In this document: in pieces, positions 1 to 64,000 of the stretch | Numbering within the stretch: the stretch's first letter is position 1 | Layout of the letters: every line of letters starts with the position of its first letter | Origin: Dokdonia pacifica | GTDB lineage: Bacteria > Bacteroidota > Bacteroidia > Flavobacteriales > Flavobacteriaceae | Assembly (NCBI RefSeq): GCF_900188275.1 | Contig: NZ_FZNY01000004.1 | Location: forward strand, 402,263 to 466,262 | Direction of reading: 5' to 3' | Length of the DNA stretch: 64,000 bases | Notes under the pieces: generated by a model | The model's database searches: none | What the model saw: the letters and a program-made list of their open reading frames with translations, nothing else | What the model was told of the DNA's origin: nothing | Translations under genes and position numbers: made by a program

Positions 1-3000
1 CTGATCCAAGTGGCGCTATGGTGATGGATGTATCTGATTCAGGTAATGCAGCAGATGATACAGGAGCGGATGATGATGTCACTACGACACCTATCCCTGC
101 TAATTCTAGTATGGAACTCGTTAAAACAAGTATTCTTGTTGATGGTGGTGATGGACTTCAAGCTGGAGATACTATTGATTACACATTTACAGTAACAAAC
201 ACTGGAAATACTACGATCAGTACTGTTGTATTAGACGATCCATTGCTTGGAGGTGTGATTTCAGGACCAGTATCAGGAGATCTCAATACTGATGACATCC
301 TTGACACGGATGAAGTATGGGTTTATACAGCAACATACACAATTACACAAGATGATATCAATGTTGGAGAAGTTATAAATACTGCGACAGTGACAGGAGA
401 AAATCCTTTAGGTGATATGGTTTCTGATGATTCAGATTCTGGTAATGTTGGAGATGACACTGGAGATGATGATGATGATACGGTAACACCATTACCGGTA
501 ATGGCTGAGATTACTTTAGCGAAAGCGGTATCAACATTAATAGATACCAACGGTGACGGCCTTTTAGGCGCAGGTGATGAAGTTACCTACACCTTTACGG
601 TGACTAATACAGGAAGTGCAACTGTTGAAGGTCTTATCATAACAGATCCTGTCATAGGACTTAATAATGCAATAGTGAATCCTGATACATTAGCTCCTAC
701 AGAAGTAGGAACGGTGACGGCAATCTACACGCTTACCCAGAATGATGTGAATGCTGGAAATGTAGAGAACTCAGCAATAGCCACTGGAACAGATCTTAAT
801 GGAAATTCTGTAACAGATGTGTCTGATAGTACGAATCCAAATGATGATGAAGGACAACCTGGGAATTCAGATGCAGATATAGATGACACGAATGATCCAA
901 CAAACTTACCAATACCTGCAACCCCTGCATTAGAGCTTGTGAAAACAAGTGCGTATGTAGATTCTAATGGGGATGGCATTGTGAGTCCTGGTGATATTAT
1001 TGTCTACACGTTTGTGGTGACTAATACAGGTAATGTAACGGTAACTTCTATTGATGTAACGGATAGTAATCTTACACCTAATCTAGTGGGTACAATAAGT
1101 AGTCTAGCGCCTGGGCAAAATGAAACGTTAACGGCTAATTACTTTATAAATCAAGATGACATTAATGCAGGAGAAGTAATTAATGAAGCAGTAGCTAGGG
1201 GAGATGATCCAAATGGGAATCCAGTGAGTGATAACTCTGATTCTGGTAACCCTGCCGATGATACAGGAGCAGATGACGATGATACGGTTACACCACTTAC
1301 GGGTAACCCTATGTTAGAACTTGTTAAAAGCTCTATGATTGATCTTGAAACTAATAGTATTATTTATACATACGCTGTTGAGAATACTGGAAATGTAGAT
1401 GTATTTGATATTACGATTACTGAAACAACGTTTACTGGAACTGGTATAACACCTACTCCAATATATACAGGTGGCGGAAGTGATATCGATGGTGAGGCAG
1501 ATGATTTTGATGCGATGCCAGGTGATATATTATTTTTTACTGCAACCTATGTATTAACCCAAGCAGATATCGATGCGGGCATTGTGACAAATCAAGCTGA
1601 GGCAAATGGAACTGGGGTAGATGGGACTTCTGTGTCTGATGAATCCGATTCAGGAAATGATGGTGATAATACGGGTGCTGACAATGATCCTACAAATACA
1701 TTCATACCACAAGATGCTAGTATGAACCTTAATAAAATAGGCGTTTTAGATGATGGCGGTGATGGAATACAAGTCGGCGATCTTATCACGTATACCTTCA
1801 CATTGACAAATACTGGAACTACAACTATTATCAGCCCTGTTCTTACAGATCAATTACTAGGAGGTGTTATTCCAGGTCCAGACTCTGGAGACCTTAATAC
1901 CAATGATATCCTCGAAGTGGATGAAGTATGGATTTATGTAGTAACATATCCATTAACTCAGGATGATATTGATGCTGGGATGGTTATTAATACAGCAACT
2001 ATTGCTGGAAATGCTCCAAACGGAGAGCCTGTTGTTGATACATCTGATGATCCAAATGATAACTCAAATATAGATCCAAATGGTGATGGAAACCCTGATG
2101 ATCCTACCGTAGTAGACTTTGGATGTATGCCTAATATCTCATTATTTAAAGAAGACATCGCTTTCAGTGGTGATGTGACCAATCCAGTACCAGGTGATAT
2201 TATCACTTTTGAATTTACTGTTGTAAATACGGGTAATATTACCTTACTAAATGCTGAGATATTTGATGCATTGTTAGGAGGGTTTGTTGGTGAGTTTGAA
2301 GAGATTCTAGTAGGCGAGTCAGTTACAACAACACAAGATTATGTAATCACACAAGCAGATATTGACAACGGAAGTGTTTTAAATACTGCATTTGTTGTAG
2401 CTGATCCAATCGGTGCTGATTGTGATGAAGTAAGAGATGTATCTCATGATAGAGATTTTGCGACTAGTGGTGTTGATTCTGACGGTGATGGAGATCCAAC
2501 AAATGATGTGTTAGTAGATTCTGACGGAGACGGAGAACCAGATAATGACACAGAGGTACTATTGCAGCAAAACCCAGTGATCGTTATCACAAAAACATTT
2601 GTATACATAGATGCAAATGGAAATGGAGTAGTAGATGTAGGAGATCAATTACTGTACAATTTTGTAGTAATGAATAACGGAAATGTGACTGTGACAGATA
2701 TCGTAGTTGATGATCCATTGCTAGGCGGTATTGTAGGGGTGATAGATGTTCTTACACCATCAGACACTGGAAATGTGACTGCCACATACAATCTTACTCA
2801 GGAAGATATTGATAATGGTAGTGTAACTAATACAGCAACTGCCGTAGGAAATGATCCATTTGATAATGATGTAACTTCAACAGATACTGTTGTATTTGAT
2901 ATCAACGATATGAGTAATATTACGCTATTGAAAGATGCTGAACTTGTTGATTCAAATAATAGTAATACTGTAGATGTTGGTGATGAGATTATTTACACAT

Positions 3001-3983
3001 TCACTGTGACTAACACAGGTAATGTGACCGTTACTAATATCACTATTGATGATACAACTATCGGAGTTACCAATCTTTCTATATCACCAAGTACATTGGA
3101 GCCAGGAGAAAGCGGTATTGCTATTGTAAATTATGCATTGACACTAGATGATGTTCAAGCGGGAATGATTGTCAATACAGCTACCGCAAATGGTCTTGAT
3201 CCTATGGGAGATATAGTTACCGATGTTTCTGATAGTACAAATCCAGCTGATGATACTGGAAATGATGATGATCCTACGGTTACCTTATTCGAAGTAGCGA
3301 GTATTTCTCTTGAGAAAGAAGGAGAATATATAGATGCTAATCAAAATAATATTGTAGATCAAGGTGATCGAATAGATTATACATTTACGGTCACTAACAC
3401 AGGTAATACTCCATTGTTTGATGTAACCATCCTAGATTTACTCGTAGATGTAGAAGGAGGACCGATTAATCTAGCTATTGGAGAAGTGGACAGCTCGACA
3501 TTTACCGCTAGTTATATCTTAACAAATGAAGATGTAGTAAACGGAAGTGTAGTAAATACAGCAACAGTAAGTGGATTAACCGCAGATGGTGCTATTGTTT
3601 CTGATACTTCTGATGATCCTACAGATGCTACAAATGTAGATCCTAACAATGATAATAATCCTGATGATCCTACTATTATTATACTTGATGTAGAACAAGA
3701 TCTAGAAATCTTTAATGAAATCTCTCCTAATGGAGATGGAACGAATGAAACATTTGTCATTCAGGGGATACAGAATTTCCCTAATAATGTACTACATATT
3801 TATAATAGATGGGGTAATCTAGTCTTCAAAGCAGCGAATTATCAAAATGATTTTGATGGCACATCAAATGGGAGAGCCACTATAAATAAAAATAAAAAGT
3901 TACCAGTAGGTACGTATTATTACACGCTTGATTTAGGAGATGGCAGCGATGGACGTGCAGGATGGTTATACATAAACAGATAA
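1..3983 (+). CDS. Giant DUF11-like repeat adhesin with T9SS type B C-terminal sorting domain (5' partial)
   Basis: A cell-surface repeat protein secreted by the type IX system. The reading frame is open to the left edge (frame of positions 3-5), and the first Met, at 18, lies inside a repeat, so the N-terminus is outside the window. The visible 1,327 residues contain nine beta-sandwich repeats of about 110-150 aa. Each begins with a motif like LELVKTS or ISLEKEG, continues with [10 protein letters not shown] and a [LI]TQDDI-AG strand, and ends in an Asp/Asn-rich linker such as [14 protein letters not shown]. DxNGDG-type loops suggest calcium binding. Residues from about 1,240 to the end form the gliding-motility-associated (CHU_C, type B) domain: [21 protein letters not shown] and a final GWLYINR. 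Known biology: type B cargo depends on an SprF-like protein, and one is encoded 35 bp downstream. The exact function (adhesion or matrix) is inferred. Confidence 0.93.
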
Positions 3984-4018
3984 TTGAAATAGTATTAGAT
4001 AGTTAAATAAGATATAAA

Positions 4019-4933
4019 ATGAATATAAATCTTAAATTATTAATAGGTGTCTGTATAGGTTTTTCTATACAGATGACCTTTGCGCAACAAGATCCACAGT
4101 TTACACAATACGTTTACAATACGTTAGGGGTAAACCCAGCGTATGCAGGATCTCGAGGTCATGCAACTGCTCTAGGTTTGGTAAGGGCACAGTGGGTTGG
4201 TCTAGAAGGGGCTCCAAAGACACAAACGTTCACTATTGATTCTCCTTTAGGTGAGCATGTTGGGCTTGGATTAGCTATTGTAAATGATGAACTAGGTCCT
4301 TCTAGGGAAACATACATAGACTTAAACTTTTCATATACGATACAAACTTCACAAAATCGAAGATTATCTTTTGGAATAAAAGGAGGAGGGCGTTTTTTAG
4401 ATATTGATTTCACGAGAGGTAATGCACAGAGTCCAGATATTCTATTTCAAAATAATGTAAGTGAAGTGCTTCCAACAATAGGAGCTGGAATTTATTGGCA
4501 TAGTGACAAGAATTATATTGGAATATCTACCCCAAACTTACTTACAAATCAAACGTATGATGACGTACAACAAACTGTAGCAGCAGAAAGGTTGCATTTG
4601 TTTATCATTGGTGGTATTGTGACAGATTTAAGTTCAGATATAAAGTTTAAGCCTGCGTTTCTAGTAAAAGCCGTTTCTGGAGCGCCTTTAATTGCAGACC
4701 TCTCTGCTAACTTTATGTTTTATGAAAAACTTCGATTAGGTGTCTCTTATAGATGGGACGACTCTGTAAGTGGTTTAGCTGGTTTCCAGCTTACACCTCA
4801 ATTACTATTAGGTTATTCCTATGACTATACAACAACAGATTTACAACGTTTTAATACAGGTAGCCATGAAATTGTACTACGATTTGATCTTATTTCTAAT
4901 CGTAAACAACTAAAATCTCCACGTTTCTTTTAA
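4019..4933 (+). CDS. PorP/SprF family type IX secretion outer-membrane protein
   Basis: A 304-aa outer-membrane protein. It has a signal peptide (about residues 1-22, ending FAQQ) followed by the family signature DPQFTQYVYNTLGVNPAYAG at the mature N-terminus. The remainder alternates Gly/aromatic-rich strands typical of a beta-barrel (GLGLAIVNDELGPSRE, LSFGIKGGGRF, LLLGYSYDYTTTDL). Known family role: SprF of Flavobacterium johnsoniae is needed for secretion and surface attachment of type B CTD proteins, and paralogs are usually encoded beside their own cargo. Here it lies 35 bp after a type B adhesin and 13 bp before an OmpA/PD40 gene, so it is probably the dedicated partner of that adhesin, in one operon. 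The symbol is left blank because several paralogs per genome are usual. Confidence 0.93.
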   Translation: MNINLKLLIGVCIGFSIQMTFAQQDPQFTQYVYNTLGVNPAYAGSRGHATALGLVRAQWVGLEGAPKTQTFTIDSPLGEHVGLGLAIVNDELGPSRETYIDLNFSYTIQTSQNRRLSFGIKGGGRFLDIDFTRGNAQSPDILFQNNVSEVLPTIGAGIYWHSDKNYIGISTPNLLTNQTYDDVQQTVAAERLHLFIIGGIVTDLSSDIKFKPAFLVKAVSGAPLIADLSANFMFYEKLRLGVSYRWDDSVSGLAGFQLTPQLLLGYSYDYTTTDLQRFNTGSHEIVLRFDLISNRKQLKSPRFF

Positions 4934-4946
4934 ATTTTATAGATAT

Positions 4947-6914
4947 ATGAAAAAGAATATTTCGATACTTCTACTTTTACTTTCCGTTTCAGCATTTGCA
5001 CAGAAATCGTATGAGAAAGCAGATAAGTTTTTTAACCAAATGCGATATGTAGAAGCAGCAAAAGCGTACGAAAAAGGGATTGACCGAGGCGATAACTCTA
5101 TGGAGGTTCTTCAGAAAGCAGGAGACGCTTATTATTTTAACACTGATATGGAACAAGCTAATAAATGGTATGATATTCTCATTAGTAGATACCGAGGTGA
5201 AGTGCATCCAGAATATCTGTTTCGTTTTGCACACACGTTAAGAGGTATAGGAAACTATAAGTCTGCAAATAAGTGGATGAAAGCTTTCGCGAAAGCATCT
5301 AATAAAGAAGATAAACGTATAGATGATTATGCTCAGAAAGAACAAACACTAGCAGATGTAATGGCCATACCACCTGCATTTGAGCTTGCTAATCTTGATA
5401 TTAATACTATATATTCTGATTTTGGCCCTACATATTATGGAAGTAAGCTCATTTATTCTTCGGCTATTGATACTTCTTATTATGTGAAGCGTAGATATCA
5501 TTGGAACAAACAACCGTTTTTAAATTTTTACGAGGGTCAAATTAATGCGACAGAGACAAATGTAAAACGTGAGCGCCCGTTTTCTGAATCACTTAATACA
5601 AAATACCATGAGGCAACACTTACATTTACAAAAGACCATAAGCGTGTTTATTTTACACGTAATAATTACAATGGAGATTTAAAACGTGATGATGAAGGTG
5701 TCAACCATCTTAAACTTTATACAGCAGTTCGTAATGATAGTATTTTTAGTGATTGGAGTGATATACAAGAACTCCCTTTTAATAGTGATGAATACTCCGT
5801 AGGACATCCTACGCTAAGTGCTGACAATAAAAAACTATATTTTGTTTCTGATATGCCAGGGAGTATAGGAGCAACAGATATATTTGTTGTAGATGTTTTG
5901 GATGATAATAGATATTCTACTCCTAAAAATGTTGGACCGACCATTAACACCTCTGGTCGAGAAATGTTCCCTTTTATTACTGAAGACAAATTATACTTTG
6001 CTTCGGATGGACATTTAGGAATTGGAGGGCTCGATGTTTTTGAGAGTGATGTTTTAGAGACTTCTTTTTCAGAACCTCGAAATTTAGGATTACCACTTAA
6101 CAGTAATTTGGATGATTTTGGGTTTATAATAAATGAAGCCAATGAACAAGGGTTTGTGTGTTCTAACAGAGAAGGAGGTGTAGGGGATGATGATATTTAT
6201 GCTTTTAGAAGAACTACACCAGAAAATATTACTGAAGCTATTATAGCTGATAATTGTAAGCAAGTTGTAAAAGGATATGTTAGTAATACAAGAACTAAAG
6301 AGCGTATTGCTGATGTTACCGTAGGATTGTACAGTGAAGAGGGTATAAAGTTAACAGAAACTAAAAGCCAGTTAAATGGAGATTATCAATTCAACTATGA
6401 GTTATTATGCAGTGAGCGTTATGAAATACGTATAGAGAAATTAGGATATAATCTCAATAATAAATTATTTGTTACTTCTAGTATCTCAGAAGAGACAATT
6501 ATTCCTTTGGAATTAGAAACAGTGGATGAGTTGATTGTTGAGGATAACGGTGTCTTAAAAATAAAGGTGGGGATCATATTTTTCGATACTAATAAGAGTT
6601 ATATACGTCCTGATGCTGCTGTAGAACTTAATAAAATTGTGGCATTAATGTTTCAACAACCAGATTTACATATAAGAATTGAATCACATACAGATTCGAG
6701 AGCCAAGGATAGTTATAACCTCGCGCTTTCGCAAAGAAGGGCTGATTCTACAAAAGACTATCTTATCCGACAAGGGGTGTTATCATCTCGTATAGTAGAA
6801 GCTAGAGGATATGGTGAAACACAATTAATCAATAACTGTGAGAACGGTGTTAGTTGTGAAGAGATTGAACATCAATTAAATCGTAGATCAGAATTTGTAA
6901 TTGTCAAAATGTAG
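4947..6914 (+). CDS. OmpA family protein with TPR, PD40 and regulatory-like domains (T9SS-associated)
   Basis: A 655-aa periplasmic/outer-membrane-linked protein. The signal peptide is residues 1-18 (ends AFAQ). TPR-like helices follow at about 20-130 (YEKADKFFNQMRYVEAAKAY), then PD40/WD40-like beta-propeller blades at about 150-420 (GHPTLSADNKKLYFVSD, FPFITEDKLYFASDG), a carboxypeptidase-regulatory-like Ig fold at about 430-520, and an OmpA C-terminal peptidoglycan-binding domain at about 540-655 (IESHTDSRAKDSYN, LSQRRAD). This architecture matches PorE/SprF-partner proteins that anchor T9SS components to peptidoglycan. It is the third gene of the adhesin operon. The palindrome at 5283-5296 supplies residues A113-F-A-K-A117 of the TPR region. 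Assignment to the family is firm; its role in export of this particular adhesin is inferred. Confidence 0.92.
   Translation: MKKNISILLLLLSVSAFAQKSYEKADKFFNQMRYVEAAKAYEKGIDRGDNSMEVLQKAGDAYYFNTDMEQANKWYDILISRYRGEVHPEYLFRFAHTLRGIGNYKSANKWMKAFAKASNKEDKRIDDYAQKEQTLADVMAIPPAFELANLDINTIYSDFGPTYYGSKLIYSSAIDTSYYVKRRYHWNKQPFLNFYEGQINATETNVKRERPFSESLNTKYHEATLTFTKDHKRVYFTRNNYNGDLKRDDEGVNHLKLYTAVRNDSIFSDWSDIQELPFNSDEYSVGHPTLSADNKKLYFVSDMPGSIGATDIFVVDVLDDNRYSTPKNVGPTINTSGREMFPFITEDKLYFASDGHLGIGGLDVFESDVLETSFSEPRNLGLPLNSNLDDFGFIINEANEQGFVCSNREGGVGDDDIYAFRRTTPENITEAIIADNCKQVVKGYVSNTRTKERIADVTVGLYSEEGIKLTETKSQLNGDYQFNYELLCSERYEIRIEKLGYNLNNKLFVTSSISEETIIPLELETVDELIVEDNGVLKIKVGIIFFDTNKSYIRPDAAVELNKIVALMFQQPDLHIRIESHTDSRAKDSYNLALSQRRADSTKDYLIRQGVLSSRIVEARGYGETQLINNCENGVSCEEIEHQLNRRSEFVIVKM
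5283..5296. repeat. GCTTTCGCGAAAGC palindrome, copy 1 (coding, frame AFAKA)
   Basis: A perfect 14-bp copy inside the OmpA-family gene, encoding Ala-Phe-Ala-Lys-Ala in the TPR region. It is one of ten perfect copies in this window, against an expectation of far below one for a random 14-mer in 64 kb. Confidence 0.85.
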
Positions 6915-7194
6915 TTTTTATATAGACAAATCCCGCTTTACGATATGTACAATATCATTTTTTTATGTCAACTGATGTAATGAGGGCAAAATGATATAGT
7001 GTTTTTTCTCTTTTTAAATTACAGTATTTAGTTAGAGGCTATCCCTATGAAGTGTTTAGCGGGTATTTTAATTTTCTTATTTATAGGTAAATGAATCCAT
7101 CTAACAAGCAAAAGTTAGCTAAATTGATTTTAAGCCAGAAACCTTTGAAAATGAAGATGCTATAAAGCAACTTCTAGCTAGAAGCAGATATTTA
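6915..7194. other. Intergenic stretch, no gene seen
   Basis: 280 bp between the OmpA-family gene and the insertion-sequence remnant. It is AT-rich with scattered stops in all frames. I see no promoter consensus, RNA gene or strong hairpin. It may be decayed sequence at the left edge of the accessory island. Confidence 0.5.
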
Positions 7195-7978
7195 GGTTCT
7201 GTCGCATTAATTCTACTATTTCAAATAAACTTAAGTTTGATGTTTATAAAGTAGTTCCATGTACAAACACCATCGATATCCTCACATCATCATACAACAA
7301 GCGGTATATTTTAAATTTCGATTTAGTTTATGTTACCGTGATATTGAAGAATTGATGGCTATTCGGGGTGTTAAAGTTGATCATTCTACAATACAGCGTT
7401 GGGTGTTTAAGTTTTCTAAAGGCATAGAGAAAAATATGAACATTCGTAAGAAGTTAGTCATCGATAGTTGGAGACTTGATGAAACGTATATCAAGGTAGC
7501 AGGTAAGGATAGGTATTTATACCTAGCGGTGGATAAGCAAGGAAATACGATAGATTTCTTACTGACCAAATGAAGAATGAAGGGTTCTGCCCAAAAGTTC
7601 TTGAATAAGGCTATTTGAAATAACGCGAAACTTTGTATTATCAATATTGACAAGAGTGGAGCGAACACTGCTGGAATACGGACTTGGAATAGAAGGAGTT
7701 TGACTTCAAAGAAGATAAAGATTCGGAGAGTCAAGTGTCTCAACAATATTGTAGAACAAAATCATCGAAGCATAAAAGGAAAATTGGAATTACCACAGGA
7801 TTTAAAGAATTTGAATCAGCATAACGGACACTTGCAGGAATAGAAATCATACACATTATTAGAAAAGGAAAGATATTGAGTCCTAAGACATCTATATTTA
7901 AAACTTTTTGTTTACTGGCTACTTAAAGGGTCTGTTTCTTTCTAGATTACATAATCATTGAATTAATGCGACAGAATC
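7195..7978 (+). mobile_element. Decayed IS6-family-like insertion sequence
   Basis: A 784-bp element bounded by inverted repeats: the left end GGTTCTGTCGCATTAATTC (7195-7213) matches the complement of the right end (7960-7978) at 18 of 19 positions. The size, the GG-TCTGT-type ends and the encoded DDE transposase pieces fit the IS6 family. The transposase is broken, so the element is not autonomous. No matching 8-bp target duplication is visible at the flanks, consistent with an old insertion or later rearrangement. Confidence 0.8.
7259..7890 (+). pseudogene. IS6-family transposase, frameshifted remnant
   Basis: The first 104 codons (7259-7573) read as the N-terminal helix-turn-helix and first catalytic Asp of an IS6-type transposase: RFSLCYRDIEEL, VDHSTIQRWVFKF and WRLDETYIKVAGKDRYLYLA. 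A stop at 7571 ends the frame. Further pieces continue downstream in shifted or stop-interrupted frames: INIDKSGANT around the second Asp, and NNIVEQNHRSIKGK carrying the region of the catalytic Glu (about 7742-7785). Intact relatives are about 220-240 aa. Several stops and at least one frameshift make it non-functional. It lies wholly between the element's inverted repeats. Confidence 0.85.
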
Positions 7979-8042
7979 ATAATCACACCTTGTATAAAAA
8001 ATACGTAGCGAAAAGCTATTTTAATATATATAAGATAATTTT

Positions 8043-8077
8043 CAATGAAATCATCATTATAAATAATGATTTCATTG
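8043..8077. promoter_or_regulatory. Perfect 12-bp inverted repeat upstream of the GHKL-nuclease gene
   Basis: The arms CAATGAAATCAT (8043-8054) and ATGATTTCATTG (8066-8077) are perfect reverse complements around an 11-nt AT-rich centre. It lies 30 bp upstream of the -7 box and 58 bp upstream of the ATG at 8136. There is no T-tract on the gene side, so an operator or cruciform is more likely than a terminator. The role is inferred from symmetry and position only. Confidence 0.5.
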
Positions 8078-8106
8078 ATATGCAATAAAACTAAATCCAA
8101 ATAAAC

Positions 8107-8114
8107 TAAATTTG
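8107..8114 (+). promoter_or_regulatory. -7 promoter box TAAATTTG
   Basis: Matches the Bacteroidota -7 consensus TAnnTTTG, 21 bp before the ATG of the GHKL-nuclease gene. No TTG -33 element is seen at the usual 17-23 bp spacing, so this is a partial promoter match. Confidence 0.5.
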
Positions 8115-8135
8115 TGAAATCAGCCTTTTTATTAA

Positions 8136-10274
8136 ATGAAATTTACAGACAATACTTTTATAAATCTTCCTGGGGCATATTATCCTCAAATTCTAAGTGA
8201 GATAAAAAAGAACCCGAATGTTTTACAACCTATTTATGAGGCATTCACAAATTCATTAGAGTCAATTTATCTTAAGCAAGATGATAATAAAAATAACTCA
8301 ATTATAATTAAGCATTATCTTAAAAGGAATTTACTTGATGAGTTAGAGTTTGATAAAACCATAATAGAGGACACTGGTAAAGGATTTGATGATAAAGAAT
8401 TTGAAAGATTTAACATTTTTAAAGACTCTAGAAAGGGGTTTAAAAACAAAGGTTCTGGGAGAATCCAATTAGCTCATTTTTTTAATAATATAGAGTATAG
8501 CAGTATTTTTAAGACTAACGATAGTTTTATGAAAAGAAACTTTACGATTTCTAAATCAAGGGATTATGTTCATTCAAATAATACTATTACCTTTTTAAAG
8601 TTCACACAACCACTTAACGGAGACGTTAAAGCAACAGGGACTTCTCTGCTTTTGTCTGATTTACTCGAAGATGAAGATAAAAAGCATTATAACTTTAATA
8701 TAGAGGATTTAAAAGAAAATATTATCAATCATTACTTGATGAATTTTTGTTTAAATAGAAATAACCTTCCAAAAATAACTTTAGAACAATACGTAAATAA
8801 TGATTTTACTAGAAATCTTGAAATAACTCAAGATGATATACCTAAAAACGAGCAAACATTTGAATTCAATTTGAATTACAGTTTGTTATCTGGATATGAA
8901 GTTAAAATTTTAAATGATGAGGAAACTTTCAAAGTAACACCATTTAGAATACCGAAAGCCTCTCTTTTAGAAAATGAAATTAAACTTACAAGTAAGAATG
9001 AGATTATTGAATTAAAGAAGTATGATTTGGAATTGACAAATATTTCGGCAAAAGATAATGTCGATGGGGATAGATTTTTATTTTTAATTTCTAGCAAATA
9101 TTTGGATAACAGAGATAGTGATGTTAGAGGTGAACTAAGGATACCCAGTAAAAAAGACTTAAAGAAAGATTTAGAGTTGTTCAGTAATAAGGAAATCTTT
9201 ATTGAAGATATTGGGGTAGGTGCAAATGAATCGATTTTATATAATTATGAAGAAATTCAAAATAAGGTAGAAGAAAAACTAGGAAAGATAGAAGAGTTGA
9301 AATCTATGTTCCTTCTAAATGATGATTTCTTAAAGGGAATATCAATATCGCTTAATGATTCGGAAGAGAAGATTTTACAGAAAGTATATGTAGAAGAATC
9401 TAAACAAGTAGCAAAACTTGATAGTAAGATAAAATATCATTTTGAACAATTGGATAATCTTGATCCATCATCAAAAAGCTATCAAGAAGAATTTGAAGAT
9501 TATATTGTTAGATTGGTTAAAGATATACCATTGCAAAACAGAAAGGCTTTAACACATTATGTAGCTAGAAGAAATCTTGTACTTGAATTATTTAACAAAA
9601 TCCTAAAAAGAAAATTAAAAGTTCAAAATGACGGTAGTAGAAACAATGATGAATCTTTGATACATAATTTGATATTTAAGCAACATAGTGATAATACTGA
9701 TATTAGCGATCTTTGGTTGCTAGAGGAAGATTTTATACTATTTGATGGTTCTTCTGAACATGAATTAAAAGATGTAGAACTTGAAGGAAATAAAATCTTT
9801 AAAGATGATAAAAAATTATCGAAGGAAGAATTAGAATTTAGAGATTCTCTAAATGAAAAAAGATATCAAAAAAGACCTGATATATTATTATTTCCCGATG
9901 AAGGTAAGTGTATAATTATTGAATTTAAAGCTCCTGATGTGAATGTTTCAGATTACATAAATCAGATTCAAAATTATGCAACATTAATAAGAAATTTCTC
10001 AAGAGAAGAATTTCAATTCAAAACTTTTTATGGATATTTATTAGGTGAAAAAATAAATACTTTTGATGTAAAAGCAAAAGACCCTGATTTCAATCAAGGA
10101 CATAAATTTGATTATCTATATAGACCTTCTAAAACTGTAGCTGGCTTATTTAATAATAGGGATAATGGCTCACTTTATATGGAAATAATGAAATACTCTA
10201 CATTATATGATAGGGCAAAAAACAGAAATGACGTTTTCATAAAAAAATTGACCCAAAAGTTTGAAGATGATTAA
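8136..10274 (+). CDS. GHKL (MutL/Hsp90-type) ATPase fused to PD-(D/E)XK nuclease, putative stand-alone defence protein
   Basis: A 712-aa soluble protein. The N-terminal part (about residues 25-220) is a GHKL ATPase: N box EAFTNSLES (E35, N39), G1 box IEDTGKGF (D79, G81, G83) and a Gly-rich lid NKGSGR (G106, G108). The middle (about 230-500) is mostly helical and charged. The C-terminal part (about 510-712) is a PD-(D/E)XK nuclease core with KRPDILLF (D582) and IIIEFKAP (E596-x-K598), ending in a RAKNRNDVF helix. GHKL-nuclease proteins related to MORC/paraMORC ATPases are known from restriction and defence loci; assignment to that group is my inference. The gene is more AT-rich than its neighbours and stands alone between an IS remnant and a DUF6090 gene, near a tRNA. 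No methylase or other partner is adjacent. Confidence 0.85.
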   Translation: MKFTDNTFINLPGAYYPQILSEIKKNPNVLQPIYEAFTNSLESIYLKQDDNKNNSIIIKHYLKRNLLDELEFDKTIIEDTGKGFDDKEFERFNIFKDSRKGFKNKGSGRIQLAHFFNNIEYSSIFKTNDSFMKRNFTISKSRDYVHSNNTITFLKFTQPLNGDVKATGTSLLLSDLLEDEDKKHYNFNIEDLKENIINHYLMNFCLNRNNLPKITLEQYVNNDFTRNLEITQDDIPKNEQTFEFNLNYSLLSGYEVKILNDEETFKVTPFRIPKASLLENEIKLTSKNEIIELKKYDLELTNISAKDNVDGDRFLFLISSKYLDNRDSDVRGELRIPSKKDLKKDLELFSNKEIFIEDIGVGANESILYNYEEIQNKVEEKLGKIEELKSMFLLNDDFLKGISISLNDSEEKILQKVYVEESKQVAKLDSKIKYHFEQLDNLDPSSKSYQEEFEDYIVRLVKDIPLQNRKALTHYVARRNLVLELFNKILKRKLKVQNDGSRNNDESLIHNLIFKQHSDNTDISDLWLLEEDFILFDGSSEHELKDVELEGNKIFKDDKKLSKEELEFRDSLNEKRYQKRPDILLFPDEGKCIIIEFKAPDVNVSDYINQIQNYATLIRNFSREEFQFKTFYGYLLGEKINTFDVKAKDPDFNQGHKFDYLYRPSKTVAGLFNNRDNGSLYMEIMKYSTLYDRAKNRNDVFIKKLTQKFEDD

Positions 10275-10338
10275 CCTTTCTATCAAGTTAGAGGTCTGGT
10301 TTAAATATCCTGATTCTCATTTTTAAAGTCTGTAAATT

Positions 10339-10390
10339 AAAGCCTCAAAGCGGTGAGTTTTCATCGCGTCGCGCTAATCAATTAGGCTTT
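10339..10390. repeat. Short inverted-repeat element (AAAGCCT ... AGGCTTT)
   Basis: A 52-bp segment between two convergent genes, bounded by the 7-bp inverted ends AAAGCCT and AGGCTTT, with a more G+C-rich centre that includes CGCGTCGCGC. It ends 10 bp from the 3' end of the DUF6090 gene. It could be a decayed terminator or an attC-like cassette boundary. Evidence is limited to the symmetry. Confidence 0.35.
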
Positions 10391-10400
10391 CATATCCATT

Positions 10401-11111
10401 TTATTTCTCTTTCACCAAATCTTTTTTGATTTCCTCAAGAGACACTAAAGATTTTTTAAGGTTTGGCACATAATTATTGTACATGATTTGATGATTACCT
10501 GCCACCCAATGTTTATATTCCTTACTGTTAGTAAAATATTCTTTTAATTCTTGACTACTATTTTTCTTGTTAATTCTTTTTAAAATCCACTCTAAGTACC
10601 AACTGTGATTATCTCGAACTAAATTTCTAAACTCTATTGACTGTTCTTCAATTATTAGTTCGTAAGGAGTTATATCATCATTAATCATTAAGTCATAAAC
10701 TTTAATAATTTTAAGAGACAAACTATCTTTAAAAGGAATTTGTCTTAACTGGTCAATTCCCGTTTTATTAAAGACAATTCGATAATCTTGAACAATTAAC
10801 CTTGAAAGTCCGACATCTAATAAATCTGAAGTTGCTAAATTATTCATGACCAATTGAAAAATATGTCTTTTCTTTTCATAAGTATTTATCATTTGAGTAA
10901 TTTCTTGGATATCGTCATTTACATCATCTAAGATTCTACTATGAATTTCTTTCAATTTATTCTTGTCCTTTTTATATTCTGTCCAATCATTGATTGCAAG
11001 GGCAATTAATAACCCAATAGCAATTAAAAATACTTCCCCTATTGCATATCTAAGATATTTCCTCAAGTCTTTATTTATTAATATTCGCCTAATCTTTTTT
11101 AAATGTTTCAT
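10401..11111 (-). CDS. DUF6090 family single-pass membrane protein
   Basis: A 236-aa protein of unknown function. It has a basic N-terminus (KKIRRILINKDLRKYLRYA), one transmembrane helix at about residues 26-44 (GEVFLIAIGLLIALAINDW) and a long soluble, helical, charged region predicted on the periplasmic side. The N-terminal pattern YAIGE-x-xLIxIGxLIALxINxW is the hallmark of DUF6090, a family abundant and often multicopy in Flavobacteriaceae. The gene is AT-rich, reads towards the GHKL-nuclease gene and is bracketed by two structured elements (10339-10390 and 11126-11251), so it looks like accessory, possibly cassette-like cargo. No function is assigned. Confidence 0.75.
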   Translation of the reverse strand: MKHLKKIRRILINKDLRKYLRYAIGEVFLIAIGLLIALAINDWTEYKKDKNKLKEIHSRILDDVNDDIQEITQMINTYEKKRHIFQLVMNNLATSDLLDVGLSRLIVQDYRIVFNKTGIDQLRQIPFKDSLSLKIIKVYDLMINDDITPYELIIEEQSIEFRNLVRDNHSWYLEWILKRINKKNSSQELKEYFTNSKEYKHWVAGNHQIMYNNYVPNLKKSLVSLEEIKKDLVKEK

Positions 11112-11125
11112 TTTTTATTTATGAA

Positions 11126-11251
11126 GCCTAACGATATCGACTACGAATAGTTGCGTGGTTTAGTACTAAACTTTGTAGATACAAACCAAGTAGGAAATTC
11201 CGCAGGAATTTCTAAAGTAAGCAAGAACAAGCAATTACTTGTAGTCAATGT
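11126..11251. repeat. attC-like imperfect-palindrome element
   Basis: A 126-bp structured non-coding element. Its ends are partly complementary: ATATCGACTACGAATAGTTG near 11134-11153 pairs imperfectly with the complement of CAATTACTTGTAGTCAATGT at 11232-11251. In the middle is a perfect 8-bp hairpin, GAAATTCC-GCA-GGAATTTC (11194-11212). The left end, GCCTAAC, fits the RYYYAAC end of integron attC sites. From memory, similar sequence is common between accessory genes in Bacteroidota. No integron integrase is in the window, so attC identity is unproven. The right end runs straight into a group II intron fragment. Confidence 0.4.
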
Positions 11252-11445
11252 GTGTGCCCAGTATGGACGTCTTTTGTTTATCGAAAGATAACTAATTCAT
11301 TTAGAGGGTGCAAGTCCTTTATGGGGCTGGGTGACACCTTGAATCTTTAGTAAGCTACAAGGTTACTATCTGTGAAGCTAGGGCTGAAGAAAGCAGGACT
11401 ACAAATCTTGGTGCTGACGAACAGATTCACTGTAAACCATATTAT
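11252..11445 (+). mobile_element. 5' fragment of a group II intron (domain I)
   Basis: Begins GTGTGCCCAGTATGGACGTC, matching the 5' GUGYG start of bacterial group II introns. It continues with typical domain I segments: GAGGGTGCAAGTCC, GTAAGCTACAAGGTTACT, CTGTGAAGCTAGGGCTGAAG and GGTGCTGACGAACAGATT. No reverse transcriptase reading frame and no domain V/VI are visible before the tRNA at 12024, so this is a truncated, non-splicing remnant. The right boundary is approximate. Confidence 0.65.
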
Positions 11446-12023
11446 TTGATTTTATGTAAAAGGAATATCAACTTAAAACCAAAATGATTGTATTTATCGT
11501 TAATATGGGCAAAAGTTAAAGATTGATTTTCTTTACTTTTTAGTCTGATAACCATTCAAATAATATTAGTAAAGCTAGTTAGAGTTAAGTTTATATCTTG
11601 TTTCAAAAAGTTTGATATTTGTCCTGTAAAGTAAAAAGCAACTTAGGCTTTCACATGCTGTCAGGTGTAAGAATATGCCATGATTTGTAGTTTCTATATA
11701 TTTTGTTTATCGAAGAATAACGTGCTATAAAATGTATTTTAAAGACCATAACCCGAAGGTCACTAATTCAATACTTTCAATATTATTTCATAGATATTCT
11801 TAGGAATAAAGTTTGATAGATTAAATCTGATGTCATATCAATATTTTTCTGTTTACTACGATGTTGATAAATCTTAATTATGGTGGTAAGTGGATTTGGT
11901 AAGTGAAAAGTTAAGTTTTTGACATTTTTCCACTTTTTTTAATTTTTGAGAAATGTTTATTTTTTTATTCCCAACTAATTTAGTTCTTTTGTCGAGATCA
12001 ATGATTTCAGTTATTGACAATAC
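11446..12023. other. AT-rich non-coding stretch between intron fragment and tRNA-Ser
   Basis: 578 bp with no credible gene. Short open frames at 11874-12077 and 11953-12174 overlap the tRNA and show no codon structure. I see no insertion-sequence ends and no copy of the tRNA 3' end that would mark an island attachment site. Confidence 0.5.
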
Positions 12024-12111
12024 AGAGAGGTGGCCGAGCGGTTTAAGGCGCACGCCTGGAAAGCGTGTATACGCCAAAAGCGTATCGAGGGTTCGAATCC
12101 CTTCCTCTCTG
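12024..12111 (+). tRNA. tRNA-Ser (GGA)
   Basis: A complete class II cloverleaf. The 7-bp acceptor stem AGAGAGG/CCTCTCT is followed by discriminator G at 12111. The anticodon stem CACGC/GCGTG encloses loop CTGGAAA with anticodon GGA. There is a long variable arm (TATACGCCAAAAGCGTA) and a T arm with loop TTCGAAT. CCA is not encoded. It marks the right edge of the accessory island. Confidence 0.97.
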
Positions 12112-12216
12112 CTTAATAAAGAAATAAATATCCTTTATTATAAGTTCTTACAAATAGAAACAATTTTATGCTAAAAACTTGCTATTTCATTATAAGTAAG
12201 CAAGTCTAGTGCATAG

Positions 12217-12238
12217 TATGTGCTCACTATAGCACATA
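12217..12238. promoter_or_regulatory. 8-bp hairpin upstream of exbB
   Basis: TATGTGCT and AGCACATA form a perfect 8-bp stem around a 6-nt loop, 90 bp before the ExbB start and 106 bp after tRNA-Ser. There is no T-tract, so a terminator is unlikely; an operator or leader structure is possible. Confidence 0.3.
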
Positions 12239-12327
12239 ATGAGTTTCTATCTGCTATTTTTTTCAGAATTAATCTAATTAATTACTATATTTAACCCTTT
12301 ACTAATTTAAATTTAAGATCAAGAGCA

Positions 12328-13122
12328 ATGAAAAAATTATTCTCTATTATGGCAATCGCAGCTGTTGTAGCTTTAGGGACTTTCACATCTAAAGCCAGCA
12401 ATGCGCAAACAACCCTTCCAGTTCAAGTACAGCAAATAATTGCTAGTGTTGATGCAGGAGCAACATTTCAAGAAGAAGCAGCAGAAGAAGAACTATCTTT
12501 TACACAAGATTTAAAGAAACGTTTTATAGAAGGAGGACCTGGATTTATGGGGATTGTACTTTTATGTCTTATCTTAGGTTTAGCTATCGCAATAGAAAGA
12601 ATTATATACTTAAACTTAGCTTCTACTAACAGTAAAAAATTAGCACAAAATGTAGAAGACGCACTTAATAGTGGTGGTGTTGAAGCAGCAAAAGAAGTTT
12701 GTCGTAACACAAAAGGACCTGTTGCATCTATTTATTATCAAGGACTGGACCGTGTAGGAGAAGGTGTTGAAGCAGCAGAAAAAGCGGTAGTTTCTTACGG
12801 TGGTGTACAAATGGGACAACTAGAGAAAAATGTTTCTTGGGTTTCATTATTTATCGCACTAGCACCGATGCTTGGTTTCATGGGAACGGTAATCGGGATG
12901 ATTCAAGCGTTTGATAAAATTGAAGCGGCAGGAGATATGAATCCAGCACTGGTAGCAGGAGGTATTAAAGTAGCACTTCTTACTACAGTATTTGGATTAA
13001 TTGTAGCTATTATACTTCAAATTTTCTATAATTACATTATTGCTAAAATCGATAGTATTGTAAACGATATGGAGGATTCTTCAATCACTCTAATCGATAT
13101 GTTAGTGAAGCATAAAAAATAA
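12328..13122 (+). CDS. exbB: MotA/TolQ/ExbB proton channel family protein
   Basis: A 264-aa inner-membrane proton-channel subunit that, with ExbD, converts the proton-motive force into work on TonB. An unusual signal-like N-terminus (about 1-26, ending SNAQ) is followed by an acidic stretch, one TM helix (about 72-92, GFMGIVLLCLILGLAIAIER), a cytoplasmic region and two further TM helices (about 170-195 and 210-237). The conserved ExbB core APMLGFMGTVIGMIQAF and the GGIKVALLTTVFGLIVAI segment are present. It is the first gene of a four-gene operon (30-, 6- and 4-bp gaps) whose later members encode two ExbD proteins. It could instead be a TolQ/AglR-type motor subunit; the paired ExbDs favour TonB energisation. 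Confidence 0.92.
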   Translation: MKKLFSIMAIAAVVALGTFTSKASNAQTTLPVQVQQIIASVDAGATFQEEAAEEELSFTQDLKKRFIEGGPGFMGIVLLCLILGLAIAIERIIYLNLASTNSKKLAQNVEDALNSGGVEAAKEVCRNTKGPVASIYYQGLDRVGEGVEAAEKAVVSYGGVQMGQLEKNVSWVSLFIALAPMLGFMGTVIGMIQAFDKIEAAGDMNPALVAGGIKVALLTTVFGLIVAIILQIFYNYIIAKIDSIVNDMEDSSITLIDMLVKHKK

Positions 13123-13152
13123 TTAGTAATACCTTAAAAACTTTAAAAAATT

Positions 13153-13629
13153 ATGGGATTACATAAAATATTAAAAATAGTAGTAGGTGTCATTGGTATT
13201 ATTGCCATGATATTTGCTGGTATTGTTTGGACAATTGACAGTGAGCCACTTCAAGACGAAGTAAAAGCATTGGGAATAAATGCAGTAGATGTACCTTCTA
13301 GTATTGGTAACTTAATGACTATTGGATATATCGTACTAGCTTTAATTTTAGTGCTAGTTATAATCTTTGTTATTAAAGGATTATTTAGTGGTAATGCTAA
13401 GAACGTATTGATCGGAGTTGGTGTTTTCTTACTTGTAATAGCGATATCTTATTTCATGGCATCAGATGTGATACCTGATGACATAATGAAAGCAGCTGCA
13501 AAGCAGGAAATAGAGCTTACACCTAACAAGATGAAATGGGTTGGTGCTGGTATAAACTCGTTTTTTATATTAGCTGCTACTGCTATAGGATTAATGTTGT
13601 TCTCAGGAGCAAAGAAACTTGTAAAATAA
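13153..13629 (+). CDS. Four-helix membrane protein of the ExbB/ExbD operon, function unknown
   Basis: A 158-aa protein with four predicted transmembrane helices: about 7-27, 52-75, 82-103 and 132-152. The first loop is DSEPLQDEVKALGIN and the last contains the conserved-looking LTPNKMKWVGAGINS. I do not recognise an enzymatic family. It sits 30 bp after exbB and 6 bp before the first exbD in the same direction, so it is almost certainly co-transcribed and probably an accessory subunit of the energising complex. That role is inferred from position only. Confidence 0.8.
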   Translation: MGLHKILKIVVGVIGIIAMIFAGIVWTIDSEPLQDEVKALGINAVDVPSSIGNLMTIGYIVLALILVLVIIFVIKGLFSGNAKNVLIGVGVFLLVIAISYFMASDVIPDDIMKAAAKQEIELTPNKMKWVGAGINSFFILAATAIGLMLFSGAKKLVK

Positions 13630-13635
13630 TTTATT

Positions 13636-14253
13636 ATGGCAAAACGCTCAGCACCCGAAATTAATGCAGGATCTATGGCAGATATTGCGTTCTTGCTTCT
13701 TATTTTCTTCTTAGTTACTACAACTATAGATAAAGATAAAGGACTGGTAAGGCAATTACCTCCTCCTCTAGATGAAGAAATTATACCACCTATTATTAAA
13801 CAAAAGAACTTGTTTGTAGTATTGGTAAATAGCAATAATGATCTTTTGGTAGAAGATGAGCCCATGGAATTAAAAGATTTACGTCAAGCGGCTAAAGATT
13901 TCTTAGACAATGGTGGTATTCCTGCAGGTCAGGAAGGACACTGTAATTACTGTCAAGGAGCTCGTAGCCCAAGTTCATCAGATAACCCTGACAAAGCCAT
14001 AATCTCTATGAGTAGTGCAAGAAAAACAGATTACACTACATATATTGCTGTTCAGAATGAATTAGGAGCTGCATATAACGAACTTAGAGATAGAGAGTCA
14101 CAAAGACTTTTTGGATGGAAGTACACAGAAGTGAAGGCGGCAATAGACGCTGGAAACTATGAAGGAAACGAAGAAAAAGCTAAAGAAAAATTAAAGCAGG
14201 TTAGAGCACTAATCCCTTTTAAACTTTCTGAAGCAGAACCTAAAAGCAATTAA
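13636..14253 (+). CDS. exbD: ExbD/TolR family biopolymer transporter with CxxC insert
   Basis: A 205-aa partner of ExbB. The cytoplasmic N-terminus and single TM helix (about 12-32) contain the ExbD signature MADIAFLLLIFFLVTTT, with the functionally important Asp before the helix. The periplasmic domain follows. It is longer than classical ExbD (about 140 aa) because of an insert with HCNYCQGARSPSSSDNP; C103 and C106 form a CxxC pair that could bind metal or form a disulphide. A helical tail ends at KLSEAEPKSN. It is the third gene of the operon and is followed 4 bp later by a second, shorter ExbD. Family is certain; the role of the CxxC is open. Confidence 0.93.
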   Translation: MAKRSAPEINAGSMADIAFLLLIFFLVTTTIDKDKGLVRQLPPPLDEEIIPPIIKQKNLFVVLVNSNNDLLVEDEPMELKDLRQAAKDFLDNGGIPAGQEGHCNYCQGARSPSSSDNPDKAIISMSSARKTDYTTYIAVQNELGAAYNELRDRESQRLFGWKYTEVKAAIDAGNYEGNEEKAKEKLKQVRALIPFKLSEAEPKSN

Positions 14254-14257
14254 TACT

Positions 14258-14725
14258 ATGTCAAAGTTTAAAAAGAAAAAAGGAGGAGAACTTCCTCCAG
14301 TGAATACAGCTTCATTACCTGATATTGTATTTATGTTATTGTTTTTCTTTATGGTGGCAACTGTACTTAGGAAAAACGACCTTAAAGTTTTAAATCAATT
14401 GCCTCCAGCAGATCAAATTGAAAAACTTGATAAGTCAAGAACGGTTTTTATATATATTGGGAAACCAGGACCGAATTATAAAGGAAAAGCAAGAGAAGCA
14501 ATTGTGCAAATAGGTGATCGTATTGTAGATGTAAGTGAAGTGAAAACAGCTATTCTACAAGAAGTAACCAAGCTTAGAGAAGAATTACAAAGCTCGGCTA
14601 TAGTAGCATTAAAAATTGATCAAGATGCTGAAGCAGGATTAGTTTATGATGTGAAACAAGAATTGCGAGAAGCTAACTTGCCTAAGATTATATTTATTAC
14701 AACGGCTGGAGAGTCAGTTGAATAA
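14258..14725 (+). CDS. exbD: ExbD/TolR family biopolymer transporter, second copy
   Basis: A 155-aa protein of canonical ExbD size. A basic N-terminus (KFKKKKGGELP) is followed by the signature TASLPDIVFMLLFFFMVATVLR at about residues 17-40 with the conserved Asp, and then a periplasmic domain of the ExbD fold (KIDQDAEAGLVYDVKQELRE, KIIFITTA). It lacks the CxxC insert of the upstream paralog. As the last gene of the operon, it is followed by a strong terminator at 14747. Two different ExbD subunits with one ExbB suggest a hetero-dimeric plug, which is common in Bacteroidota TonB systems. Confidence 0.93.
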   Translation: MSKFKKKKGGELPPVNTASLPDIVFMLLFFFMVATVLRKNDLKVLNQLPPADQIEKLDKSRTVFIYIGKPGPNYKGKAREAIVQIGDRIVDVSEVKTAILQEVTKLREELQSSAIVALKIDQDAEAGLVYDVKQELREANLPKIIFITTAGESVE

Positions 14726-14746
14726 ATTCAAATTTTATAATTAGTA

Positions 14747-14778
14747 AAAAAACGCCTTGATTCGTCAAGGCGTTTTTT
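14747..14778 (+). terminator. Intrinsic terminator of the exbB-exbD operon
   Basis: A 10-bp stem AACGCCTTGA/TCAAGGCGTT with a 4-nt loop (TTCG), followed by a T-tract, 21 bp after the last exbD stop. Confidence 0.92.
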
Positions 14779-14805
14779 TATGTATAATTGAGTAGTCATT
14801 TCTTG

Positions 14806-14813
14806 TATCTTTG
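14806..14813 (+). promoter_or_regulatory. -7 promoter box TATCTTTG
   Basis: A perfect TAnnTTTG match. A TTG at 14788-14790 lies 15 bp upstream, slightly short of the usual spacing. It overlaps the 5' part of the longest open frame and therefore argues for translation starting downstream at GTG 14830. Confidence 0.65.
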
Positions 14814-14829
14814 TTATAAAACCAGTCTC

Positions 14830-15537
14830 GTGAAATATCTTTCTTTTTCTTTATTACTCTTTTTATTATGCAGTGGACAAGCGGTTTTTAGTCAAGATAG
14901 TGTTAATGAATATACTGTAGTAGATTCGCTTTATAGAGAAGATCAAGTATATATTGGTGTTACATTTAATTTATTATCTAATAAACCTGAAGGAATTTCT
15001 CAAAATGGACTTAGTGGTAGCTTGCAATTAGGTTTTATAAGGGATATGCCTTTTAATAAACGCCGAAATAAAGCAATAGGTGTTGGTTTAGGGGTTTCTA
15101 TAGATACATTTAATCAAGATCTCTTTATAGGAGAAGAAAGTGATGAAAATACAACTATTTTTTCAACAATATCTGAAGATATAAATACAGATAAAAATAG
15201 ATTCACTTTTTACACGCTGGAAATGCCTATACAATATAGGTGGAGAACATCTACTCCAACAAAATATGCATTCTGGCGTATTCATGCAGGAGTTCAGTTG
15301 GGGTATATTTTTAGATTTAAATCTACATTTATTCAAGAAGGAAATGAAGTTAATCAAACGGATCTTCCAGAATTAAATAAATTACAGTACGGACTTACTT
15401 TTGCTTTTGGTTATGGAGCGTTTAATTTTCAAACATACTATGGCTTGAATACATTATTTAATGATGATGCTATTGTTAATGGAGAAAATGTAAACTTACA
15501 AGTAATCCGTTTGGGACTTCAGTTTTATTTTCTGTGA
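14830..15537 (+). CDS. Outer-membrane beta-barrel protein (PorT-like)
   Basis: 235 aa from a GTG start. The frame is open from an ATG at 14788, but a -7 box at 14806 means that codon would not be transcribed, and the GTG gives a clean signal peptide (VKYLSFSLLLFLLCSGQAVFSQ, cleaved at about residue 22). The mature part has amphipathic Gly/aromatic strands (GLGVSIDTFNQDLF, FAFGYGAFNFQTYYGLNTLF) and ends ...LGLQFYFL, a typical C-terminal outer-membrane beta-signal. Size and strand pattern fit PorT/OMP_b-brl families of Bacteroidota. Specific function is unknown. It stands alone, downstream of the exb terminator and convergent with the gene at 15571. Confidence 0.75.
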   Translation: MKYLSFSLLLFLLCSGQAVFSQDSVNEYTVVDSLYREDQVYIGVTFNLLSNKPEGISQNGLSGSLQLGFIRDMPFNKRRNKAIGVGLGVSIDTFNQDLFIGEESDENTTIFSTISEDINTDKNRFTFYTLEMPIQYRWRTSTPTKYAFWRIHAGVQLGYIFRFKSTFIQEGNEVNQTDLPELNKLQYGLTFAFGYGAFNFQTYYGLNTLFNDDAIVNGENVNLQVIRLGLQFYFL

Positions 15538-15570
15538 TGTTTTTAGTGCTAGTTTTGGTTTTATATTTTA

Positions 15571-16176
15571 TTAGAACCAATATTTAAATGCCATCAATTG
15601 TGGTAATGCACCTACAAAAAAACCAATAATTAACTCTATATATGTATGCGCTTTTGCTTCTAGTCTTGATGTTGCAGTACCACCGCATCCTATAATTAAA
15701 AATGCTATAAGTAATAGTAGGTTTTGATTATAGTGAATACTTAAACCCATAATAAACACCACTAAGCCAGATATCCCAATCATATGGAGACTAGCCTTAA
15801 AGCTAAATAAGGCTAAAATAAAAGCGGCAAGGCTCGATCCTAATATTGCGACAAAGAAGAAGTGCAATTCTGGAATCTCATACCCTTTAAAAACAATTTG
15901 AATGAGTAAAAATGTAAACAATAATTGCATCAATAGAGGATAGCGACGCTCTTTTACATTTTTTAAATTTATATCAGATACCAAGTTTAAATTCTTAAGC
16001 ATATAATAGCTTAGAATAGGTATAATTACAGTCATGATGGTTGTTGCAAATAACTTTGAAAAAAGAAAGGCAGGATTGAAAAACCGAGGCGAAATTTTAA
16101 AATAAAGTAGCACTCCAATTATTGGCATCAATAATGGATGAAAAATATATGAAAGACTTCGTATAATGTATTTCAT
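15571..16176 (-). CDS. Polytopic membrane protein, possibly degenerate PAP2-like
   Basis: A 201-aa protein with about six transmembrane helices spanning nearly the whole length. The C-terminal part, GGTATSRLEAKAHTYIELIIGFFVG, loosely recalls the S-R-x-x-x-x-x-H-T/S-x-x-x-x-x-x-G block of PAP2 phosphatases, but the full catalytic signature is not evident, so I do not assign an enzyme function. Its ATG overlaps the rpoN stop codon (TAATG), meaning translational coupling and one transcript with rpoN. Orthologs next to rpoN would support a conserved but uncharacterised unit. Confidence 0.7.
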   Translation of the reverse strand: MKYIIRSLSYIFHPLLMPIIGVLLYFKISPRFFNPAFLFSKLFATTIMTVIIPILSYYMLKNLNLVSDINLKNVKERRYPLLMQLLFTFLLIQIVFKGYEIPELHFFFVAILGSSLAAFILALFSFKASLHMIGISGLVVFIMGLSIHYNQNLLLLIAFLIIGCGGTATSRLEAKAHTYIELIIGFFVGALPQLMAFKYWF

Positions 16177-17627
16177 TAGATTTGTTTACGGAGTCTTGCA
16201 ACTGGAAGGTCTAGTTGCTCTCTGTATTTTGCTACAGTACGTCTGGCTATAGGATAGCCTTTTTCCTTTAAAATACCTGCTAATTTATCGTCAGTAAGTG
16301 GTTTTTTCTTGTCTTCCTCTTCGATAACAGTTTCTAGAATCTTTTTGATTTCTCGAGTAGATACTTCTTCACCTTGATCATTGGTCATGCTCTCACTAAA
16401 AAACTCTTTAATAAGTTTGGTTCCATAGGGCGTATCTACATATTTGCTATTTGCTACACGGGAAACGGTAGATACATCCATTTCAATTTCATTAGCGATA
16501 TCTTTTAAGATCATAGGACGTAAGTTGCGTTCGTCACCTGTCAGGAAGTACTCCTTTTGGTAATACATAATAGCACTCATGGTCACAAATAATGTCTGCT
16601 GGCGCTGTAAAATAGCTTCTATAAACCATTTTGCAGCATCGAGCTTTTGTTTTATAAAGATGACGGCATCCTTTTGTGCTTTCGTTTTTTCTTTAGAAGC
16701 CTTATAGCCTTTAAGCATATTACTATAATCTCTAGATACTCTTAATTCTGGCGCGTTACGTCCATTTAGTGAAAGCTCAAGTTCTCCTTCTACAATGCGT
16801 ATCGTAAAATCTGGTACCACATGCTCTACTATCTTTGTATTGCTAGCATAGGAACCTCCGGGTTTTGGATTTAAATGCTCAATCTCTTGAATAGCATTTT
16901 TGAGTTCTTCTTCAGAAATAGAGAACTTAGACATTAATTTTTTGTAATGCTTTTTACTAAAGTGATCAAAAGATTTTTCGAGAATAGCTATGGCAAGTTC
17001 TACAGACTTCGTTGGTGTTTTTCGCGAAAGCTGTAATACTAAACACTCTTCTAGATTACGAGCGGCGACCCCAGATGGATCTAACTCCTGAACTGTAAAA
17101 AGAACTTCTTCTATCTTTTCTTCTGTAGTATATACGTTTTGAGTAAAAGCAAGATCGTCCATTAAGTCTTCTAATGACCTCCTTAGATATCCACTTTCAT
17201 CCAAGCTTCCAATAATAAACTCTGCAATATCACGCTCCTCTTGCGATAGACGAAACGTATTGAGCTGTGTTTTCAAGTATTGGTTAAATGAAGTTCCAGA
17301 GGCATATGGTACTTGTTTATCTTCATCATCTGCACTATAATTATTAGCACTCAATCGATAATCAGGTATCTCATCATCACTTAGATATTCATCTACATTG
17401 ATTTCGGTTTCTATGGTGTCATTCCCAAAATCTTCTTCGGTATTGCTAAACTCATCAAATTCATCCTTAACTTCTTCCTTGCCACTATCTAGCGCAGGGT
17501 TTTCTTCAAGCTCTTGTTTTATTTTTTGTTCAAAAGCCTGCGTAGGCAATTGAATCAATTTCATCAACTGTATTTGTTGAGGAGATAGCTTTTGAGAGAG
17601 TTTAAAATTAAGTTGTTGTTTCAGCAT
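16176..17627 (-). CDS. rpoN: RNA polymerase sigma-54 factor RpoN
   Basis: A 483-aa alternative sigma factor directing RNA polymerase to -24/-12 promoters. Region I at the N-terminus is Gln/Leu-rich (LNFKLSQKLSPQQIQLMKLIQLP), followed by an acidic region II (about 50-100), the core-binding domain (about 105-300: GYLRRSLEDLMDDL, LDPSGVAARNLEECLVLQL), the HTH (DIANEIEMDVSTVSRVANSKYV) and the C-terminal RpoN box RRTVAKYREQLDLPVARLR. Length is normal. A -7 box lies only 5 bp before the ATG, so the message may be leaderless. It overlaps the downstream membrane gene. A half-preserved GCTTTCGCGAAA palindrome sits at about 17017-17031. No sigma-54 activator is next to it. Confidence 0.97.
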   Translation of the reverse strand: MLKQQLNFKLSQKLSPQQIQLMKLIQLPTQAFEQKIKQELEENPALDSGKEEVKDEFDEFSNTEEDFGNDTIETEINVDEYLSDDEIPDYRLSANNYSADDEDKQVPYASGTSFNQYLKTQLNTFRLSQEERDIAEFIIGSLDESGYLRRSLEDLMDDLAFTQNVYTTEEKIEEVLFTVQELDPSGVAARNLEECLVLQLSRKTPTKSVELAIAILEKSFDHFSKKHYKKLMSKFSISEEELKNAIQEIEHLNPKPGGSYASNTKIVEHVVPDFTIRIVEGELELSLNGRNAPELRVSRDYSNMLKGYKASKEKTKAQKDAVIFIKQKLDAAKWFIEAILQRQQTLFVTMSAIMYYQKEYFLTGDERNLRPMILKDIANEIEMDVSTVSRVANSKYVDTPYGTKLIKEFFSESMTNDQGEEVSTREIKKILETVIEEEDKKKPLTDDKLAGILKEKGYPIARRTVAKYREQLDLPVARLRKQI

Positions 17628-17631
17628 ATAA

Positions 17632-17639
17632 CAAAAATA
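17632..17639 (-). promoter_or_regulatory. -7 promoter box TATTTTTG of rpoN
   Basis: A perfect TAnnTTTG on the minus strand, ending 5 bp before the rpoN ATG (17627). Transcription would begin at or within a few bases of the start codon. No TTG -33 element at normal spacing. Confidence 0.5.
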
Positions 17640-17727
17640 AGCAAAAGGGAGAAAATCATCGCCTTATATTTTGTTATAGAAAAAGGAATTACTGAAGCTA
17701 TTGAAAATAATAACTATAATATTTAAT

Positions 17728-18357
17728 TTAAGGCTTAAACAGGCCATGCTTTATTGCATAAATAACTAATCCTGTCCTGTTTTTTAAATTTAGTTTAGAA
17801 AACACACTGTCTCTATAGCCTTGCACTGTTTTTGGACTCAGGAACATGCGATCTGCAATTTCGTTATAGGTCATCTCTGTACAAGCATGTTTTATAAATT
17901 CAAGTTCTCGTTCTTTAAGCGTGAGCGAACTTTCTTCGTGCAGACTTCGTACTAAGATTTGAGCTACGGTATTGGTGTGATAAAACCCTTGACTCATGAG
18001 TTCTTTTAAGGCACTTTCTAAAACTGATTTTTCGGTATCTTTTAGTAAATACCCTTTTGCACCAGCGCGTAGCATTTTTAAGATGGTGCGTTCTTCTTCT
18101 TCTACAGAAAGCGCAAGTACTTTAATATTGGGATAATGCTCTTTAAGATAAGCGGTGGTTTCAATGCCATCCATAATGGGCATATTGACATCCATCAGGA
18201 CAATATCGGGGCGTTTATTTTCAAAAACAAGCTGATCTACAAGTTCTTGTCCATTTTTACAGGTGTATAACACTTCAAAATCCTGAAAGGAATTTACAAG
18301 CCCACTAATGGCTTGTGAGAGCAATGTATGGTCGTCTACTACTACAAGTTTGTTCAT
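17728..18357 (-). CDS. NarL/FixJ-type response regulator
   Basis: A 209-aa cytoplasmic transcription regulator. The receiver domain (about 1-120) has the acidic pair D8-D9 (VVVDDHTLL), phospho-acceptor D56 (IVLMDVNMP), a switch Ser (LALSVEEEE) and the Lys in GYLLKDT. The LuxR-type HTH (about 140-205) shows LTLKERELEFIKHACTEMTY and LSPKTVQGYRDSVFSKL. Its ATG overlaps the end of the upstream histidine-kinase gene by 4 bp (ATGA), so the two are co-translated as a two-component system. Targets are unknown; the neighbouring membrane protein and lipoprotein genes upstream are candidates only by position. Confidence 0.95.
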   Translation of the reverse strand: MNKLVVVDDHTLLSQAISGLVNSFQDFEVLYTCKNGQELVDQLVFENKRPDIVLMDVNMPIMDGIETTAYLKEHYPNIKVLALSVEEEERTILKMLRAGAKGYLLKDTEKSVLESALKELMSQGFYHTNTVAQILVRSLHEESSLTLKERELEFIKHACTEMTYNEIADRMFLSPKTVQGYRDSVFSKLNLKNRTGLVIYAIKHGLFKP

Positions 18358-19148
18358 GTGATGTCGTTTTTTGATTCGTATGAGAGGTGCATCTCGGTGC
18401 CATCTCCTTCAGTTGACGAGACTTCAATGGTAGCGCCAATTAGTTTTCCTCTGGACTCTATATTTGAGAGTCCTATTCCATTTTTCGCTTTCGCGAAAGC
18501 CATATCAAACCCAATCCCGTTGTCTTTAGCTTTAATGTCTACACTATTTTGGGTGTAGGTGATACATACATCTAAATGACTTGCCTTTGAGTGCTTAATG
18601 GTATTCGTAAAAAACTCCTGAAATATTCTAAAAATAATAGATCCTATTTTTTTATCAATTGTAATAGGAGTTCCGGTTACATTTAAACTCGTGGTTAGAT
18701 ATTCCATACGAGTAAAACGATCTAATTCCAGTTCTAACGCTTCTACAAGCGTCATGTTTTTAAGCGCTTCTGGATTGATAAGTCTAGATAAAGCACGTAT
18801 TTCTGTAAGTCCTTTTCCTATGGTACTTGCTGCTTCATCCAGTTGCTTTTGATCTCCTCCAGAATTTTGAGTTTGTATTTTAGCTAAGGTTAATAACTGT
18901 CCAATATTATCATGCAACTCCCAACTTATATTTCGTAAGGTCTCTTCTCTAATCTCTATTTGTGACTCTGCAATCTCTCGTTCAAAACGTTTTTGAGAAT
19001 CTTGTTGTTCTATTAAAAGCTCATTTTTTCGCCTGATAAATACAGAAAATAAAACCCCAACTACAATTAATAAAAGTAGCAATATTGTTATAGATACTAG
19101 CGCTAGTATTAGCGTGTTGTCATCTGGGTTACTTAGGTATATGGGCAA
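18354..19148 (-). CDS. HPK7-type sensor histidine kinase (HisKA_3)
   Basis: A 264-aa inner-membrane kinase. It has one TM helix (about 12-35), a short coiled linker (about 40-70), the dimerisation/phospho-acceptor helix WELHDNIGQLL with H79, and an HATPase_c domain (about 160-260: N box FQEFFTNTIKHSKA, G1 DNGIGFD, G2 NGIGLSNI). There is no periplasmic sensor domain, so the signal is probably sensed in the membrane or through a partner. The ATP-lid segment between G1 and G2 contains A217-F-A-K-A221, encoded by the palindrome at 18487-18500. It is coupled to the response regulator by a 4-bp overlap. Confidence 0.95.
   Translation of the reverse strand: MPIYLSNPDDNTLILALVSITILLLLLIVVGVLFSVFIRRKNELLIEQQDSQKRFEREIAESQIEIREETLRNISWELHDNIGQLLTLAKIQTQNSGGDQKQLDEAASTIGKGLTEIRALSRLINPEALKNMTLVEALELELDRFTRMEYLTTSLNVTGTPITIDKKIGSIIFRIFQEFFTNTIKHSKASHLDVCITYTQNSVDIKAKDNGIGFDMAFAKAKNGIGLSNIESRGKLIGATIEVSSTEGDGTEMHLSYESKNDIT
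18487..18500. repeat. GCTTTCGCGAAAGC palindrome, copy 2 (coding, frame AFAKA)
   Basis: A perfect copy within the histidine-kinase gene, falling in the ATP lid between the G1 and G2 boxes, a loop that tolerates sequence change. Confidence 0.85.
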
Positions 19149-19233
19149 AATTTATTTTCGTTTATAATATTATGAGTTCTTAAAATAGTGTTTTTTGACT
19201 TGTGAATTATAGGTTTAACGTGCTTAAATATAG

Positions 19234-19938
19234 TTAATTATGTTGGTGTCTTTTTTCGGACCAGATAAATCCAAAAATAATTATTAAGTTAGAAATGATA
19301 CTTATAATTGAAACAATCATAGGTAATTGGGTGTAAAAAAGTTTCTCATCGATTTCTAAAATATTTAAAGGCTTATAATAGGTTTGTATTGCCAAAATTA
19401 TTGGATATGAAATATTAAATATTAGAAAACCAATATTAATCCATAGTAGTAAGTCTTTTTTTATTTTAGATATTTGACTACTTTTAATTAAATCTATAGA
19501 ATAATACATAATTGCAATTACTGTTATGATTGCTCCAAAAAAGAATGCATAATCTAAGAAGTATACCATAGGATTAATAAATAAAATATTAACAAAATAA
19601 AATAACCATACGCTGTATAGTAATTTGTTCACAATGCTTTGTCTTAAGCCTGTTGGATCGTTAATACTTTTTTTAATTACCCATATAATTACAGAAAATC
19701 TTACAATATCTAGAATATTGTAAAAAATATTATTTGATTGAATAGCATCATATTTTTTACCATAATAATCCCAAAATTCTAATGCGATAATATCATTAAT
19801 AGCAATGTACCAGAATAAAAACAGAAACAAACGCATTTCTGTATGCTTATATTTATAGAAATAGAAAGTAGCGATAAGTGCTGTGATAAAGAGAATACCA
19901 AATTGTGTATTACCTAAAAATTTACCAAAAGACTCCAT
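19234..19938 (-). CDS. Seven-helix membrane protein, function unknown
   Basis: A 234-aa, very hydrophobic protein with about seven predicted transmembrane helices: about 10-28, 36-54, 75-95, 104-125, 130-150, 162-185 and 205-228. Aromatic and Ile-rich segments dominate; polar motifs include FWYIAINDIIALEFWDYYGKKYD in the second loop, quoted here only as a landmark at residues 43-65. I do not recognise a family. It lies 85 bp upstream of the histidine kinase and 44 bp downstream of a lipoprotein gene, all on the same strand, so it could act as a membrane sensor partner for the kinase, but this is positional inference. Confidence 0.65.
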   Translation of the reverse strand: MESFGKFLGNTQFGILFITALIATFYFYKYKHTEMRLFLFLFWYIAINDIIALEFWDYYGKKYDAIQSNNIFYNILDIVRFSVIIWVIKKSINDPTGLRQSIVNKLLYSVWLFYFVNILFINPMVYFLDYAFFFGAIITVIAIMYYSIDLIKSSQISKIKKDLLLWINIGFLIFNISYPIILAIQTYYKPLNILEIDEKLFYTQLPMIVSIISIISNLIIIFGFIWSEKRHQHN

Positions 19939-19982
19939 AAATACTTTCTATTCCTACTAAATGTTTAATTATTTATTTTGAA

Positions 19983-20642
19983 TTAATTATTGCCTTCATC
20001 ATTATAGTCATCATCTTCATGAGGTGGTGGTGGTCTTCTTCCTCCATGATTACCTGCTAAACTAGTGATGTCATCTTGAATGAATACTAAGTTTGCTTTC
20101 CCAGGGGTTTTAATTTTACCTGTTTTAAGATAATAATCTTGTAATACTCCTACAGGAACGGCTGTAGGATTTCCATTCTGATTTTGAATGGCAAAGGCAA
20201 CTTCATTATCACCTTTTTTCATAGTAGGGTTAAAAAATACAGTTTCAGCATTAGGGTGCGGTGAGTTTTTGGTGTCATACTGCCCTAAGTATACACGAAG
20301 TCCCAATATATCGGTGCCCGCTGTTTTGGCTTCTTGTTCTACATAATCCATATATTGTCTTAACTCCTTAAAGTTAAACGTAAGGGAGCGTGTTGCTTGG
20401 TAATTATCTACATCTCCTAATTCTTCTTCAAAACTTTCTATTAATCCAACTCTGTTTGCACCATAGTTTTGGTACAAAGCAATGGCTTCACCGAGTTCAA
20501 TAGCCATATCTGGTCTTTCTACAACTACAACAGTAGGAGGCCCAGTATTGCCATCATCTTCATTATTAGTGTGATCTCCTTTACAATCTACAAGCACGAG
20601 TGCCATCATTGTAATCGGAATCATAAAATTTAAAAGTTTCAT
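19983..20642 (-). CDS. Hypothetical lipoprotein
   Basis: A 219-aa predicted lipoprotein. The signal sequence (MKLLNFMIPITMMALVLVDC) ends in a Cys at residue 20, but the -1 position is Asp, which is atypical for a lipobox. A poly-acidic segment follows, then a globular domain of about 150 aa with ITSLAGNHGGRRPPPPHEDD at the end; the tail is Pro- and Asp/Glu-rich. I do not recognise the family. The palindromic terminator upstream (20711-20737) insulates it from asnS, so it probably starts its own transcript, which may continue into the 7-TM gene 44 bp downstream. Confidence 0.65.
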   Translation of the reverse strand: MKLLNFMIPITMMALVLVDCKGDHTNNEDDGNTGPPTVVVVERPDMAIELGEAIALYQNYGANRVGLIESFEEELGDVDNYQATRSLTFNFKELRQYMDYVEQEAKTAGTDILGLRVYLGQYDTKNSPHPNAETVFFNPTMKKGDNEVAFAIQNQNGNPTAVPVGVLQDYYLKTGKIKTPGKANLVFIQDDITSLAGNHGGRRPPPPHEDDDYNDEGNN

Positions 20643-20710
20643 AATTGTTTTGGTTTAGTGGTTATGAATGTGATTTTTTGTAAGGTACAATGATACGTGT
20701 AGTAATTGCA

Positions 20711-20737
20711 AAAAAAAAGGGGCGAAAGCCCCTTTTT
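20711..20737 (-). terminator. Intrinsic terminator downstream of asnS
   Basis: A G+C-rich stem GGGGC-GAAA-GCCCC (loop is a GNRA tetraloop on the plus strand) flanked by A and T runs on both sides, so it can act in both directions. On the minus strand it follows asnS by about 120 bp and ends in a long T-tract. Confidence 0.9.
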
Positions 20738-20857
20738 GATATTGTATAATGCCTAGAATAAATAACCTTCTCAATCCAAGGATGCAATATTTATTCTTTT
20801 ATAAATAACCTTCGAAACAAGTTTTAGAGAATTAATTCCTTAGCTATCGCCTTGCGA

Positions 20858-22300
20858 TTAAAATTCGGCATGTCCCGGAAATCTTGGATAAGGGATGACA
20901 TCTCGTATGTTTGTCATACCCGTAGCAAAAAGTACTAAGCGCTCAAAACCAAGGCCAAAGCCACTGTGAATACAAGTTCCAAACTTACGCGTGTCTAGAT
21001 ACCACCATAGCTCTTCTTCCGGAATGTCTAAAGCGGCCATTTTTTCTTTAAGCACATCAAGACGTTCTTCTCTTTGTGATCCACCTACAATTTCTCCAAT
21101 ACCAGGGAATAAAATATCCATAGCACGTACCGTTTTTCCATCTTCATTTAAACGCATATAGAATGCTTTGATGTTTGCAGGATAATCAAAAAGAATCACC
21201 GGGCATTCAAAATGCTTTTCTACTAAGTAACGCTCGTGTTCACTTTGTAAATCAGCCCCCCATTCATCTATAAGGTATTTAAACTTCTTTTTCTTGTTAG
21301 GCTTACTGTTACGTAATATTGCGATCGCTTCGGTGTAGCTTACGCGCTTAAAATTGTTATTGATAACAAACTCTAATTTTTCGCGTAATGCCATCGTGGC
21401 ACGCTCTGCTTGCGGTTTTTTCTTATCCTCATCTATAAGACGCTTCTCTAAAAATTCTAAATCGTCTTGGCAGTTATCTAGCACATATTTAATTACATAC
21501 TTGATAAAATCTTCAGCAAGATCCATATTGGCATCTAGATCGTAAAAAGCAACTTCAGGCTCAATCATCCAAAACTCTGCAAGATGGCGTGATGTATTAC
21601 TATTTTCTGCTCTAAATGTAGGGCCAAAAGTATACACCTTTCCTAATCCTAATGCATAGGTTTCTGCTTCTAGCTGCCCAGAAACTGTAAGGTTGGTTTC
21701 TTTACCAAAAAAATCTTGACTGTAATCTATACTACCATCTTCTTTTTTAGGAGGATTATTAAGATCCAATCCTGTTACTTGAAACATTTCTCCAGCACCT
21801 TCAGCATCACTACCAGTAATCATAGGGGTGTGTGCTTGAAAAAAACCATTCTCATTAAAATATTGATGTACAGCAAAAGATAGTTTAGAGCGCATTCTCA
21901 TAATAGCTCCAAACGTATTGGTGCGTACACGCAAGTGTGCTTGCTCACGTAGCTTTTCTAGGGTATGACGCTTAGGCGATAAGATCGTAAGTTTTACATC
22001 TTCTGGATCTGCATCTCCTTCTATTTCTATAGACTTTACCTTGATCTCTACACGCTGTCCAGCTCCTTGACTTTCTTCAAGAACCCCAGTTACAACAATA
22101 GCAGCACCTGTATTCACGCGATTTAAAAGTGCGTCGTCCATATTTTCATAGTCTACGACGCATTGTATGTTTTTGATGGTAGATCCATCGTTAAGTGCAA
22201 TAAATTGATTAGCTCTAAAAGAGCGAACCCATCCTTTTACAGTGAACTCCTGATGTATAGCATCACTAGCTAAAATATCAATTACTGAGATGTAGTTCAT
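20858..22300 (-). CDS. asnS: Asparagine--tRNA ligase
   Basis: A 480-aa class II aminoacyl-tRNA synthetase that charges tRNA-Asn. The N-terminal OB-fold anticodon-binding domain (about 15-105) contains [20 protein letters not shown]. The catalytic domain shows motif 1 around [21 protein letters not shown], motif 2 [21 protein letters not shown] (residues around 220-240) and motif 3 [20 protein letters not shown] near the C-terminus. The insert typical of Bacteroidota AsnRS (about 270-320, charged) is present. Length is as expected for the family. Single gene on its own transcript with a strong terminator. Confidence 0.98.
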
Positions 22301-22627
22301 AGTATTTTAATTTTTAATCCCATACTGGGTTTGATTCCTCTGACTTTTTGAGCCAGAACTTCCTTGATATTCTTTAATTATTTTTCTTTCAAAGAAAGAC
22401 GTAAATTAAAGAAAGGCAAATATAAATGATGTTTTGAAATTGACAGCCTACTTTTAGAGGGTAATTTTACTCAATCATTGAGATTGCAATATGCTGAGAC
22501 CTGTATTAAAACTAAAAATTAGTTTTCTACTAATACATTGTAGGTTTTGCTGGGGATTCTTTTTTTATACGCTTTCGCGAAAGCGTATACAGCAACAGCT
22601 CTATTTTGGGATATACTTTTGAGGTAC
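22301..22627. other. asnS-RND intergenic region with palindrome
   Basis: 327 bp without a gene. Apart from the palindrome at 22566-22589 and AT-rich sequence with CTTTCAAAGAAAG dyad (around 22385-22397), I see nothing notable. Confidence 0.5.
22566..22589. repeat. Extended GCTTTCGCGAAAGC palindrome, copy 3 (intergenic)
   Basis: The 14-bp core (22571-22584) is extended by TATAC/GTATA-type flanks to a 24-bp perfect palindrome, the longest in the window. It lies 39 bp after the RND exporter gene's stop codon. No T-tract follows, so it is not an ordinary terminator. Confidence 0.88.
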
Positions 22628-25054
22628 TTAGTGTGTATGATCTTCCTTAGAAGGATCATTTTCTATTTCTTGCTCTTCATTTAATTCTGTGATAATTTGA
22701 AGAGCAGGTTCTTTTAGTGTATTCTTATTAGCGATATTGTGTTCCAACGAAAGTAATAAGGAAGGGAGCAGTAAAAGGTTTGCTAACATGGCAAATAAAA
22801 GGGTAGCACTCACAAGGCCTCCTAAGGCAACAGTTCCTCCAAAACTACTGATCATAAAAACCGAAAAACCGAAAAACAATACAATCGAGGTGTAAAACAT
22901 ACTTACGCCCGTTTCTCGTAATGATGCATATACAGATTTTTTAATTTTCCATTTGCTAGCACGTAGTTCCTGTCTGTATTTTGCTAAGAAGTGAATGGTG
23001 TCATCTACAGAGATTCCAAAAGCAATACTAAATACAAGTATGGTTGATGGTTTAATTGGAATGCCTATGAATCCCATCATTCCTGCGGTGACTAGTAACG
23101 GTAGTAAATTAGGAATTAGAGATACAAGAATCATTTTAAATGATCGGAACATCCAAGCCATAAAAATAGCAATAAGGAGAATGGCAAGTGATAAACTTAT
23201 CACCAAATTGTTTACTAAATAATTAGTTCCTTTTTGAAATACTAGTGCTTTTCCTGTCAGGGTAACTTCGTAGCGATCTTCAGGGAATAATGTTTTTATT
23301 TTTGCCCTTAGATTTTCTTCGGCACGTTCCATTTTATCCGTTCCAATGTCTTTCATAAAAGTGGTAATACGTGCATATTGACCTGTGCTGTCTACATATG
23401 CACCCATTAGATTGGTTTGTTCCGAAAAGCTACTGGTGTATGGTAAAATAAAATTTCGCTCGTTACTACTTGGTAATTGGTAATATTTTGGAGCGCCGTT
23501 ATAAAAAGCTTGCTTGGTATATTTTACTAAGTTAACAATAGATACTGGTTTGGATAATTCTGGTTGTTCTTCTATCACTTGGCTTAACTCATCCATACGT
23601 CTTAAAGTGGCGAGTTTTAGCACCCCTTTTTTACGCTTAGTGTCTATTAATATTTCTAATGGCATAATGCCATCAAACTCTTCTTCAAAAAACTTGATGT
23701 CTTTAAAGAAGGCGGTTTTCTTAGGCATGTCTTCTATGAGACTTCCAGATATACGTATCTGGTTAATCCCAATCATACTTGCGGTTAATAGGATGATACT
23801 TACAACATAAATTGCAATACGATGATTTCTTACCATGCGCTCCATCCAATTAACAAAACCTTCGATCCAGTTTTTTCCTAAATGCTTTAAATGCTTCTCT
23901 TTTGGAGGTGGCATATAGCTATATATGATAGGGATGATAAGTAATGATAAAAGAAAAATCCCTACAATATTAATACTGGCTACAACGCCAAATTCTTTAA
24001 GTAAAGAACTCTCGGTAAGGATGAATGTAGCAAATCCTGACGCGGTTGTGATATTTGTCATCAATGTCGCGTTTCCTACTTTCGTAATCACACGTTGGAG
24101 TGCTTTTACTTTGTTACCATGCATTTTATACTCATGCTGGTATTTGTTAATTAAAAAGATGCAATTGGGAATTCCAATTACAATAATAAGTGGCGGTATA
24201 AGTGCGGTAAGTACTGTAATTTCATATCTAAGGAGCCCTAAAAAACCAAAAGCCCACATTACTCCTATAATTACAGTAATCATAGATATGAAGGTGGCTC
24301 TATAGGATCTAAAGAAGAAAAAGAATATTAAGGATGTGACTAATAAAGCAGCTCCTACAAATAGTCCTATTTCATCTATAATATTTTGAGAGTTGAGGGT
24401 GCGTATGTATGGCATCCCACTGGTACGGACTTTAATACCAGATGTTGCTTCAAAATTTGAGATAAGGGGTATAAGATCATTAACGATAAAATCTCTTCTT
24501 GCAGGCGTATTTACAATACTTTTATCTAAATAAATAGCAGATCGAACGGTACCAGTTTCTTTATTATAAATTAAATTTTCATAAAAAGGAAGATCATTAA
24601 AAAGTTGTTTTCTATAATCTGAAGCTTGTTTTTTAGTGGTGACACTGTCTGGTATAAATGATTTTAAATCAAACCTAGCAGGGTTTTCTTGTTTATCAAG
24701 TAGTTTAAGATCTTTAAGAGATATAGATAGTGTAACCTCGGCATATTGATCTATTTTTTCAGAGAGACTATTCCAAGCATTTAATACTTGTGGAGTAAAT
24801 AGGCTGTCATTTTTAATGCCAATTACAATGAGGTTTCCTTCTTCGCCAAATTTATCTAAGAAGGTGTTGTATTCTAAATTTACTTCATGATCGTCAGGAA
24901 GTAGGTTTGCTTCGGTGTAGGTAAATCGCATGTGAGTCCACTGTTTTCCTAAGAAAACAGTAGTAGCTATAACAAGAATGAGGATTAGGAGTTTATTGCG
25001 TAATATAATACTGGCAACATTTTCCCAAAATCCTGAACTTAAAAACTTGGCCAT
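22628..25054 (-). CDS. MMPL/RND superfamily transporter
   Basis: An 808-aa inner-membrane exporter with two pseudo-repeats, each a TM helix, a large periplasmic loop (about 45-225 and 440-630) and a five-helix bundle. The sterol-sensing-like segments LTALIPPLIIVIGIPNCIFLIN and FSIAFGISVDDTIHFLAKYR (the Asp pair in helix 10 expected for proton coupling) are clear. The C-terminus is a short acidic cytoplasmic tail. MMPL/HAE3-type RND proteins export lipids, hopanoids or other hydrophobic compounds; the substrate here is unknown. No membrane-fusion or outer-membrane partner is adjacent. It precedes, on the minus strand, nothing in operon; the DUF5686 gene ends 65 bp upstream and could be co-transcribed with it. 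Confidence 0.9.
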   Translation of the reverse strand: MAKFLSSGFWENVASIILRNKLLILILVIATTVFLGKQWTHMRFTYTEANLLPDDHEVNLEYNTFLDKFGEEGNLIVIGIKNDSLFTPQVLNAWNSLSEKIDQYAEVTLSISLKDLKLLDKQENPARFDLKSFIPDSVTTKKQASDYRKQLFNDLPFYENLIYNKETGTVRSAIYLDKSIVNTPARRDFIVNDLIPLISNFEATSGIKVRTSGMPYIRTLNSQNIIDEIGLFVGAALLVTSLIFFFFFRSYRATFISMITVIIGVMWAFGFLGLLRYEITVLTALIPPLIIVIGIPNCIFLINKYQHEYKMHGNKVKALQRVITKVGNATLMTNITTASGFATFILTESSLLKEFGVVASINIVGIFLLSLLIIPIIYSYMPPPKEKHLKHLGKNWIEGFVNWMERMVRNHRIAIYVVSIILLTASMIGINQIRISGSLIEDMPKKTAFFKDIKFFEEEFDGIMPLEILIDTKRKKGVLKLATLRRMDELSQVIEEQPELSKPVSIVNLVKYTKQAFYNGAPKYYQLPSSNERNFILPYTSSFSEQTNLMGAYVDSTGQYARITTFMKDIGTDKMERAEENLRAKIKTLFPEDRYEVTLTGKALVFQKGTNYLVNNLVISLSLAILLIAIFMAWMFRSFKMILVSLIPNLLPLLVTAGMMGFIGIPIKPSTILVFSIAFGISVDDTIHFLAKYRQELRASKWKIKKSVYASLRETGVSMFYTSIVLFFGFSVFMISSFGGTVALGGLVSATLLFAMLANLLLLPSLLLSLEHNIANKNTLKEPALQIITELNEEQEIENDPSKEDHTH

Positions 25055-25119
25055 TACCTCTGGTTACAGTCACAAAGGTATTCTTTTATTAAAGAAAATC
25101 CGAGAAGGATGTTACTTTT

Positions 25120-27237
25120 CTAAAGTTGTAAATTAAAAGTAAATTTAAAAGCAATATTATCTTCAAAATTGGGTAAATGATATGCGCCATATCTATAGGT
25201 AAGACTGGTTCCAAAACCAAAGATTAACTTGTTGATTTCGAAGCCTGATTCGGTATATCCTTCTCTTAAAGAACCAAACTGAATATCTAAATGATCTTCG
25301 GGATTGCTAATATCTCCTATGGCAAATCGAGTGATAAAAACCATTTCAGGTTTGAAGTTTTTGCTTATGTTAAAAGGAGCGAGTCTGTGCTTAAGTTGTG
25401 CGGTAAGTAATCTGTCTGAGAAAAACTCACTAAAAAACATTGTTTCAAAACTATTAACGCCTGCTACTGAGAAACGTTGAAGTATGGTTTCTTTTGTAGG
25501 TGCATTAGGATATGCTTGAAATAAATGGGTGATAGGGAGGTCACCAAATCCTACATTTCCTTCTACTAGCAATTCTGTAGCAGACTTATTAAGTCTATCG
25601 AGTCTATAAAAAACTTTAGCCCCTATTTTAGTAAAATTGAAGTCTCCTTCTAAGCCGTCTATACTTTGTGAGATTTGAGCTGTTACTTTAGGGTAGCCAT
25701 CGTATACTTCATTAATGCCAGATTCTGTTTTCATAAACTTACTTCCAGGGCTCCATCGTACGCCAGCAGTGAGTTCTGTGATATTATAATTGCTTATTTC
25801 TTCTCCGTCATTGATATAGCGATATGGAGTTGTTTGTTCTATACGTCTATGGGCAACTTGAAATTCGGAGAGTAGTTTTGGTGCAATTCGATATTCAAGA
25901 TTTGTTCTTGTGGTGCGGTGTTTGTAAAATAAATTAATATTTACGAGCCGTGGTTCAAATAAAGAATACACACGTCTGTCTGTCAGGTACGCATAGTTTC
26001 CTACTTCTTCCAGATCACTATTATAAGTCAAGCTAAGCCATGCATCTTTTTTTGAATCAAGCAGGATGCCACCTCCTGCACCGTATTTAATTTCCTTGTC
26101 TTTAAAGCCATAAGCACCGTATCCTTCTATACGAAATCGTTTAGAAAAACTTTCATTAGTAACACCTCCTAAGCCAAGACGTAAGCCTTCAAAATTGTTG
26201 AATTTTACTGGGTAGGTGAGATCGAAATCAAAAAAGTTGACGCTGTAATATCCGACACTAAAATTATTAATAGTTCCTAAACGACGTTCAATATTTTCTG
26301 CATTTATAATTCTTTCTATTTCGGAGAAGCTTCGTTTGTCTTTATTAGTCAAATCTTCTGAGCGATAGTTTTGCCAGAAACTTTGTGGTTTTTCTGTGGC
26401 GTCTGGCTCTATAGTAATGGCATAGGGTTGTATCTCTATTTCTTTCGCTTTAAGCGAAAAATCACTATTACTGGTTGTAGAAACGAGGTACTTTTTAGTA
26501 ATCATTTCTTCCAGATTTTCTTCCTGTAATGTGCCTATTGAAATTCGTCCACCAAAAAAAGAAAGACGTCTGTCACTATCTCCTTTATCAATAAAAAGTG
26601 CTCGGTTTTTGGGGAGGTATAAATTTGCTTCTTTATTGAAAATATAGGATTGGCTTAGTTTGATTTTTATAGCATCATCAAGACTTACTTGTACGTTTTT
26701 TAGGGCGAGTTTTTCTTTATCTAATACCATAACCCCAGACAGTCCTGGAATTGCTTTTGGTCTTTTAGGGGTAAAAGAAATATGTATTTCATCATTAGAA
26801 TCTGACGGAACAATGTTGTATGTATAATTTCTTAAACCTCTACGAGATAAAATACCTGCATATCGGGTGTTGAAAATCACAAAATCTTCATCATAGAAAG
26901 AGCGAGATTGTAAATTTACGGCAAGTACTTCATAACGTGTTTTTTCAAAACCAGCCAATTGAAAACCTATAATATCTTCTATAAACCCTTGTGATGTGGT
27001 GTATGTAGTATTACTTACTTTTTCAGATAAATAGCTATGGGTACTTGTGCTAAGGCTATCGGTTATGATTGTCTTTTCATAACTAGTATATGCATAATTA
27101 GATAAAACCGCGCGTGGATCATTAGTGTCTCTTAAAGAGATGGCCTTTTGTATAAGCTCTTCTGCAGTTTTGCCTGATTCAGTTTGTGCAAAAGTAGAGA
27201 TCTGTATACATAATAAAACAGCAAGTATTTTATACAT
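25120..27237 (-). CDS. DUF5686 family outer-membrane protein
   Basis: A 705-aa predicted outer-membrane protein. The signal peptide is residues 1-17 (ends TFAQ). The next 300 residues match the DUF5686 pattern: YTSYEKTIITDSLS, LAGFEKTRYEVLAVNLQSRS, FTPKRPKAIPGLSGVM and LSQSYIFNKEANLYLPK. The C-terminal half is a beta-barrel ending NIAFKFTFNLQL. Unlike many relatives it lacks an obvious N-terminal carboxypeptidase-regulatory domain. The family is widespread in Bacteroidota with no established biochemical function. It is followed by the RND exporter 65 bp downstream, so a role in envelope transport is possible but unproven. The sequence TTTCGCTTTAAGCGAAA around 26443-26459 is a related but different palindrome within it. 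Confidence 0.85.
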   Translation of the reverse strand: MYKILAVLLCIQISTFAQTESGKTAEELIQKAISLRDTNDPRAVLSNYAYTSYEKTIITDSLSTSTHSYLSEKVSNTTYTTSQGFIEDIIGFQLAGFEKTRYEVLAVNLQSRSFYDEDFVIFNTRYAGILSRRGLRNYTYNIVPSDSNDEIHISFTPKRPKAIPGLSGVMVLDKEKLALKNVQVSLDDAIKIKLSQSYIFNKEANLYLPKNRALFIDKGDSDRRLSFFGGRISIGTLQEENLEEMITKKYLVSTTSNSDFSLKAKEIEIQPYAITIEPDATEKPQSFWQNYRSEDLTNKDKRSFSEIERIINAENIERRLGTINNFSVGYYSVNFFDFDLTYPVKFNNFEGLRLGLGGVTNESFSKRFRIEGYGAYGFKDKEIKYGAGGGILLDSKKDAWLSLTYNSDLEEVGNYAYLTDRRVYSLFEPRLVNINLFYKHRTTRTNLEYRIAPKLLSEFQVAHRRIEQTTPYRYINDGEEISNYNITELTAGVRWSPGSKFMKTESGINEVYDGYPKVTAQISQSIDGLEGDFNFTKIGAKVFYRLDRLNKSATELLVEGNVGFGDLPITHLFQAYPNAPTKETILQRFSVAGVNSFETMFFSEFFSDRLLTAQLKHRLAPFNISKNFKPEMVFITRFAIGDISNPEDHLDIQFGSLREGYTESGFEINKLIFGFGTSLTYRYGAYHLPNFEDNIAFKFTFNLQL

Positions 27238-27267
27238 AGAAAGTTTGAAGTATATTCAAATGTATTA

Positions 27268-27296
27268 AAAAAGCGACCGCTAGCGGTCGCTTTTTG
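27268..27296 (-). terminator. Intrinsic terminator after frr
   Basis: AAGCGACCGC/GCGGTCGCTT is a perfect stem with virtually no loop (centre TA), flanked by A and T runs. On the minus strand it follows the frr stop by about 27 bp. Confidence 0.92.
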
Positions 27297-27322
27297 TATT
27301 TGTTTAACGATCGTTTCGTTAA

Positions 27323-27880
27323 TTAAACGGTCATTATTTCTTTTTCTTTTGCTGCTAGCGTAGTATCTACATTTTTGATGTATGTATCTGTAAGATTTTG
27401 AACGTCTATTTCTGCATTTTTGACAAGATCTTCAGAAATATCATCTAGCTTTTTAATATCATTGTTAGCACTTTTTCTATCATTACGTACTCCTATTCTA
27501 GCATCTTCGGCTTCAGAACGAGCTTGCTTTACAAGTTCTTTACGTCTTTCTTCAGTAAGTGGCGGTACATTGATTATAATGCTTTCCCCATTATTCATTG
27601 GGTTAAATCCTAAATTAGAATTAATAATAGCACGCTCTATATCTGCGATGATTGATTTTTCCCAAGGTTGTATAGATATCGTACGTCCGTCTGGGGTATT
27701 TACATTTGCTACTTGGGATAGAGGTGTTTGACTACCGTAATAATCTACCATAACACTTTGAAGCATTGCAGGACTTGCTTTTCCGGCACGGATTGTAAGT
27801 AATCTCTTTTTAAGGTGCGAAATAGCACCTTCCATTGCCTCTTTAGTGCTATCTAATATAAATTGAATCTCTTCATTCAT
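27323..27880 (-). CDS. frr: Ribosome recycling factor
   Basis: A 185-aa cytoplasmic factor that, with EF-G, splits the post-termination ribosome. The three-helix bundle/beta domain sequence is typical: TIRAGKASPAMLQSVMVDYYG, TISIQPWEKSIIADIERAI, IIINVPPLTEERRKELVKQAR and the C-terminal KEKEIMTV. Length is exactly that of the family (about 185). It lies 52 bp downstream of pyrH on the same strand, the arrangement found in most bacteria, and is followed by a strong terminator, so pyrH-frr is a two-gene unit. Confidence 0.98.
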   Translation of the reverse strand: MNEEIQFILDSTKEAMEGAISHLKKRLLTIRAGKASPAMLQSVMVDYYGSQTPLSQVANVNTPDGRTISIQPWEKSIIADIERAIINSNLGFNPMNNGESIIINVPPLTEERRKELVKQARSEAEDARIGVRNDRKSANNDIKKLDDISEDLVKNAEIDVQNLTDTYIKNVDTTLAAKEKEIMTV

Positions 27881-27932
27881 AATAAAACATGTTTTAAACG
27901 CAATTTAACAAAAACTACGCCATATACTAATT

Positions 27933-28640
27933 TTATAGGTTTACTGTGGTTCCTATTTGTTCTCCTGTAACTACTTTTAATAAGTTGCCAGGCTTATTCA
28001 TATCAAAAACAATAATAGGAAGTTCATTTTCTTGACTTAGCGTAAAAGCAGTGGTGTCCATTACTTTTAAGCCTTTACGTAACACATCGTCAAAAGAAAT
28101 ATGATCATATTTGACAGCGTCACTATCTTTTTCTGGATCTGCTGTGTAAATACCATCTACACGAGTCCCTTTAAGAATAACATCTGCTTCTATTTCTATA
28201 GCGCGTAATACAGCAGCAGAATCTGTTGTGAAATAGGGGTTACCTGTACCACCACCAAAAATGACAACACGTCCTTTTTCTAAATGACGCATTGCTTTCC
28301 TTCTGATAAAAGGCTCTGCAACTTCATTGATTTTGATAGCTGTTTGAAGTCGTGTAGGGATATCTGCATCTTCTAATGCATCTTGTAATGCAAGTCCGTT
28401 TATTACAGTAGCAAGCATTCCCATGTGATCACTTTGTACACGATCCATCCCTTTGCTTGCTCCAGCAACTCCTCTAAAAATATTCCCGCCACCTATTACA
28501 ATAGCAACTTGAACTCCAGTATCAATTACTTTTTTGATGTCTGTTGCATATTCAGATAAACGTTTAGGGTCTATACCGTATTGACGATCACCCATTAAAG
28601 ACTCGCCAGATAATTTAAGTAAAATTCTTTTGTATGTCAT
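27933..28640 (-). CDS. pyrH: UMP kinase
   Basis: 235 aa from ATG 28640. It phosphorylates UMP to UDP in pyrimidine synthesis. Amino-acid-kinase signatures are present: [12 protein letters not shown] at the N-terminus, [30 protein letters not shown] and a C-terminal [12 protein letters not shown] longer frame begins at TTG 28661, but a -7 promoter box (28659-28666) overlaps that codon and homologs begin at [10 protein letters not shown], so ATG 28640 is chosen. It is followed by frr, 52 bp downstream. Confidence 0.97.
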
Positions 28641-28658
28641 AGATTGAAAAAGATTATG

Positions 28659-28666
28659 CAAATATA
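28659..28666 (-). promoter_or_regulatory. -7 promoter box TATATTTG of pyrH-frr
   Basis: A perfect TAnnTTTG on the minus strand, 18 bp before the pyrH ATG. It overlaps the upstream TTG codon and thereby decides the start. No TTG -33 element at standard spacing was found. Confidence 0.65.
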
Positions 28667-28921
28667 GTGCTTATGCTACTTTTTTAAAGAAATTCTTTTA
28701 CGCAAGATTTAGTAAATATGGCTATAGGTTTTTTTAAGCATGGAAAATGTAGAAATATGTTATTTTGTGCTTAAAGTGGCTGTTTTTATGTAAACTATTA
28801 TAAACTCTTACCTTTTAGGAGTGGCAAGTTTATTATATTTATAACATAAATAGGTGAGTGTTGCTATGCACTCATTATTTTTCCAAAATATTTTTTTAAA
28901 ATCAAAATGTATACATCAATT

Positions 28922-29623
28922 ATGAACAAATTATTCAAACTAAGCTATCTTGTTATTCTTTCATTTTTTATAAGTTGTGGAAGTGATGATGATGGAGGTC
29001 CAGATGGAGGAGGTACACCAGATGGAGGCTTACCAGAAGCTAGTGCTACATATAGTCTTGATTTCACAACTAATTTTACGCAGGCAAATAATCCACAAGA
29101 TTATCCTGCAAATGCTTCTTTTGGGACTATCATTGCGATAGCTCATGCACCTGAAGTATCTGTATATTCTCTAGGTCAAATAGCATCAGATGGAATGGCT
29201 TTATACGCTCAATCTGGTGATGTAGATGGCCTTGCTGCTTTTATAAGTACATCTTTAGGAGAAGAAGGAGATGGGTTGTTTAGTATTACAACAGCAGGAA
29301 TGGTAGGTCCTGAATCATCAGCAAGTACTTCTGTTTCTGTAACTCCTACACGTACTAGAATTACGTTTCTAGCAAGATTAAACCCTAGCCCAGATTGGTT
29401 TTTAGGAGTAAGCTCTTTTAATATTGTAGATGGAGAAACATTAATAGATTTAGAAGAGATAGAATTACGTCCTATAGACGCAGGGGTTGTTCTTGGAGAT
29501 ACGTATGAGGCAAATGATGGTAGTGAAAATGCTGCTGTGAGTCTTTATGATGGAGCTCCTTTTGGAAATGGAGATCCTCTTTCAGAGCCTATAGGGAATC
29601 TAGTGATTGAAAGAACTAATTAA
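28922..29623 (+). CDS. Spondin-domain lipoprotein
   Basis: A 233-aa predicted lipoprotein. ATG 28922 gives a compact signal (MNKLFKLSYLVILSFFISC, Cys at residue 19) followed by the acidic SDDDGG tether characteristic of surface-exposed Bacteroidota lipoproteins; an ATG five codons earlier (28907) is possible but less likely. The rest is a spondin_N-like domain: YSLDFTTNF, FGTIIAIAHAPEVSVYSLG, TRITFLARLNPSPDWFLGVSS and VLGDTYEANDG. Spondin-type domains in bacteria have no settled function (putative extracellular binding). It stands alone on the plus strand within a minus-strand housekeeping block, with its own terminator. Confidence 0.85.
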   Translation: MNKLFKLSYLVILSFFISCGSDDDGGPDGGGTPDGGLPEASATYSLDFTTNFTQANNPQDYPANASFGTIIAIAHAPEVSVYSLGQIASDGMALYAQSGDVDGLAAFISTSLGEEGDGLFSITTAGMVGPESSASTSVSVTPTRTRITFLARLNPSPDWFLGVSSFNIVDGETLIDLEEIELRPIDAGVVLGDTYEANDGSENAAVSLYDGAPFGNGDPLSEPIGNLVIERTN

Positions 29624-29647
29624 GAATTAGTTATAAAAGCTATAAAT

Positions 29648-29683
29648 AAAAAATGCGCTCTAGAAATAGAGCGCATTTTTTTT
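29648..29683. terminator. Bidirectional terminator between the spondin gene and tsf
   Basis: AAATGCGCTCTA-GAAA-TAGAGCGCATTT is a perfect 12-bp stem with A and T runs on both sides, lying between two convergent genes. It can serve both. Confidence 0.93.
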
Positions 29684-29707
29684 ATGTGTATTTGATATTC
29701 TTTTTGC

Positions 29708-30673
29708 TTATGCTAAAGAAACTCTTTCAAATCCTGTAACGCTTAAATCACCTTTACTAGTTACATAATCTGCAACATTAAGGCTTTCGTCCATGATGAA
29801 ACGCTGATCAAGAAGACACTTCTCGTGATCAAGTGTTGTATTGTCAGAAATGAAACGCTCTAGTTTTCCAGGAACAATCTTGTCCCAGATTTTTTCAGGC
29901 TTACCTTCAGCTTGTAATTGCGCTTTGATATCATCTTCAGCCTTTGTTAAAACTTCAGGAGTTAATTGAGACATGGAAATATATTGAGGTACATTTTTAA
30001 GTGTTTTACCTAAACGACCTAATTCAACATTATCTTTTTCAATAGCAGCAATTCTTGCTTCAGTTTCAGAAGCAACATATGCAGGATCAAAATCTTTGTA
30101 AGATAATGTAGTTGCTCCCATAGAAGCTACTTGCATAGATACAGATTTAGCAACCTCTGCAGAGACATCTGTAGCAGCAGATAATCCTACTAAAGCTCCA
30201 ATTTTGTTACCGTGAACATAAGAACCTACAAAAGGAGCTTCAAGTGTTTTGAAACCTCCTATTTCTATTTTCTCTCCGATAACACCAGTTTGCTCGGTAA
30301 GTTTTTCTGCAACTGTCATACCCTCAAAATCTGCAGCAAGAAACTCTTCTTTAGAATTTGTTCCTAATGCAATATCTGCCATTTGGCGAGCCATAGCTAC
30401 AAAAGAATCATTTTTTGCAACAAAGTCTGTTTCACAATTTAAAGAAACAACAACACCTCTCGTGTTATCATCGTTTATTTTTGCAACAACAGCACCTTCG
30501 CTAGAATCTCTGTCTGCTCTTTTTTCTGCAATTTTCTGTCCTTTCTTACGTAGGATAGTAATTGCTTTGTCAAAATCACCTTCTGCTTCTACTAATGCTT
30601 TTTTACAATCCATCATACCGGCTCCGGTAGATTTTCTAAGCTTGTTTACGTCTGCGGCTGTAATTTTTGCCAT
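29708..30673 (-). CDS. tsf: Translation elongation factor Ts
   Basis: A 321-aa guanine-nucleotide exchange factor for EF-Tu. The N-terminal UBA-like domain (VNKLRKSTGAGMMDCKKAL) and the core signature (VVSLNCETDFVAKNDSF) are clear. At 321 aa it is somewhat longer than E. coli EF-Ts (283), with the extra length in the C-terminal half, as is usual in Flavobacteriia. It follows rpsB on the minus strand, the near-universal rpsB-tsf order, but an intrinsic terminator-like hairpin separates the two, so tsf may also have its own promoter or be attenuated. Confidence 0.98.
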   Translation of the reverse strand: MAKITAADVNKLRKSTGAGMMDCKKALVEAEGDFDKAITILRKKGQKIAEKRADRDSSEGAVVAKINDDNTRGVVVSLNCETDFVAKNDSFVAMARQMADIALGTNSKEEFLAADFEGMTVAEKLTEQTGVIGEKIEIGGFKTLEAPFVGSYVHGNKIGALVGLSAATDVSAEVAKSVSMQVASMGATTLSYKDFDPAYVASETEARIAAIEKDNVELGRLGKTLKNVPQYISMSQLTPEVLTKAEDDIKAQLQAEGKPEKIWDKIVPGKLERFISDNTTLDHEKCLLDQRFIMDESLNVADYVTSKGDLSVTGFERVSLA

Positions 30674-30729
30674 AATAATCTTTCTGATTATAATTTCCGT
30701 AAAGACGGAAATCTATTAATTAATTAAAT

Positions 30730-30782
30730 TAAAAAAGTCGTTCAGTTTATTTTCTGCAAAGAAAGGAACTAAACGACTTTTT
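30730..30782 (-). terminator. Terminator-like hairpin between rpsB and tsf
   Basis: AAAAAAGTCGTT and AACGACTTTTTT arms (with a further GTT/AAC-type extension) enclose a ~27-nt loop, with an A-run before and T-run after in both directions. Its position between rpsB and tsf suggests partial termination that sets their ratio. Confidence 0.75.
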
Positions 30783-30801
30783 TGTATTATGAAAATGTTA
30801 T

Positions 30802-31659
30802 TTACTCTTCTTCTTCGCTTGCTTCAGCTTCTACTTTTGCTGGTTCAGCTTTTGCTACAGGAGCTGGAGCTGCTGGTGCTGCTGGAGCAGGAGCTGCTTT
30901 TGCTGCTGGTTTCGCTTTTGCTTTTGGAGCAGGTGTGTCTTTTCCTTCAGCTTGAGCTTCTTTTCCAGCCTTGCGTTCTGCAAGACCTTCAATAACAGCG
31001 TCAGATACATATCCTACAATCTTATCGATAGATTTTGAAGCATCATCATTAGATGGTATAAGGTAATCAACTTGACGTGGGTCAGAGTTGGTATCTACCA
31101 TCGCAAATATTGGAATGTTTAATTTTTGAGCTTCTTTAATCGCAATGTGCTCGCGCTTAATATCTACAACAAATAATGCACCTGGAAGACGTGTCATATC
31201 TGCAATAGATCCTAAGTTTTTGTCAAGCTTCTCACGAAGACGATTCATTTGTAGTTTTTCTTTCTTAGAAAGCGTATCAAAACGTCCATCAGCCTTCATA
31301 CGGTCGATAGTTTGCATTTTCTTTACTGCTTTTCTAATAGTAACAAAGTTGGTAAGCATTCCACCAGGCCATCTTTCTGTGATGTAAGGCATGTTTGCTT
31401 TTGCAGCTTTGTCTGCTACGATATCTTTTGCTTGTTTTTTGGTAGCTACGAAAAGTATTTTTCTACCTGATGCTGCTATTTTTTTAAGAGCTTCTGAAGC
31501 TTCATCAATTTTTGCAGCTGTTTTGTATAAGTTAATGATGTGAATACCATTACGCTCCATATAGATATATGGTGCCATATTTGGATCCCATCTTCTTGTG
31601 AGGTGACCAAAGTGTACACCTGCATCAAGTAATTCTTTAACTTCTATGTTGTTTGCCAT
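30802..31659 (-). CDS. rpsB: 30S ribosomal protein S2
   Basis: A 285-aa small-subunit protein. Signature regions are GVHFGHLTRRWDPNMAPYIYMERNGIHIINL at the N-terminus (residues 14-44; landmark only in part: GVHFGHLTRRWDP), ERWPGGMLTNF, LPGALFVVDIKRE and IPIFAMVDTNSDPRQVDY. Residues from about 225 to the end are a low-complexity extension rich in Ala/Pro/Lys, ending in the acidic EASEEEE, which makes it longer than the 241 aa of E. coli S2. Such tails occur in other Flavobacteriaceae. It is downstream of rpsI, separated by 162 bp that include a palindrome copy, and upstream of tsf. Confidence 0.97.
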   Translation of the reverse strand: MANNIEVKELLDAGVHFGHLTRRWDPNMAPYIYMERNGIHIINLYKTAAKIDEASEALKKIAASGRKILFVATKKQAKDIVADKAAKANMPYITERWPGGMLTNFVTIRKAVKKMQTIDRMKADGRFDTLSKKEKLQMNRLREKLDKNLGSIADMTRLPGALFVVDIKREHIAIKEAQKLNIPIFAMVDTNSDPRQVDYLIPSNDDASKSIDKIVGYVSDAVIEGLAERKAGKEAQAEGKDTPAPKAKAKPAAKAAPAPAAPAAPAPVAKAEPAKVEAEASEEEE

Positions 31660-31749
31660 TTTTGTAATAGTTTACGTTCCGTTGGACTTAAATTAGCAAC
31701 GCTGTACTTGACAGGGTTTAGATGCTAAACTAACCTTGATTCTTTATAC

Positions 31750-31763
31750 GCTTTCGCGAAAGC
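31750..31763. repeat. GCTTTCGCGAAAGC palindrome, copy 4 (intergenic, rpsI-rpsB)
   Basis: A perfect core in the 162-bp gap between two ribosomal protein genes, preceded by TATAC. It lies in the presumed leader or internal spacer of rpsB. Confidence 0.85.
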
Positions 31764-31821
31764 GAACCAAGCAACGACAACATTTTTAATTTTCTTAATT
31801 CTGAGATTAATACACGATGTA

Positions 31822-32208
31822 TTAACGCTTAGAGAACTGGAATTTCTTACGAGCTTTCTTCTGTCCGAATTTCTTACGCTCTACCATTCTTGGATCTCTT
31901 GTCAATAAACCTTCTGGTTTAAGGATGCTACGGTTTTCTGCATCAAGCTCACACATTGCTCTAGAAAGCGCAAGGCGAATTGCTTCTGCTTGACCTGTAA
32001 TACCACCTCCGTATACGTTTACTTTAATATCAAAGTTCCCATCATTTTCAGTCATTACTAATGGTTGGTTTACTTTGTATTGTAACGTAGCGGTAGGGAA
32101 GTATGTAGCCATGTCTTTTTTGTTTACGGTAATGTTTCCTTTTCCTTCAGAAACATATACACGTGCTACAGCGGTCTTACGACGACCGATTTTGTGAATT
32201 ACTTCCAT
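31822..32208 (-). CDS. rpsI: 30S ribosomal protein S9
   Basis: A 128-aa small-subunit protein whose C-terminal Arg contacts P-site tRNA. IGRRKTAVARVYVSEGKGNI at the N-terminus, VYGGGITGQAEAIRLALSRAM and the C-terminal FGQKKARKKFQFSKR are diagnostic. Its ATG overlaps the rplM stop (TAATG), so L13 and S9 are translationally coupled, the standard pairing in bacteria. Confidence 0.98.
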   Translation of the reverse strand: MEVIHKIGRRKTAVARVYVSEGKGNITVNKKDMATYFPTATLQYKVNQPLVMTENDGNFDIKVNVYGGGITGQAEAIRLALSRAMCELDAENRSILKPEGLLTRDPRMVERKKFGQKKARKKFQFSKR

Positions 32209-32663
32209 TACTTAATTTCGTTAAGATTAATTGTTCTAGGCTTTTGTGCCTCTTGTCCGTGCTCTGATCCAGAGTACACTTTCAAATTGCGAAATAAAGC
32301 ACTACCTAATTTGTTTTTAGGTAACATACCTTTTACTGCATTCTCAATGATGCGAGTAGGGTCTTTATCGAAGAGTTCTGTTGCTGTAAGACTACGCTGC
32401 CCACCAGGATATCCTGTGTGACGGATGTATGATTTGTCCGTCCATTTACTCCCTGTTAAGTTGATCTTTTCTGCATTGATAACAATAACGTTATCTCCAC
32501 AATCAACGTGAGGGGTAAAGTCAGTTTTGTACTTACCGCGTAAAAACTTAGCTACGATAGATGACATACGACCTAGCGTCTGTCCGTCAGCGTCTATCAA
32601 AACCCACTCCTTACTTACGGTAGCTTTGTTTGCAGATACTGTTTTGTAACTTAATGTGTCCAC
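32208..32663 (-). CDS. rplM: 50S ribosomal protein L13
   Basis: A 151-aa large-subunit protein. WVLIDADGQTLGRMSSIVAK, LRGKYKTDFTPHVDCGDNVI, YIRHTGYPGG and the C-terminal YSGSEHGQEAQKP are typical. The start is GTG (32663), giving MDTLSYKTVSANKATV, which is how Flavobacteriaceae L13 begins; no closer ATG fits. A promoter with both -33 and -7 elements lies about 52-82 bp upstream. It opens the rplM-rpsI unit. Confidence 0.97.
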   Translation of the reverse strand: MDTLSYKTVSANKATVSKEWVLIDADGQTLGRMSSIVAKFLRGKYKTDFTPHVDCGDNVIVINAEKINLTGSKWTDKSYIRHTGYPGGQRSLTATELFDKDPTRIIENAVKGMLPKNKLGSALFRNLKVYSGSEHGQEAQKPRTINLNEIK

Positions 32664-32714
32664 ACTAATTAATTTTAATTAAACATTCCAATTTTCCCGT
32701 GTAAAAACGGTCTG

Positions 32715-32744
32715 CAAAAGTACAATTAATTATTGATTACACAA
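32715..32744 (-). promoter_or_regulatory. Promoter of rplM-rpsI (TTG-N19-TACTTTTG)
   Basis: On the minus strand, the -7 box TACTTTTG (32715-32722) is preceded by TTG (32742-32744) with a 19-bp spacer, within the 17-23 bp range of Bacteroidota promoters. About 50 bp upstream of the GTG start. Confidence 0.75.
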
Positions 32745-32879
32745 ATAGCCAAGTGGCAATATTTTATAGCGTTTTTTGAAGGGCAAATATAGGGTATATA
32801 TATAGGACAAAATTTATAACAATTACTTCCCCTTTTTTCATTCGTTTTAAAAGAGGTATTTTTAGGTAAAAAATTCAAA

Positions 32880-33434
32880 ATGAGTAAAGTAATTCTATGC
32901 CTGCTGGGGTGTCTTTTGTTCTTAAGTTGCAGTTCTGATAATGAGAATACAAATTCCCCATTGGCGGGACTGAACTATAGTATTTCTTCATTTCGCTTGG
33001 ATACGCCTATGGACTTTAATGGTGATGGTCAGTTTTCTAATGATTTACTTATAGAAACTCCTTTGTTTTCTCCTTTATGGTTGGATGTTTTTAATGATTG
33101 CCTGTCTATTAATAGCCTACGTTTTGATGCAGGAGGGATTGCTTGTCCTTTTGGTGATTTGCTTTTAGAAGTAATGGAAGATGAAAATGAAGATCTTATA
33201 CAAATTTCTATATGTGTTGTGTTAAGTTGTGAAGGGTATACAAGATATACAATTGTTGATGATCGGATTATATTTTCTTTTGGTAATGATATTGTTAAAG
33301 ACGGGTTGTTTCTGGATGATACTATAATCATCACTTTTTCTGAAGAAGAAATCTCAACATTTGAATTTTTACAAAACGACGGGACAATTCTTACGTATAA
33401 TGGCCCTGTTACTATCGAGTATACATTAGAATAA
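32880..33434 (+). CDS. Lipoprotein, paralog of the gene at 36338
   Basis: A 184-aa predicted lipoprotein. The signal ends LLFLSC (Cys at residue 17), followed by SSDNEN. The mature part begins YSISSFRLDTPMDFNGDGQFSND, which aligns with YLLTSFETETSFDLDGDGDASND in the 177-aa lipoprotein at 36338; both then have a Cys-containing central part and end in a strand before the C-terminus. The DFNGDG loop resembles a calcium-binding Dx[DN]xDG motif. I do not recognise a named family. It lies 132 bp upstream of the DUF5916 gene on the same strand. Confidence 0.75.
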   Translation: MSKVILCLLGCLLFLSCSSDNENTNSPLAGLNYSISSFRLDTPMDFNGDGQFSNDLLIETPLFSPLWLDVFNDCLSINSLRFDAGGIACPFGDLLLEVMEDENEDLIQISICVVLSCEGYTRYTIVDDRIIFSFGNDIVKDGLFLDDTIIITFSEEEISTFEFLQNDGTILTYNGPVTIEYTLE

Positions 33435-33566
33435 CTAAATAATTGGGTTTGTTTTTTTGAAGTGATTCTCTGTTAAAAAAGTTAAGATATTCATAAAAAA
33501 AAGACAATAGTGTCACATCTATTATAGTTTGTAAGTCTATTAGGGCATCAAACTAATCATCAATTC

Positions 33567-36272
33567 ATGCAATCAATCAATCAACGAGCAGTTATTCTAT
33601 TTTTTGTTACGTGTGTTTTTGCTTTCGCGAAAGCGTACTCACAAACAGATTCTACCAAAACAACCACTGTAGTTCCCAAGCGCACCTATACTACAAATGC
33701 GTATACGGGAGAGGCGCCTACTATAGACGGAATTATAAATGAAGATGCATGGAATGCGGTAGAATGGGCAGGAGATTTTGTAGAAAATGAACCTGATGAA
33801 AATACAGCGCCCGCACAACAAACAAAGTTTAAAATCACCTATGATCAGAAGTATTTATATGTAGCTTGGAGAGCTTATGATACAGAACCTGATAAAATAG
33901 AACGCCGCATGGGACGTCGAGATGACTTTCCTGGAGATTGGGTAGAGATTAATATAGATAGCTATAATGATGACCGCTCTGGGTTTTCATTTACCATTTC
34001 TGCTTCTGGTGTAAAAGGGGATGAGTTTATCTCCAATAATGGAAATTTTGATGATAGTTGGAACCCTATCTGGTATGCCGCTAGTCATATAGATGAGGAG
34101 GGCTGGACCGCAGAGGCAAAAATACCTTTAAGTCAGCTTAAGTTTGGAAAAGCAGAAGAGCAAGTATGGGGGTTACAAATTAATAGGCTGTATTTTAGAA
34201 ATCAAGAACGCGATGTATGGCAACGTGTGCCTCAAGATGCTAATGGATGGGTAAGTAATTTTGGAGAATTACGTGGTCTTAAAAATATAGAGCCTCAAAA
34301 ACAATTGGAGATCCAACCCTTTCTGGTGAGCCAATATGATACGTTTGAAGCACAAGCAGGAAACCCCTTTAGAGATGGTGATGATTTTAGACTCAATGGT
34401 GGGATAGATGCAAAGATTGGAATTACAAATGACCTGACATTAGACCTCACTGTAAATCCAGATTTTGGACAAGTAGATGCAGACCCAGGAGCCATTGCGC
34501 TGGATGGATTTGAAATTTTCTTTCAAGAACGAAGACCCTTTTTTGTTGAGAATGCTAATATTTTTAGATTAGGATTGAATGGGAGTCAGGATAATTTGTT
34601 TTTCTCTAGACGTATAGGACGTAGTCCGCAAGGTTTTTCTACTGCCGATGGTAGTAAAGGGGAATTTGAAGATTTCCCTATTAATTCTACCATACTTGGA
34701 GCTGCAAAATTTAGTGGAAAAACAAAAGATGGATGGTCTATTGGAGCTTTGCAAAGTATTACAGCAAATGAGTTTGCAGAAATAGAACTAGATGATCGAG
34801 AAGAAGTAAGAGATCTTCTAGAACAAGAAGGAAATCTAGGAGAAAACAGAAAAGAACTTGTAGAACCTTTAACAAGCTATAGTGTGGTACGTTTACAGAA
34901 GGATCTTAATAATCGTAATTCTTTTGTAGGAGGGCTGGTTACTTATACAGATAGAACTTTAGATCAAAACCTGTCTTTTCTTCACGATAAAGCACTTACT
35001 GGAGGGATTGATGGACAGCATACCTGGCAAAATCGTAACTACTTTATAGATGGGAAATTTCTATTTAGTAATGTAAGAGGTTCTGCCGAATCTATTACTA
35101 GAACACAACAATCTATTAGGCATTTATTTAATAGAGTAGATGCAGATCATGTCGAGGTAGACCCTACTAGAACATCTCTTACGGGTACAGGTGGTCGTAT
35201 TGCGATAGGAAAAGATGGAGGTGGTAACTGGAGATATGGGAATAGCTTTGCATGGAGATCGCCAGAATTAGAACTCAATGATATTGGATTTTTGAGACAA
35301 GCAGATGAGATACGCCAGAGTGCTTGGTTACGCTATTTGTTTTTGAAACCTACAAGCTGGTACCGCAGAGCACAAGTAAATTTTAATCAATTTACCACGT
35401 TTGATTTTGATGGGAATTACAATCGTATACAATATGATGTTCAAGGGAATATCAATTGGAAAAATAATTGGTTTACTGAAGTAGGCTTCGGTCATAAACC
35501 GCGTATTTTTATTAATACATTCTTAAGAGGAGGACCTCGCTGGAGATTTAGTGATGAGAATTTTAGTTTCTTATTTGCTGGAACAGATCAGCGTAAAAAG
35601 TTTTCGGCTGTTTTGGGTCACGTGTATTCTCAAGCGAGAGAAAATAACTTTCAGTTTAAGAGATATGTAGTACGTTTTAACTGGCAACCTTTAGATGCCT
35701 TAAGTCTTAATCTGGAAACAGAGTATGAAAAAAACCCTAATAAAACACAGTACGTATCTCAGCAAGCATATGCTCCTGCACAGTTTGGTGCGCGATATAT
35801 TACGGGAGAAATAGATCAGGAAACATTAAGTACAACCTTACGTGTAAATTATAATATCAATCCTAATCTTACGATACAATATTATGCACAACCCTTTATA
35901 GCAAAAGGAACATATACTAATTTTAATTATGTAGCCAATAGTGAAGCAGAACGATTAAGTGATCGTGTAACATTATTTACAGATAATCAAATTGATTTTC
36001 AGAATGGGGCATATGTTGTAGATGAAGACGAAGATGGAACAGCTGACTATTCTTTTGGGGATCCTGATTTTAACTTTGTGCAATTTAGATCCAACTTAGT
36101 AATGCGTTGGGAATATATTCCTGGGTCAGAATTATTCTTGGTTTGGTCGCAAGGCATTGAAGGAAATAGTGCCTCTGATGCAAGCCTCTTTGAAGCAGCA
36201 GATCAACAAATATTAGGGCAACAAATTAGAAATACTTTCTTAGTCAAATGGACCTATAGATTTGTATTATAA
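33567..36272 (+). CDS. DUF5916 family outer-membrane protein with CBM9-like N-terminal domain
   Basis: A 901-aa protein with a signal peptide (residues 1-25, ends AYSQ). Residues about 35-230 form a carbohydrate-binding family 9-like domain (APTIDGIINEDAWNAVEW, LYVAWRAYDTEP, GFSFTISASGVKGDE, WTAEAKIPLSQL). Residues about 240-901 form the DUF5916 outer-membrane beta-barrel (LTLDLTVNPDFGQVDADPG, FFQERRPFFVENANIF, FFSRRIGRSP) ending LVKWTYRFVL. Function is not established; relatives are often near peptidases or transporters. The palindrome at 33621 encodes AFAKA inside the signal peptide. It is flanked by two paralogous lipoproteins (32880, 36338), which may be its surface partners. Confidence 0.9.
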   Translation: MQSINQRAVILFFVTCVFAFAKAYSQTDSTKTTTVVPKRTYTTNAYTGEAPTIDGIINEDAWNAVEWAGDFVENEPDENTAPAQQTKFKITYDQKYLYVAWRAYDTEPDKIERRMGRRDDFPGDWVEINIDSYNDDRSGFSFTISASGVKGDEFISNNGNFDDSWNPIWYAASHIDEEGWTAEAKIPLSQLKFGKAEEQVWGLQINRLYFRNQERDVWQRVPQDANGWVSNFGELRGLKNIEPQKQLEIQPFLVSQYDTFEAQAGNPFRDGDDFRLNGGIDAKIGITNDLTLDLTVNPDFGQVDADPGAIALDGFEIFFQERRPFFVENANIFRLGLNGSQDNLFFSRRIGRSPQGFSTADGSKGEFEDFPINSTILGAAKFSGKTKDGWSIGALQSITANEFAEIELDDREEVRDLLEQEGNLGENRKELVEPLTSYSVVRLQKDLNNRNSFVGGLVTYTDRTLDQNLSFLHDKALTGGIDGQHTWQNRNYFIDGKFLFSNVRGSAESITRTQQSIRHLFNRVDADHVEVDPTRTSLTGTGGRIAIGKDGGGNWRYGNSFAWRSPELELNDIGFLRQADEIRQSAWLRYLFLKPTSWYRRAQVNFNQFTTFDFDGNYNRIQYDVQGNINWKNNWFTEVGFGHKPRIFINTFLRGGPRWRFSDENFSFLFAGTDQRKKFSAVLGHVYSQARENNFQFKRYVVRFNWQPLDALSLNLETEYEKNPNKTQYVSQQAYAPAQFGARYITGEIDQETLSTTLRVNYNINPNLTIQYYAQPFIAKGTYTNFNYVANSEAERLSDRVTLFTDNQIDFQNGAYVVDEDEDGTADYSFGDPDFNFVQFRSNLVMRWEYIPGSELFLVWSQGIEGNSASDASLFEAADQQILGQQIRNTFLVKWTYRFVL
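33621..33634. repeat. GCTTTCGCGAAAGC palindrome, copy 5 (coding, frame AFAKA)
   Basis: A perfect copy within the signal-peptide region of the DUF5916 gene, encoding A19-F-A-K-A23 just before the predicted cleavage site. Confidence 0.85.
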
Positions 36273-36337
36273 TATTCATACATATTTATCGTTCCTACTA
36301 TTCAATTTAATTACTACTAACATACTATATCAATTTT

Positions 36338-36871
36338 ATGAAAAACCTTTTTAAGTATTTAACAATTTCTCTTTTAGCATTTACTGTTTCATGTTCTAGT
36401 GATGATGACTCATCTAATGATACTATTCTTGTAGATGGAGAAACGTATCTTTTAACTTCCTTTGAAACAGAAACAAGTTTTGACCTTGATGGTGATGGAG
36501 ACGCTTCTAATGACATTTTGGTAGAAACAGGATGTCTTCAAAATAATAGACTTATTTTTTCTACAGATAATACTGCTACTGCAATCAATGAAACTTTTCT
36601 AGATATTTATGTTTCTGAAGATACCTCTGGTAATTTATTACAACTTGTAGAGTGTGATATTGATAATGAAGCTATACCATTAACTTTTAGTCAAAATGGA
36701 AATACGGTAAATATCGTAGATAGTGGAGAAACGCTTTCCGGAATTGTGTCTGGGAATACGCTTGTTTTTACATTAAATGATGGGTTTGTGGGAGAGTTTT
36801 TAAATGAAGATGGATCAGAAGGCACTTTTGAATTAGAAGAAACCATAGTACTTACTTATACGAGACAATAA
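36338..36871 (+). CDS. Lipoprotein, paralog of the gene at 32880
   Basis: A 177-aa predicted lipoprotein. Signal MKNLFKYLTISLLAFTVSC with Cys at residue 19, followed by SSDDDSSND, an acidic tether typical of surface-exposed lipoproteins. The mature domain contains FDLDGDGDASNDILVE and a terminal strand ETIVLTYTRQ, and is homologous by eye to the lipoprotein at 32880. It lies 65 bp after the DUF5916 gene on the same strand and is followed by a strong terminator, so it probably ends that transcript. Function unknown. Confidence 0.78.
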   Translation: MKNLFKYLTISLLAFTVSCSSDDDSSNDTILVDGETYLLTSFETETSFDLDGDGDASNDILVETGCLQNNRLIFSTDNTATAINETFLDIYVSEDTSGNLLQLVECDIDNEAIPLTFSQNGNTVNIVDSGETLSGIVSGNTLVFTLNDGFVGEFLNEDGSEGTFELEETIVLTYTRQ

Positions 36872-36892
36872 ATAAGTATTCATATGTATATA

Positions 36893-36925
36893 AAAAAGCC
36901 CGAGATTAACTCTCGGGCTTTTTTT
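36893..36925 (+). terminator. Intrinsic terminator after the lipoprotein gene
   Basis: AAGCCCGAGA/TCTCGGGCTT, a perfect 10-bp stem with a 5-nt loop, A-run before and T-run after, 22 bp after the stop codon at 36871. Confidence 0.93.
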
Positions 36926-36943
36926 ATGTGTTTACTATTCTTG

Positions 36944-37011
36944 TATACGCTTTCGCACTTCGACTGTGCCCAGTATAAACTTCTGCGTCACTACGTTCCT
37001 TGAAAGCGGAC
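36944..37011. repeat. 67-bp long form of the palindrome element, copy A
   Basis: The two palindrome halves, GCTTTCGC (36949-36956) and GAAAGCG (37002-37008), are separated by a 45-bp insert that includes CAGTATAAACTTCTG. The same length and much the same sequence recur on the opposite strand at 57870-57937. It lies just beyond the 3' end of terC. Confidence 0.75.
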
Positions 37012-37017
37012 CAAGTA

Positions 37018-37821
37018 TTAATGACTATCTCCTTCTTCTTTGGCTTTTAATAAGTTCTTTTGATACCTTCCTTGTACGATGTCTATAAGTACCAGTGTGA
37101 TAATTACAAAGTAGAAAGTCGTTTTACTCATGTGGGTAACTGGGTTTCCGAAAAATGATAATTTTCCAATTTCTCCACCTTCAGAGAGTAACATAATCCC
37201 TACAATAAGAAGAATAAAAAGTCCGAGTACTTCATACATTCTGTTTTTCTGAAGGAAGTTTGATACTTTATCTGCCATAACAATCATTAAGATTCCTCCA
37301 GCTATAATAGCTATAGACATTAAGATCATCTGTGCTTTAAATTCCATGCCACTAGTAAGTGCCATAGCGCTCAAGATAGAATCAAATGAGAAGACAAGGT
37401 TCATAACAACAATCCAAAAAATTATTTTTCCTACAGAGGAGCGTTTTGCTTCCGTCGCTTCATGTTCTTTAATAAGCATCATATGCCAAATTTCTTTGAT
37501 TGCTGTATAGATAATAAAGATCCCTCCAGCCAGAACAATAATACTGTGTACATTAAAAGAGAATTCAATAATATTATTGCCTTGTACAGTGATGAAAGGG
37601 TCTTGGAAATATTGTATGACAGACATCAATACAAAAAGTAATATAATACGTAATACAATTGCCATTCCTACACCGAGTCTACGTACATAGCTTTGCTTTT
37701 CGGCAGGTGCTTTTTTAGACTCTAGTGAGATGTATAAGAGATTGTCAAATCCTAATACAACTTGTAAAAGAACGAGCATTAATAAAGTGAATAAACTGTC
37801 TAGGGTAAAAAGACCTTCCAT
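37018..37821 (-). CDS. TerC family integral membrane protein
   Basis: A 267-aa protein with about seven transmembrane helices. The TerC signature LLQVVLGFDNLLYISLESKK near the N-terminus carries the intramembrane Asp, and a second acidic block MNLVFSFDSILSAMALTSG lies in the middle; both are conserved in TerC/Alx transporters. Family members export manganese (Alx, MeeY/MeeF) or confer tellurite resistance; here metal export is the likelier role, by inference. It is a single gene with no tellurite-resistance neighbours and no visible yybP-ykoY riboswitch upstream. Confidence 0.9.
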   Translation of the reverse strand: MEGLFTLDSLFTLLMLVLLQVVLGFDNLLYISLESKKAPAEKQSYVRRLGVGMAIVLRIILLFVLMSVIQYFQDPFITVQGNNIIEFSFNVHSIIVLAGGIFIIYTAIKEIWHMMLIKEHEATEAKRSSVGKIIFWIVVMNLVFSFDSILSAMALTSGMEFKAQMILMSIAIIAGGILMIVMADKVSNFLQKNRMYEVLGLFILLIVGIMLLSEGGEIGKLSFFGNPVTHMSKTTFYFVIITLVLIDIVQGRYQKNLLKAKEEGDSH

Positions 37822-38568
37822 GATGGGTTAGTTGATTTTAGATTGTTAAGATGATGTGTAAATATAAATAATTGAGTACGTATTCAGATAATATCATTTA
37901 AAAATATGTGTACTGCTATTTCTACTAGTCTTGATATCATGTAAATGTTACACAATTACATTGTATTCTTTCAAGTGTATATAGAAAATAGAGTAATATT
38001 CTAATTTAGAGTAATACGCTATTTTTATACCTCCCTCAATCCCTACTTTCTAGGAGGGAAGTGTTTATATTTTGTGTTTTAGTATTTCAAATGTATTTAG
38101 AGAAGAGTTTTCCCTCCTAAGAAGGAGGGCTAGGGAGGTGTGACTTTTGAGAAAGTAAAAACCTTAGTCATCTCGATCCTTCGACTTCGCTCGGGATAAA
38201 CTTTTAGGAGAGATCACACAAGTAGCTCAAGTATAATTTGTGAATACTGTTATGCGATTTCTCGTCACTCGTACCTCGTTCTGTCGAAATGACGCTAGTA
38301 TACATTTTCGCGAAAGCGGTGACTTCGATACAATTTTAGCTATACACGATGTTTCTATCTAACATCACTCAGTCATCTATATCTAGTCTATTTTCTTTTT
38401 TCTATATTCTATGATCTCTTTTCTGAAAAATTAATGTGCTTCTAGGTATATGTGTAACGGAAAGTTTTTAAAAAATCAAAAAGGAAAAGTTCTGATTTTT
38501 TAAAAAACGACCACCTAGATTAGAATTTTACAATACTTCGTCGTTCGTACCTCCAACTTCGTACTTCC
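37822..38568. other. 747-bp intergenic region with several inverted repeats
   Basis: No gene. It holds three structured parts. First, a large imperfect inverted repeat: ACCTCCCTCAATCCCTACTT at about 38030-38049 pairs with AGAAGGAGGGCTAGGGAGGT at about 38120-38139, and a nested TAGGAGGGA/TCCCTCCTA pair lies inside. Second, a stretch from 38165 to 38340 with dyads such as CTTCGACTTCGCTCGGGAT and a half-palindrome TTTTCGCGAAAGCGG at 38306. Third, a 15-16-bp stem GTTTTTAAAAAATCA/TGATTTTTTAAAAAAC at 38464-38508, which may terminate transcription in either direction. The sequence looks like a stack of repeat elements. Confidence 0.6.
38464..38508. repeat. AT-rich inverted repeat downstream of polA
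   Basis: Arms GTTTTTAAAAAATCA and TGATTTTTTAAAAAAC match except for one extra T, around a ~14-nt purine-rich loop. It lies 60 bp beyond the polA stop codon (polA is on the minus strand) and could be a weak terminator. Confidence 0.5.
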
Positions 38569-41412
38569 TTAATGTGCTTCTAGCCAGTTATGACCCAATC
38601 CTACTTCTACGTCTAAGGGAACATTCATTTTAAATGCATTTTCCATTTCAGTTTTGATAAGGGTTTTCATTGTTTCTAACTCTTCATTAGGAACATCAAA
38701 CACCAATTCATCATGCACCTGAAGTAGCATTTTGGTTTGGTAGTCGCTGTTTTCAAGTTTCTCATAAATATTGATCATGGCAAGCTTAATAATATCGGCA
38801 GCACTTCCTTGTATGGGAGCATTTACCGCATTACGCTCGGCAGCGCCACGTACAATGGCATTTCCAGAATTGATATTTTTTAAATAACGACGTCTGTCTA
38901 ATACGGTTTTTACATACCCATTATCACGTGCAAAATCTACTTGCTCACTCATGTAATTGCGAAGCTTTGGATAGGTTTTGTAATAGGTGTCTATCAATTC
39001 TTTAGCCTCTGATCGTGAAAGATCTGTCTGATTACTTAATCCAAATGCAGATACCCCATAAATGATTCCGAAGTTCACTGTTTTGGCATTGCTACGTTGC
39101 TCACGCGTTACTTCATCTAGAGGTACATTAAATACTTTGGCAGCGGTAGAGGCATGAATATCTTCTCCGTCTTGAAATGCTTTGATCATCGTTTCCTCTT
39201 CACTTAAAGCAGCGATAATACGTAACTCTATTTGAGAGTAATCGGCAGCGAGTAAGGTGTGGTTTTCATTACGCGGAATAAATGCTTTACGCACTTCACG
39301 GCCACGTTCTGTACGAATCGGAATATTTTGAAGATTTGGATTGTTAGAACTTAAACGCCCTGTAGCTGCTACCGTTTGCATATAATCGGTATGCACACGA
39401 TGATCTATTCCTACCTGTGTTGGCAAGGCATCTACATAGGTAGATTTTAGTTTAGTAAGTCCTCTATAATCTAATATCTTCTGGATGATTTCATGATCTT
39501 TTGCTAGATAAGAAAGTACATCTTCTGCTGTAGAATACTGACCTGTTTTGGTCTTTTTAGGTTTGTCTACCAGCTTCATTTTATCAAAAAGGATTTCTCC
39601 TAATTGTTTTGGTGATCCGATATTAAATTCTTCACCAGCTTCAGCATAAATCTCTGAGGTGAGACGTGTGATATCTGCTTCTAGTTCTTCAGAAAGTTTC
39701 TCTAGAAAGTCAACATTTAGATTGATCCCTTCCAATTCCATAGCGGCCAGCACACGTAGTAATGGAATCTCAATGTCATCAAATAATTTCCTTGTTCCTG
39801 CTTCGTCTAGCTCTTTTTCAAAATGCTTTTTAAGCTGTAATGTAATATCTGCATCTTCTACGGCATATTCTGTTTGCTGATCTAATGGGACCTGACGCAT
39901 AGAAAGCTGATTCTTTCCTTTTTTTCCAATCAGTTCTGTAATAGATACAGGTGTATAATTGAGATAGGTTTCTGCAAGCACATCCATGTTGTGTCTCATG
40001 TCAGGATTGATGAGGTAATGTGCGAGCATGGTATCAAAGAGTTTTCCTTTTACAGTAACTCCATACTTGGCAAGTACTTTAAGATCGTATTTTAGGTTTT
40101 GCCCTATTTTTTCAATGCTTTCAGCTTCAAAAAATGGAAGTATTTCTTGAATCAATTCTTTTACTTGTTCCTGATCTTCTGGAAAGGGAATGTAAAAACC
40201 TTTTCCCACTTCCCAAGAAAATGCAATCCCTACTAGCTCAGCTGTAAGTGGATCAAGACCCGTTGTTTCGGTATCAAAACAAACGGAAGTTTGCCCCATA
40301 AGGCTATTCATAAATAGCTTTCGCGAAAGCGGACTATCCACACTTTGATATACATGTGGTGTATCTTTGATTGTTTTTCTGGTAGATCCAGCTTGCATAC
40401 TGTCTGTAATGGCCTCACTATCTCCTCCAAAAAGAGAAAACTGTCCTTCACCTGCGGCAGGTTTTGGCGCTTGTTTTTTGGTGGCTGTAGTCGTGGTAGG
40501 TGGTGGTGCTTCTCCAGAAAATATTTTTACGAACTGATCTTTCATACGTCTGAATTCCAGTTCGTCAAATTTCTTACCTACGGCTTCAGCATCTGGTTCA
40601 GAGAGTTCATAATCTGATGCGTCAAAGGTTACATCACAATCTAGCATAATAGTAGCTAGTTGTTTTGAAAGTAATCCAAGCTCAGCATTTGCCTCGACTT
40701 TTTCTTTCATCTTCCCTTTAAGCTGATCTGTATTTTCAAGTAACCCTTCCATAGAGCCATATGCGGCAATAAACTTTTTAGCCGTTTTATCACCTACACC
40801 AGGTAAGCCAGGAATATTATCACTAGCATCTCCCATCATTCCTAAGTAGTCAATGACTTGTTCTGGACGTTCTACCTCAAAACGTTTTTGTACTTCTGGA
40901 ATTCCCCAGATTTCAATACCATTCCCCATTCGGGCAGGTTTGTACATAAATATATTTTCAGATACTAGCTGTGCATAATCTTTATCTGGTGTAACCATAT
41001 ACACTTTGTATCCTTCTTTTTCGGCTTGTTTTGATAAGGTTCCTATAAGATCATCTGCTTCTACACCTTCACGTTCTACAATAGGAATGTGCATGGCTTT
41101 TAAAATTTCCTTAATATGAGGAACGGCTATTTTTATAGCTTCAGGAGTTTCGTCACGATTTGCTTTATACTCGGGGAAGGCTTCAACGCGAGCGCTACTA
41201 CCTCCTTTGTCAAAGGCAACGGCCAGATGATCAGGGCGTTCTCTTCGTATAACGTCAAAAAGACTATTTGTAAATCCCATAATGGCGCTTACATCCATTC
41301 CAGAACTGGTGATTCTAGGGTTCTTTATAAGTGCGTAATAACCTCTAAATATGAGTGCAAAGGCATCGAGTAAAAAAAGTCTTTTTTGTGTGTTTTCTTC
41401 AGTATTGGTCAC
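38569..41412 (-). CDS. polA: DNA polymerase I
   Basis: A 947-aa repair and Okazaki-fragment polymerase with all three activities. The 5'-3' exonuclease/FEN domain is residues 1 to about 290 (LFLLDAFALIFRGYYAL, VEADDLIGTLSKQA, GDASDNIPGLPGVGDKTA). A Pro/Thr/Gly-rich linker follows (about 300-345). The 3'-5' exonuclease (about 365-550) keeps the catalytic Asp-Glu pair in CFDTETTGLD, so proofreading is probably active. The polymerase domain (about 570-947) has DYSQIELRIIAALS, RSNAKTVNFGIIYG and LLQVHDELVFDV. Length is normal. The palindrome at 40317-40330 encodes L-S-R-K-L at about residues 361-365, at the boundary between linker and exonuclease. A second palindrome lies just upstream of the start. 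Confidence 0.98.
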   Translation of the reverse strand: MTNTEENTQKRLFLLDAFALIFRGYYALIKNPRITSSGMDVSAIMGFTNSLFDVIRRERPDHLAVAFDKGGSSARVEAFPEYKANRDETPEAIKIAVPHIKEILKAMHIPIVEREGVEADDLIGTLSKQAEKEGYKVYMVTPDKDYAQLVSENIFMYKPARMGNGIEIWGIPEVQKRFEVERPEQVIDYLGMMGDASDNIPGLPGVGDKTAKKFIAAYGSMEGLLENTDQLKGKMKEKVEANAELGLLSKQLATIMLDCDVTFDASDYELSEPDAEAVGKKFDELEFRRMKDQFVKIFSGEAPPPTTTTATKKQAPKPAAGEGQFSLFGGDSEAITDSMQAGSTRKTIKDTPHVYQSVDSPLSRKLFMNSLMGQTSVCFDTETTGLDPLTAELVGIAFSWEVGKGFYIPFPEDQEQVKELIQEILPFFEAESIEKIGQNLKYDLKVLAKYGVTVKGKLFDTMLAHYLINPDMRHNMDVLAETYLNYTPVSITELIGKKGKNQLSMRQVPLDQQTEYAVEDADITLQLKKHFEKELDEAGTRKLFDDIEIPLLRVLAAMELEGINLNVDFLEKLSEELEADITRLTSEIYAEAGEEFNIGSPKQLGEILFDKMKLVDKPKKTKTGQYSTAEDVLSYLAKDHEIIQKILDYRGLTKLKSTYVDALPTQVGIDHRVHTDYMQTVAATGRLSSNNPNLQNIPIRTERGREVRKAFIPRNENHTLLAADYSQIELRIIAALSEEETMIKAFQDGEDIHASTAAKVFNVPLDEVTREQRSNAKTVNFGIIYGVSAFGLSNQTDLSRSEAKELIDTYYKTYPKLRNYMSEQVDFARDNGYVKTVLDRRRYLKNINSGNAIVRGAAERNAVNAPIQGSAADIIKLAMINIYEKLENSDYQTKMLLQVHDELVFDVPNEELETMKTLIKTEMENAFKMNVPLDVEVGLGHNWLEAH
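40317..40330. repeat. GCTTTCGCGAAAGC palindrome, copy 6 (coding, frame LSRKL)
   Basis: A perfect copy in polA, read in a different frame from the AFAKA copies, at the junction between the interdomain linker and the 3'-5' exonuclease. Confidence 0.85.
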
Positions 41413-41428
41413 TTGGAAGGAATTTTTA

Positions 41429-41448
41429 TACGCTTTCGCGAAAGCGTA
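41429..41448. repeat. TACGCTTTCGCGAAAGCGTA palindrome, copy 7 (upstream of polA)
   Basis: A 20-bp perfect palindrome 17 bp upstream of the polA ATG, within its presumed leader. At this position it could form a leader hairpin or bind a protein. Confidence 0.87.
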
Positions 41449-41545
41449 ATTATGCTACATCCAAATGTAAGAAGATGAGGGCAGAAATTATAGTGGTGTT
41501 AATAAGTAGTTATTCTATTTATAACAGTGCTGGTATTAAGCGCTC

Positions 41546-41989
41546 TTATTCTTGACTTTCAGCAAATCGTTTAAAGTTTTCCATCCATTTATACGCTTGT
41601 TTCTTAAATAAAGATGGGAATAAAAGCATCATGAGTTTTGGCATAATCCAACTTACTCTGGTGTATTCGCCTTCAGTTTTGTATTCAGTTTGGGTGTCAT
41701 TTATAGGGATGAAAGAAGTCTTTAATGTATTATCCATATGCATATGATGGTAGGTTGCTTCAATGGAATGGGGTAGTTGGTTATCAACAATAGTTTCTGT
41801 TAATTCCATTTTTCTTTTTCCTTGTGCCAAGTAGATTTTAGAAATGGCTCCATTTTCTCCTTCGGTACCTTTTGTAAGTTCTTTTTTTTGAAAGCCTTCT
41901 TGCCATTCTTTTAGATTATTTGTGTCGGCAAATAATGCGGCTAGTTTTTCATAAGGTTGATCAATAATAATAGTTCCTCCAAATTTCAT
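41546..41989 (-). CDS. SRPBCC (START/polyketide-cyclase-like) family protein
   Basis: A 147-aa soluble protein with the helix-grip pattern of the SRPBCC superfamily: TIIIDQPYEKLAALFADTNN at the N-terminus, LKEWQEGFQKKELTKG, a central beta-sheet (KMELTETIVDNQLPHSIEATY) and the long C-terminal helix FKKQAYKWMENFKRFAES. Members bind hydrophobic ligands; the ligand here is unknown. It is a single gene, 133 bp upstream of polA on the same strand, and probably independent. Confidence 0.85.
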   Translation of the reverse strand: MKFGGTIIIDQPYEKLAALFADTNNLKEWQEGFQKKELTKGTEGENGAISKIYLAQGKRKMELTETIVDNQLPHSIEATYHHMHMDNTLKTSFIPINDTQTEYKTEGEYTRVSWIMPKLMMLLFPSLFKKQAYKWMENFKRFAESQE

Positions 41990-42055
41990 AAGATTTCATT
42001 TTAAGAGTGATACAATGCCATGTAATGGATATGTAACCTATTTGTTTTTTGATAT

Positions 42056-42172
42056 TTGGGCGTGTCCTTCATCCTGAAAAAGTTCAGGAATCAGGTCGGG
42101 CTTTTCTTTGCAATTCCTCGCCTTCCCTTAAGGTCAGGCTGTGGGATTTTCATTGCAATCCCTCACGCAAAA
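42056..42172. repeat. Intergenic repeat of the flavobacterial TTGGGCGTG type
   Basis: About 117 bp beginning TTGGGCGTGTCC and containing GGTCGGGCTTTTC and GCAATCCCTCACGCAAAA. From memory, similar sequence (TTGGGCGTGCCC ... GTCGGGCT ... CCCTCACGC) is scattered in intergenic regions of many Flavobacteriaceae. Internal dyad: CCTGAAAAAGTTCAGG forms a 5-6 bp stem. No coding potential. Only one copy is in this window, so repeat status relies on recollection. Confidence 0.45.
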
Positions 42173-42222
42173 TAGTGGTGTTCAAAAATATGATAGATTA
42201 CATATCCATCTGAAAGTAGTAA

Positions 42223-43407
42223 TTATTTTTTAATTAATTGTCCGCTATATAGTTGTTTTGAATCATTGCTGATAGTGTATATATAGTTTCCTGTTGCCAT
42301 TTCTGAAATATCAATAGATTGTTTAAGGGTTGTATTTTCTGGCGAGATGTCTCGTATGTCCATTACAACCTTTCCTACCATGTCAATGATTTTAATGGTG
42401 ATATTATTTGTGTTTATAGGGAGTTCTGTTTCGATAGTAAATACATCTGTTACTGGGTTAGGATATGTTTTTACTTGGTTGATGCCTAAATCAGTGTCAT
42501 TTACAGATAAAGTAATATCAATTTGTCTCAATATTTGAGGATTGATAACCGCGCCATCTAATGGAACTGCGCAGTTTACAAAAATGGTCGTTCCGTCATC
42601 AGATACGGCAATACCATTTGGGGTAGAAAAGGTAGCAGTTTCTCCTGCTCCGTCATCATTACCACGAACACCCGTTCCTGCGAGGTCAGTCATAACAGGA
42701 TTATCTATGTTTAGGTAAAAAATTTGATGCCCACCATAACTGGCTATATAAAGGTTTCTTGTATTTGGGTCATAATCTATATGTCCATTTCCTGAAAAAG
42801 TTTCTCCTATTTTAGTGATGGTGCCATCTGGTGTGATCTTTATAATATCTGGATTGGCAAAGTTAGAGACATATAGGTTGTCATCTTCATCTACAGTGAT
42901 TCCATTTGGACATGTAAACATATCTCCCGATGCAAATTGGGTAGAGGTTCCATCTGGGGTTACTTTACGTATGGTATTATTTCCACAATTACAGACGTAA
43001 AAGTTGTCGTTACTATCAAAAACAATCCCAACGGGCGCAACAATACCTGTAGCGGTAACTAATATTCGTTCACCATCTACGATCTTGTAAATAGCACTAG
43101 CTCTTATGTCAGATTGATATAAGGTACCTTCACTATCAAAGTCATTACCAGATGCTCCAATAAAATCGGTTGCATATACGGTTAGATTTAAATCTGTGTC
43201 TAATTGTAATATATTATTTGGAATACCATCAGGATCTGCCATTCCTAAAAAATCTCCAAAGTCTGCAATAAAAAGGTTTCCTTCAGAGTCTATAGAGATC
43301 CCACCACTTCCACTAAATTCAGAAGTAATTGTTGTGACGACTACTTCATTTTGTGCATATATCCATAGTGTAGTCATACAAAGTAGCGTACATAATAATT
43401 TTTTCAT
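42223..43407 (-). CDS. NHL-repeat secreted protein with T9SS type A sorting domain
   Basis: 394 aa. The signal peptide is residues 1-18 (ends IYAQ). A six-bladed NHL/SMP-30-like propeller spans about 25-300, with repeated blades such as GISIDSEGNLFIADFGD, GIVFDSNDNFYVCNCGNNTIRKV, GITVDEDDNLYVSNFANPDIIKI and GIAVSDDGTTIFVNC. The C-terminal 80 residues are a type A sorting domain: VKTYPNPVTDVFTIET, IKIIDMVGKVV and the final GNYIYTISNDSKQLYSGQLIKK (last 22 residues; key end YSGQLIKK). The propeller may act as a lactonase-like enzyme or binding module; no catalytic residues can be assigned. It lies 126 bp downstream of an AraC-type regulator gene. Confidence 0.88.
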   Translation of the reverse strand: MKKLLCTLLCMTTLWIYAQNEVVVTTITSEFSGSGGISIDSEGNLFIADFGDFLGMADPDGIPNNILQLDTDLNLTVYATDFIGASGNDFDSEGTLYQSDIRASAIYKIVDGERILVTATGIVAPVGIVFDSNDNFYVCNCGNNTIRKVTPDGTSTQFASGDMFTCPNGITVDEDDNLYVSNFANPDIIKITPDGTITKIGETFSGNGHIDYDPNTRNLYIASYGGHQIFYLNIDNPVMTDLAGTGVRGNDDGAGETATFSTPNGIAVSDDGTTIFVNCAVPLDGAVINPQILRQIDITLSVNDTDLGINQVKTYPNPVTDVFTIETELPINTNNITIKIIDMVGKVVMDIRDISPENTTLKQSIDISEMATGNYIYTISNDSKQLYSGQLIKK

Positions 43408-43533
43408 GATTTTACGGTTTTAAAGTTTATAGAGGCTAAGGAAGATCAAATGCGAGCATACCTTGTAATTGCTTATAAACATTAACAAGCGTACATGTAA
43501 GGTTTTATAGGTGTTTACGCGCTTTTTGGAGTA

Positions 43534-44625
43534 CTAATTTTTAGTTCTGTACGATGTCGGAGTTGTGCCCGTATGCTTTTTGAAAGCTTTGTAAAAAGAA
43601 ACTCGATTATTGAAGCCTGAAGAAAAAATAATATCAGTGATGGTTAGATCTTGATTGTTTGTAAGTAATTGTTTTGCCTCTTCAATTCTGTAGCTATTTA
43701 CAAAATCAAAGAAACTAGCGTCAAAGTATTCATTAATGATTTGAGAAGTGTGATGTCTAGAAAGGTTTAGTTCTTGTGCTACATCATTTAAGCGTAATTC
43801 TGTATTCAAATAGGGTTTGTTATTTTCAAAGTAATGGGCAAGTGTTTTTTTGAGTTCCAGCGCATGGTTTTCGGTAAGACCGGTTTTTTGGTATTTTTTA
43901 AAAGGAAGTACTTGATCTATAGATAATCCTTCAAAAATCTCTGGTTGCTTGAATCCAAAATAAGAAATCGATGCAATAAAAAATATAATCACATACATAA
44001 TTATATAATCATGTTGTGTGTCTATAACACCTAGATAGGATAAGATATAATAAGAAAGCATCGCTATTACATAACAAGCAAAAGAGCCTAAGGTCCAATA
44101 AAACCATTGTTTTTTGTTATATCCTACATGAATATTTTTAAATGACAGATAGGTGTATATAGTGTAGAAAATCATGGTGCCTGCACAAAGGGGAAGTATA
44201 AAATCTGTATAACGGATGTATTGTCCAACAAGTTGATTTTTTAACACCTCTAATTTTTCTATAGATGAGAGCTTGTAAATGGGTAGGTATAACCAAATAA
44301 TACAAATGGTGGGAATAAGATGTATAAGGTCGCTAATCTGTAATTTTTTCTTTCTTATCACTTTCCTTGCATAAATGTACATAAGTGGAGGATACAGTGT
44401 CCATATAATGGCTAGCAATCCATAAAACATAATATATTCTAATTGATATAAAAGTGTAGACCAATACAGTACATTATAGGTTAGGTTGCAAGCAAATAAG
44501 ACAAGAAATAAGCTTAGTATTCTATTAGAAAAAGAATCTCCCTTTTTTCGAAAGAAGAAAAAAACAGCAACTGCTAATGCTTGAAATGCAAAAAAAAGAA
44601 AAAATAATTCCCAAATATTTAGCAT
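43534..44625 (-). CDS. AraC family regulator with N-terminal membrane domain
   Basis: A 363-aa membrane-anchored transcription regulator. Seven predicted TM helices fill residues 1 to about 235, and the last 100 residues form two AraC-type HTH motifs: LRLNDVAQELNLSRHHTSQIINEYF, then LTITDIIFSSGFNNRVSFYKAFKKHTGTTP, the typical second-helix signature (GFNNRVSFYKAFKK). Such 7TM-AraC proteins are common in Flavobacteriia and probably sense a ligand in or at the membrane. The NHL-repeat gene 126 bp downstream on the same strand is a plausible target or operon member. Immediately upstream (44718 onwards) lies the tandem-repeat locus. Confidence 0.92.
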   Translation of the reverse strand: MLNIWELFFLFFAFQALAVAVFFFFRKKGDSFSNRILSLFLVLFACNLTYNVLYWSTLLYQLEYIMFYGLLAIIWTLYPPLMYIYARKVIRKKKLQISDLIHLIPTICIIWLYLPIYKLSSIEKLEVLKNQLVGQYIRYTDFILPLCAGTMIFYTIYTYLSFKNIHVGYNKKQWFYWTLGSFACYVIAMLSYYILSYLGVIDTQHDYIIMYVIIFFIASISYFGFKQPEIFEGLSIDQVLPFKKYQKTGLTENHALELKKTLAHYFENNKPYLNTELRLNDVAQELNLSRHHTSQIINEYFDASFFDFVNSYRIEEAKQLLTNNQDLTITDIIFSSGFNNRVSFYKAFKKHTGTTPTSYRTKN

Positions 44626-44717
44626 ATAGATAGGTGTTTAATTACTGCAGACCTGCTAAACAAAATACGCATTTTTATAGAATATTAATGTTTCTGATGG
44701 TTGACTAAATAAATAAA

Positions 44718-45130
44718 GCCAGGTAAGATGCTATGAGTAAAGAAACCGCTCGAGATTAATATAAGTATCCTTGAATATTTAGAACACTCGCGACCCCAAT
44801 TGATTTGGGATAAGTAAATAAAATAACGGTTTGTTGAGTTATATAAATAAAGAAAGCCAGGTAAGATGCTATGAGTAAAGAAACCGCTCGAGATTAATAT
44901 AAGTATCCTTGAATATTTAGAACACTCGCGACCCCAATTGATTTGGGATAAGTAAATAAAATAACAGTTCGTTGAGTTATATAAATAAAGAAAGCCAAGC
45001 AAGATATTATGAGTAAAGAAACCGCTCGATAATGATATAAGTATCCTTGAATATTTAGAACACTCGCGACCCCAATTGATTTGGGGGAGTAAATAAAATA
45101 ACGGTTTGTTGAGTTATATAAATAAAGAAA
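44718..45130. repeat. Three tandem 138-bp direct repeats
   Basis: Units start with GCCA at 44718, 44856 and 44994, and a truncated fourth start at 45131 (spacings 138, 138 and 137 bp). Each unit contains AAGAAACCGCTCGA, AAGTATCCTTGAATATTTAG and CACTCGCGACCCCAATTGAT and ends in AGTTATATAAATAAAG. Units 1 and 2 are nearly identical; unit 3 differs by several substitutions and ends GGGGGAGT rather than GGGATAAGT. The repeat starts inside what is a complete terminator hairpin at 45128-45152; units 1-3 keep only one arm. Open frames crossing the units are low-complexity by-products of the repeat. Confidence 0.93.
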
Positions 45131-45222
45131 GCCAAGCAAGATGCTTGGCTTTCACCCCAAATCATAATTGATTATTTAAAAGTCAATTACAACAGTCTTA
45201 AATGTCTTTTGCCACAAGGGCG
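45116..45222 (-). ncRNA. Candidate small RNA (promoter-terminator bounded)
   Basis: On the minus strand, a -7 box TATATTTG (45227-45234) is followed after about 75 nt by a perfect intrinsic terminator (45128-45152) with a U-rich tail. The ~105-nt transcript would begin near CAGACGCCCTTGTGGC. It has no convincing open frame with a start near the 5' end. The tandem units just downstream look like duplications of its 3' end and trailing sequence. I cannot match it to a known RNA family from memory. Confidence 0.45.
45128..45152 (-). terminator. Terminator of the candidate small RNA
   Basis: AAAGCCAAGCA and TGCTTGGCTTT form a perfect 11-bp stem with a 3-nt loop. On the minus strand it is followed by CTTTATTTAT. 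Confidence 0.85.
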
Positions 45223-45226
45223 TCTG

Positions 45227-45234
45227 CAAATATA
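45227..45234 (-). promoter_or_regulatory. -7 promoter box TATATTTG of the candidate small RNA
   Basis: A perfect TAnnTTTG on the minus strand. No TTG at 17-23 bp spacing was found. Confidence 0.5.
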
Positions 45235-45240
45235 ATAGAA

Positions 45241-45639
45241 AATTATAAAATACTCATTATTAGAGCTTGATTATCTTTAGTTACGTGTTATTTATAGTAT
45301 AACGACGGTTTTTCAGTAATCGTATTTTGTTAAAATAATTTTTTACTTGTTAATAGTTAAACAGCTGATATTCAATTAATTATAATTTTTAAATTATTTT
45401 AAAAATACAATTATTAAGTTTTATTTTTATTTTCAGATTTTTTTTAACGAAGAGCTAAAATACAAGTTTTTAAATGGTTACTGTCGCATATTTGTGCTTT
45501 TAATTTTAAATTATGAGTTGATAAAGCACTTTTGTGGACAAAATTTCCTTACAACGATTATTATGGTAATTTAATCTGAGTATTTTTTACCGAAAGTGTA
45601 TAGTGTTAAAAATTAAATTATTTGCAATTCACTTAAAAT
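45241..45639. other. Very AT-rich intergenic stretch
   Basis: About 400 bp downstream of the glycosylasparaginase gene, dominated by A and T runs (around 45340-45470). No coding frame, hairpin terminator or repeat that I can support. Confidence 0.5.
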
Positions 45640-46647
45640 TTAGGCCTTATTATAATAATCTGAGATGATATTTTCTGACTTTCCGTCTTGATATTTCATC
45701 ATTGTAAAACCTGGATGTATGGCATAATTTCCAGTTTCTCCATTTTTATTCATGGCAATATAGGCTACTTGAAAATCTTTATAGCGGTCACCTCTTTTAA
45801 CAATACGATGTATAGCTTCTTCGCATGCTTTTTGGGGAGACATGCCATTACGCATTAGCTCTACAACTAGGAAACTTCCAACAGTTTTTAAAACTTCTTC
45901 ACCCATACCTGTAGCTACGGCTGCGCCCACTTCATTATCTACAAAAAGACCAGAACCAATAATGGGGGAGTCTCCTACGCGTCCTTTCATTTTATAACCC
46001 AATCCTGAAGTGGTACATACACCTGCGATTTCACCAGAAGCATCCATGGCGAGCATGCCTATAGTGTCATGATTTTCTACATTGATAGCTGGTTGGTAAT
46101 CACTAGTTTTTAACCATTCTTTCCATGCTTTTTCAGAAGCAGGTGTGAGTAATTTTTCTTTTTTAAATCCTTGACTATATGCAAATTCTTCTGCGCCTTT
46201 ACTAGCCATGATTACATGTGGAGTTTCCTCCATGACTTTGCGAGCTAGTGCTGCAACATGAACAATATTTTCTACTGCTAGTACAGCACCATAATCACCA
46301 TCAGGAGACATTACACAAGCATCTAATGTAACATTACCTTCTCTATCTGGTGTCGCACCTATTCCGACAGTAGTATTTTTTTCATTGGCTTCTTCTACAG
46401 CAACACCTTCTATAATAGCATCTAGTGCGGGTTTTCCTTGTGCTAGTAATTCACCAGAAGCAGTGTTTGCACTTTCTGTATTCCACGTGCTTATTGAAAT
46501 ATAATTTGGTTTTGAAGAAGAAGCTATGATCTTCTCTTCAGTATCTTGAGTTTTATTTTCGACTTCTTTACAACTTATTCCTGCTACTCCTGCAGCAATT
46601 CCTGCACTCGTTAGTGCCGTGTTTTGTATGAATTTCCTTCTATTCAT
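45640..46647 (-). CDS. N4-(beta-N-acetylglucosaminyl)-L-asparaginase (glycosylasparaginase)
   Basis: A 335-aa Ntn-hydrolase that cleaves the GlcNAc-Asn bond left after N-glycan degradation. The precursor autocleaves before the catalytic Thr: NHDTIGMLAMD with T195 as nucleophile, followed by VCTTSGLGYKMKGRVGDSPI and GAAVATGMGEE. The N-terminus (MNRRKFIQNTALTSAG) is a twin-arginine signal, and AGISC suggests lipid attachment at about Cys26, as in Elizabethkingia glycosylasparaginase, which is also periplasmic. It is the last of three genes on the minus strand with a GH92 mannosidase, so it probably belongs to an N-glycan catabolic operon. Isoaspartyl peptidase is less likely given the sequence around Thr195. 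Confidence 0.93.
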   Translation of the reverse strand: MNRRKFIQNTALTSAGIAAGVAGISCKEVENKTQDTEEKIIASSSKPNYISISTWNTESANTASGELLAQGKPALDAIIEGVAVEEANEKNTTVGIGATPDREGNVTLDACVMSPDGDYGAVLAVENIVHVAALARKVMEETPHVIMASKGAEEFAYSQGFKKEKLLTPASEKAWKEWLKTSDYQPAINVENHDTIGMLAMDASGEIAGVCTTSGLGYKMKGRVGDSPIIGSGLFVDNEVGAAVATGMGEEVLKTVGSFLVVELMRNGMSPQKACEEAIHRIVKRGDRYKDFQVAYIAMNKNGETGNYAIHPGFTMMKYQDGKSENIISDYYNKA

Positions 46648-46739
46648 GTCGTTATGATCTGTTTAGCTTTTGTGTTTTGATTGATTTAGTAGAAGTTTCA
46701 CTTTCGTGAAAACGTACCATGTATGTTTAAATGACTGCT

Positions 46740-47330
46740 TCAAGATACTACTTTATTCCTTTTAATTTTTTTAGAAATCCAATGAAATATAAATACATAC
46801 CCTATAAATATTGCTAGCTTTAAAATAAGATGAAGAGGCCAGTAAGGAACTGTGTTTAGAATACCTCCTAAGTCAATATCTGACCATTTTAAGGGTAAGT
46901 AATCTCTGTGTATCGATGTAATTAGAATGATATATTGCTCTAAAGTAATTAAGAAAAATGGGATTGAGATGAGTCTTATTAAAATATTTTTGCGAACTAA
47001 TTTAAAGCGAAAAGGTTGTGTGATAAATAACCAAGAAAACATCATGAGCCAATATGCCCACGCATAAGGCCCCGTCGCTCTGTTGGTAATTGCATACTCA
47101 TTATTTGAATCTCCTATAACTAGAAAAAGATATACATAGGATAGAAGGATACTAACTGTGTATACTATTCCAGAAAATATAATAAAACGACAAGCTGCTT
47201 CATCAATTTTTGAGACAGTATCTTTTATTTTTGGAATAAAACGCCCTATTAATAGTGGAATAGTTAGTAAACCAAAAGAAATGAAAATATCAGTTCTGAA
47301 GAATTCTAATATTACACCAAAAACTTCCAT
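46740..47330 (-). CDS. Five- to six-helix membrane protein in the GH92 operon, function unknown
   Basis: A 196-aa membrane protein with predicted TM helices at about 12-30, 45-70, 88-105, 115-140 and 160-190. Mixed polar loops include TNRATGPYAWAYW and TSIHRDYLPLKWSDIDLGG. I do not recognise the family. Its start codon overlaps the stop of the GH92 gene (position 47330 is shared), so it is translationally coupled to it, and the glycosylasparaginase gene follows 92 bp later. A role in uptake of glycan products is conceivable but rests on position alone. Confidence 0.72.
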   Translation of the reverse strand: MEVFGVILEFFRTDIFISFGLLTIPLLIGRFIPKIKDTVSKIDEAACRFIIFSGIVYTVSILLSYVYLFLVIGDSNNEYAITNRATGPYAWAYWLMMFSWLFITQPFRFKLVRKNILIRLISIPFFLITLEQYIILITSIHRDYLPLKWSDIDLGGILNTVPYWPLHLILKLAIFIGYVFIFHWISKKIKRNKVVS

Positions 47331-50242
47331 TACTGTATAGCAATTTCATCTACAAATATCCAGCTGCGGCCTTCGTATGGATGTCCTTTATGCCATGTAG
47401 GAACAGGTCCTAGTGTTTTGGCAATGAGTTTTACATAGCGAATATTTGATCGTTTTTCTTGTCCTTTAATCGTTTTGATAGCCACCTTGTCTGTTGGAGT
47501 AGGAGTTGCTATTTTTTGACTTTTATAGGATTGGAAGTTTTTACCATCTGATGAGACCAGTAACTCAACTTCAGTAGGGAAGAAAATCCAACTCCCTTGA
47601 TCTTCTAAGAAATGGGTTTCTATAGATGTGATATTTTGATTTTTTCCTAAGTCAACTGTTGCAATAACATCCCTGTCATGATATCCTTGCCAAGTACCTG
47701 TTCGGAAGTTAGCGGTTCCTCGTATACCATCGATAAGTGCATCATTTCCTCCTGCATTGTATGCATTTGCATACTCGGCATCTAGTTGTATAGATAGATT
47801 TTCGTCTATTTTATAAAATTCGGTTTTGATCGTGACACTTTTTTGTCCTTCTTTTTCTGAATAAGTATAAAGAGTAGTGGGTTCTGTAATGGTAATAGGT
47901 CCCTCATACTTTAGGAAATCACCTTCAGAAGTACTATAGTAAATCGTTGTTTCTTCTTCTCCGGTACCTAATACAATTTCTGTTTGTTTTTTAAAGGCAA
48001 TATCACCTTTGGCAATAAACGGAACAGGTACGATAAGTGATTCTTTAATTTCAGTACTTGGAATATGTGCATTATCTGTCGCCCAATTAGAAGGTTGAGC
48101 GCTCATTTCAAAAATTAAAGTTCCCCCTTTTGTAATATCATCATGTGTAATGTAAGAGTAGGGGTGTGATACTCCATTTAATTTCGCGGAAGCGATATAG
48201 ATATTTTCATCAGAAAGATTGTTTGCTTGAACTGTAAATATGTTTCCGTTTTCAAGATGGATAGATGCTTTATCAAATAATGGTGCTCCAATAATATATT
48301 GATTACTACCTGGTGTTACGGCATAAAAGCCCATACTACTTAACACATACCAAGCACTCATTTGACCACAATCTTCATTTCCAGAGACGCCATCTGGTTC
48401 GTTTTTATATAATGTGGTTAAAATCTCGCGTACCTTTTCTTGTGTTTTATGAGGCTTGTTTATGAAGTTGTATAGATACGCCATATGATGGCTAGGTTCA
48501 TTACCGTGGGCATATTGTCCTATAAGCCCCGTGATATCTGCCTGATCACGTCCAGATGTTTGTGACTCTGCGGTAAATAGCTCATCCAGTTGTGTCTCTA
48601 ATGCTTTTTTACCCCCTATTAACTTCGTAAATCCAGTAATATCTTGAGGAACATAAAAGCTATATTGCCAAGCATTTGCTTCTGTGTAATTGAAATTCAC
48701 TTCAAATGGATCAAAAGGAGAAAACCAAGTATTACGTACACGACCGCGCATAAATTTACTACTAGGATCAAACGTGTTTTTATAATACTGAGCTCTTTCT
48801 ATAAAAGTGTTATAGGTAGTCATATCTCCTTTAGATTTTGCCATTTGAGCAATCGTCCAGTCATCATAAGCATACTCTAATGTTTTAGATACCGATTCAG
48901 ATTCTTCTTCTACAGGAATGTATCCAAATTCTTTATAGGCTTCAAGCCCCAAATGATCTCTTGTTGCACTATGGAGCATCGCTTCAAATGCTTTGTCTGT
49001 ATCGTACCCACGTATACCTTTCATATAGGCATCTGCAATCACAGGAACGCCATGATATCCAATCATACACCCTGTGTAATTTGCAGAGAGATCCCACATA
49101 GGTAGAATACCTCCCTCGTCATATTTGGCGAGGAATGTATTTATAAAATCATTGGTACGATTTTCTTCAATAATCGTGTATAGTGGGTGTGCGGCTCTAT
49201 AAGTATCCCATAATGAGAATACAGTATAATAATCAAAATCTGTAGTTTGGTGAATTTCTTGATCTATACCGCGATATCTCCCGTCGATATCTTGATAGAT
49301 ATTAGGAGCAATCATGGTGTGGTATAAAGCACTGTAAAAATTTGTTTTATTATCCAAATGCGAATCTTCAATCACAATTTTAGAAAGCTGTTTTTCCCAA
49401 GTGTCTTTTGCTTCTTGTTTGATTTGATCAAAGGTTTTAGAACCAATTTCTGTATCTAGATTTTTCTTTGCCCCAGCTTCATCTACAGCCGATATGCCTA
49501 CAGAAACATAAATAGGTTCATTGTTTGGGTTGTCAAACTGTAGTGCTAGTTTTGTGGGAGTGTCTGGATGATTTGGTGTGGTTTTAAATGGATGTGATGT
49601 TTTTAAGTAGTAATATAATTTTTGTTCTTTAGCCCATGATTCAGAAAATCTATGTCCGCTTATTTCAGTATCAGAAAGGATATTGATACTGCCATCTAAT
49701 AAGATGTCTCTATGTTCAATATCTAAGATGATGTATTGATTATTCGCTTTCGCGAAAGCGTATTTATGCATCCCTGCTCTTTGTGTCACTGTAAGGGCAA
49801 CATCAATATTTGTACTATCTAAATGTACCTCATAATAACCAGGACTTGCTTTTTCTTTGTCATGTGAAAATGGAGCGCGATAACCAGGTTTTCCATCAGC
49901 GCCATTATGGAAATTTACAGACGTTGTAGGCATTAATAAAATATCGCCATAATCTAAAATTCCTGTGCCACTTAAATGCGTATGACTAAATCCATAGATA
50001 TACATATCGTCATAATGATATCCAGAACAGCCATCCCAGCCTTCTAACCTAGTATCGGGGCTTAATTGCATCATTCCAAAAGGCATTGTGGCTCCAGGAT
50101 AGGTATGTCCGTGACCACCTGTCCCAATAAATGTGTTCACATAGCTAGTTAATGGTTGTGATACCGTGGCTATAGAAATGGTGTCTTTTTTACAACTAAA
50201 ACAAATACAAATAAATGAGAAAAGTAGGATTTTGAAACGCAT
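47330..50242 (-). CDS. GH92 family alpha-mannosidase, lipoprotein
   Basis: A 970-aa secreted glycosidase. The signal peptide ends ICFSCKK, with Cys at residue 16. The GH92 core spans about 30-760: VNTFIGTGGHGHTYPGATMPFGM near the N-terminus (key part GTGGHGHTYPGATMPFG), RLEGWDGCSGYHYDD, FSLWDTYRAAHPLYTII, GNEPSHHMAYLYNF, and GNEDCGQMSAWYVLSSMGFY with the catalytic acid/base region. Then come a chitobiase/GH20-like C-terminal domain and an F5/8 type C (discoidin) domain from about 845 (RGTANFRTGTWQGYHDRD, VELLVSSDGKNFQSY). GH92 enzymes are exo-acting calcium-dependent alpha-mannosidases of N-glycans. It starts the operon with the membrane protein and the glycosylasparaginase. A palindrome at 49746-49759 encodes AFAKA. 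Confidence 0.95.
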   Translation of the reverse strand: MRFKILLFSFICICFSCKKDTISIATVSQPLTSYVNTFIGTGGHGHTYPGATMPFGMMQLSPDTRLEGWDGCSGYHYDDMYIYGFSHTHLSGTGILDYGDILLMPTTSVNFHNGADGKPGYRAPFSHDKEKASPGYYEVHLDSTNIDVALTVTQRAGMHKYAFAKANNQYIILDIEHRDILLDGSINILSDTEISGHRFSESWAKEQKLYYYLKTSHPFKTTPNHPDTPTKLALQFDNPNNEPIYVSVGISAVDEAGAKKNLDTEIGSKTFDQIKQEAKDTWEKQLSKIVIEDSHLDNKTNFYSALYHTMIAPNIYQDIDGRYRGIDQEIHQTTDFDYYTVFSLWDTYRAAHPLYTIIEENRTNDFINTFLAKYDEGGILPMWDLSANYTGCMIGYHGVPVIADAYMKGIRGYDTDKAFEAMLHSATRDHLGLEAYKEFGYIPVEEESESVSKTLEYAYDDWTIAQMAKSKGDMTTYNTFIERAQYYKNTFDPSSKFMRGRVRNTWFSPFDPFEVNFNYTEANAWQYSFYVPQDITGFTKLIGGKKALETQLDELFTAESQTSGRDQADITGLIGQYAHGNEPSHHMAYLYNFINKPHKTQEKVREILTTLYKNEPDGVSGNEDCGQMSAWYVLSSMGFYAVTPGSNQYIIGAPLFDKASIHLENGNIFTVQANNLSDENIYIASAKLNGVSHPYSYITHDDITKGGTLIFEMSAQPSNWATDNAHIPSTEIKESLIVPVPFIAKGDIAFKKQTEIVLGTGEEETTIYYSTSEGDFLKYEGPITITEPTTLYTYSEKEGQKSVTIKTEFYKIDENLSIQLDAEYANAYNAGGNDALIDGIRGTANFRTGTWQGYHDRDVIATVDLGKNQNITSIETHFLEDQGSWIFFPTEVELLVSSDGKNFQSYKSQKIATPTPTDKVAIKTIKGQEKRSNIRYVKLIAKTLGPVPTWHKGHPYEGRSWIFVDEIAIQ
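49746..49759. repeat. GCTTTCGCGAAAGC palindrome, copy 8 (coding, frame AFAKA)
   Basis: A perfect copy in the GH92 gene encoding A-F-A-K-A at about residues 162-166, between two beta strands of the N-terminal domain (KYAFAKANNQYI). Confidence 0.85.
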
Positions 50243-50355
50243 ATAAATAAAATTTAAAGTCAGAAAGATACAGAAAAGATTAGGCTTTTATAAACACTTT
50301 ACATGATGTGTTTAAAACTATGCTTTGAGATACAGAAGTTCCTCTTTATTTTGTG

Positions 50356-50363
50356 TACTTTCG
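50356..50363 (+). promoter_or_regulatory. Possible -7 box TACTTTCG of cutC
   Basis: A near match to TAnnTTTG (last positions TTCG), 4 bp before the ATG at 50368. It overlaps the in-frame GTG at 50353, arguing against that start. Confidence 0.35.
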
Positions 50364-50367
50364 GGAT

Positions 50368-51093
50368 ATGTTATTAGAAATTTGTGCAAATTCATATCAA
50401 TCGGCTATCGCTGCTCAAAAGGCAGGAGCGCAACGCATAGAGTTGTGCAGTGAGCTCGCTCTAGGAGGTATTACTCCCAGTCATGGTTTAATAGAAAAAG
50501 TAGTAGCAGATTTAGAAATACCCGTGTATGTTTTAATACGACCTCGTAGCGGTGATTTTACCTATTATGATGATGAGTTTGATGTGATGCTACGTGACAT
50601 TGCTTTTTGTAGAAATATCAAAGTAGCTGGGGTGGTTTCAGGAGTTCTGCAACCTGATCTCACCATAGATGAAGAACGTACACAAACACTCGTAGATGCA
50701 TCCGGAGGGATGACATTTACATTTCATCGTGCTTTTGATTGGACACCAAACGCGATGGATGCACTTAAGACACTTCAAAAAATAGGAGTAGATCGTATTC
50801 TTACTTCTGGTCAATCTGATACAGCGCTTGCGGGTTTATTTGTGCTTAAAATGTTGTTAGAAAAATCTAATAACAAACCCATTATATTACCAGGTGGCGG
50901 GATACGACCTTCTAATATAGGACAATTCATTACTGCTGGATTTAAGGAAATACATGCCTCTGCGAGTAATACAATAGAAAGTCTTGAGGGCGCTTTCCCT
51001 ATGCATAATTTACAAGCGGTACAGCAAGATTTACAAACCTATTCTGATCCTGAAAAAATAAAGGAGCTCTTAGAAGCAATGTATAATTCGTAA
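50368..51093 (+). CDS. cutC: CutC family protein
   Basis: 241 aa from ATG 50368 (an in-frame GTG lies five codons upstream within a probable promoter). It has the CutC TIM-barrel signature: LLEICANSYQSAIAAQKAGA, RIELCSELALGGITPSHG, VYVLIRPRSGDFTY, FHRAFDWTPN and DRILTSGQS. CutC was named for copper tolerance in E. coli, but that role is disputed. In this window it is divergent from a GH92/glycosylasparaginase locus, and from memory CutC genes are often near such N-glycan genes in Bacteroidota, so a metabolic role is plausible. Family certain, function uncertain. Confidence 0.93.
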   Translation: MLLEICANSYQSAIAAQKAGAQRIELCSELALGGITPSHGLIEKVVADLEIPVYVLIRPRSGDFTYYDDEFDVMLRDIAFCRNIKVAGVVSGVLQPDLTIDEERTQTLVDASGGMTFTFHRAFDWTPNAMDALKTLQKIGVDRILTSGQSDTALAGLFVLKMLLEKSNNKPIILPGGGIRPSNIGQFITAGFKEIHASASNTIESLEGAFPMHNLQAVQQDLQTYSDPEKIKELLEAMYNS

Positions 51094-51115
51094 TTGAAAC
51101 TTATTTAGATTGTAT

Positions 51116-51145
51116 ATTGAATGATATTTTAATCATTCAATTTTA
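51116..51145 (+). terminator. Terminator of cutC, overlapping the lepA 3' end
   Basis: ATTGAATGAT and ATCATTCAAT form a perfect 10-bp stem with a 6-nt loop, followed by TTTT on the plus strand. The right arm contains the last codons of lepA (minus strand, stop at 51129-51131), so the two genes share it. Confidence 0.7.
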
Positions 51146-52925
51146 ATACAGCCATAAATGCTTCCTGCGGAATTTCTACATTTCCAACAGCACGCATACG
51201 TTTCTTTCCTTTCTTTTGCTTTTCTAGAAGTTTACGCTTACGCGAAATATCACCACCATAACATTTGGCAGTTACATCTTTACGAAGTGCTTTTACCGTC
51301 TCACGCGAAATGATTTTTGCACCAATAGCAGCTTGGATAGGAATATCAAACTGTTGGCGTGGTATTAACTGGCGTAGTTTTTCACACATCTTCTTTCCTA
51401 TATCATACGCATTATCTTGATGTAATAATGCAGAAAGTGCATCTACAGGCTGACTATTTAAAAGGACATCTACCTTTACAAGTTTAGAAGCACGCATTCC
51501 TATAGGAGAGTAATCAAAAGAAGCATATCCTTTTGATACTGTTTTTAAACGATCATAAAAATCAAAAACAATCTCAGCTAGAGGCATGTCAAATGATAAT
51601 TCTACACGTTCAGGTGTAAGATATGTTTGATTGGTAATGGTTCCTCGTTTTTCTATACACAATGACATTACGGGACCTACAAAATCAGATTTTGTAATGA
51701 TAGAAGCCTTGATAAAAGGTTCTTCTACACGATTCATTTTAGATGGATCAGGGAGATCTGATGGGTTATTTACAAGAATAATCTCATCAGGGTGTTTATG
51801 TATGAATGCGTGATAAGATACGTTAGGTACGGTAGTAATCACCGTCATGTCAAATTCGCGCTCTAGACGTTCTTGAATAATCTCAAGATGTAGCATTCCT
51901 AGAAATCCACAACGGAATCCAAATCCTAGTGCTGCTGAACTTTCAGGCTCAAAAACCAGCGAAGCATCATTTAATTGAAGTTTCTCCATAGAAGCACGAA
52001 GTTCTTCATAATCTTCTGTATCTACAGGGTAAATTCCTGCAAATACCATAGGTTTTACATCTTCAAAACCTTCTATAGCATTTTGTGTAGGGGTTTTAGC
52101 ATCTGTAATAGTATCTCCTACTTTTACTTCACGAGCATCTTTTATTCCTGTAATAAGATATCCTACATCTCCTGTTTTTATTTCTTTTTTAGGAACTTGG
52201 TTTAACTTTAAAGTACCTACTTCATCAGCACCATAGGTATTGCCAGTTGCAATAAACTTTATCTGCTGATTTTTCTTAATACTTCCATTTAAAATTCTAA
52301 AATACGTTTCTACACCTCTAAAAGGATTGTATACAGAATCAAAAATAAGTGCTTGTAATGGTTCGTCTGGATTTCCTTTTGGAGCAGGTATGCGATCTAT
52401 AACTGCAGCTAGGATTTCTTTAATTCCTATACCCGTTTTCGCGGAAGCGGGAATAACCTCTTCAGCATCACATCCTAATAAGTCTACAATATCATCTGTT
52501 ACTTCTTCAGGATTTGCACTAGGTAAATCTACTTTGTTAAGTACTGGGATGATTTCAAGATCATTTTCAAGAGCTAAATATAAATTAGAAATAGTTTGCG
52601 CTTGGATACTTTGTGCGGCATCAACAACAAGTAAAGCCCCTTCACAAGCTGCGATACTTCTTGATACCTCGTAGGAAAAATCTACATGGCCTGGAGTGTC
52701 TATTAAATTAAGAATATATTCTTCACCTTTATAGGTGTATTCCATCTGTATTGCATGAGATTTAATGGTGATTCCACGTTCTCTTTCTAAGTCCATACTA
52801 TCAAGCAATTGCGCCTGAGCCTCACGTTTGGTAACTGTAGAGGTTTCATCGAGCAAACGGTCAGCTAATGTGCTTTTACCATGGTCAATATGGGCAATGA
52901 TGCAAAAATTTCTGATATTCTTCAT
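51129..52925 (-). CDS. lepA: Elongation factor 4 (LepA)
   Basis: A 598-aa translational GTPase that remodels stalled or assembling ribosomes. GTPase motifs are G1 [16 protein letters not shown]2 [10 protein letters not shown]3 [12 protein letters not shown] and G4 NKVDLP. The family-specific C-terminal domain contains [20 protein letters not shown] and [17 protein letters not shown], which mark LepA rather than EF-G. Length is standard (about 598). It is a single gene, convergent with cutC. The sequence [11 protein letters not shown] is the conserved G5 region, where a degenerate palindrome (52436-52450) happens to lie. Confidence 0.98.
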
Positions 52926-53040
52926 AATCTATTCCAAGTCAATGTGTGCAAATATAGGTCTTCTATCAGCATTTTATAGACAGAAAAATGATTTCGTCGA
53001 AAAAACCTTCATCCGCACACATAAAGACTTGCTTTTAGAG

Positions 53041-53048
53041 TATTTTTG
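53041..53048 (+). promoter_or_regulatory. -7 promoter box TATTTTTG
   Basis: A perfect TAnnTTTG match 11 bp before the ATG at 53059. It rules out the longer in-frame starts inside lepA. Confidence 0.6.
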
Positions 53049-53058
53049 TAATCTTATC

Positions 53059-55473
53059 ATGAAGAATTTCACCCCGTTTTTCTTAGTGTTATTTTTAATT
53101 CTAAGTTCTAGTTCTTTAATAGCTCAACAAGCTTCAATTTCAGGAAAAGTAGTCACTATTTCTGGAGACCCAATTCCTTTTGTCAATATTGTTCTTTATG
53201 ATTCAGAACAAACCATTATACAAGGAACTATTACAGAAGATAATGGTACGTTTGTGTTTTTGTCTGTTTTAGAGGGGACTTATACTGTAAAGGCTAGTTT
53301 TGTGGGGTATGAGACGGTTACTTCTGCTATTTTCACCTTTTCGGGAAATAAAACGCTGCCAGATATACAATTAATTGAAGTATCCGAAAGTTTGGATGAA
53401 GTTACAGTGGTGGGTAAGAAACCTACAATTTCACGTAAGGCAGATAGGTTGGTGTTTAATGTGGAGAATACAATTGCGGCTCAAGGAACTACGTGGGATA
53501 TCTTAAAAAGAACACCGGGCGTGGTGATAAGACAAGGCGAACTTACCGTAAGAAATACAAATGTTACTGTATATTTAAATAACCGTAAAGTAGAACTGAG
53601 TTATGAAGAAATTCAGAGCTTGTTAGAAAGTGTAGGAGGCGATCTTATAAAATCTGTAGAAGTCATTACTAATCCATCAGCTAAATACGATGCAGAAGGA
53701 GGAGCTATTCTTAATATTATTTCTTCAAAAGCTTTATATCTTGGATATAAAGGGTCTGTAACTGCTCGCGGAACCTATGGAATATTTCCAAAACATTATT
53801 TTGGTACAAGTCATTATTTTAAGAATAAAAAATTAAATGTCTTCTTTAATTATAGTTTTAATCCTCTTAAAAGAACACAAGAAACTAATACGTTTATAAA
53901 TTATCGAAATAATAATAGTGTTGTTGCTGAGTGGGATCAGGATATTGAAGATAAACAATGGAGAAAAGCACATAACGCAAATTTGATTCTGGATTATCAA
54001 CTCAATGAAAAACAAAAAATTAGTTTTTCGGCGGTAGGATTGTATTCTCCGGATGAATTTAATTTTAATAGATCTGCCACACAAGTAACATCGGTAGATA
54101 GTCCATTTTCTATAGGTACAACAAGTCGTCTGGATGGAGATCAAAAGAATTTTGCATTTGATATGTCGTATTCTTATGATTTAAAAAACGGAAATTTTAA
54201 ATTAAATACACATTACACGACATTCTCAAGAGATCGTCTTCAAAACCTTTCGTCTATTTATACCGATACTCAAAATGAAAATTTTAGGAATGTTAGATTC
54301 ACTTCTGATGCATTCCAAGATATAGAGATTTATACAGGGCAAGTAGATTATACATCCCAGCTTGGAGAAGTGACATTAGAAGCTGGAGGAAAAGTATCTA
54401 TCATTGATTCAAGATCTGTAATTGATTTTTTAAATATTCAAAATGATGCTGTAAATGGGCTAGATCAAGCTCAGAATGATGATTTTCTATACGATGAAAA
54501 TGTATATGCCGGATATGTAACCTTAGGTAAAGATTTTGATAAGTGGAGCTTGAAAGGTGGTTTGCGAGTAGAGCAAACAAATTCTACAGGTACTTCTTTA
54601 GTTTTAGAGGAGGTAGTCGCATTAGATTATTTAGAGTGGTTCCCTACTGCTTATGTAAAATATGAACTCTCAGAAAATCATAGTTTTAGTTTAGATTATG
54701 GGCGTAAATTATATAGACCTCGTTATCAAGATTTAAATCCGTTTGCTTATTTTTTAAATGAAAATAATTTTTATCAAGGTAATTCAGGATTATTGCCAGC
54801 CTTTAGTCATCAATTTAACTTTAATTACTCGCTAGCTAATGCATACTTCTTTGATGTGTATTATAGAGATAATGGAGAAAATATTTTAATGCTACCTTTT
54901 CAAGATAATGTAACGCAAGTGTTACGTACAGATAGGCAAAATGCATTAGATAGTAAATCTTGGGGGTTTGATTTTACACACGGTCGTTCTATTGCAAAAT
55001 GGTGGTATTTCTATACGTATATGAGTGTTTTTCACGAAGAAGAAACATTTCTTGCTGTAGAGAGTAATAATGTGCCATATACAAATGAAGTGGACGGTTT
55101 TTATGGGTCTTTTTCAAACTTCCTGACACTTAGTGCAGATAAAACCTACACAGGCGAGGTGTCATTTACATATGTGTCTAATTTCTTATTGGGTAGTTAT
55201 ATTCAAGAAAATACAGCCGATTTAAGAATAGGTCTCAAAAAAACATTTTGGGATAAAAGAGCCTCATTGTCTGTGGCTGTAAATGATATTTTAGGAGAGG
55301 CAAATGCCTTACTTAGTTCTAGATATTTAAATCAAGACAATGGTTATTTTGCAGTGCCAGAAACTCAGAATATTCAAATAGGGTTTACCTATAACTTTGG
55401 TAATTTTAGACTAGAAGACAATAACAGAGAGTTAGATAAAAAAGAAAGAGAACGTCTTATTACAAGTGATTAA
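53059..55473 (+). CDS. TonB-dependent receptor-like outer-membrane beta-barrel protein
   Basis: 804 aa from ATG 53059. The frame is open upstream into the lepA region, but the -7 box at 53041 and the clean signal peptide (MKNFTPFFLVLFLILSSSSLIAQ) support this start. A carboxypeptidase-regulatory-like domain (about 25-110; QASISGKVVTISGDPIPFVNI) is followed by a plug-like domain (about 125-230; LDEVTVVGKKPTISRKADR, TTWDILKRTPGVVI, IKSVEVITNPSAKYDAEGGAI) and an OMP_b-brl_3 barrel to the end (YSLANAYFFDVYYRDNGENI, IQIGFTYNFGNFRLE). No TonB box is obvious, and the family often lacks a known substrate. It has its own promoter and is convergent with the TolB-like gene at 55478. Confidence 0.88.
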   Translation: MKNFTPFFLVLFLILSSSSLIAQQASISGKVVTISGDPIPFVNIVLYDSEQTIIQGTITEDNGTFVFLSVLEGTYTVKASFVGYETVTSAIFTFSGNKTLPDIQLIEVSESLDEVTVVGKKPTISRKADRLVFNVENTIAAQGTTWDILKRTPGVVIRQGELTVRNTNVTVYLNNRKVELSYEEIQSLLESVGGDLIKSVEVITNPSAKYDAEGGAILNIISSKALYLGYKGSVTARGTYGIFPKHYFGTSHYFKNKKLNVFFNYSFNPLKRTQETNTFINYRNNNSVVAEWDQDIEDKQWRKAHNANLILDYQLNEKQKISFSAVGLYSPDEFNFNRSATQVTSVDSPFSIGTTSRLDGDQKNFAFDMSYSYDLKNGNFKLNTHYTTFSRDRLQNLSSIYTDTQNENFRNVRFTSDAFQDIEIYTGQVDYTSQLGEVTLEAGGKVSIIDSRSVIDFLNIQNDAVNGLDQAQNDDFLYDENVYAGYVTLGKDFDKWSLKGGLRVEQTNSTGTSLVLEEVVALDYLEWFPTAYVKYELSENHSFSLDYGRKLYRPRYQDLNPFAYFLNENNFYQGNSGLLPAFSHQFNFNYSLANAYFFDVYYRDNGENILMLPFQDNVTQVLRTDRQNALDSKSWGFDFTHGRSIAKWWYFYTYMSVFHEEETFLAVESNNVPYTNEVDGFYGSFSNFLTLSADKTYTGEVSFTYVSNFLLGSYIQENTADLRIGLKKTFWDKRASLSVAVNDILGEANALLSSRYLNQDNGYFAVPETQNIQIGFTYNFGNFRLEDNNRELDKKERERLITSD

Positions 55474-55477
55474 TCCT

Positions 55478-56587
55478 TTAATCTACCCAATCTGCAATAA
55501 AAAGATTGGTATCTCTACCACCTCCATTATTCCTATTTGAGGAAAATGCTAGTTTTTTTCCATCATTTGAAAAAACAGGAAAAGCATCAAAGGTTTCTCC
55601 ATGCGTAATACGCTCTAGATTTTTCCCATCTAAGTCTATCATATAAAGATTGAATGGAAATCCACGTTCTGCTTCAAAGTTGGAAGAGAATAAAATCTTT
55701 TTACCACTAGGATGGAAGAACGGACTCCAATTTGCATTTCCCAAACGAGTAAGTTGACGTAGATCCGAGCCATCTGCATTACAAATGTATAGTTCCATGT
55801 CTGTGGGTTCTACAAGTCCTTGTGCAAGTAAATCTTTATATTTTTTGATTTCTTCTGCTGTTTTTGGTCGAGATGATCTGAAAATAAGTTTTGTGCCATC
55901 AGGAGAGAAGAAAGCACCTCCATCATATCCTAATTCGTCTGTGATTTGCTGTACATCAGACCCATCAATATTCATGGTGTATAATTCTAAATCACCACTA
56001 CGTGTTGAGGTGAATACAATTTTATCGCCTTTTGGTGATACTGTGGCTTCAGCATCATATCCTGGTTCATCTGTAAGTTGGTCAATAATATTCCCTTCAA
56101 GATCAGAAACAAAAATGTCAAAAGTGTCATATACAGGCCATACATAATTGCCGTTTTTACGTAAGGGAACTTCAGGACATTCTTTTCCTCCTAAATGTGT
56201 AGATCCATATACAAAAGATTTGTTGTCTGGTAAAAAGTAAGCACAAGTAGTACGTCCCATTCCTGTAGAAATCATAGGAGGTTTACTATCTTGAAATGTT
56301 TCCCCTAGATTCATTAAAAACATTTGATCACACCCCACTCCCCAATCTTTATAATTGGATTGAAAAATTAATTGTTTGTCATCAAAACTCCAGTATGCCT
56401 CTGCATTGTCACCACCAAATGTAACCTGTTGTATATTCTTAAAATGGATCTCTTCTGGATAGATTAATGGGTTGTCTTGAGTTTTGGCAACCGTTTTTAA
56501 ATCTTCAGTTTTTGTAGTTGTTTGTGATGTGTTTTCTTTGCAAGCAATACAAACTAAAATAATAGCAACTATATAAAAACGTTTCAT
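55478..56587 (-). CDS. TolB-like PD40 beta-propeller lipoprotein
   Basis: A 369-aa predicted lipoprotein. Signal ILVCIAC with Cys near residue 15. The rest is a six-bladed TolB-type propeller built of PD40 repeats: AYWSFDDKQLIFQSNYKD, EATVSPKGDKIVFTSTRSGDLELYTMN, GAFFSPDGTKLIFRSSRP, FHPSGKKILFSSNFE and FSNDGKKLAFSSNRN. Annotations of relatives vary (TolB-like, biopolymer transporter), and no enzymatic activity is implied. It is divergent from the M28 peptidase (45 bp apart), which may share its regulation. Confidence 0.87.
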   Translation of the reverse strand: MKRFYIVAIILVCIACKENTSQTTTKTEDLKTVAKTQDNPLIYPEEIHFKNIQQVTFGGDNAEAYWSFDDKQLIFQSNYKDWGVGCDQMFLMNLGETFQDSKPPMISTGMGRTTCAYFLPDNKSFVYGSTHLGGKECPEVPLRKNGNYVWPVYDTFDIFVSDLEGNIIDQLTDEPGYDAEATVSPKGDKIVFTSTRSGDLELYTMNIDGSDVQQITDELGYDGGAFFSPDGTKLIFRSSRPKTAEEIKKYKDLLAQGLVEPTDMELYICNADGSDLRQLTRLGNANWSPFFHPSGKKILFSSNFEAERGFPFNLYMIDLDGKNLERITHGETFDAFPVFSNDGKKLAFSSNRNNGGGRDTNLFIADWVD

Positions 56588-56632
56588 ACGAGTTTAAATC
56601 ATTAATTTTGTGCAAAAATACAGTATTCTTCT

Positions 56633-57871
56633 ATGAAAAAGCTCATTTTAGGTATTACGTTACTAAGTTTGATCTCTTGTAAAAAAGAATCAACCTTTCA
56701 GTATACAATGCAAGACGATGTAACCTTTCTGGCTTCAGATGATTTACAAGGGCGTAAGACGGGTACTGAAGGAGAATTAAAGGCTGCAAATTATATCAAA
56801 GAGCGGTTTGCTGCTTTAGGGTTATCTCCAAAAGGAAATGAAGAAACTTTCTTTCAAACCTTTTCATTTGCTCCTAAAAATGATCCTCATGGCGAAGTAC
56901 GCTTTCGCGAAAGCGGAAACGACTCTCTTATTACGGGTACAAATGTGATAGGGTATATCGATAATAAAACATCACATACGATTGTTATAGGAGCACATTA
57001 CGATCATTTAGGAATGGGCGGTGAAGGCTCTTTGCATAGAGATGGTGAGGCCATTCATAATGGAGCTGATGATAATGCAAGTGGTGTGGCGGTTTTATTA
57101 CAATTAGCACAGAAACTTCAAGGGCCATCTTATAAAGGAAATAATTACCTGTTTATTGCTTTTTCTGGAGAAGAAATGGGCTTGCTGGGTTCTAATTATT
57201 TTACCAAAAATGCAACTATACCACTTTCTGAAATTAATTATATGATTAATATGGATATGGTAGGAAGACTTAATACAGAAAAAGCATTGGCCATACATGG
57301 GGTAGGAACTTCACCTTCTTGGAATCAGACGGTATTTGCAGCTAACACTTCTTTTGAGCTAGCAGAGCATGAAAGTGGAGTAGGACCTTCAGATCATACA
57401 TCGTTTTATTTAAATGATATTCCGGTATTACATTTATTTACAGGCCAGCATGATGATTATCATAAACCTGGAGACGATAGTGAAAAACTCAATTATGAGG
57501 GGATGCAAATGATAGAAGACTATATTTTGGCAATCATTTCTGAACTTGATAATAACGGAAAAATAGCTTTCACTAAAACCAAAGATGAGAGTGCTGTTGT
57601 GCCAAGTTTTAAAGTAGGTTTAGGTGTTGTGCCTGATTATCTATTTTCTGGAAAAGGAATGCGTATAGATGGGGTGAGTGATGGAAAAGCAGCTCAAAAT
57701 GCAGGTCTTGAAAAAGGAGATGTTGTTATTAAAATGGGGGATAGTACTGTGGTAGATATGATGAGTTATATGCGTGTGCTCTCCACCTTTGATGCAGGCG
57801 ATACCACGACAATTGTTATTGATAGAAAAGGAGAAAACCTCACTAAAGAAATTGTTTTTATAAAGGACTAG
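56633..57871 (+). CDS. M28 family zinc peptidase with PDZ domain, lipoprotein
   Basis: A 412-aa predicted lipoprotein (LLSLISC, Cys at residue 16). Residues about 25-300 form the M28 aminopeptidase fold with the expected di-zinc ligand set: IGAHYDHLGMGG (His, Asp), NGADDNASGVAVLLQL (Asp), IAFSGEEMGLLGS (Glu-Glu), MINMDMVGR (Asp) and HDDYHKPGDD (His). A PDZ domain follows (about 315-400: GMRIDGVSDGKAAQNAGLEKGDVVI). Such enzymes release N-terminal amino acids in the periplasm or outside the cell. The palindrome at 56901-56914 encodes R90-F-R-E-S94 in the loop before the first catalytic strands. The stop codon runs directly into a long-form repeat element. Confidence 0.95.
   Translation: MKKLILGITLLSLISCKKESTFQYTMQDDVTFLASDDLQGRKTGTEGELKAANYIKERFAALGLSPKGNEETFFQTFSFAPKNDPHGEVRFRESGNDSLITGTNVIGYIDNKTSHTIVIGAHYDHLGMGGEGSLHRDGEAIHNGADDNASGVAVLLQLAQKLQGPSYKGNNYLFIAFSGEEMGLLGSNYFTKNATIPLSEINYMINMDMVGRLNTEKALAIHGVGTSPSWNQTVFAANTSFELAEHESGVGPSDHTSFYLNDIPVLHLFTGQHDDYHKPGDDSEKLNYEGMQMIEDYILAIISELDNNGKIAFTKTKDESAVVPSFKVGLGVVPDYLFSGKGMRIDGVSDGKAAQNAGLEKGDVVIKMGDSTVVDMMSYMRVLSTFDAGDTTTIVIDRKGENLTKEIVFIKD
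56901..56914. repeat. GCTTTCGCGAAAGC palindrome, copy 9 (coding, frame RFRES)
   Basis: A perfect copy in the M28 peptidase gene, in the third possible reading frame, encoding F-R-E-S preceded by Arg. Confidence 0.85.
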
Positions 57872-57937
57872 TACGCTTTCAAGGAGAGAAGCGACACAGA
57901 AGTTTATACTGAGCGATGTCTAAGTGCGAAAGCATAT
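57870..57937. repeat. 67-bp long form of the palindrome element, copy B
   Basis: The reverse complement of this segment aligns base by base, without gaps, to copy A at 36944-37011: CTTTCGCACTT, CAGTATAAACTTCTG and CCTTGAAAGCG are shared, with about a dozen substitutions between. It begins at the stop codon of the M28 peptidase and ends 27 bp before the dus start. Confidence 0.78.
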
Positions 57938-57963
57938 AAAGAAAATATAGTTAAAAGAATAGC

Positions 57964-58956
57964 ATGGCAAAAATTGGAGATATAGATGTAGGTGATTTTC
58001 CGTTATTATTAGCGCCTATGGAGGATGTAAGTGATCCTCCCTTTCGTGCTTTGTGTAAAGAGCAAGGTGCAGATGTGGTGTATACAGAGTTTATCTCTTC
58101 AGAAGGTTTGATACGTGATGCCGCCAAAAGTACCATGAAGCTAGATATTTATGAAAAAGAGCGTCCCGTTGGGATTCAAATCTTTGGCGCTGTGATGGAA
58201 TCTATGCTTAAAAGTGTAGAAATTGTGGAAGCGAGTGGTCCGGATATTATAGATATTAATTTTGGTTGCCCAGTTAAGAAAGTAGTTTCTAAAGGCGCTG
58301 GAGCAGGTATTCTGAAAGATATTGATCTGATGGTAAAGCTTACCGAAGCTATGGTAAAACATACAAAGCTTCCTGTAACAGTCAAAACACGCTTAGGTTG
58401 GGATCATGACAGTATTAGAATTGTTGAAGTTGCAGAACGACTACAAGATGTAGGGTGTGCTGCTATTTCTATACATGGACGTACGAGAGCACAAATGTAT
58501 AAAGGAGATGCGAATTGGCATCCTATTGCAGAAGTGAAAAATAATCCAAGAATGCATATTCCTGTATTTGGAAATGGTGATGTAAATACTCCAGAACGTG
58601 CTGTAGAAATGAGAGATCAATATGGGTTGGATGGCGCTATGATAGGAAGAGCGAGTATTGGATATCCATGGTTTTTTAAAGAAGTAAAACATTATATGGC
58701 TACTGGAGAAAAATGCAAACCTCCTACATTAGAAGAACGTATAGAAGCAGCGAGAAGACATCTTCAAATGTCTATAGATTGGAAGGGAGAAAAATTAGGT
58801 GTTTTTGAAACGAGACGTCACTATACAAATTATTTTAGAGGAATTCCGCATTTTAAAGAATACCGTATGAAGCTTGTAACAAGCGATCATAGCGAAGATG
58901 TATTTGCCGCAATGGATCTTATAGAGAGAGAATTTGCCGGCTATGAGTTTACCTGA
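57964..58956 (+). CDS. dusB: tRNA-dihydrouridine synthase (DusB-like)
   Basis: A 330-aa flavoenzyme that reduces uridines in the D loop of tRNA. TIM-barrel signatures: LLLAPMEDVSDPPFRALCKE, DINFGCPVKKVVSKGAGAGI with catalytic C102, VKTRLGWDHDS, ISIHGRTRAQMYKGDANW and VFGNGDV, and the C-terminal recognition domain KLGVFETRRHYTNYFRGIPH. Length fits the DusB subgroup. Its stop codon is 1 bp from the convergent stop of the FtsX-like permease, so the transcripts must overlap. Confidence 0.95.
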   Translation: MAKIGDIDVGDFPLLLAPMEDVSDPPFRALCKEQGADVVYTEFISSEGLIRDAAKSTMKLDIYEKERPVGIQIFGAVMESMLKSVEIVEASGPDIIDINFGCPVKKVVSKGAGAGILKDIDLMVKLTEAMVKHTKLPVTVKTRLGWDHDSIRIVEVAERLQDVGCAAISIHGRTRAQMYKGDANWHPIAEVKNNPRMHIPVFGNGDVNTPERAVEMRDQYGLDGAMIGRASIGYPWFFKEVKHYMATGEKCKPPTLEERIEAARRHLQMSIDWKGEKLGVFETRRHYTNYFRGIPHFKEYRMKLVTSDHSEDVFAAMDLIEREFAGYEFT

Positions 58957-58957
58957 A

Positions 58958-60163
58958 TTAATTAGTTGTTAGGAAGTTGTTGTTTATTCTACTGGATGCT
59001 AATCTTGCAGCCAATATTCCTAAAACAAGAATAGTTGCATATACTATCAAAAGATTTAAGAATTCAAAACGCATAGGGTAGGGAAGTGAAGCGGTAATAT
59101 TTACTAAGCCAAATTGTTGCTGTATAAGAACAATAATGCTTCCTATAAATAGGCCTATGCCTCCTCCTAAAATGATCATTAAAGCGCCTTGGTAGAAAAA
59201 ACTTCTACGTATGTCTGTAAGCGTAGCGCCAAGGTCTGAAAGTGTTTTGATATGACCCTTTTTGTCAATAATAATCATGATAATACTCCCTACAAAACTA
59301 AATAAGGCGATAATGAGCACTAAGGTACAAATGAAATATAATGCAAGGTTTTCTGTATTGAGCATTTTATAAAGTGCATCATTAAGTTCTGTTCTGTTTT
59401 TAATAAGTATCGTGTCTAAAAAAATAGTTTCTAGTTCATTTCTTATTTCAGCTTCATTAGCGTCCTGAGTCAGTTTTAGTTCTAGTGTGCTTACTTTATC
59501 TAATGGATAGTCTAATAATTCACCCACAAAATCAATGTTTGAAAAAAGATGATCGTTGTCTAGAGATTCACCTGCTTGAAAAATTCCACTGGCAACAGCA
59601 CTGGATCTATTAAAAGCACTTGTGGGGTCGGTAATCTGTCCTGTGCCAGGTTTTGGTACCATGATACGCAACAAATTTCCGTAATCACTTATGCCTAAAG
59701 ATAGCCTACGCCTTATACCAATACTGATGACTACTTCTGGTTCTCCTATACTAGGCCAAGAGCCTGCAAATAAAGTAGTATCTATATTAGTTACTTTTAG
59801 GTAGTTTTGATCAACGCCTTTTATAAACCCAAGATGTGTTTTTCCGTCGTATTCTAAGTATACACGTTCTTCTATTACTTTAGAATAGTTTTGTATACCG
59901 GTTATTGCAGCAAGTTTTTTTTCTTGCTCAGGAGTTATGGTAATTGTTTTTCCGCTACTTGGAAGGATTTTAATATCTGGATCTATAATGGAGGTTACAG
60001 ATATATTATAATCTTTAAGTCCAGCAAATCCAGAGAGTACAATAAAAAGTACAGCTGTTCCTATAATAATACTTATAACAGATATTAGTGTAATAATATT
60101 AATTGCATTAGTGCCGCTTTTTGAAAAGAGGTATCGTTTAGCAATATATAAGGGAAACCGCAT
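58958..60163 (-). CDS. FtsX-like/LolE-type ABC transporter permease
   Basis: A 401-aa inner-membrane permease of the MacB/LolCE type. TM1 is about residues 20-48 (AINIITLISVISIIIGTAVLFIVLSG), a periplasmic MacB-type domain spans about 50-270, and three further TM helices (about 275-300, 325-350, 368-390) carry the FtsX core (FSFVGSIIMIIIDKKGHIKTLSDLGATLTDIRRSFFYQG). LolC/E homologs extract outer-membrane lipoproteins with an ATPase LolD, which is encoded elsewhere. It directly abuts the rbfA stop codon, so the two are co-transcribed. The exact role (lipoprotein release or another export) is inferred. Confidence 0.9.
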   Translation of the reverse strand: MRFPLYIAKRYLFSKSGTNAINIITLISVISIIIGTAVLFIVLSGFAGLKDYNISVTSIIDPDIKILPSSGKTITITPEQEKKLAAITGIQNYSKVIEERVYLEYDGKTHLGFIKGVDQNYLKVTNIDTTLFAGSWPSIGEPEVVISIGIRRRLSLGISDYGNLLRIMVPKPGTGQITDPTSAFNRSSAVASGIFQAGESLDNDHLFSNIDFVGELLDYPLDKVSTLELKLTQDANEAEIRNELETIFLDTILIKNRTELNDALYKMLNTENLALYFICTLVLIIALFSFVGSIIMIIIDKKGHIKTLSDLGATLTDIRRSFFYQGALMIILGGGIGLFIGSIIVLIQQQFGLVNITASLPYPMRFEFLNLLIVYATILVLGILAARLASSRINNNFLTTN

Positions 60164-60556
60164 TTACGATTTTTTTCTTTTTTCCAATAGGGTAGGATCT
60201 TCAATAGGATTATCAATTCCTTTAAGAGATCTGTCTATTTCTTCCATGTATTCAAGAGAATCATCTATATAAAATTGAAGTTCAGGCATGCGCCTTAATT
60301 GATGACGTGTGCGTTGTGAAATCTCATGCCTAATTTTAGGTTTAACTAAATTGAGCTCTTCAAGCATTTTTTGAGCCTCAGCATTTGGGAATACACTTAT
60401 ATATACTTTGGCAATAGAAAGATCTGTTGGGACTTTTACTTTTGAGACAGATACAATAATGCCTCTATGACCACTATCTCTTAAGGCATTTTGTAATACA
60501 TCTGCTAGGTCTTTTTGTAAAACACCTGCTACTTTCTTCTGTCTGTTAGATTCCAT
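60164..60556 (-). CDS. rbfA: Ribosome-binding factor A
   Basis: 130 aa from ATG 60556. It binds the maturing 30S subunit in 16S rRNA processing. Conserved patterns: RQKKVAGVLQKDLADVLQ, IVSVSKVKVPTDLSIAKVYISVFP, RHEISQRTRHQLRRMPELQFYIDDS. A longer frame from GTG 60571 would be interrupted by the -7 box TATTTTTG at 60561-60568, so the ATG is chosen. It is the first gene of an rbfA-permease unit. Confidence 0.96.
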   Translation of the reverse strand: MESNRQKKVAGVLQKDLADVLQNALRDSGHRGIIVSVSKVKVPTDLSIAKVYISVFPNAEAQKMLEELNLVKPKIRHEISQRTRHQLRRMPELQFYIDDSLEYMEEIDRSLKGIDNPIEDPTLLEKRKKS

Positions 60557-60560
60557 ACGG

Positions 60561-60568
60561 CAAAAATA
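60561..60568 (-). promoter_or_regulatory. -7 promoter box TATTTTTG of rbfA
   Basis: A perfect TAnnTTTG on the minus strand, 4 bp before the rbfA ATG, so the message would be close to leaderless. It decides the start. Confidence 0.6.
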
Positions 60569-60620
60569 CACTTTTTATAGATTGTGTTACTTTTGTAGGG
60601 CATGTTTTCAGTAATTATAT

Positions 60621-60634
60621 GCTTTCGCGAAAGC
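60621..60634. repeat. GCTTTCGCGAAAGC palindrome, copy 10 (intergenic)
   Basis: A perfect copy between divergent rbfA and the epimerase gene, 24 bp before the epimerase start and about 55 bp upstream of the rbfA promoter. Confidence 0.85.
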
Positions 60635-60657
60635 GTATTTAGAAAGAAATAAAATAA

Positions 60658-61068
60658 ATGGATAAAATAGAACACATAGGAATCGCCGTTAAAAATCTTG
60701 AGGCCTCTAATAAATTATATGAAAAATTACTTGGGAAGCCACATTATAAGATCGAAGAAGTATTATCAGAAGGGGTAAAAACATCTTTTTTTGAAGTGGG
60801 ACCTAATAAAATTGAATTGTTAGAAGCAACAAAAGCAGATAGTCCTATCGCAAAGTTTATTGAGAAGAAAGGAGAAGGGATACATCATATTGCTTTTGCT
60901 GTAGAAAATATAGAAAAAGAGATGGCTCGTTTAGAAAAAGAAGGTTTTGTGTTGCTTAATAAAATACCTAAGCAAGGTGCTGATAATAAGCTTGTAGCGT
61001 TTGTTCACCCGAAGACAGCTGGAGGGGTTTTAGTAGAATTGTGTCAAGAAAATAATAATAAGGTGTAA
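60658..61068 (+). CDS. mce: Methylmalonyl-CoA epimerase
   Basis: A 136-aa VOC-fold enzyme that interconverts the two epimers of methylmalonyl-CoA in propionate metabolism. DKIEHIGIAVKNLEASNKLYEKLLGKPH (first His ligand in EHIGIAV), SFFEVGPNKIELLEATK, EKKGEGIHHIAFAVENIE (second His) and GGVLVELCQE (final Glu ligand) match the family, as does the length. A tRNA gene follows 47 bp later. The mutase genes are not in this window. Confidence 0.94.
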   Translation: MDKIEHIGIAVKNLEASNKLYEKLLGKPHYKIEEVLSEGVKTSFFEVGPNKIELLEATKADSPIAKFIEKKGEGIHHIAFAVENIEKEMARLEKEGFVLLNKIPKQGADNKLVAFVHPKTAGGVLVELCQENNNKV

Positions 61069-61115
61069 AATTCTTTGCTCTGTTGAGTAATTATTATAAA
61101 TTTGCACCCGTTTTT

Positions 61116-61189
61116 GGTCCCATAGCTCAGTTGGTTAGAGCATCTGACTCATAATCAGAGGGTCCTTGGTTCGAGCCCAAGTGGGACCA
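61116..61189 (+). tRNA. tRNA-Met (CAT)
   Basis: A complete cloverleaf. The acceptor stem GGTCCCA/TGGGACC is followed by discriminator A at 61189. The anticodon arm is CTGA-CTCATAA-TCAG with anticodon CAT. T loop TTCGAGC. It lacks initiator features (first pair G-C, no GGG/CCC anticodon stem), so it is an elongator Met; a lysidine-modified Ile tRNA has the same anticodon and cannot be excluded by eye. Confidence 0.95.
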
Positions 61190-61201
61190 CTTTTAAAAGA
61201 T

Positions 61202-61258
61202 CATCATACGTGTAAAATAATAGATTGAAATTACTTTTTACGTGTATGATGTTTTTTT
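61202..61258 (+). terminator. Terminator-like hairpin after tRNA-Met
   Basis: CATCATACGTGTAAA and TTTACGTGTATGATG pair imperfectly over 15 bp around a 20-nt loop, followed by TTTTTTT, 13 bp after the tRNA. Confidence 0.7.
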
Positions 61259-61425
61259 ATGAATGTTAATTGAAATTTATGTTTTTGTAAAAAAAACAAT
61301 AAAATACTTGTTTTTACCGATAAAATGCTTAATATTGTCGACCAAGAACACAAATTGCATTATACTATTAGTATATTTATAACGTTAGTATTAAGTACAT
61401 TTTTAATTACATATTTTTGTAGTCC

Positions 61426-61668
61426 ATGAGCCCCAAACTCAAAAACTTACATATGACAGTATTCCTACTTGCTGTTGGGTATACCTCTTTAGCACAAGAG
61501 GTAGTGACTGGTGGTCCTACTCCTCCACCTCCGCCTGATGGTGGACGTATCCCTGCACTCCCAGGACTTGTAGTTCCAATAGATGAAAATATATTGATAC
61601 TTCTTGTATTAGGTGTAATTACAGGAATAATATATTTCATAAAGAAACGTACTGTAAAAACTTGTTAA
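61426..61668 (+). CDS. Small Pro-rich single-span secreted/membrane protein
   Basis: An 80-aa protein. A signal sequence (MTVFLLAVGYTSLAQ from an internal Met at residue 10, or the longer MSPKLKNLHMTVF...) is followed by GGPTPPPPPDGGRIPALPG, then VVPIDENILILLVLGVITGIIYFIKKR, a Lys-capped TM helix at about 54-73. Small proteins of this layout, a Pro-rich segment followed by PIDxN and a short TM helix, are common in Flavobacteriia; function is unknown, and the label signal peptidase sometimes attached to them is not supported. Its last 4 bp overlap the convergent ribE. Confidence 0.6.
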   Translation: MSPKLKNLHMTVFLLAVGYTSLAQEVVTGGPTPPPPPDGGRIPALPGLVVPIDENILILLVLGVITGIIYFIKKRTVKTC

Positions 61669-62252
61669 TAGGCTTCTGTAAGTCTCTTAACATATTTCCC
61701 TATTACGTCAAATTCTAAGTTGACAATACTCTCCTTTTGTATATTTTTAAATACAGTATGCTTGTATGTGTATGGTATAATAGCTACACTAAAGCCATTT
61801 TTTGTAGAGTCAACTACAGTAAGGCTTACTCCATTTACAGTGATAGATCCTTTTTCTATTGTTACATTGGCTAGTTTTGGATTATATGAAAAATCAAATC
61901 GCCAACTTCCATTTTCTTCTAGTTTATTTGTGCAAATCCCTATTTGATCAACATGTCCTTGTACAATATGACCATCTAATCTAGCGCCTAATACCATAGC
62001 GCGCTCAAGATTTACTTCATCATGTACATTTAAGGTATGTAAGTTAGTTTTTTCAAGTGTCTCTTTTATAGCTGTAACAGTATATTGGCTGTTGTTTATG
62101 GATACCACAGTTAAGCATACCCCATTGTGTGCAACACTCTGATCAATTTTAAGTTCTGGAGTAAGATTACTTTCAACAGTGATGTGAATATTATCTTGTT
62201 CTTTTTCGATGGAAATAATCTTGCCTAAATCTTCGATAATGCCTGTAAACAT
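61665..62252 (-). CDS. ribE: Riboflavin synthase subunit alpha
   Basis: A 195-aa enzyme joining two lumazines to make riboflavin. Its two tandem barrels start MFTGIIEDLGKIISIEKE and LGARLDGHIVQGHVDQIG; VAHNGVCLTVVS and ITVNGVSLTVVD are the paired substrate-binding repeats, as expected in the alpha subunit. Length is standard. It is divergent from pdxA across a 61-bp spacer with promoter-like boxes. No FMN riboswitch is visible upstream. Confidence 0.97.
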   Translation of the reverse strand: MFTGIIEDLGKIISIEKEQDNIHITVESNLTPELKIDQSVAHNGVCLTVVSINNSQYTVTAIKETLEKTNLHTLNVHDEVNLERAMVLGARLDGHIVQGHVDQIGICTNKLEENGSWRFDFSYNPKLANVTIEKGSITVNGVSLTVVDSTKNGFSVAIIPYTYKHTVFKNIQKESIVNLEFDVIGKYVKRLTEAY

Positions 62253-62270
62253 GAATGACTATAATTTGGT

Positions 62271-62278
62271 TACTTTTG
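62271..62278 (+). promoter_or_regulatory. -7 promoter box TACTTTTG of pdxA
   Basis: A perfect TAnnTTTG in the 61-bp spacer between ribE and pdxA, 36 bp before the pdxA ATG. No TTG at proper spacing. Confidence 0.55.
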
Positions 62279-62313
62279 TGGTGTAAAAATACAAAACCCA
62301 TAGCTGGTATATA

Positions 62314-63393
62314 ATGAAGAAAGATCAAAAAATTAAAGTTGGAATATCTATAGGAGATCTTAATGGTATAGGAACTGAAATAGTGTTCAAGACTTTTGCC
62401 GATAGTATGATGTTAGATTTTTGTACCCCCATACTGTTTGCTTCTGTTAAAACACTTTCTTATGTGAAAAAAGTTTTGGGAAGTCAGATTGGATTACACG
62501 GTATAGATACGGTGTCTAAAGCGCTAGAAGGAAAGATAAATGTTTTGAATGTATGGAAAGAGCCTGTGAAAATAGCATTTGGAGAAGCGACAGAAGAAGC
62601 CGGGAAGTATGCACTAAAATCATTTGTTAGAGCAACAAAGGCTCTCAAAGATGGTGAGATAGATGTCTTGGTGACTGCTCCTATAAATAAAGCTACGATT
62701 CAAACCGATGATTTTAAATTTCCAGGGCATACAGATTATCTAGCTAAAGAATTAAATGGGGATGCAATGATGCTTATGACTACAGATAGTCTTAAAGTTG
62801 GCTTGCTTACAGATCATGTAGCAGTAAAAGACGTTCCGGTTCATATTACACCAGAAGTAATTACTCAAAAAGTAGAAACCTTATATAAAACACTTCAAAG
62901 TGATTTTGGAATTCATTTGCCTAAAATAGCCTTGTTAGGTATCAATCCCCATGTAGGAGATAATGGTGTGATTGGTGATGAAGATGATAAGGTGCTCATT
63001 CCTACTTTAGAAAAAATAAGAGATACGGGCAAAATTGTTTATGGTCCTTATGCGGCTGATAGTTTTTTTGGATCGGGTAATTACAAAAACTTTGACGCAA
63101 TATTGGCGGCATACCACGATCAAGGTTTAATTCCTTTTAAGACATTGTCATTTGGGAAAGGGGTGAATTATACAGCAGGCTTAGATCAGGTTAGGACCTC
63201 TCCAGATCATGGAACTGCTTATGAGATTGCAGGTCAGAATAAAGCAGATCATGGTTCTTTTAGAGAAGCTGTTTTTATGGCAATAGAGATATATAAAAAA
63301 AGGGAAGATTATGAAGAGCTTACAAGAGATGTTTTGAAAATTTCACCAAGAAAATCTGTTCATAAAGGACGTCAAGCTCCTAAAGAATCTTAA
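62314..63393 (+). CDS. pdxA: 4-hydroxythreonine-4-phosphate dehydrogenase
   Basis: A 359-aa NAD-dependent enzyme of pyridoxal-5'-phosphate synthesis (DXP-dependent route). KVGISIGDLNGIGTEIVFK at the N-terminus, VLVTAPINKATIQ, FPGHTDYLAKE (metal His), LLTDHVAVKDVP, ALLGINPHVGDNG, AAYHDQGLIPFKTL (metal His), and VRTSPDHGTAYEIAG are diagnostic. Length fits the family (330-360). Transcription is probably from the box at 62271. The following gene, a YceD-like protein, starts 110 bp later with its own -7 box. Confidence 0.97.
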   Translation: MKKDQKIKVGISIGDLNGIGTEIVFKTFADSMMLDFCTPILFASVKTLSYVKKVLGSQIGLHGIDTVSKALEGKINVLNVWKEPVKIAFGEATEEAGKYALKSFVRATKALKDGEIDVLVTAPINKATIQTDDFKFPGHTDYLAKELNGDAMMLMTTDSLKVGLLTDHVAVKDVPVHITPEVITQKVETLYKTLQSDFGIHLPKIALLGINPHVGDNGVIGDEDDKVLIPTLEKIRDTGKIVYGPYAADSFFGSGNYKNFDAILAAYHDQGLIPFKTLSFGKGVNYTAGLDQVRTSPDHGTAYEIAGQNKADHGSFREAVFMAIEIYKKREDYEELTRDVLKISPRKSVHKGRQAPKES

Positions 63394-63473
63394 ATAAAAT
63401 CTTTTCACTCATAAGTAGGTTGCAACCTATTAATAAAAAAAGAATAAGAAGTTTTTAAATAAAGAAAATTATG

Positions 63474-63481
63474 TATCTTTG
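63474..63481 (+). promoter_or_regulatory. -7 promoter box TATCTTTG
   Basis: A perfect TAnnTTTG 22 bp before the ATG at 63504, marking a separate transcript from pdxA. No TTG at normal spacing. Confidence 0.6.
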
Positions 63482-63503
63482 CACGCTCCTAACGGATGAA
63501 GTG

Positions 63504-64000
63504 ATGAAAGATTTGAAACTATTTACCATACAGTATGTAGGTTTAAAAGAAGGAGAGCATAATTTTGAATATCAAATAGACAAGTCGTTCTTTGATTATT
63601 TTGAATTTGATGACTTTAACAGTGTCGCTATACAAGTAAGTCTTGGTTTTGAAAAAAAAACAACACTTATGCAGTTACACTTTAAAGTAGAAGGAAGCGT
63701 CAATGTAAATTGTGATCTTACTAATGAGCCTTATGATGAACCTATTCAAGGTGAATTTGAGCTTGTTGTAAAGTTCGGTCATGAATATAATGATGAGAAT
63801 GAAGAGATTCTTATTCTACCGTATGGAGAATATGAATTAAATGTGGCACATCATATTTATGAGCTTATCATTCTATCTGTTCCTAATAAAAGGGTTCACC
63901 CTGGCGTTAAGGACGGAACATTAAAATCAGAAATACTAAATAAACTTGAAGAGTTGAGTTTAGGAAGTAAAAAAGAACAAGAAAATAACGATCAGTCGGA
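63504..64000 (+). CDS. YceD/DUF177 family protein (3' partial)
   Basis: The first 165 codons of a gene that runs off the right edge. The translation begins MKDLKLFTIQYVGLKEGEH and continues with FDYFEFDDFNSVAIQVSLG, VEGSVNVNCDLTNEPYDEPI (the C-x-R/T region of DUF177) and ILPYGEYELNVAHHIYELI. DUF177 (YceD) proteins lie directly upstream of rpmF (L32) in most bacteria and take part in 23S rRNA processing; here the downstream gene is not visible. The start is supported by the -7 box at 63474. Confidence 0.88.
   Translation, partial: MKDLKLFTIQYVGLKEGEHNFEYQIDKSFFDYFEFDDFNSVAIQVSLGFEKKTTLMQLHFKVEGSVNVNCDLTNEPYDEPIQGEFELVVKFGHEYNDENEEILILPYGEYELNVAHHIYELIILSVPNKRVHPGVKDGTLKSEILNKLEELSLGSKKEQENNDQS

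Follow-up and report, generated by a model that had tools for sequence, protein, structure and literature searches.

The pattern described below fits, by analogy, the DNA uptake sequences of bacteria best. According to the reports cited here and below, 71% of the neisserial DUS are exactly conserved in all genomes at ~85% identity, their positions are permissive, their spacing resembles conversion fragments, mostly a one-mismatch or an unrelated sequence lies opposite where a DUS is absent, and strain-specific insertions under-represent them (PMC2397512). In Haemophilus, AT-rich tracts belong to the signal and an island has few USS (PMC7811141), and overlapping DUS pairs in dyad symmetry are described for S. 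muelleri (PMC3630211). Natural transformation without pili is reported in the Flavobacteriaceae, where R. columbina prefers its own DNA (PMC8459023, PMC7965970) and Flavobacterium johnsoniae is described as non-competent under conditions in which R. columbina was competent.

The window, i.e. the whole 64-kb stretch of DNA that was analysed, harbours 10 perfect copies of GCTTTCGCGAAAGC, a perfect palindrome of 14 bp. All of them were recovered where a preliminary description of this DNA had placed them, and when up to two mismatches were allowed the window gave 14 matches, against a mean of 0.05 in shuffled sequence. As to the degenerate relatives proposed there, those at about 17018, 38304 and 52435 carry 2 mismatches and those near 46701 and 48183 carry 3. 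The reported extension into the flanks was likewise confirmed, five of the ten copies being part of a 16-mer CGC...GCG, two of a 20-mer TACGC...GCGTA and one (22571) of a 24-bp palindrome. The individual sites are the following:

5283..5296: perfect site in an OmpA/PD40-type gene (ORF 4947-6914, + strand), read as AFAKA; no alignable relative among the compared DNA.
17018..17031: relative with 2 mismatches; the orthologous place in G013 (L172) is a perfect site.
18487..18500: perfect site in ORF 18354-19148 (- strand), read as AFAKA; G015, G013 and G017 have it exactly, and in G001, G003 and G007 it is substituted without indel.
22566..22589: perfect 24-bp palindrome around site 22571, in the spacer of two tandem genes; G015 and G013 keep the core exactly despite differing flanks.
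31750..31763: perfect intergenic site, exact in 3/3 aligned relatives.
33621..33634: perfect site near the start of a DUF5916 gene (33567-36272, + strand), read as AFAKA at codons 19-23; exact in G012, G013 and G015.
38304..38317: relative with 2 mismatches; the usual left flank GTATAC is present.
40317..40330: perfect site in the DNA polymerase I gene (38569-41412, - strand), read as PLSRK; exact in G013, G015, G009 and G017. The polymerases of G001, G003 and G007 have no site at this place and read PLARK.
41432..41445: perfect site in the spacer directly upstream of the polymerase gene; G015 matches it exactly and G013 has 2 mismatches.
49746..49759: perfect site in a GH92 glycosidase gene (47330-50242, - strand), read as AFAKA; the two relatives that align, G001 and G003 (64-67% protein identity), both have it exactly.
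52435..52448: relative with 2 mismatches.
56901..56914: perfect site in an M28 peptidase gene (56633-57871, + strand), read as RFRES; exact in L016 and G017. In L017, L018 and G009 an equally long run of unrelated codons stands here.
60621..60634: perfect site in the spacer of a divergent gene pair; L016 has it exactly.

The sites of the window are conserved in 15/16 comparisons with aligned relatives. In the DUF5916 gene, the AFAKA codons likely fall in the signal-peptide region.

Neither a genome-wide frequency near expectation nor a restriction to the window was observed: the 14-mer was counted 903 times over its own 5.52-Mb genome (5,520,745 bases) and the reversed control 0 times. All 18 Dokdonia genomes examined contain 369-905 copies, palindrome-rich genera number 3 among the 236 sampled genera of the family (Flavobacteriaceae), and in carrier genomes one copy is found per ~3.6-6 kb. 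The motif is over-represented, short, exact and clade-specific, as DUS and USS are, and its hyper-abundance across the genomes of one clade is also the mark of HIP1-type elements. Repeated 10-mer palindromes in related genera (80 loci and L104, those of at least 8 kb being scanned) were seen only in L016 and L017, a weak test at ~13 kb per genome. Neither the 14-mer nor a similar signal of Bacteroidota was found in the published record searched, subscription journals lying mostly outside that search.

Between relatives the sites are retained far above the background. When G001 was compared with G003 (~80% DNA identity), 25/31 aligned sites were exact, against 11.8% of 109,650 ordinary 14-mers; between G003 and G004 the figures were 32/34 and 35.2%. 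Opposite the G001 sites that are absent in G003 a one-mismatch relic was found in 4/6 cases, and opposite the G003 sites that are absent in G001 there were 3-8 differences in 6/6, with gaps in 3 of these. Sites missing in a relative sit nearer to a neighbouring site (median 1.5 vs 2.0 kb; n=25 and 100). Of 13 sites present in G001 only, 6 have a G003-only site at most 1.4 kb away, one of the six being a 24-bp alignment shift, and the median-distance test for new sites lying near lost ones gave p values of 0.75 (G001/G003), 0.007 (G001/G004), 0.72 (G001/G006), 0.52 (G003/G004) and 0.59 (G004/G006). Conservation above background is accompanied by spacing more even than random, a combination known from DUS and USS. 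In 20 windows spread over the G001 chromosome, 4-7 copies per 20 kb were present in every one (variance/mean 0.14), and the evenness observed in them at 5-kb dispersion was reached by 0/1000 simulations that kept the coding/non-coding split. Pairs of sites less than 2 kb apart are under-represented, whereas longer distances are about equally frequent, and the sampled G001 windows revealed no gradient along the chromosome, no long-range period and no regional bias.

The view that copies occur irrespective of gene content stood only in part. Coding and spacer copies both exist, but in 864 kb of carrier DNA 88/189 copies lie outside ORFs of at least 80 aa, even though 90% of the sequence falls within such ORFs, so that copy density is ~8x higher outside ORFs than inside. 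The 101 coding copies use all three frames (55, 26 and 20), the commonest reading, AFAKA, accounting for 55 of them. In several coding genes the siteless orthologous place has the same length, and some siteless places in genome alignments do show gaps. Imperfect copies are few, with 73 exact, 6 one-mismatch and 13 two-mismatch copies in 464 kb of G000 and 116, 5 and 13, respectively, in 400 kb of G001; the copies of uptake sequences likewise fall steeply with mismatch load (PMC1939737). The inner 10-mer is hardly found apart from the full site (77 vs 63 in G000 C17, 126 vs 116 in G001). A symmetric, weaker bias extends to ~18 bp on each side, the arms being C-poor on each 5' side, and the flanks are T-rich and then A-rich, which is the opposite of the order in a terminator. 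No clear covariation of the arms was detected when all sites were considered (z from -2.0 to 2.4 at 20 positions), nor was there compensatory pairing of the kind expected of an RNA hairpin or terminator. Since the bias of the flanks reaches 18 bp while the two arms do not pair, an RNA hairpin is less likely than a DNA site read by a protein.

Copy number, clade restriction, conservation and even spacing all agree with the suggestion, made in the preliminary description, of an element of the HIP1, uptake or organisation kind with a different sequence. Of the two analogies drawn there, the uptake sequence fits better than HIP1, because none of the four methylase families tested is common to all carriers. 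A palindromic uptake or self-DNA signal of putative function is offered as the best reading, with a probability of roughly 0.48. It builds on abundance, exactness, clade limits, conservation, even spacing, tolerance of several frames and symmetric unpaired flanks, all of which were observed. The palindrome would then mark the genomes of the Dokdonia/Nonlabens group throughout as self-DNA, in the manner of a DNA uptake sequence. The exact 14-bp core together with the C-poor arms up to ~18 bp per side would be read by a protein that is symmetric and probably a dimer, and DNA fragments bearing a site would be favoured in the uptake or recombination of related DNA. Alleles with a site would replace alleles without one, by which sites would be perfected and held in place, while a second site within ~1.5-2 kb would be superfluous. 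What we infer here is that a reader protein exists, that uptake or recombination prefers DNA with a site and that a drive operates. In a more tentative form, to which we give rather less than an even chance, this may be the first uptake-type self-DNA signal of Bacteroidota, strictly palindromic and read symmetrically on dsDNA by the pilus-less uptake system of Flavobacteriaceae, with even spacing resulting from a transformation-coupled drive and the temperate phages of the group copying the tag.

Palindromy itself counts against the uptake reading, since DUS and USS are, to our knowledge, not perfect palindromes. The pilus/type II ATPase PF00437, by which a type IV pilus uptake machine of the DUS/USS kind was sought, scored over the cut-off in only 6/15 carriers and in 3/16 non-carriers; the classical uptake machine hence does not follow the motif, and classical pilus-based uptake was rejected. 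This makes the palindrome a poorer fit to the DUS/USS systems known so far, but the functional likeness is unharmed because a pilus-less system has been reported in Flavobacteriaceae. Mobile DNA presents a mixed picture. One 60-kb part of G000, where genes of mobile type lie, lacks any site and looks foreign, whereas 2-4 sites were present on each of twelve viral contigs within the 11-28 kb that were read, some of them in structural genes, and in some temperate-type phages sites lie inside structural and replication genes. Such sites are not simply predicted by an uptake signal and therefore count against it.

The main rival, possible though on the unlikely side, is a chromosome-organising binding site, i.e. 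a landmark occupied in the cell by a clade-specific DNA-binding protein (in nucleoid folding, segregation or supercoil control) of which resident DNA needs one every few kb. A dimer recognises Noc-binding sites, parS, matS and SlmA sites, all of them palindromic or nearly so, and palindromy with two symmetric arms would suit a dimeric protein here. The landmark reading is also favoured by sites that are exactly conserved, evenly spaced and of uniform density in all 20 G001 windows. The sites on the twelve viral contigs are also as expected if chromosome-resident DNA needs them, but this argument is weakened by the transposase of one site-bearing phage, which pointed to no host, with matches in 0/41 genomes. 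The landmark is further opposed by the lack of a gradient or long-range period in the sampled windows and of a clade-specific ParB paralog: 13/15 carriers have one ParB, and two are present in G000 and G013 but also in 5/24 non-carriers. Carriers have no additional cognate protein of the ParB family that follows the motif, and a ParB/Noc relative as reader was rejected.

An improbable alternative is that a methylase recognises the CGCG or TCGCGA core and methylation-linked repair ratchets the sequence towards the palindrome. Hyper-abundance and clade limits are those of HIP1, HIP sites are reported to be tied to methylases in cyanobacteria (PMC4390886), and the N6-methylase family PF02384 occurs in 14/15 carriers. 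However, PF02384 is missing from carrier G207 (408 sites, one contig) and is present in 5/5 non-carriers and 13/14 control genomes, while PF00145 was found in 6/15 carriers, PF01555 over the cut-off in 2 and PF02086 in 9, carriers G006 (808 sites) and G258 (664) having none of these three over the cut-off. As no family of the four searched is shared by all 15 carriers, one reaching 14, a methylase-driven HIP was rejected; the inner 10-mer, rare outside the full site, also behaves unlike a methylase target of 4-6 bp. A Chi-like or recombination hot-spot sequence, or another cis signal beyond the readings listed, seems quite improbable: one copy per ~3.6-6 kb and arms C-poor on each 5' side would suit it, but known Chi sites are short and asymmetric, unlike a 14-bp palindrome with arms to ~18 bp. 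Least probable of all is that the copies act as RNA hairpins (terminators or processing sites), encode a peptide motif or stem from repeated insertion of a mobile element. The core can self-fold and AFAKA prevails among coding copies, but three frames are used and nearly half of the copies (88/189) are non-coding. Hairpin and terminator were rejected on the arms without clear covariation and the flanks running the wrong way round, and an inserted repeat on the equally long siteless orthologues in several coding genes, even if some aligned places have gaps.

Whichever function holds, horizontal transfer out of the clade can readily be traced with the motif as barcode; a shared island is an instance of such marking, in which decay of sites in the new hosts looks no different from variation among the donors. 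Should it be an uptake signal, pilus-less transformation in Flavobacteriaceae can be sequence-specific and the motif may serve as bait for the receptor; should it be a chromosome landmark, the palindrome would be a spacing ruler of a new type. For marine Bacteroidota it provides a clear-cut case, open to experimental test, of a DNA tag spread over the whole genome.

HIP1 and the alternate HIPs of cyanobacteria are alike in being palindromic, hyper-abundant and clade-limited. They differ in size (8 bp for HIP1 vs 14 bp here, with few partial copies), in density (~one per kb according to PMC4390886 vs one per 3.6-6 kb) and in that here none of the four methylase families is present in all carriers. 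Noc-binding sites and parS resemble the palindrome in size, but Noc, parS, matS and SlmA sites differ from its ~900 copies without regional bias in the sampled chromosome and without an extra ParB-family protein tracking the motif. Chi sites share the copy every few kb but are short and asymmetric. With the DUS of Neisseriaceae and the USS of Pasteurellaceae the palindrome has in common exact copies in the hundreds to thousands, a clade-specific dialect, regular spacing on the kb scale, tolerance of many positions, sites conserved beyond the background and a low number of one-mismatch copies, and with USS also AT-rich flanks. Uptake sequences are scarce in islands, for which the siteless stretch of G000 and the phage sites give the mixed picture above. 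The palindrome is set apart by being a perfect one of 14 bp, of putative uptake function, in Bacteroidota with sites in phage genes, by a spacing of 3.6-6 kb vs ~1-1.5 kb and by the 9/15 carriers without the pilus ATPase over the cut-off.

All ten perfect copies of the 14-bp palindrome that the preliminary description had located in the window were recovered at their positions, and matches with up to two mismatches number 14, against 0.05 expected from dinucleotide shuffles. The high iteration noticed there extends to the entire genome of Dokdonia pacifica (G000), where the 14-mer occurs 903 times in 5,520,745 bases and the same 14-mer reversed without complementing, used as a control, does not occur at all. 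In 864 kb of DNA from carriers (palindrome-rich genomes), the 209 other palindromes obtained by permuting the half-site add up to zero copies. All 18 genomes of the genus harbour 369-905 copies and none of the control, and within the genus copy number does not rise with genome size (899-905 in two genomes of 3.3 Mb, 570 in one of 4.3 Mb and 903 in that of 5.5 Mb). Across the family Flavobacteriaceae, at least one copy is present in 61 of 299 genomes, including five palindrome-rich ones from 3 of 236 genera: the genus of the window (903 in G000, 857 in G002), genus g11 (578 and 664), which is likely Nonlabens, and genus g191 (408); the other 56 hold 1-19 copies. Two copies per 13 kb were found both in Nonlabens ulvanivorans and in MAG SAT149. 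Phylum-wide, 22 of 395 genomes match, eight of them outside the family with a single copy each, and the reversed control has one match each in 13 genomes outside the family.

Exact, one-mismatch and two-mismatch sites number 73, 6 and 13 in 464 kb of G000, and 116, 5 and 13 in 400 kb of a second carrier, G001. Outward from the 14-mer, these two sets prefer C (75% and 89%), then A (64% and 59%) and then T (84% and 77%), preferences that are mirrored on the opposite side, and the 5' arms are poor in C to about -18 at coding and non-coding sites alike. The near-independent variation of the left and right arms (z from -2.0 to 2.4 over 20 positions for all sites, the two top values of 2.1 and 2.4 lying near the core; one position at z -3.0 in coding sites alone) speaks for a putative reading of the palindrome by a protein as double-stranded DNA and disfavours a hairpin. 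When protein families were compared between 15 carriers and 5-24 non-carriers, none of the four DNA-methylase families tested was common to all 15 carriers (PF00145 in 6, PF01555 over the cut-off in 2, PF02086 in 9, PF02384 in 14). ParB duplication was not in step with the palindrome in this comparison, and the pilus/type II ATPase exceeded the cut-off in 6 of 15 carriers, compared with 3 of 16 non-carriers.

Within the 864 kb, 101 of 189 sites fall in ORFs of at least 80 aa, defined by length alone, and 88 outside; such ORFs make up 90% of the DNA, site density being about 8 times higher outside them. The non-coding sites flanked by genes on both sides (n = 86) are distributed over tandem (55), divergent (16) and convergent (15) spacers, of which 55, 21 and 8 kb, respectively, are available; convergent spacers are somewhat favoured and divergent ones are not. 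Coding copies specify, depending on the frame, AFAKA (55), LSRK (26) or FRES (20), and the sites alter protein sequence. Three genes of the window are of concern here:

33567-36272, forward strand: DUF5916 gene
38569-41412, reverse strand: DNA polymerase I gene
56633-57871, forward strand: M28 peptidase gene

The polymerase I of the window reads PLSRK where relatives lacking the site read PLARK. The M28 peptidase, 88% identical to that of stretch L016 (named 'Uncultured Dokdonia sp.'), carries RFRES, in place of which MAG SAT149, N. ulvanivorans and genome G009 have an equal number of unrelated residues. Judged by eye, AFAKA encoded by the palindrome and followed by Q, Y or H stands at codons 12-19 of several proteins (that of 33567-36272 and those of comparable G000 and G001 genes), at the expected end of a signal peptide; the DNA tag may have shaped signal-peptide cleavage regions.

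The sites are well kept between genomes. Compared with genomes G012, G013 and G015 and stretch L016 (aligned identity 82-88%), those of the window are exact in 15 of 16 comparisons, the sites at 5283 and 49746 being without alignment in all four. Of 41 sites compared between G001 and G003, 10 are unaligned and 25 of the other 31 are exact, versus 11.8% for the full set of 14-mers in those alignments; the figures are 25 of 29 (12 unaligned) versus 12.8% for G001/G004, 32 of 34 (4 unaligned) versus 35.2% for G003/G004, 25 of 25 (13 unaligned) versus 46.7% for G003/G006, and 17 of 18 (23 unaligned) for G001/G006. The more distant G007 and G009 offer 1-6 alignable sites per pair, from none (0 of 2 from G009 to G007, 0 of 1 from G007 to G009) up to 5 of 5 being kept, and in genes at 64-87% protein identity the site is present in some relatives and absent in others. 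A one-mismatch relic lies opposite 4 of the 6 G001 sites without match in G003, and 3-8 differences, with gaps in three cases, lie opposite the six G003 sites without match in G001, in a comparison that is unrooted and does not distinguish gain from loss. Sites absent from some relative have closer nearest neighbours (median 1.5 vs 2.0 kb; n = 25 and 100; one-sided p 0.014, which is optimistic because orthologues enter more than once). In two cases (L155/L186, from G009, and L099 vs L100) the site is split by an insert of about 24 bp that resembles a dispersed flavobacterial repeat; one of the two lies close to where the DUF5916 gene begins.

Data on spacing and conservation were drawn from 464 kb in G000, some 540 kb in G001 and 40-140 kb in other genomes. 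In G001, each of twenty 20-kb windows spread over the chromosome contains 4-7 sites, with a mean of 5.8 and a variance/mean of 0.14. In 5-kb bins their variance/mean is 0.24, against 1.09 in simulations preserving the coding/non-coding split, none of 1000 of which reached the observed value, and 8% of intervals are shorter than 1.5 kb versus 43% simulated. Contiguous regions are less sharp (0.48 in G001, 0.34 in G003, 0.51 in G004 and 0.48 in G006, reached in 3, 0, 8 and 17 of 1000 simulations, respectively). For G000 the value is 0.57 (0 of 1000) without contig C17 beyond 331 kb, and with it the distribution is uneven (coefficient of variation 1.30). The first 100 sites of G001 give a coefficient of 0.74 versus 0.98 at random and include two gaps of about 16.7 kb. 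Since pair distances under 2 kb are depleted and longer ones are distributed about evenly, the spacing is one of repulsion between sites and not of a lattice. The 60 kb of C17 at about 331-392 kb (L127-L130) lack any site, encode strawberry-notch-type helicase, Eco57I/N6-methylase-like, TPR/CHAT and CHASE2 proteins, and are probably acquired DNA.

In several copy-poor genera the palindromes are clustered. Parts of one island are common to stretches L096 (G118), L097 (G095), L098 (G231), L099 (G104) and L100 (G128), each of which bears 2-4 exact palindromes. The genera concerned otherwise contain few palindromes or lack them. One pair of sites, separated by 933 bp, is exact in four of these five hosts. 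Island genes, judged by eye from L097 translations, resemble CusA-type efflux, P-type ATPase and multicopper oxidase genes, an inventory resembling one for metal efflux and resistance to copper, and the island is likely DNA transferred out of the palindrome-rich clade. Stretch L104 (G303), from a genus with 16-19 palindromes, contains the 17-base repeat GTGCTTAAAACACGCAA three times in 20 kb. Among the matches listed, an 18-base extended form occurs on twelve viral contigs, several of them near copies of one another, with 2-4 sites per contig over the 11-28 kb that were read, and two 14-mers occur on some further viral stretches; the contigs were chosen for matching the palindrome, and the counts give no density for phages at large. 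Sites are held by genes for head maturation protease, terminase, HNH endonuclease, primase and a phage ATPase, and an integrase or Mu-type transposase is found on three viral stretches. Contigs with sites in structural or replication genes are L207, L221, L230, L238, L261, L272, L288, L299 and L330.

An uptake or self-DNA signal is the reading ranked first, with a probability of slightly under one half, because the feature set resembles that of DNA uptake sequences (DUS) and transformation without a pilus occurs in the same family; a chromosome landmark, ranked second, seems rather unlikely. The nearest look-alike in form is HIP1, for which a later study reportedly argued selection and periodicity. 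The methylase link of HIP1, as given in extracts of its source (PMC4390886), was not encountered for the palindrome among the four methylase families tested here.

The feature set of the candidate uptake signal matches that of DUS. According to excerpts of one account (PMC2397512), 71% of Neisseria DUS are exactly conserved across all genomes at an identity of about 85%, their spacing is like that of conversion fragments, they occupy permissive positions and, where one is absent, mostly a one-mismatch or an unrelated sequence lies opposite. Riemerella, of the same family as the carriers, is described in portions of another source (PMC8459023) as transformable via ComEC, DprA, a DUF5689 protein, a barrel protein and others, with no pilus homologues found. 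In extracts of a further paper (PMC7965970), R. columbina preferred its own DNA, even though counting its repeats of up to 10 bases brought up words rich in A or T; F. johnsoniae lacked competence.
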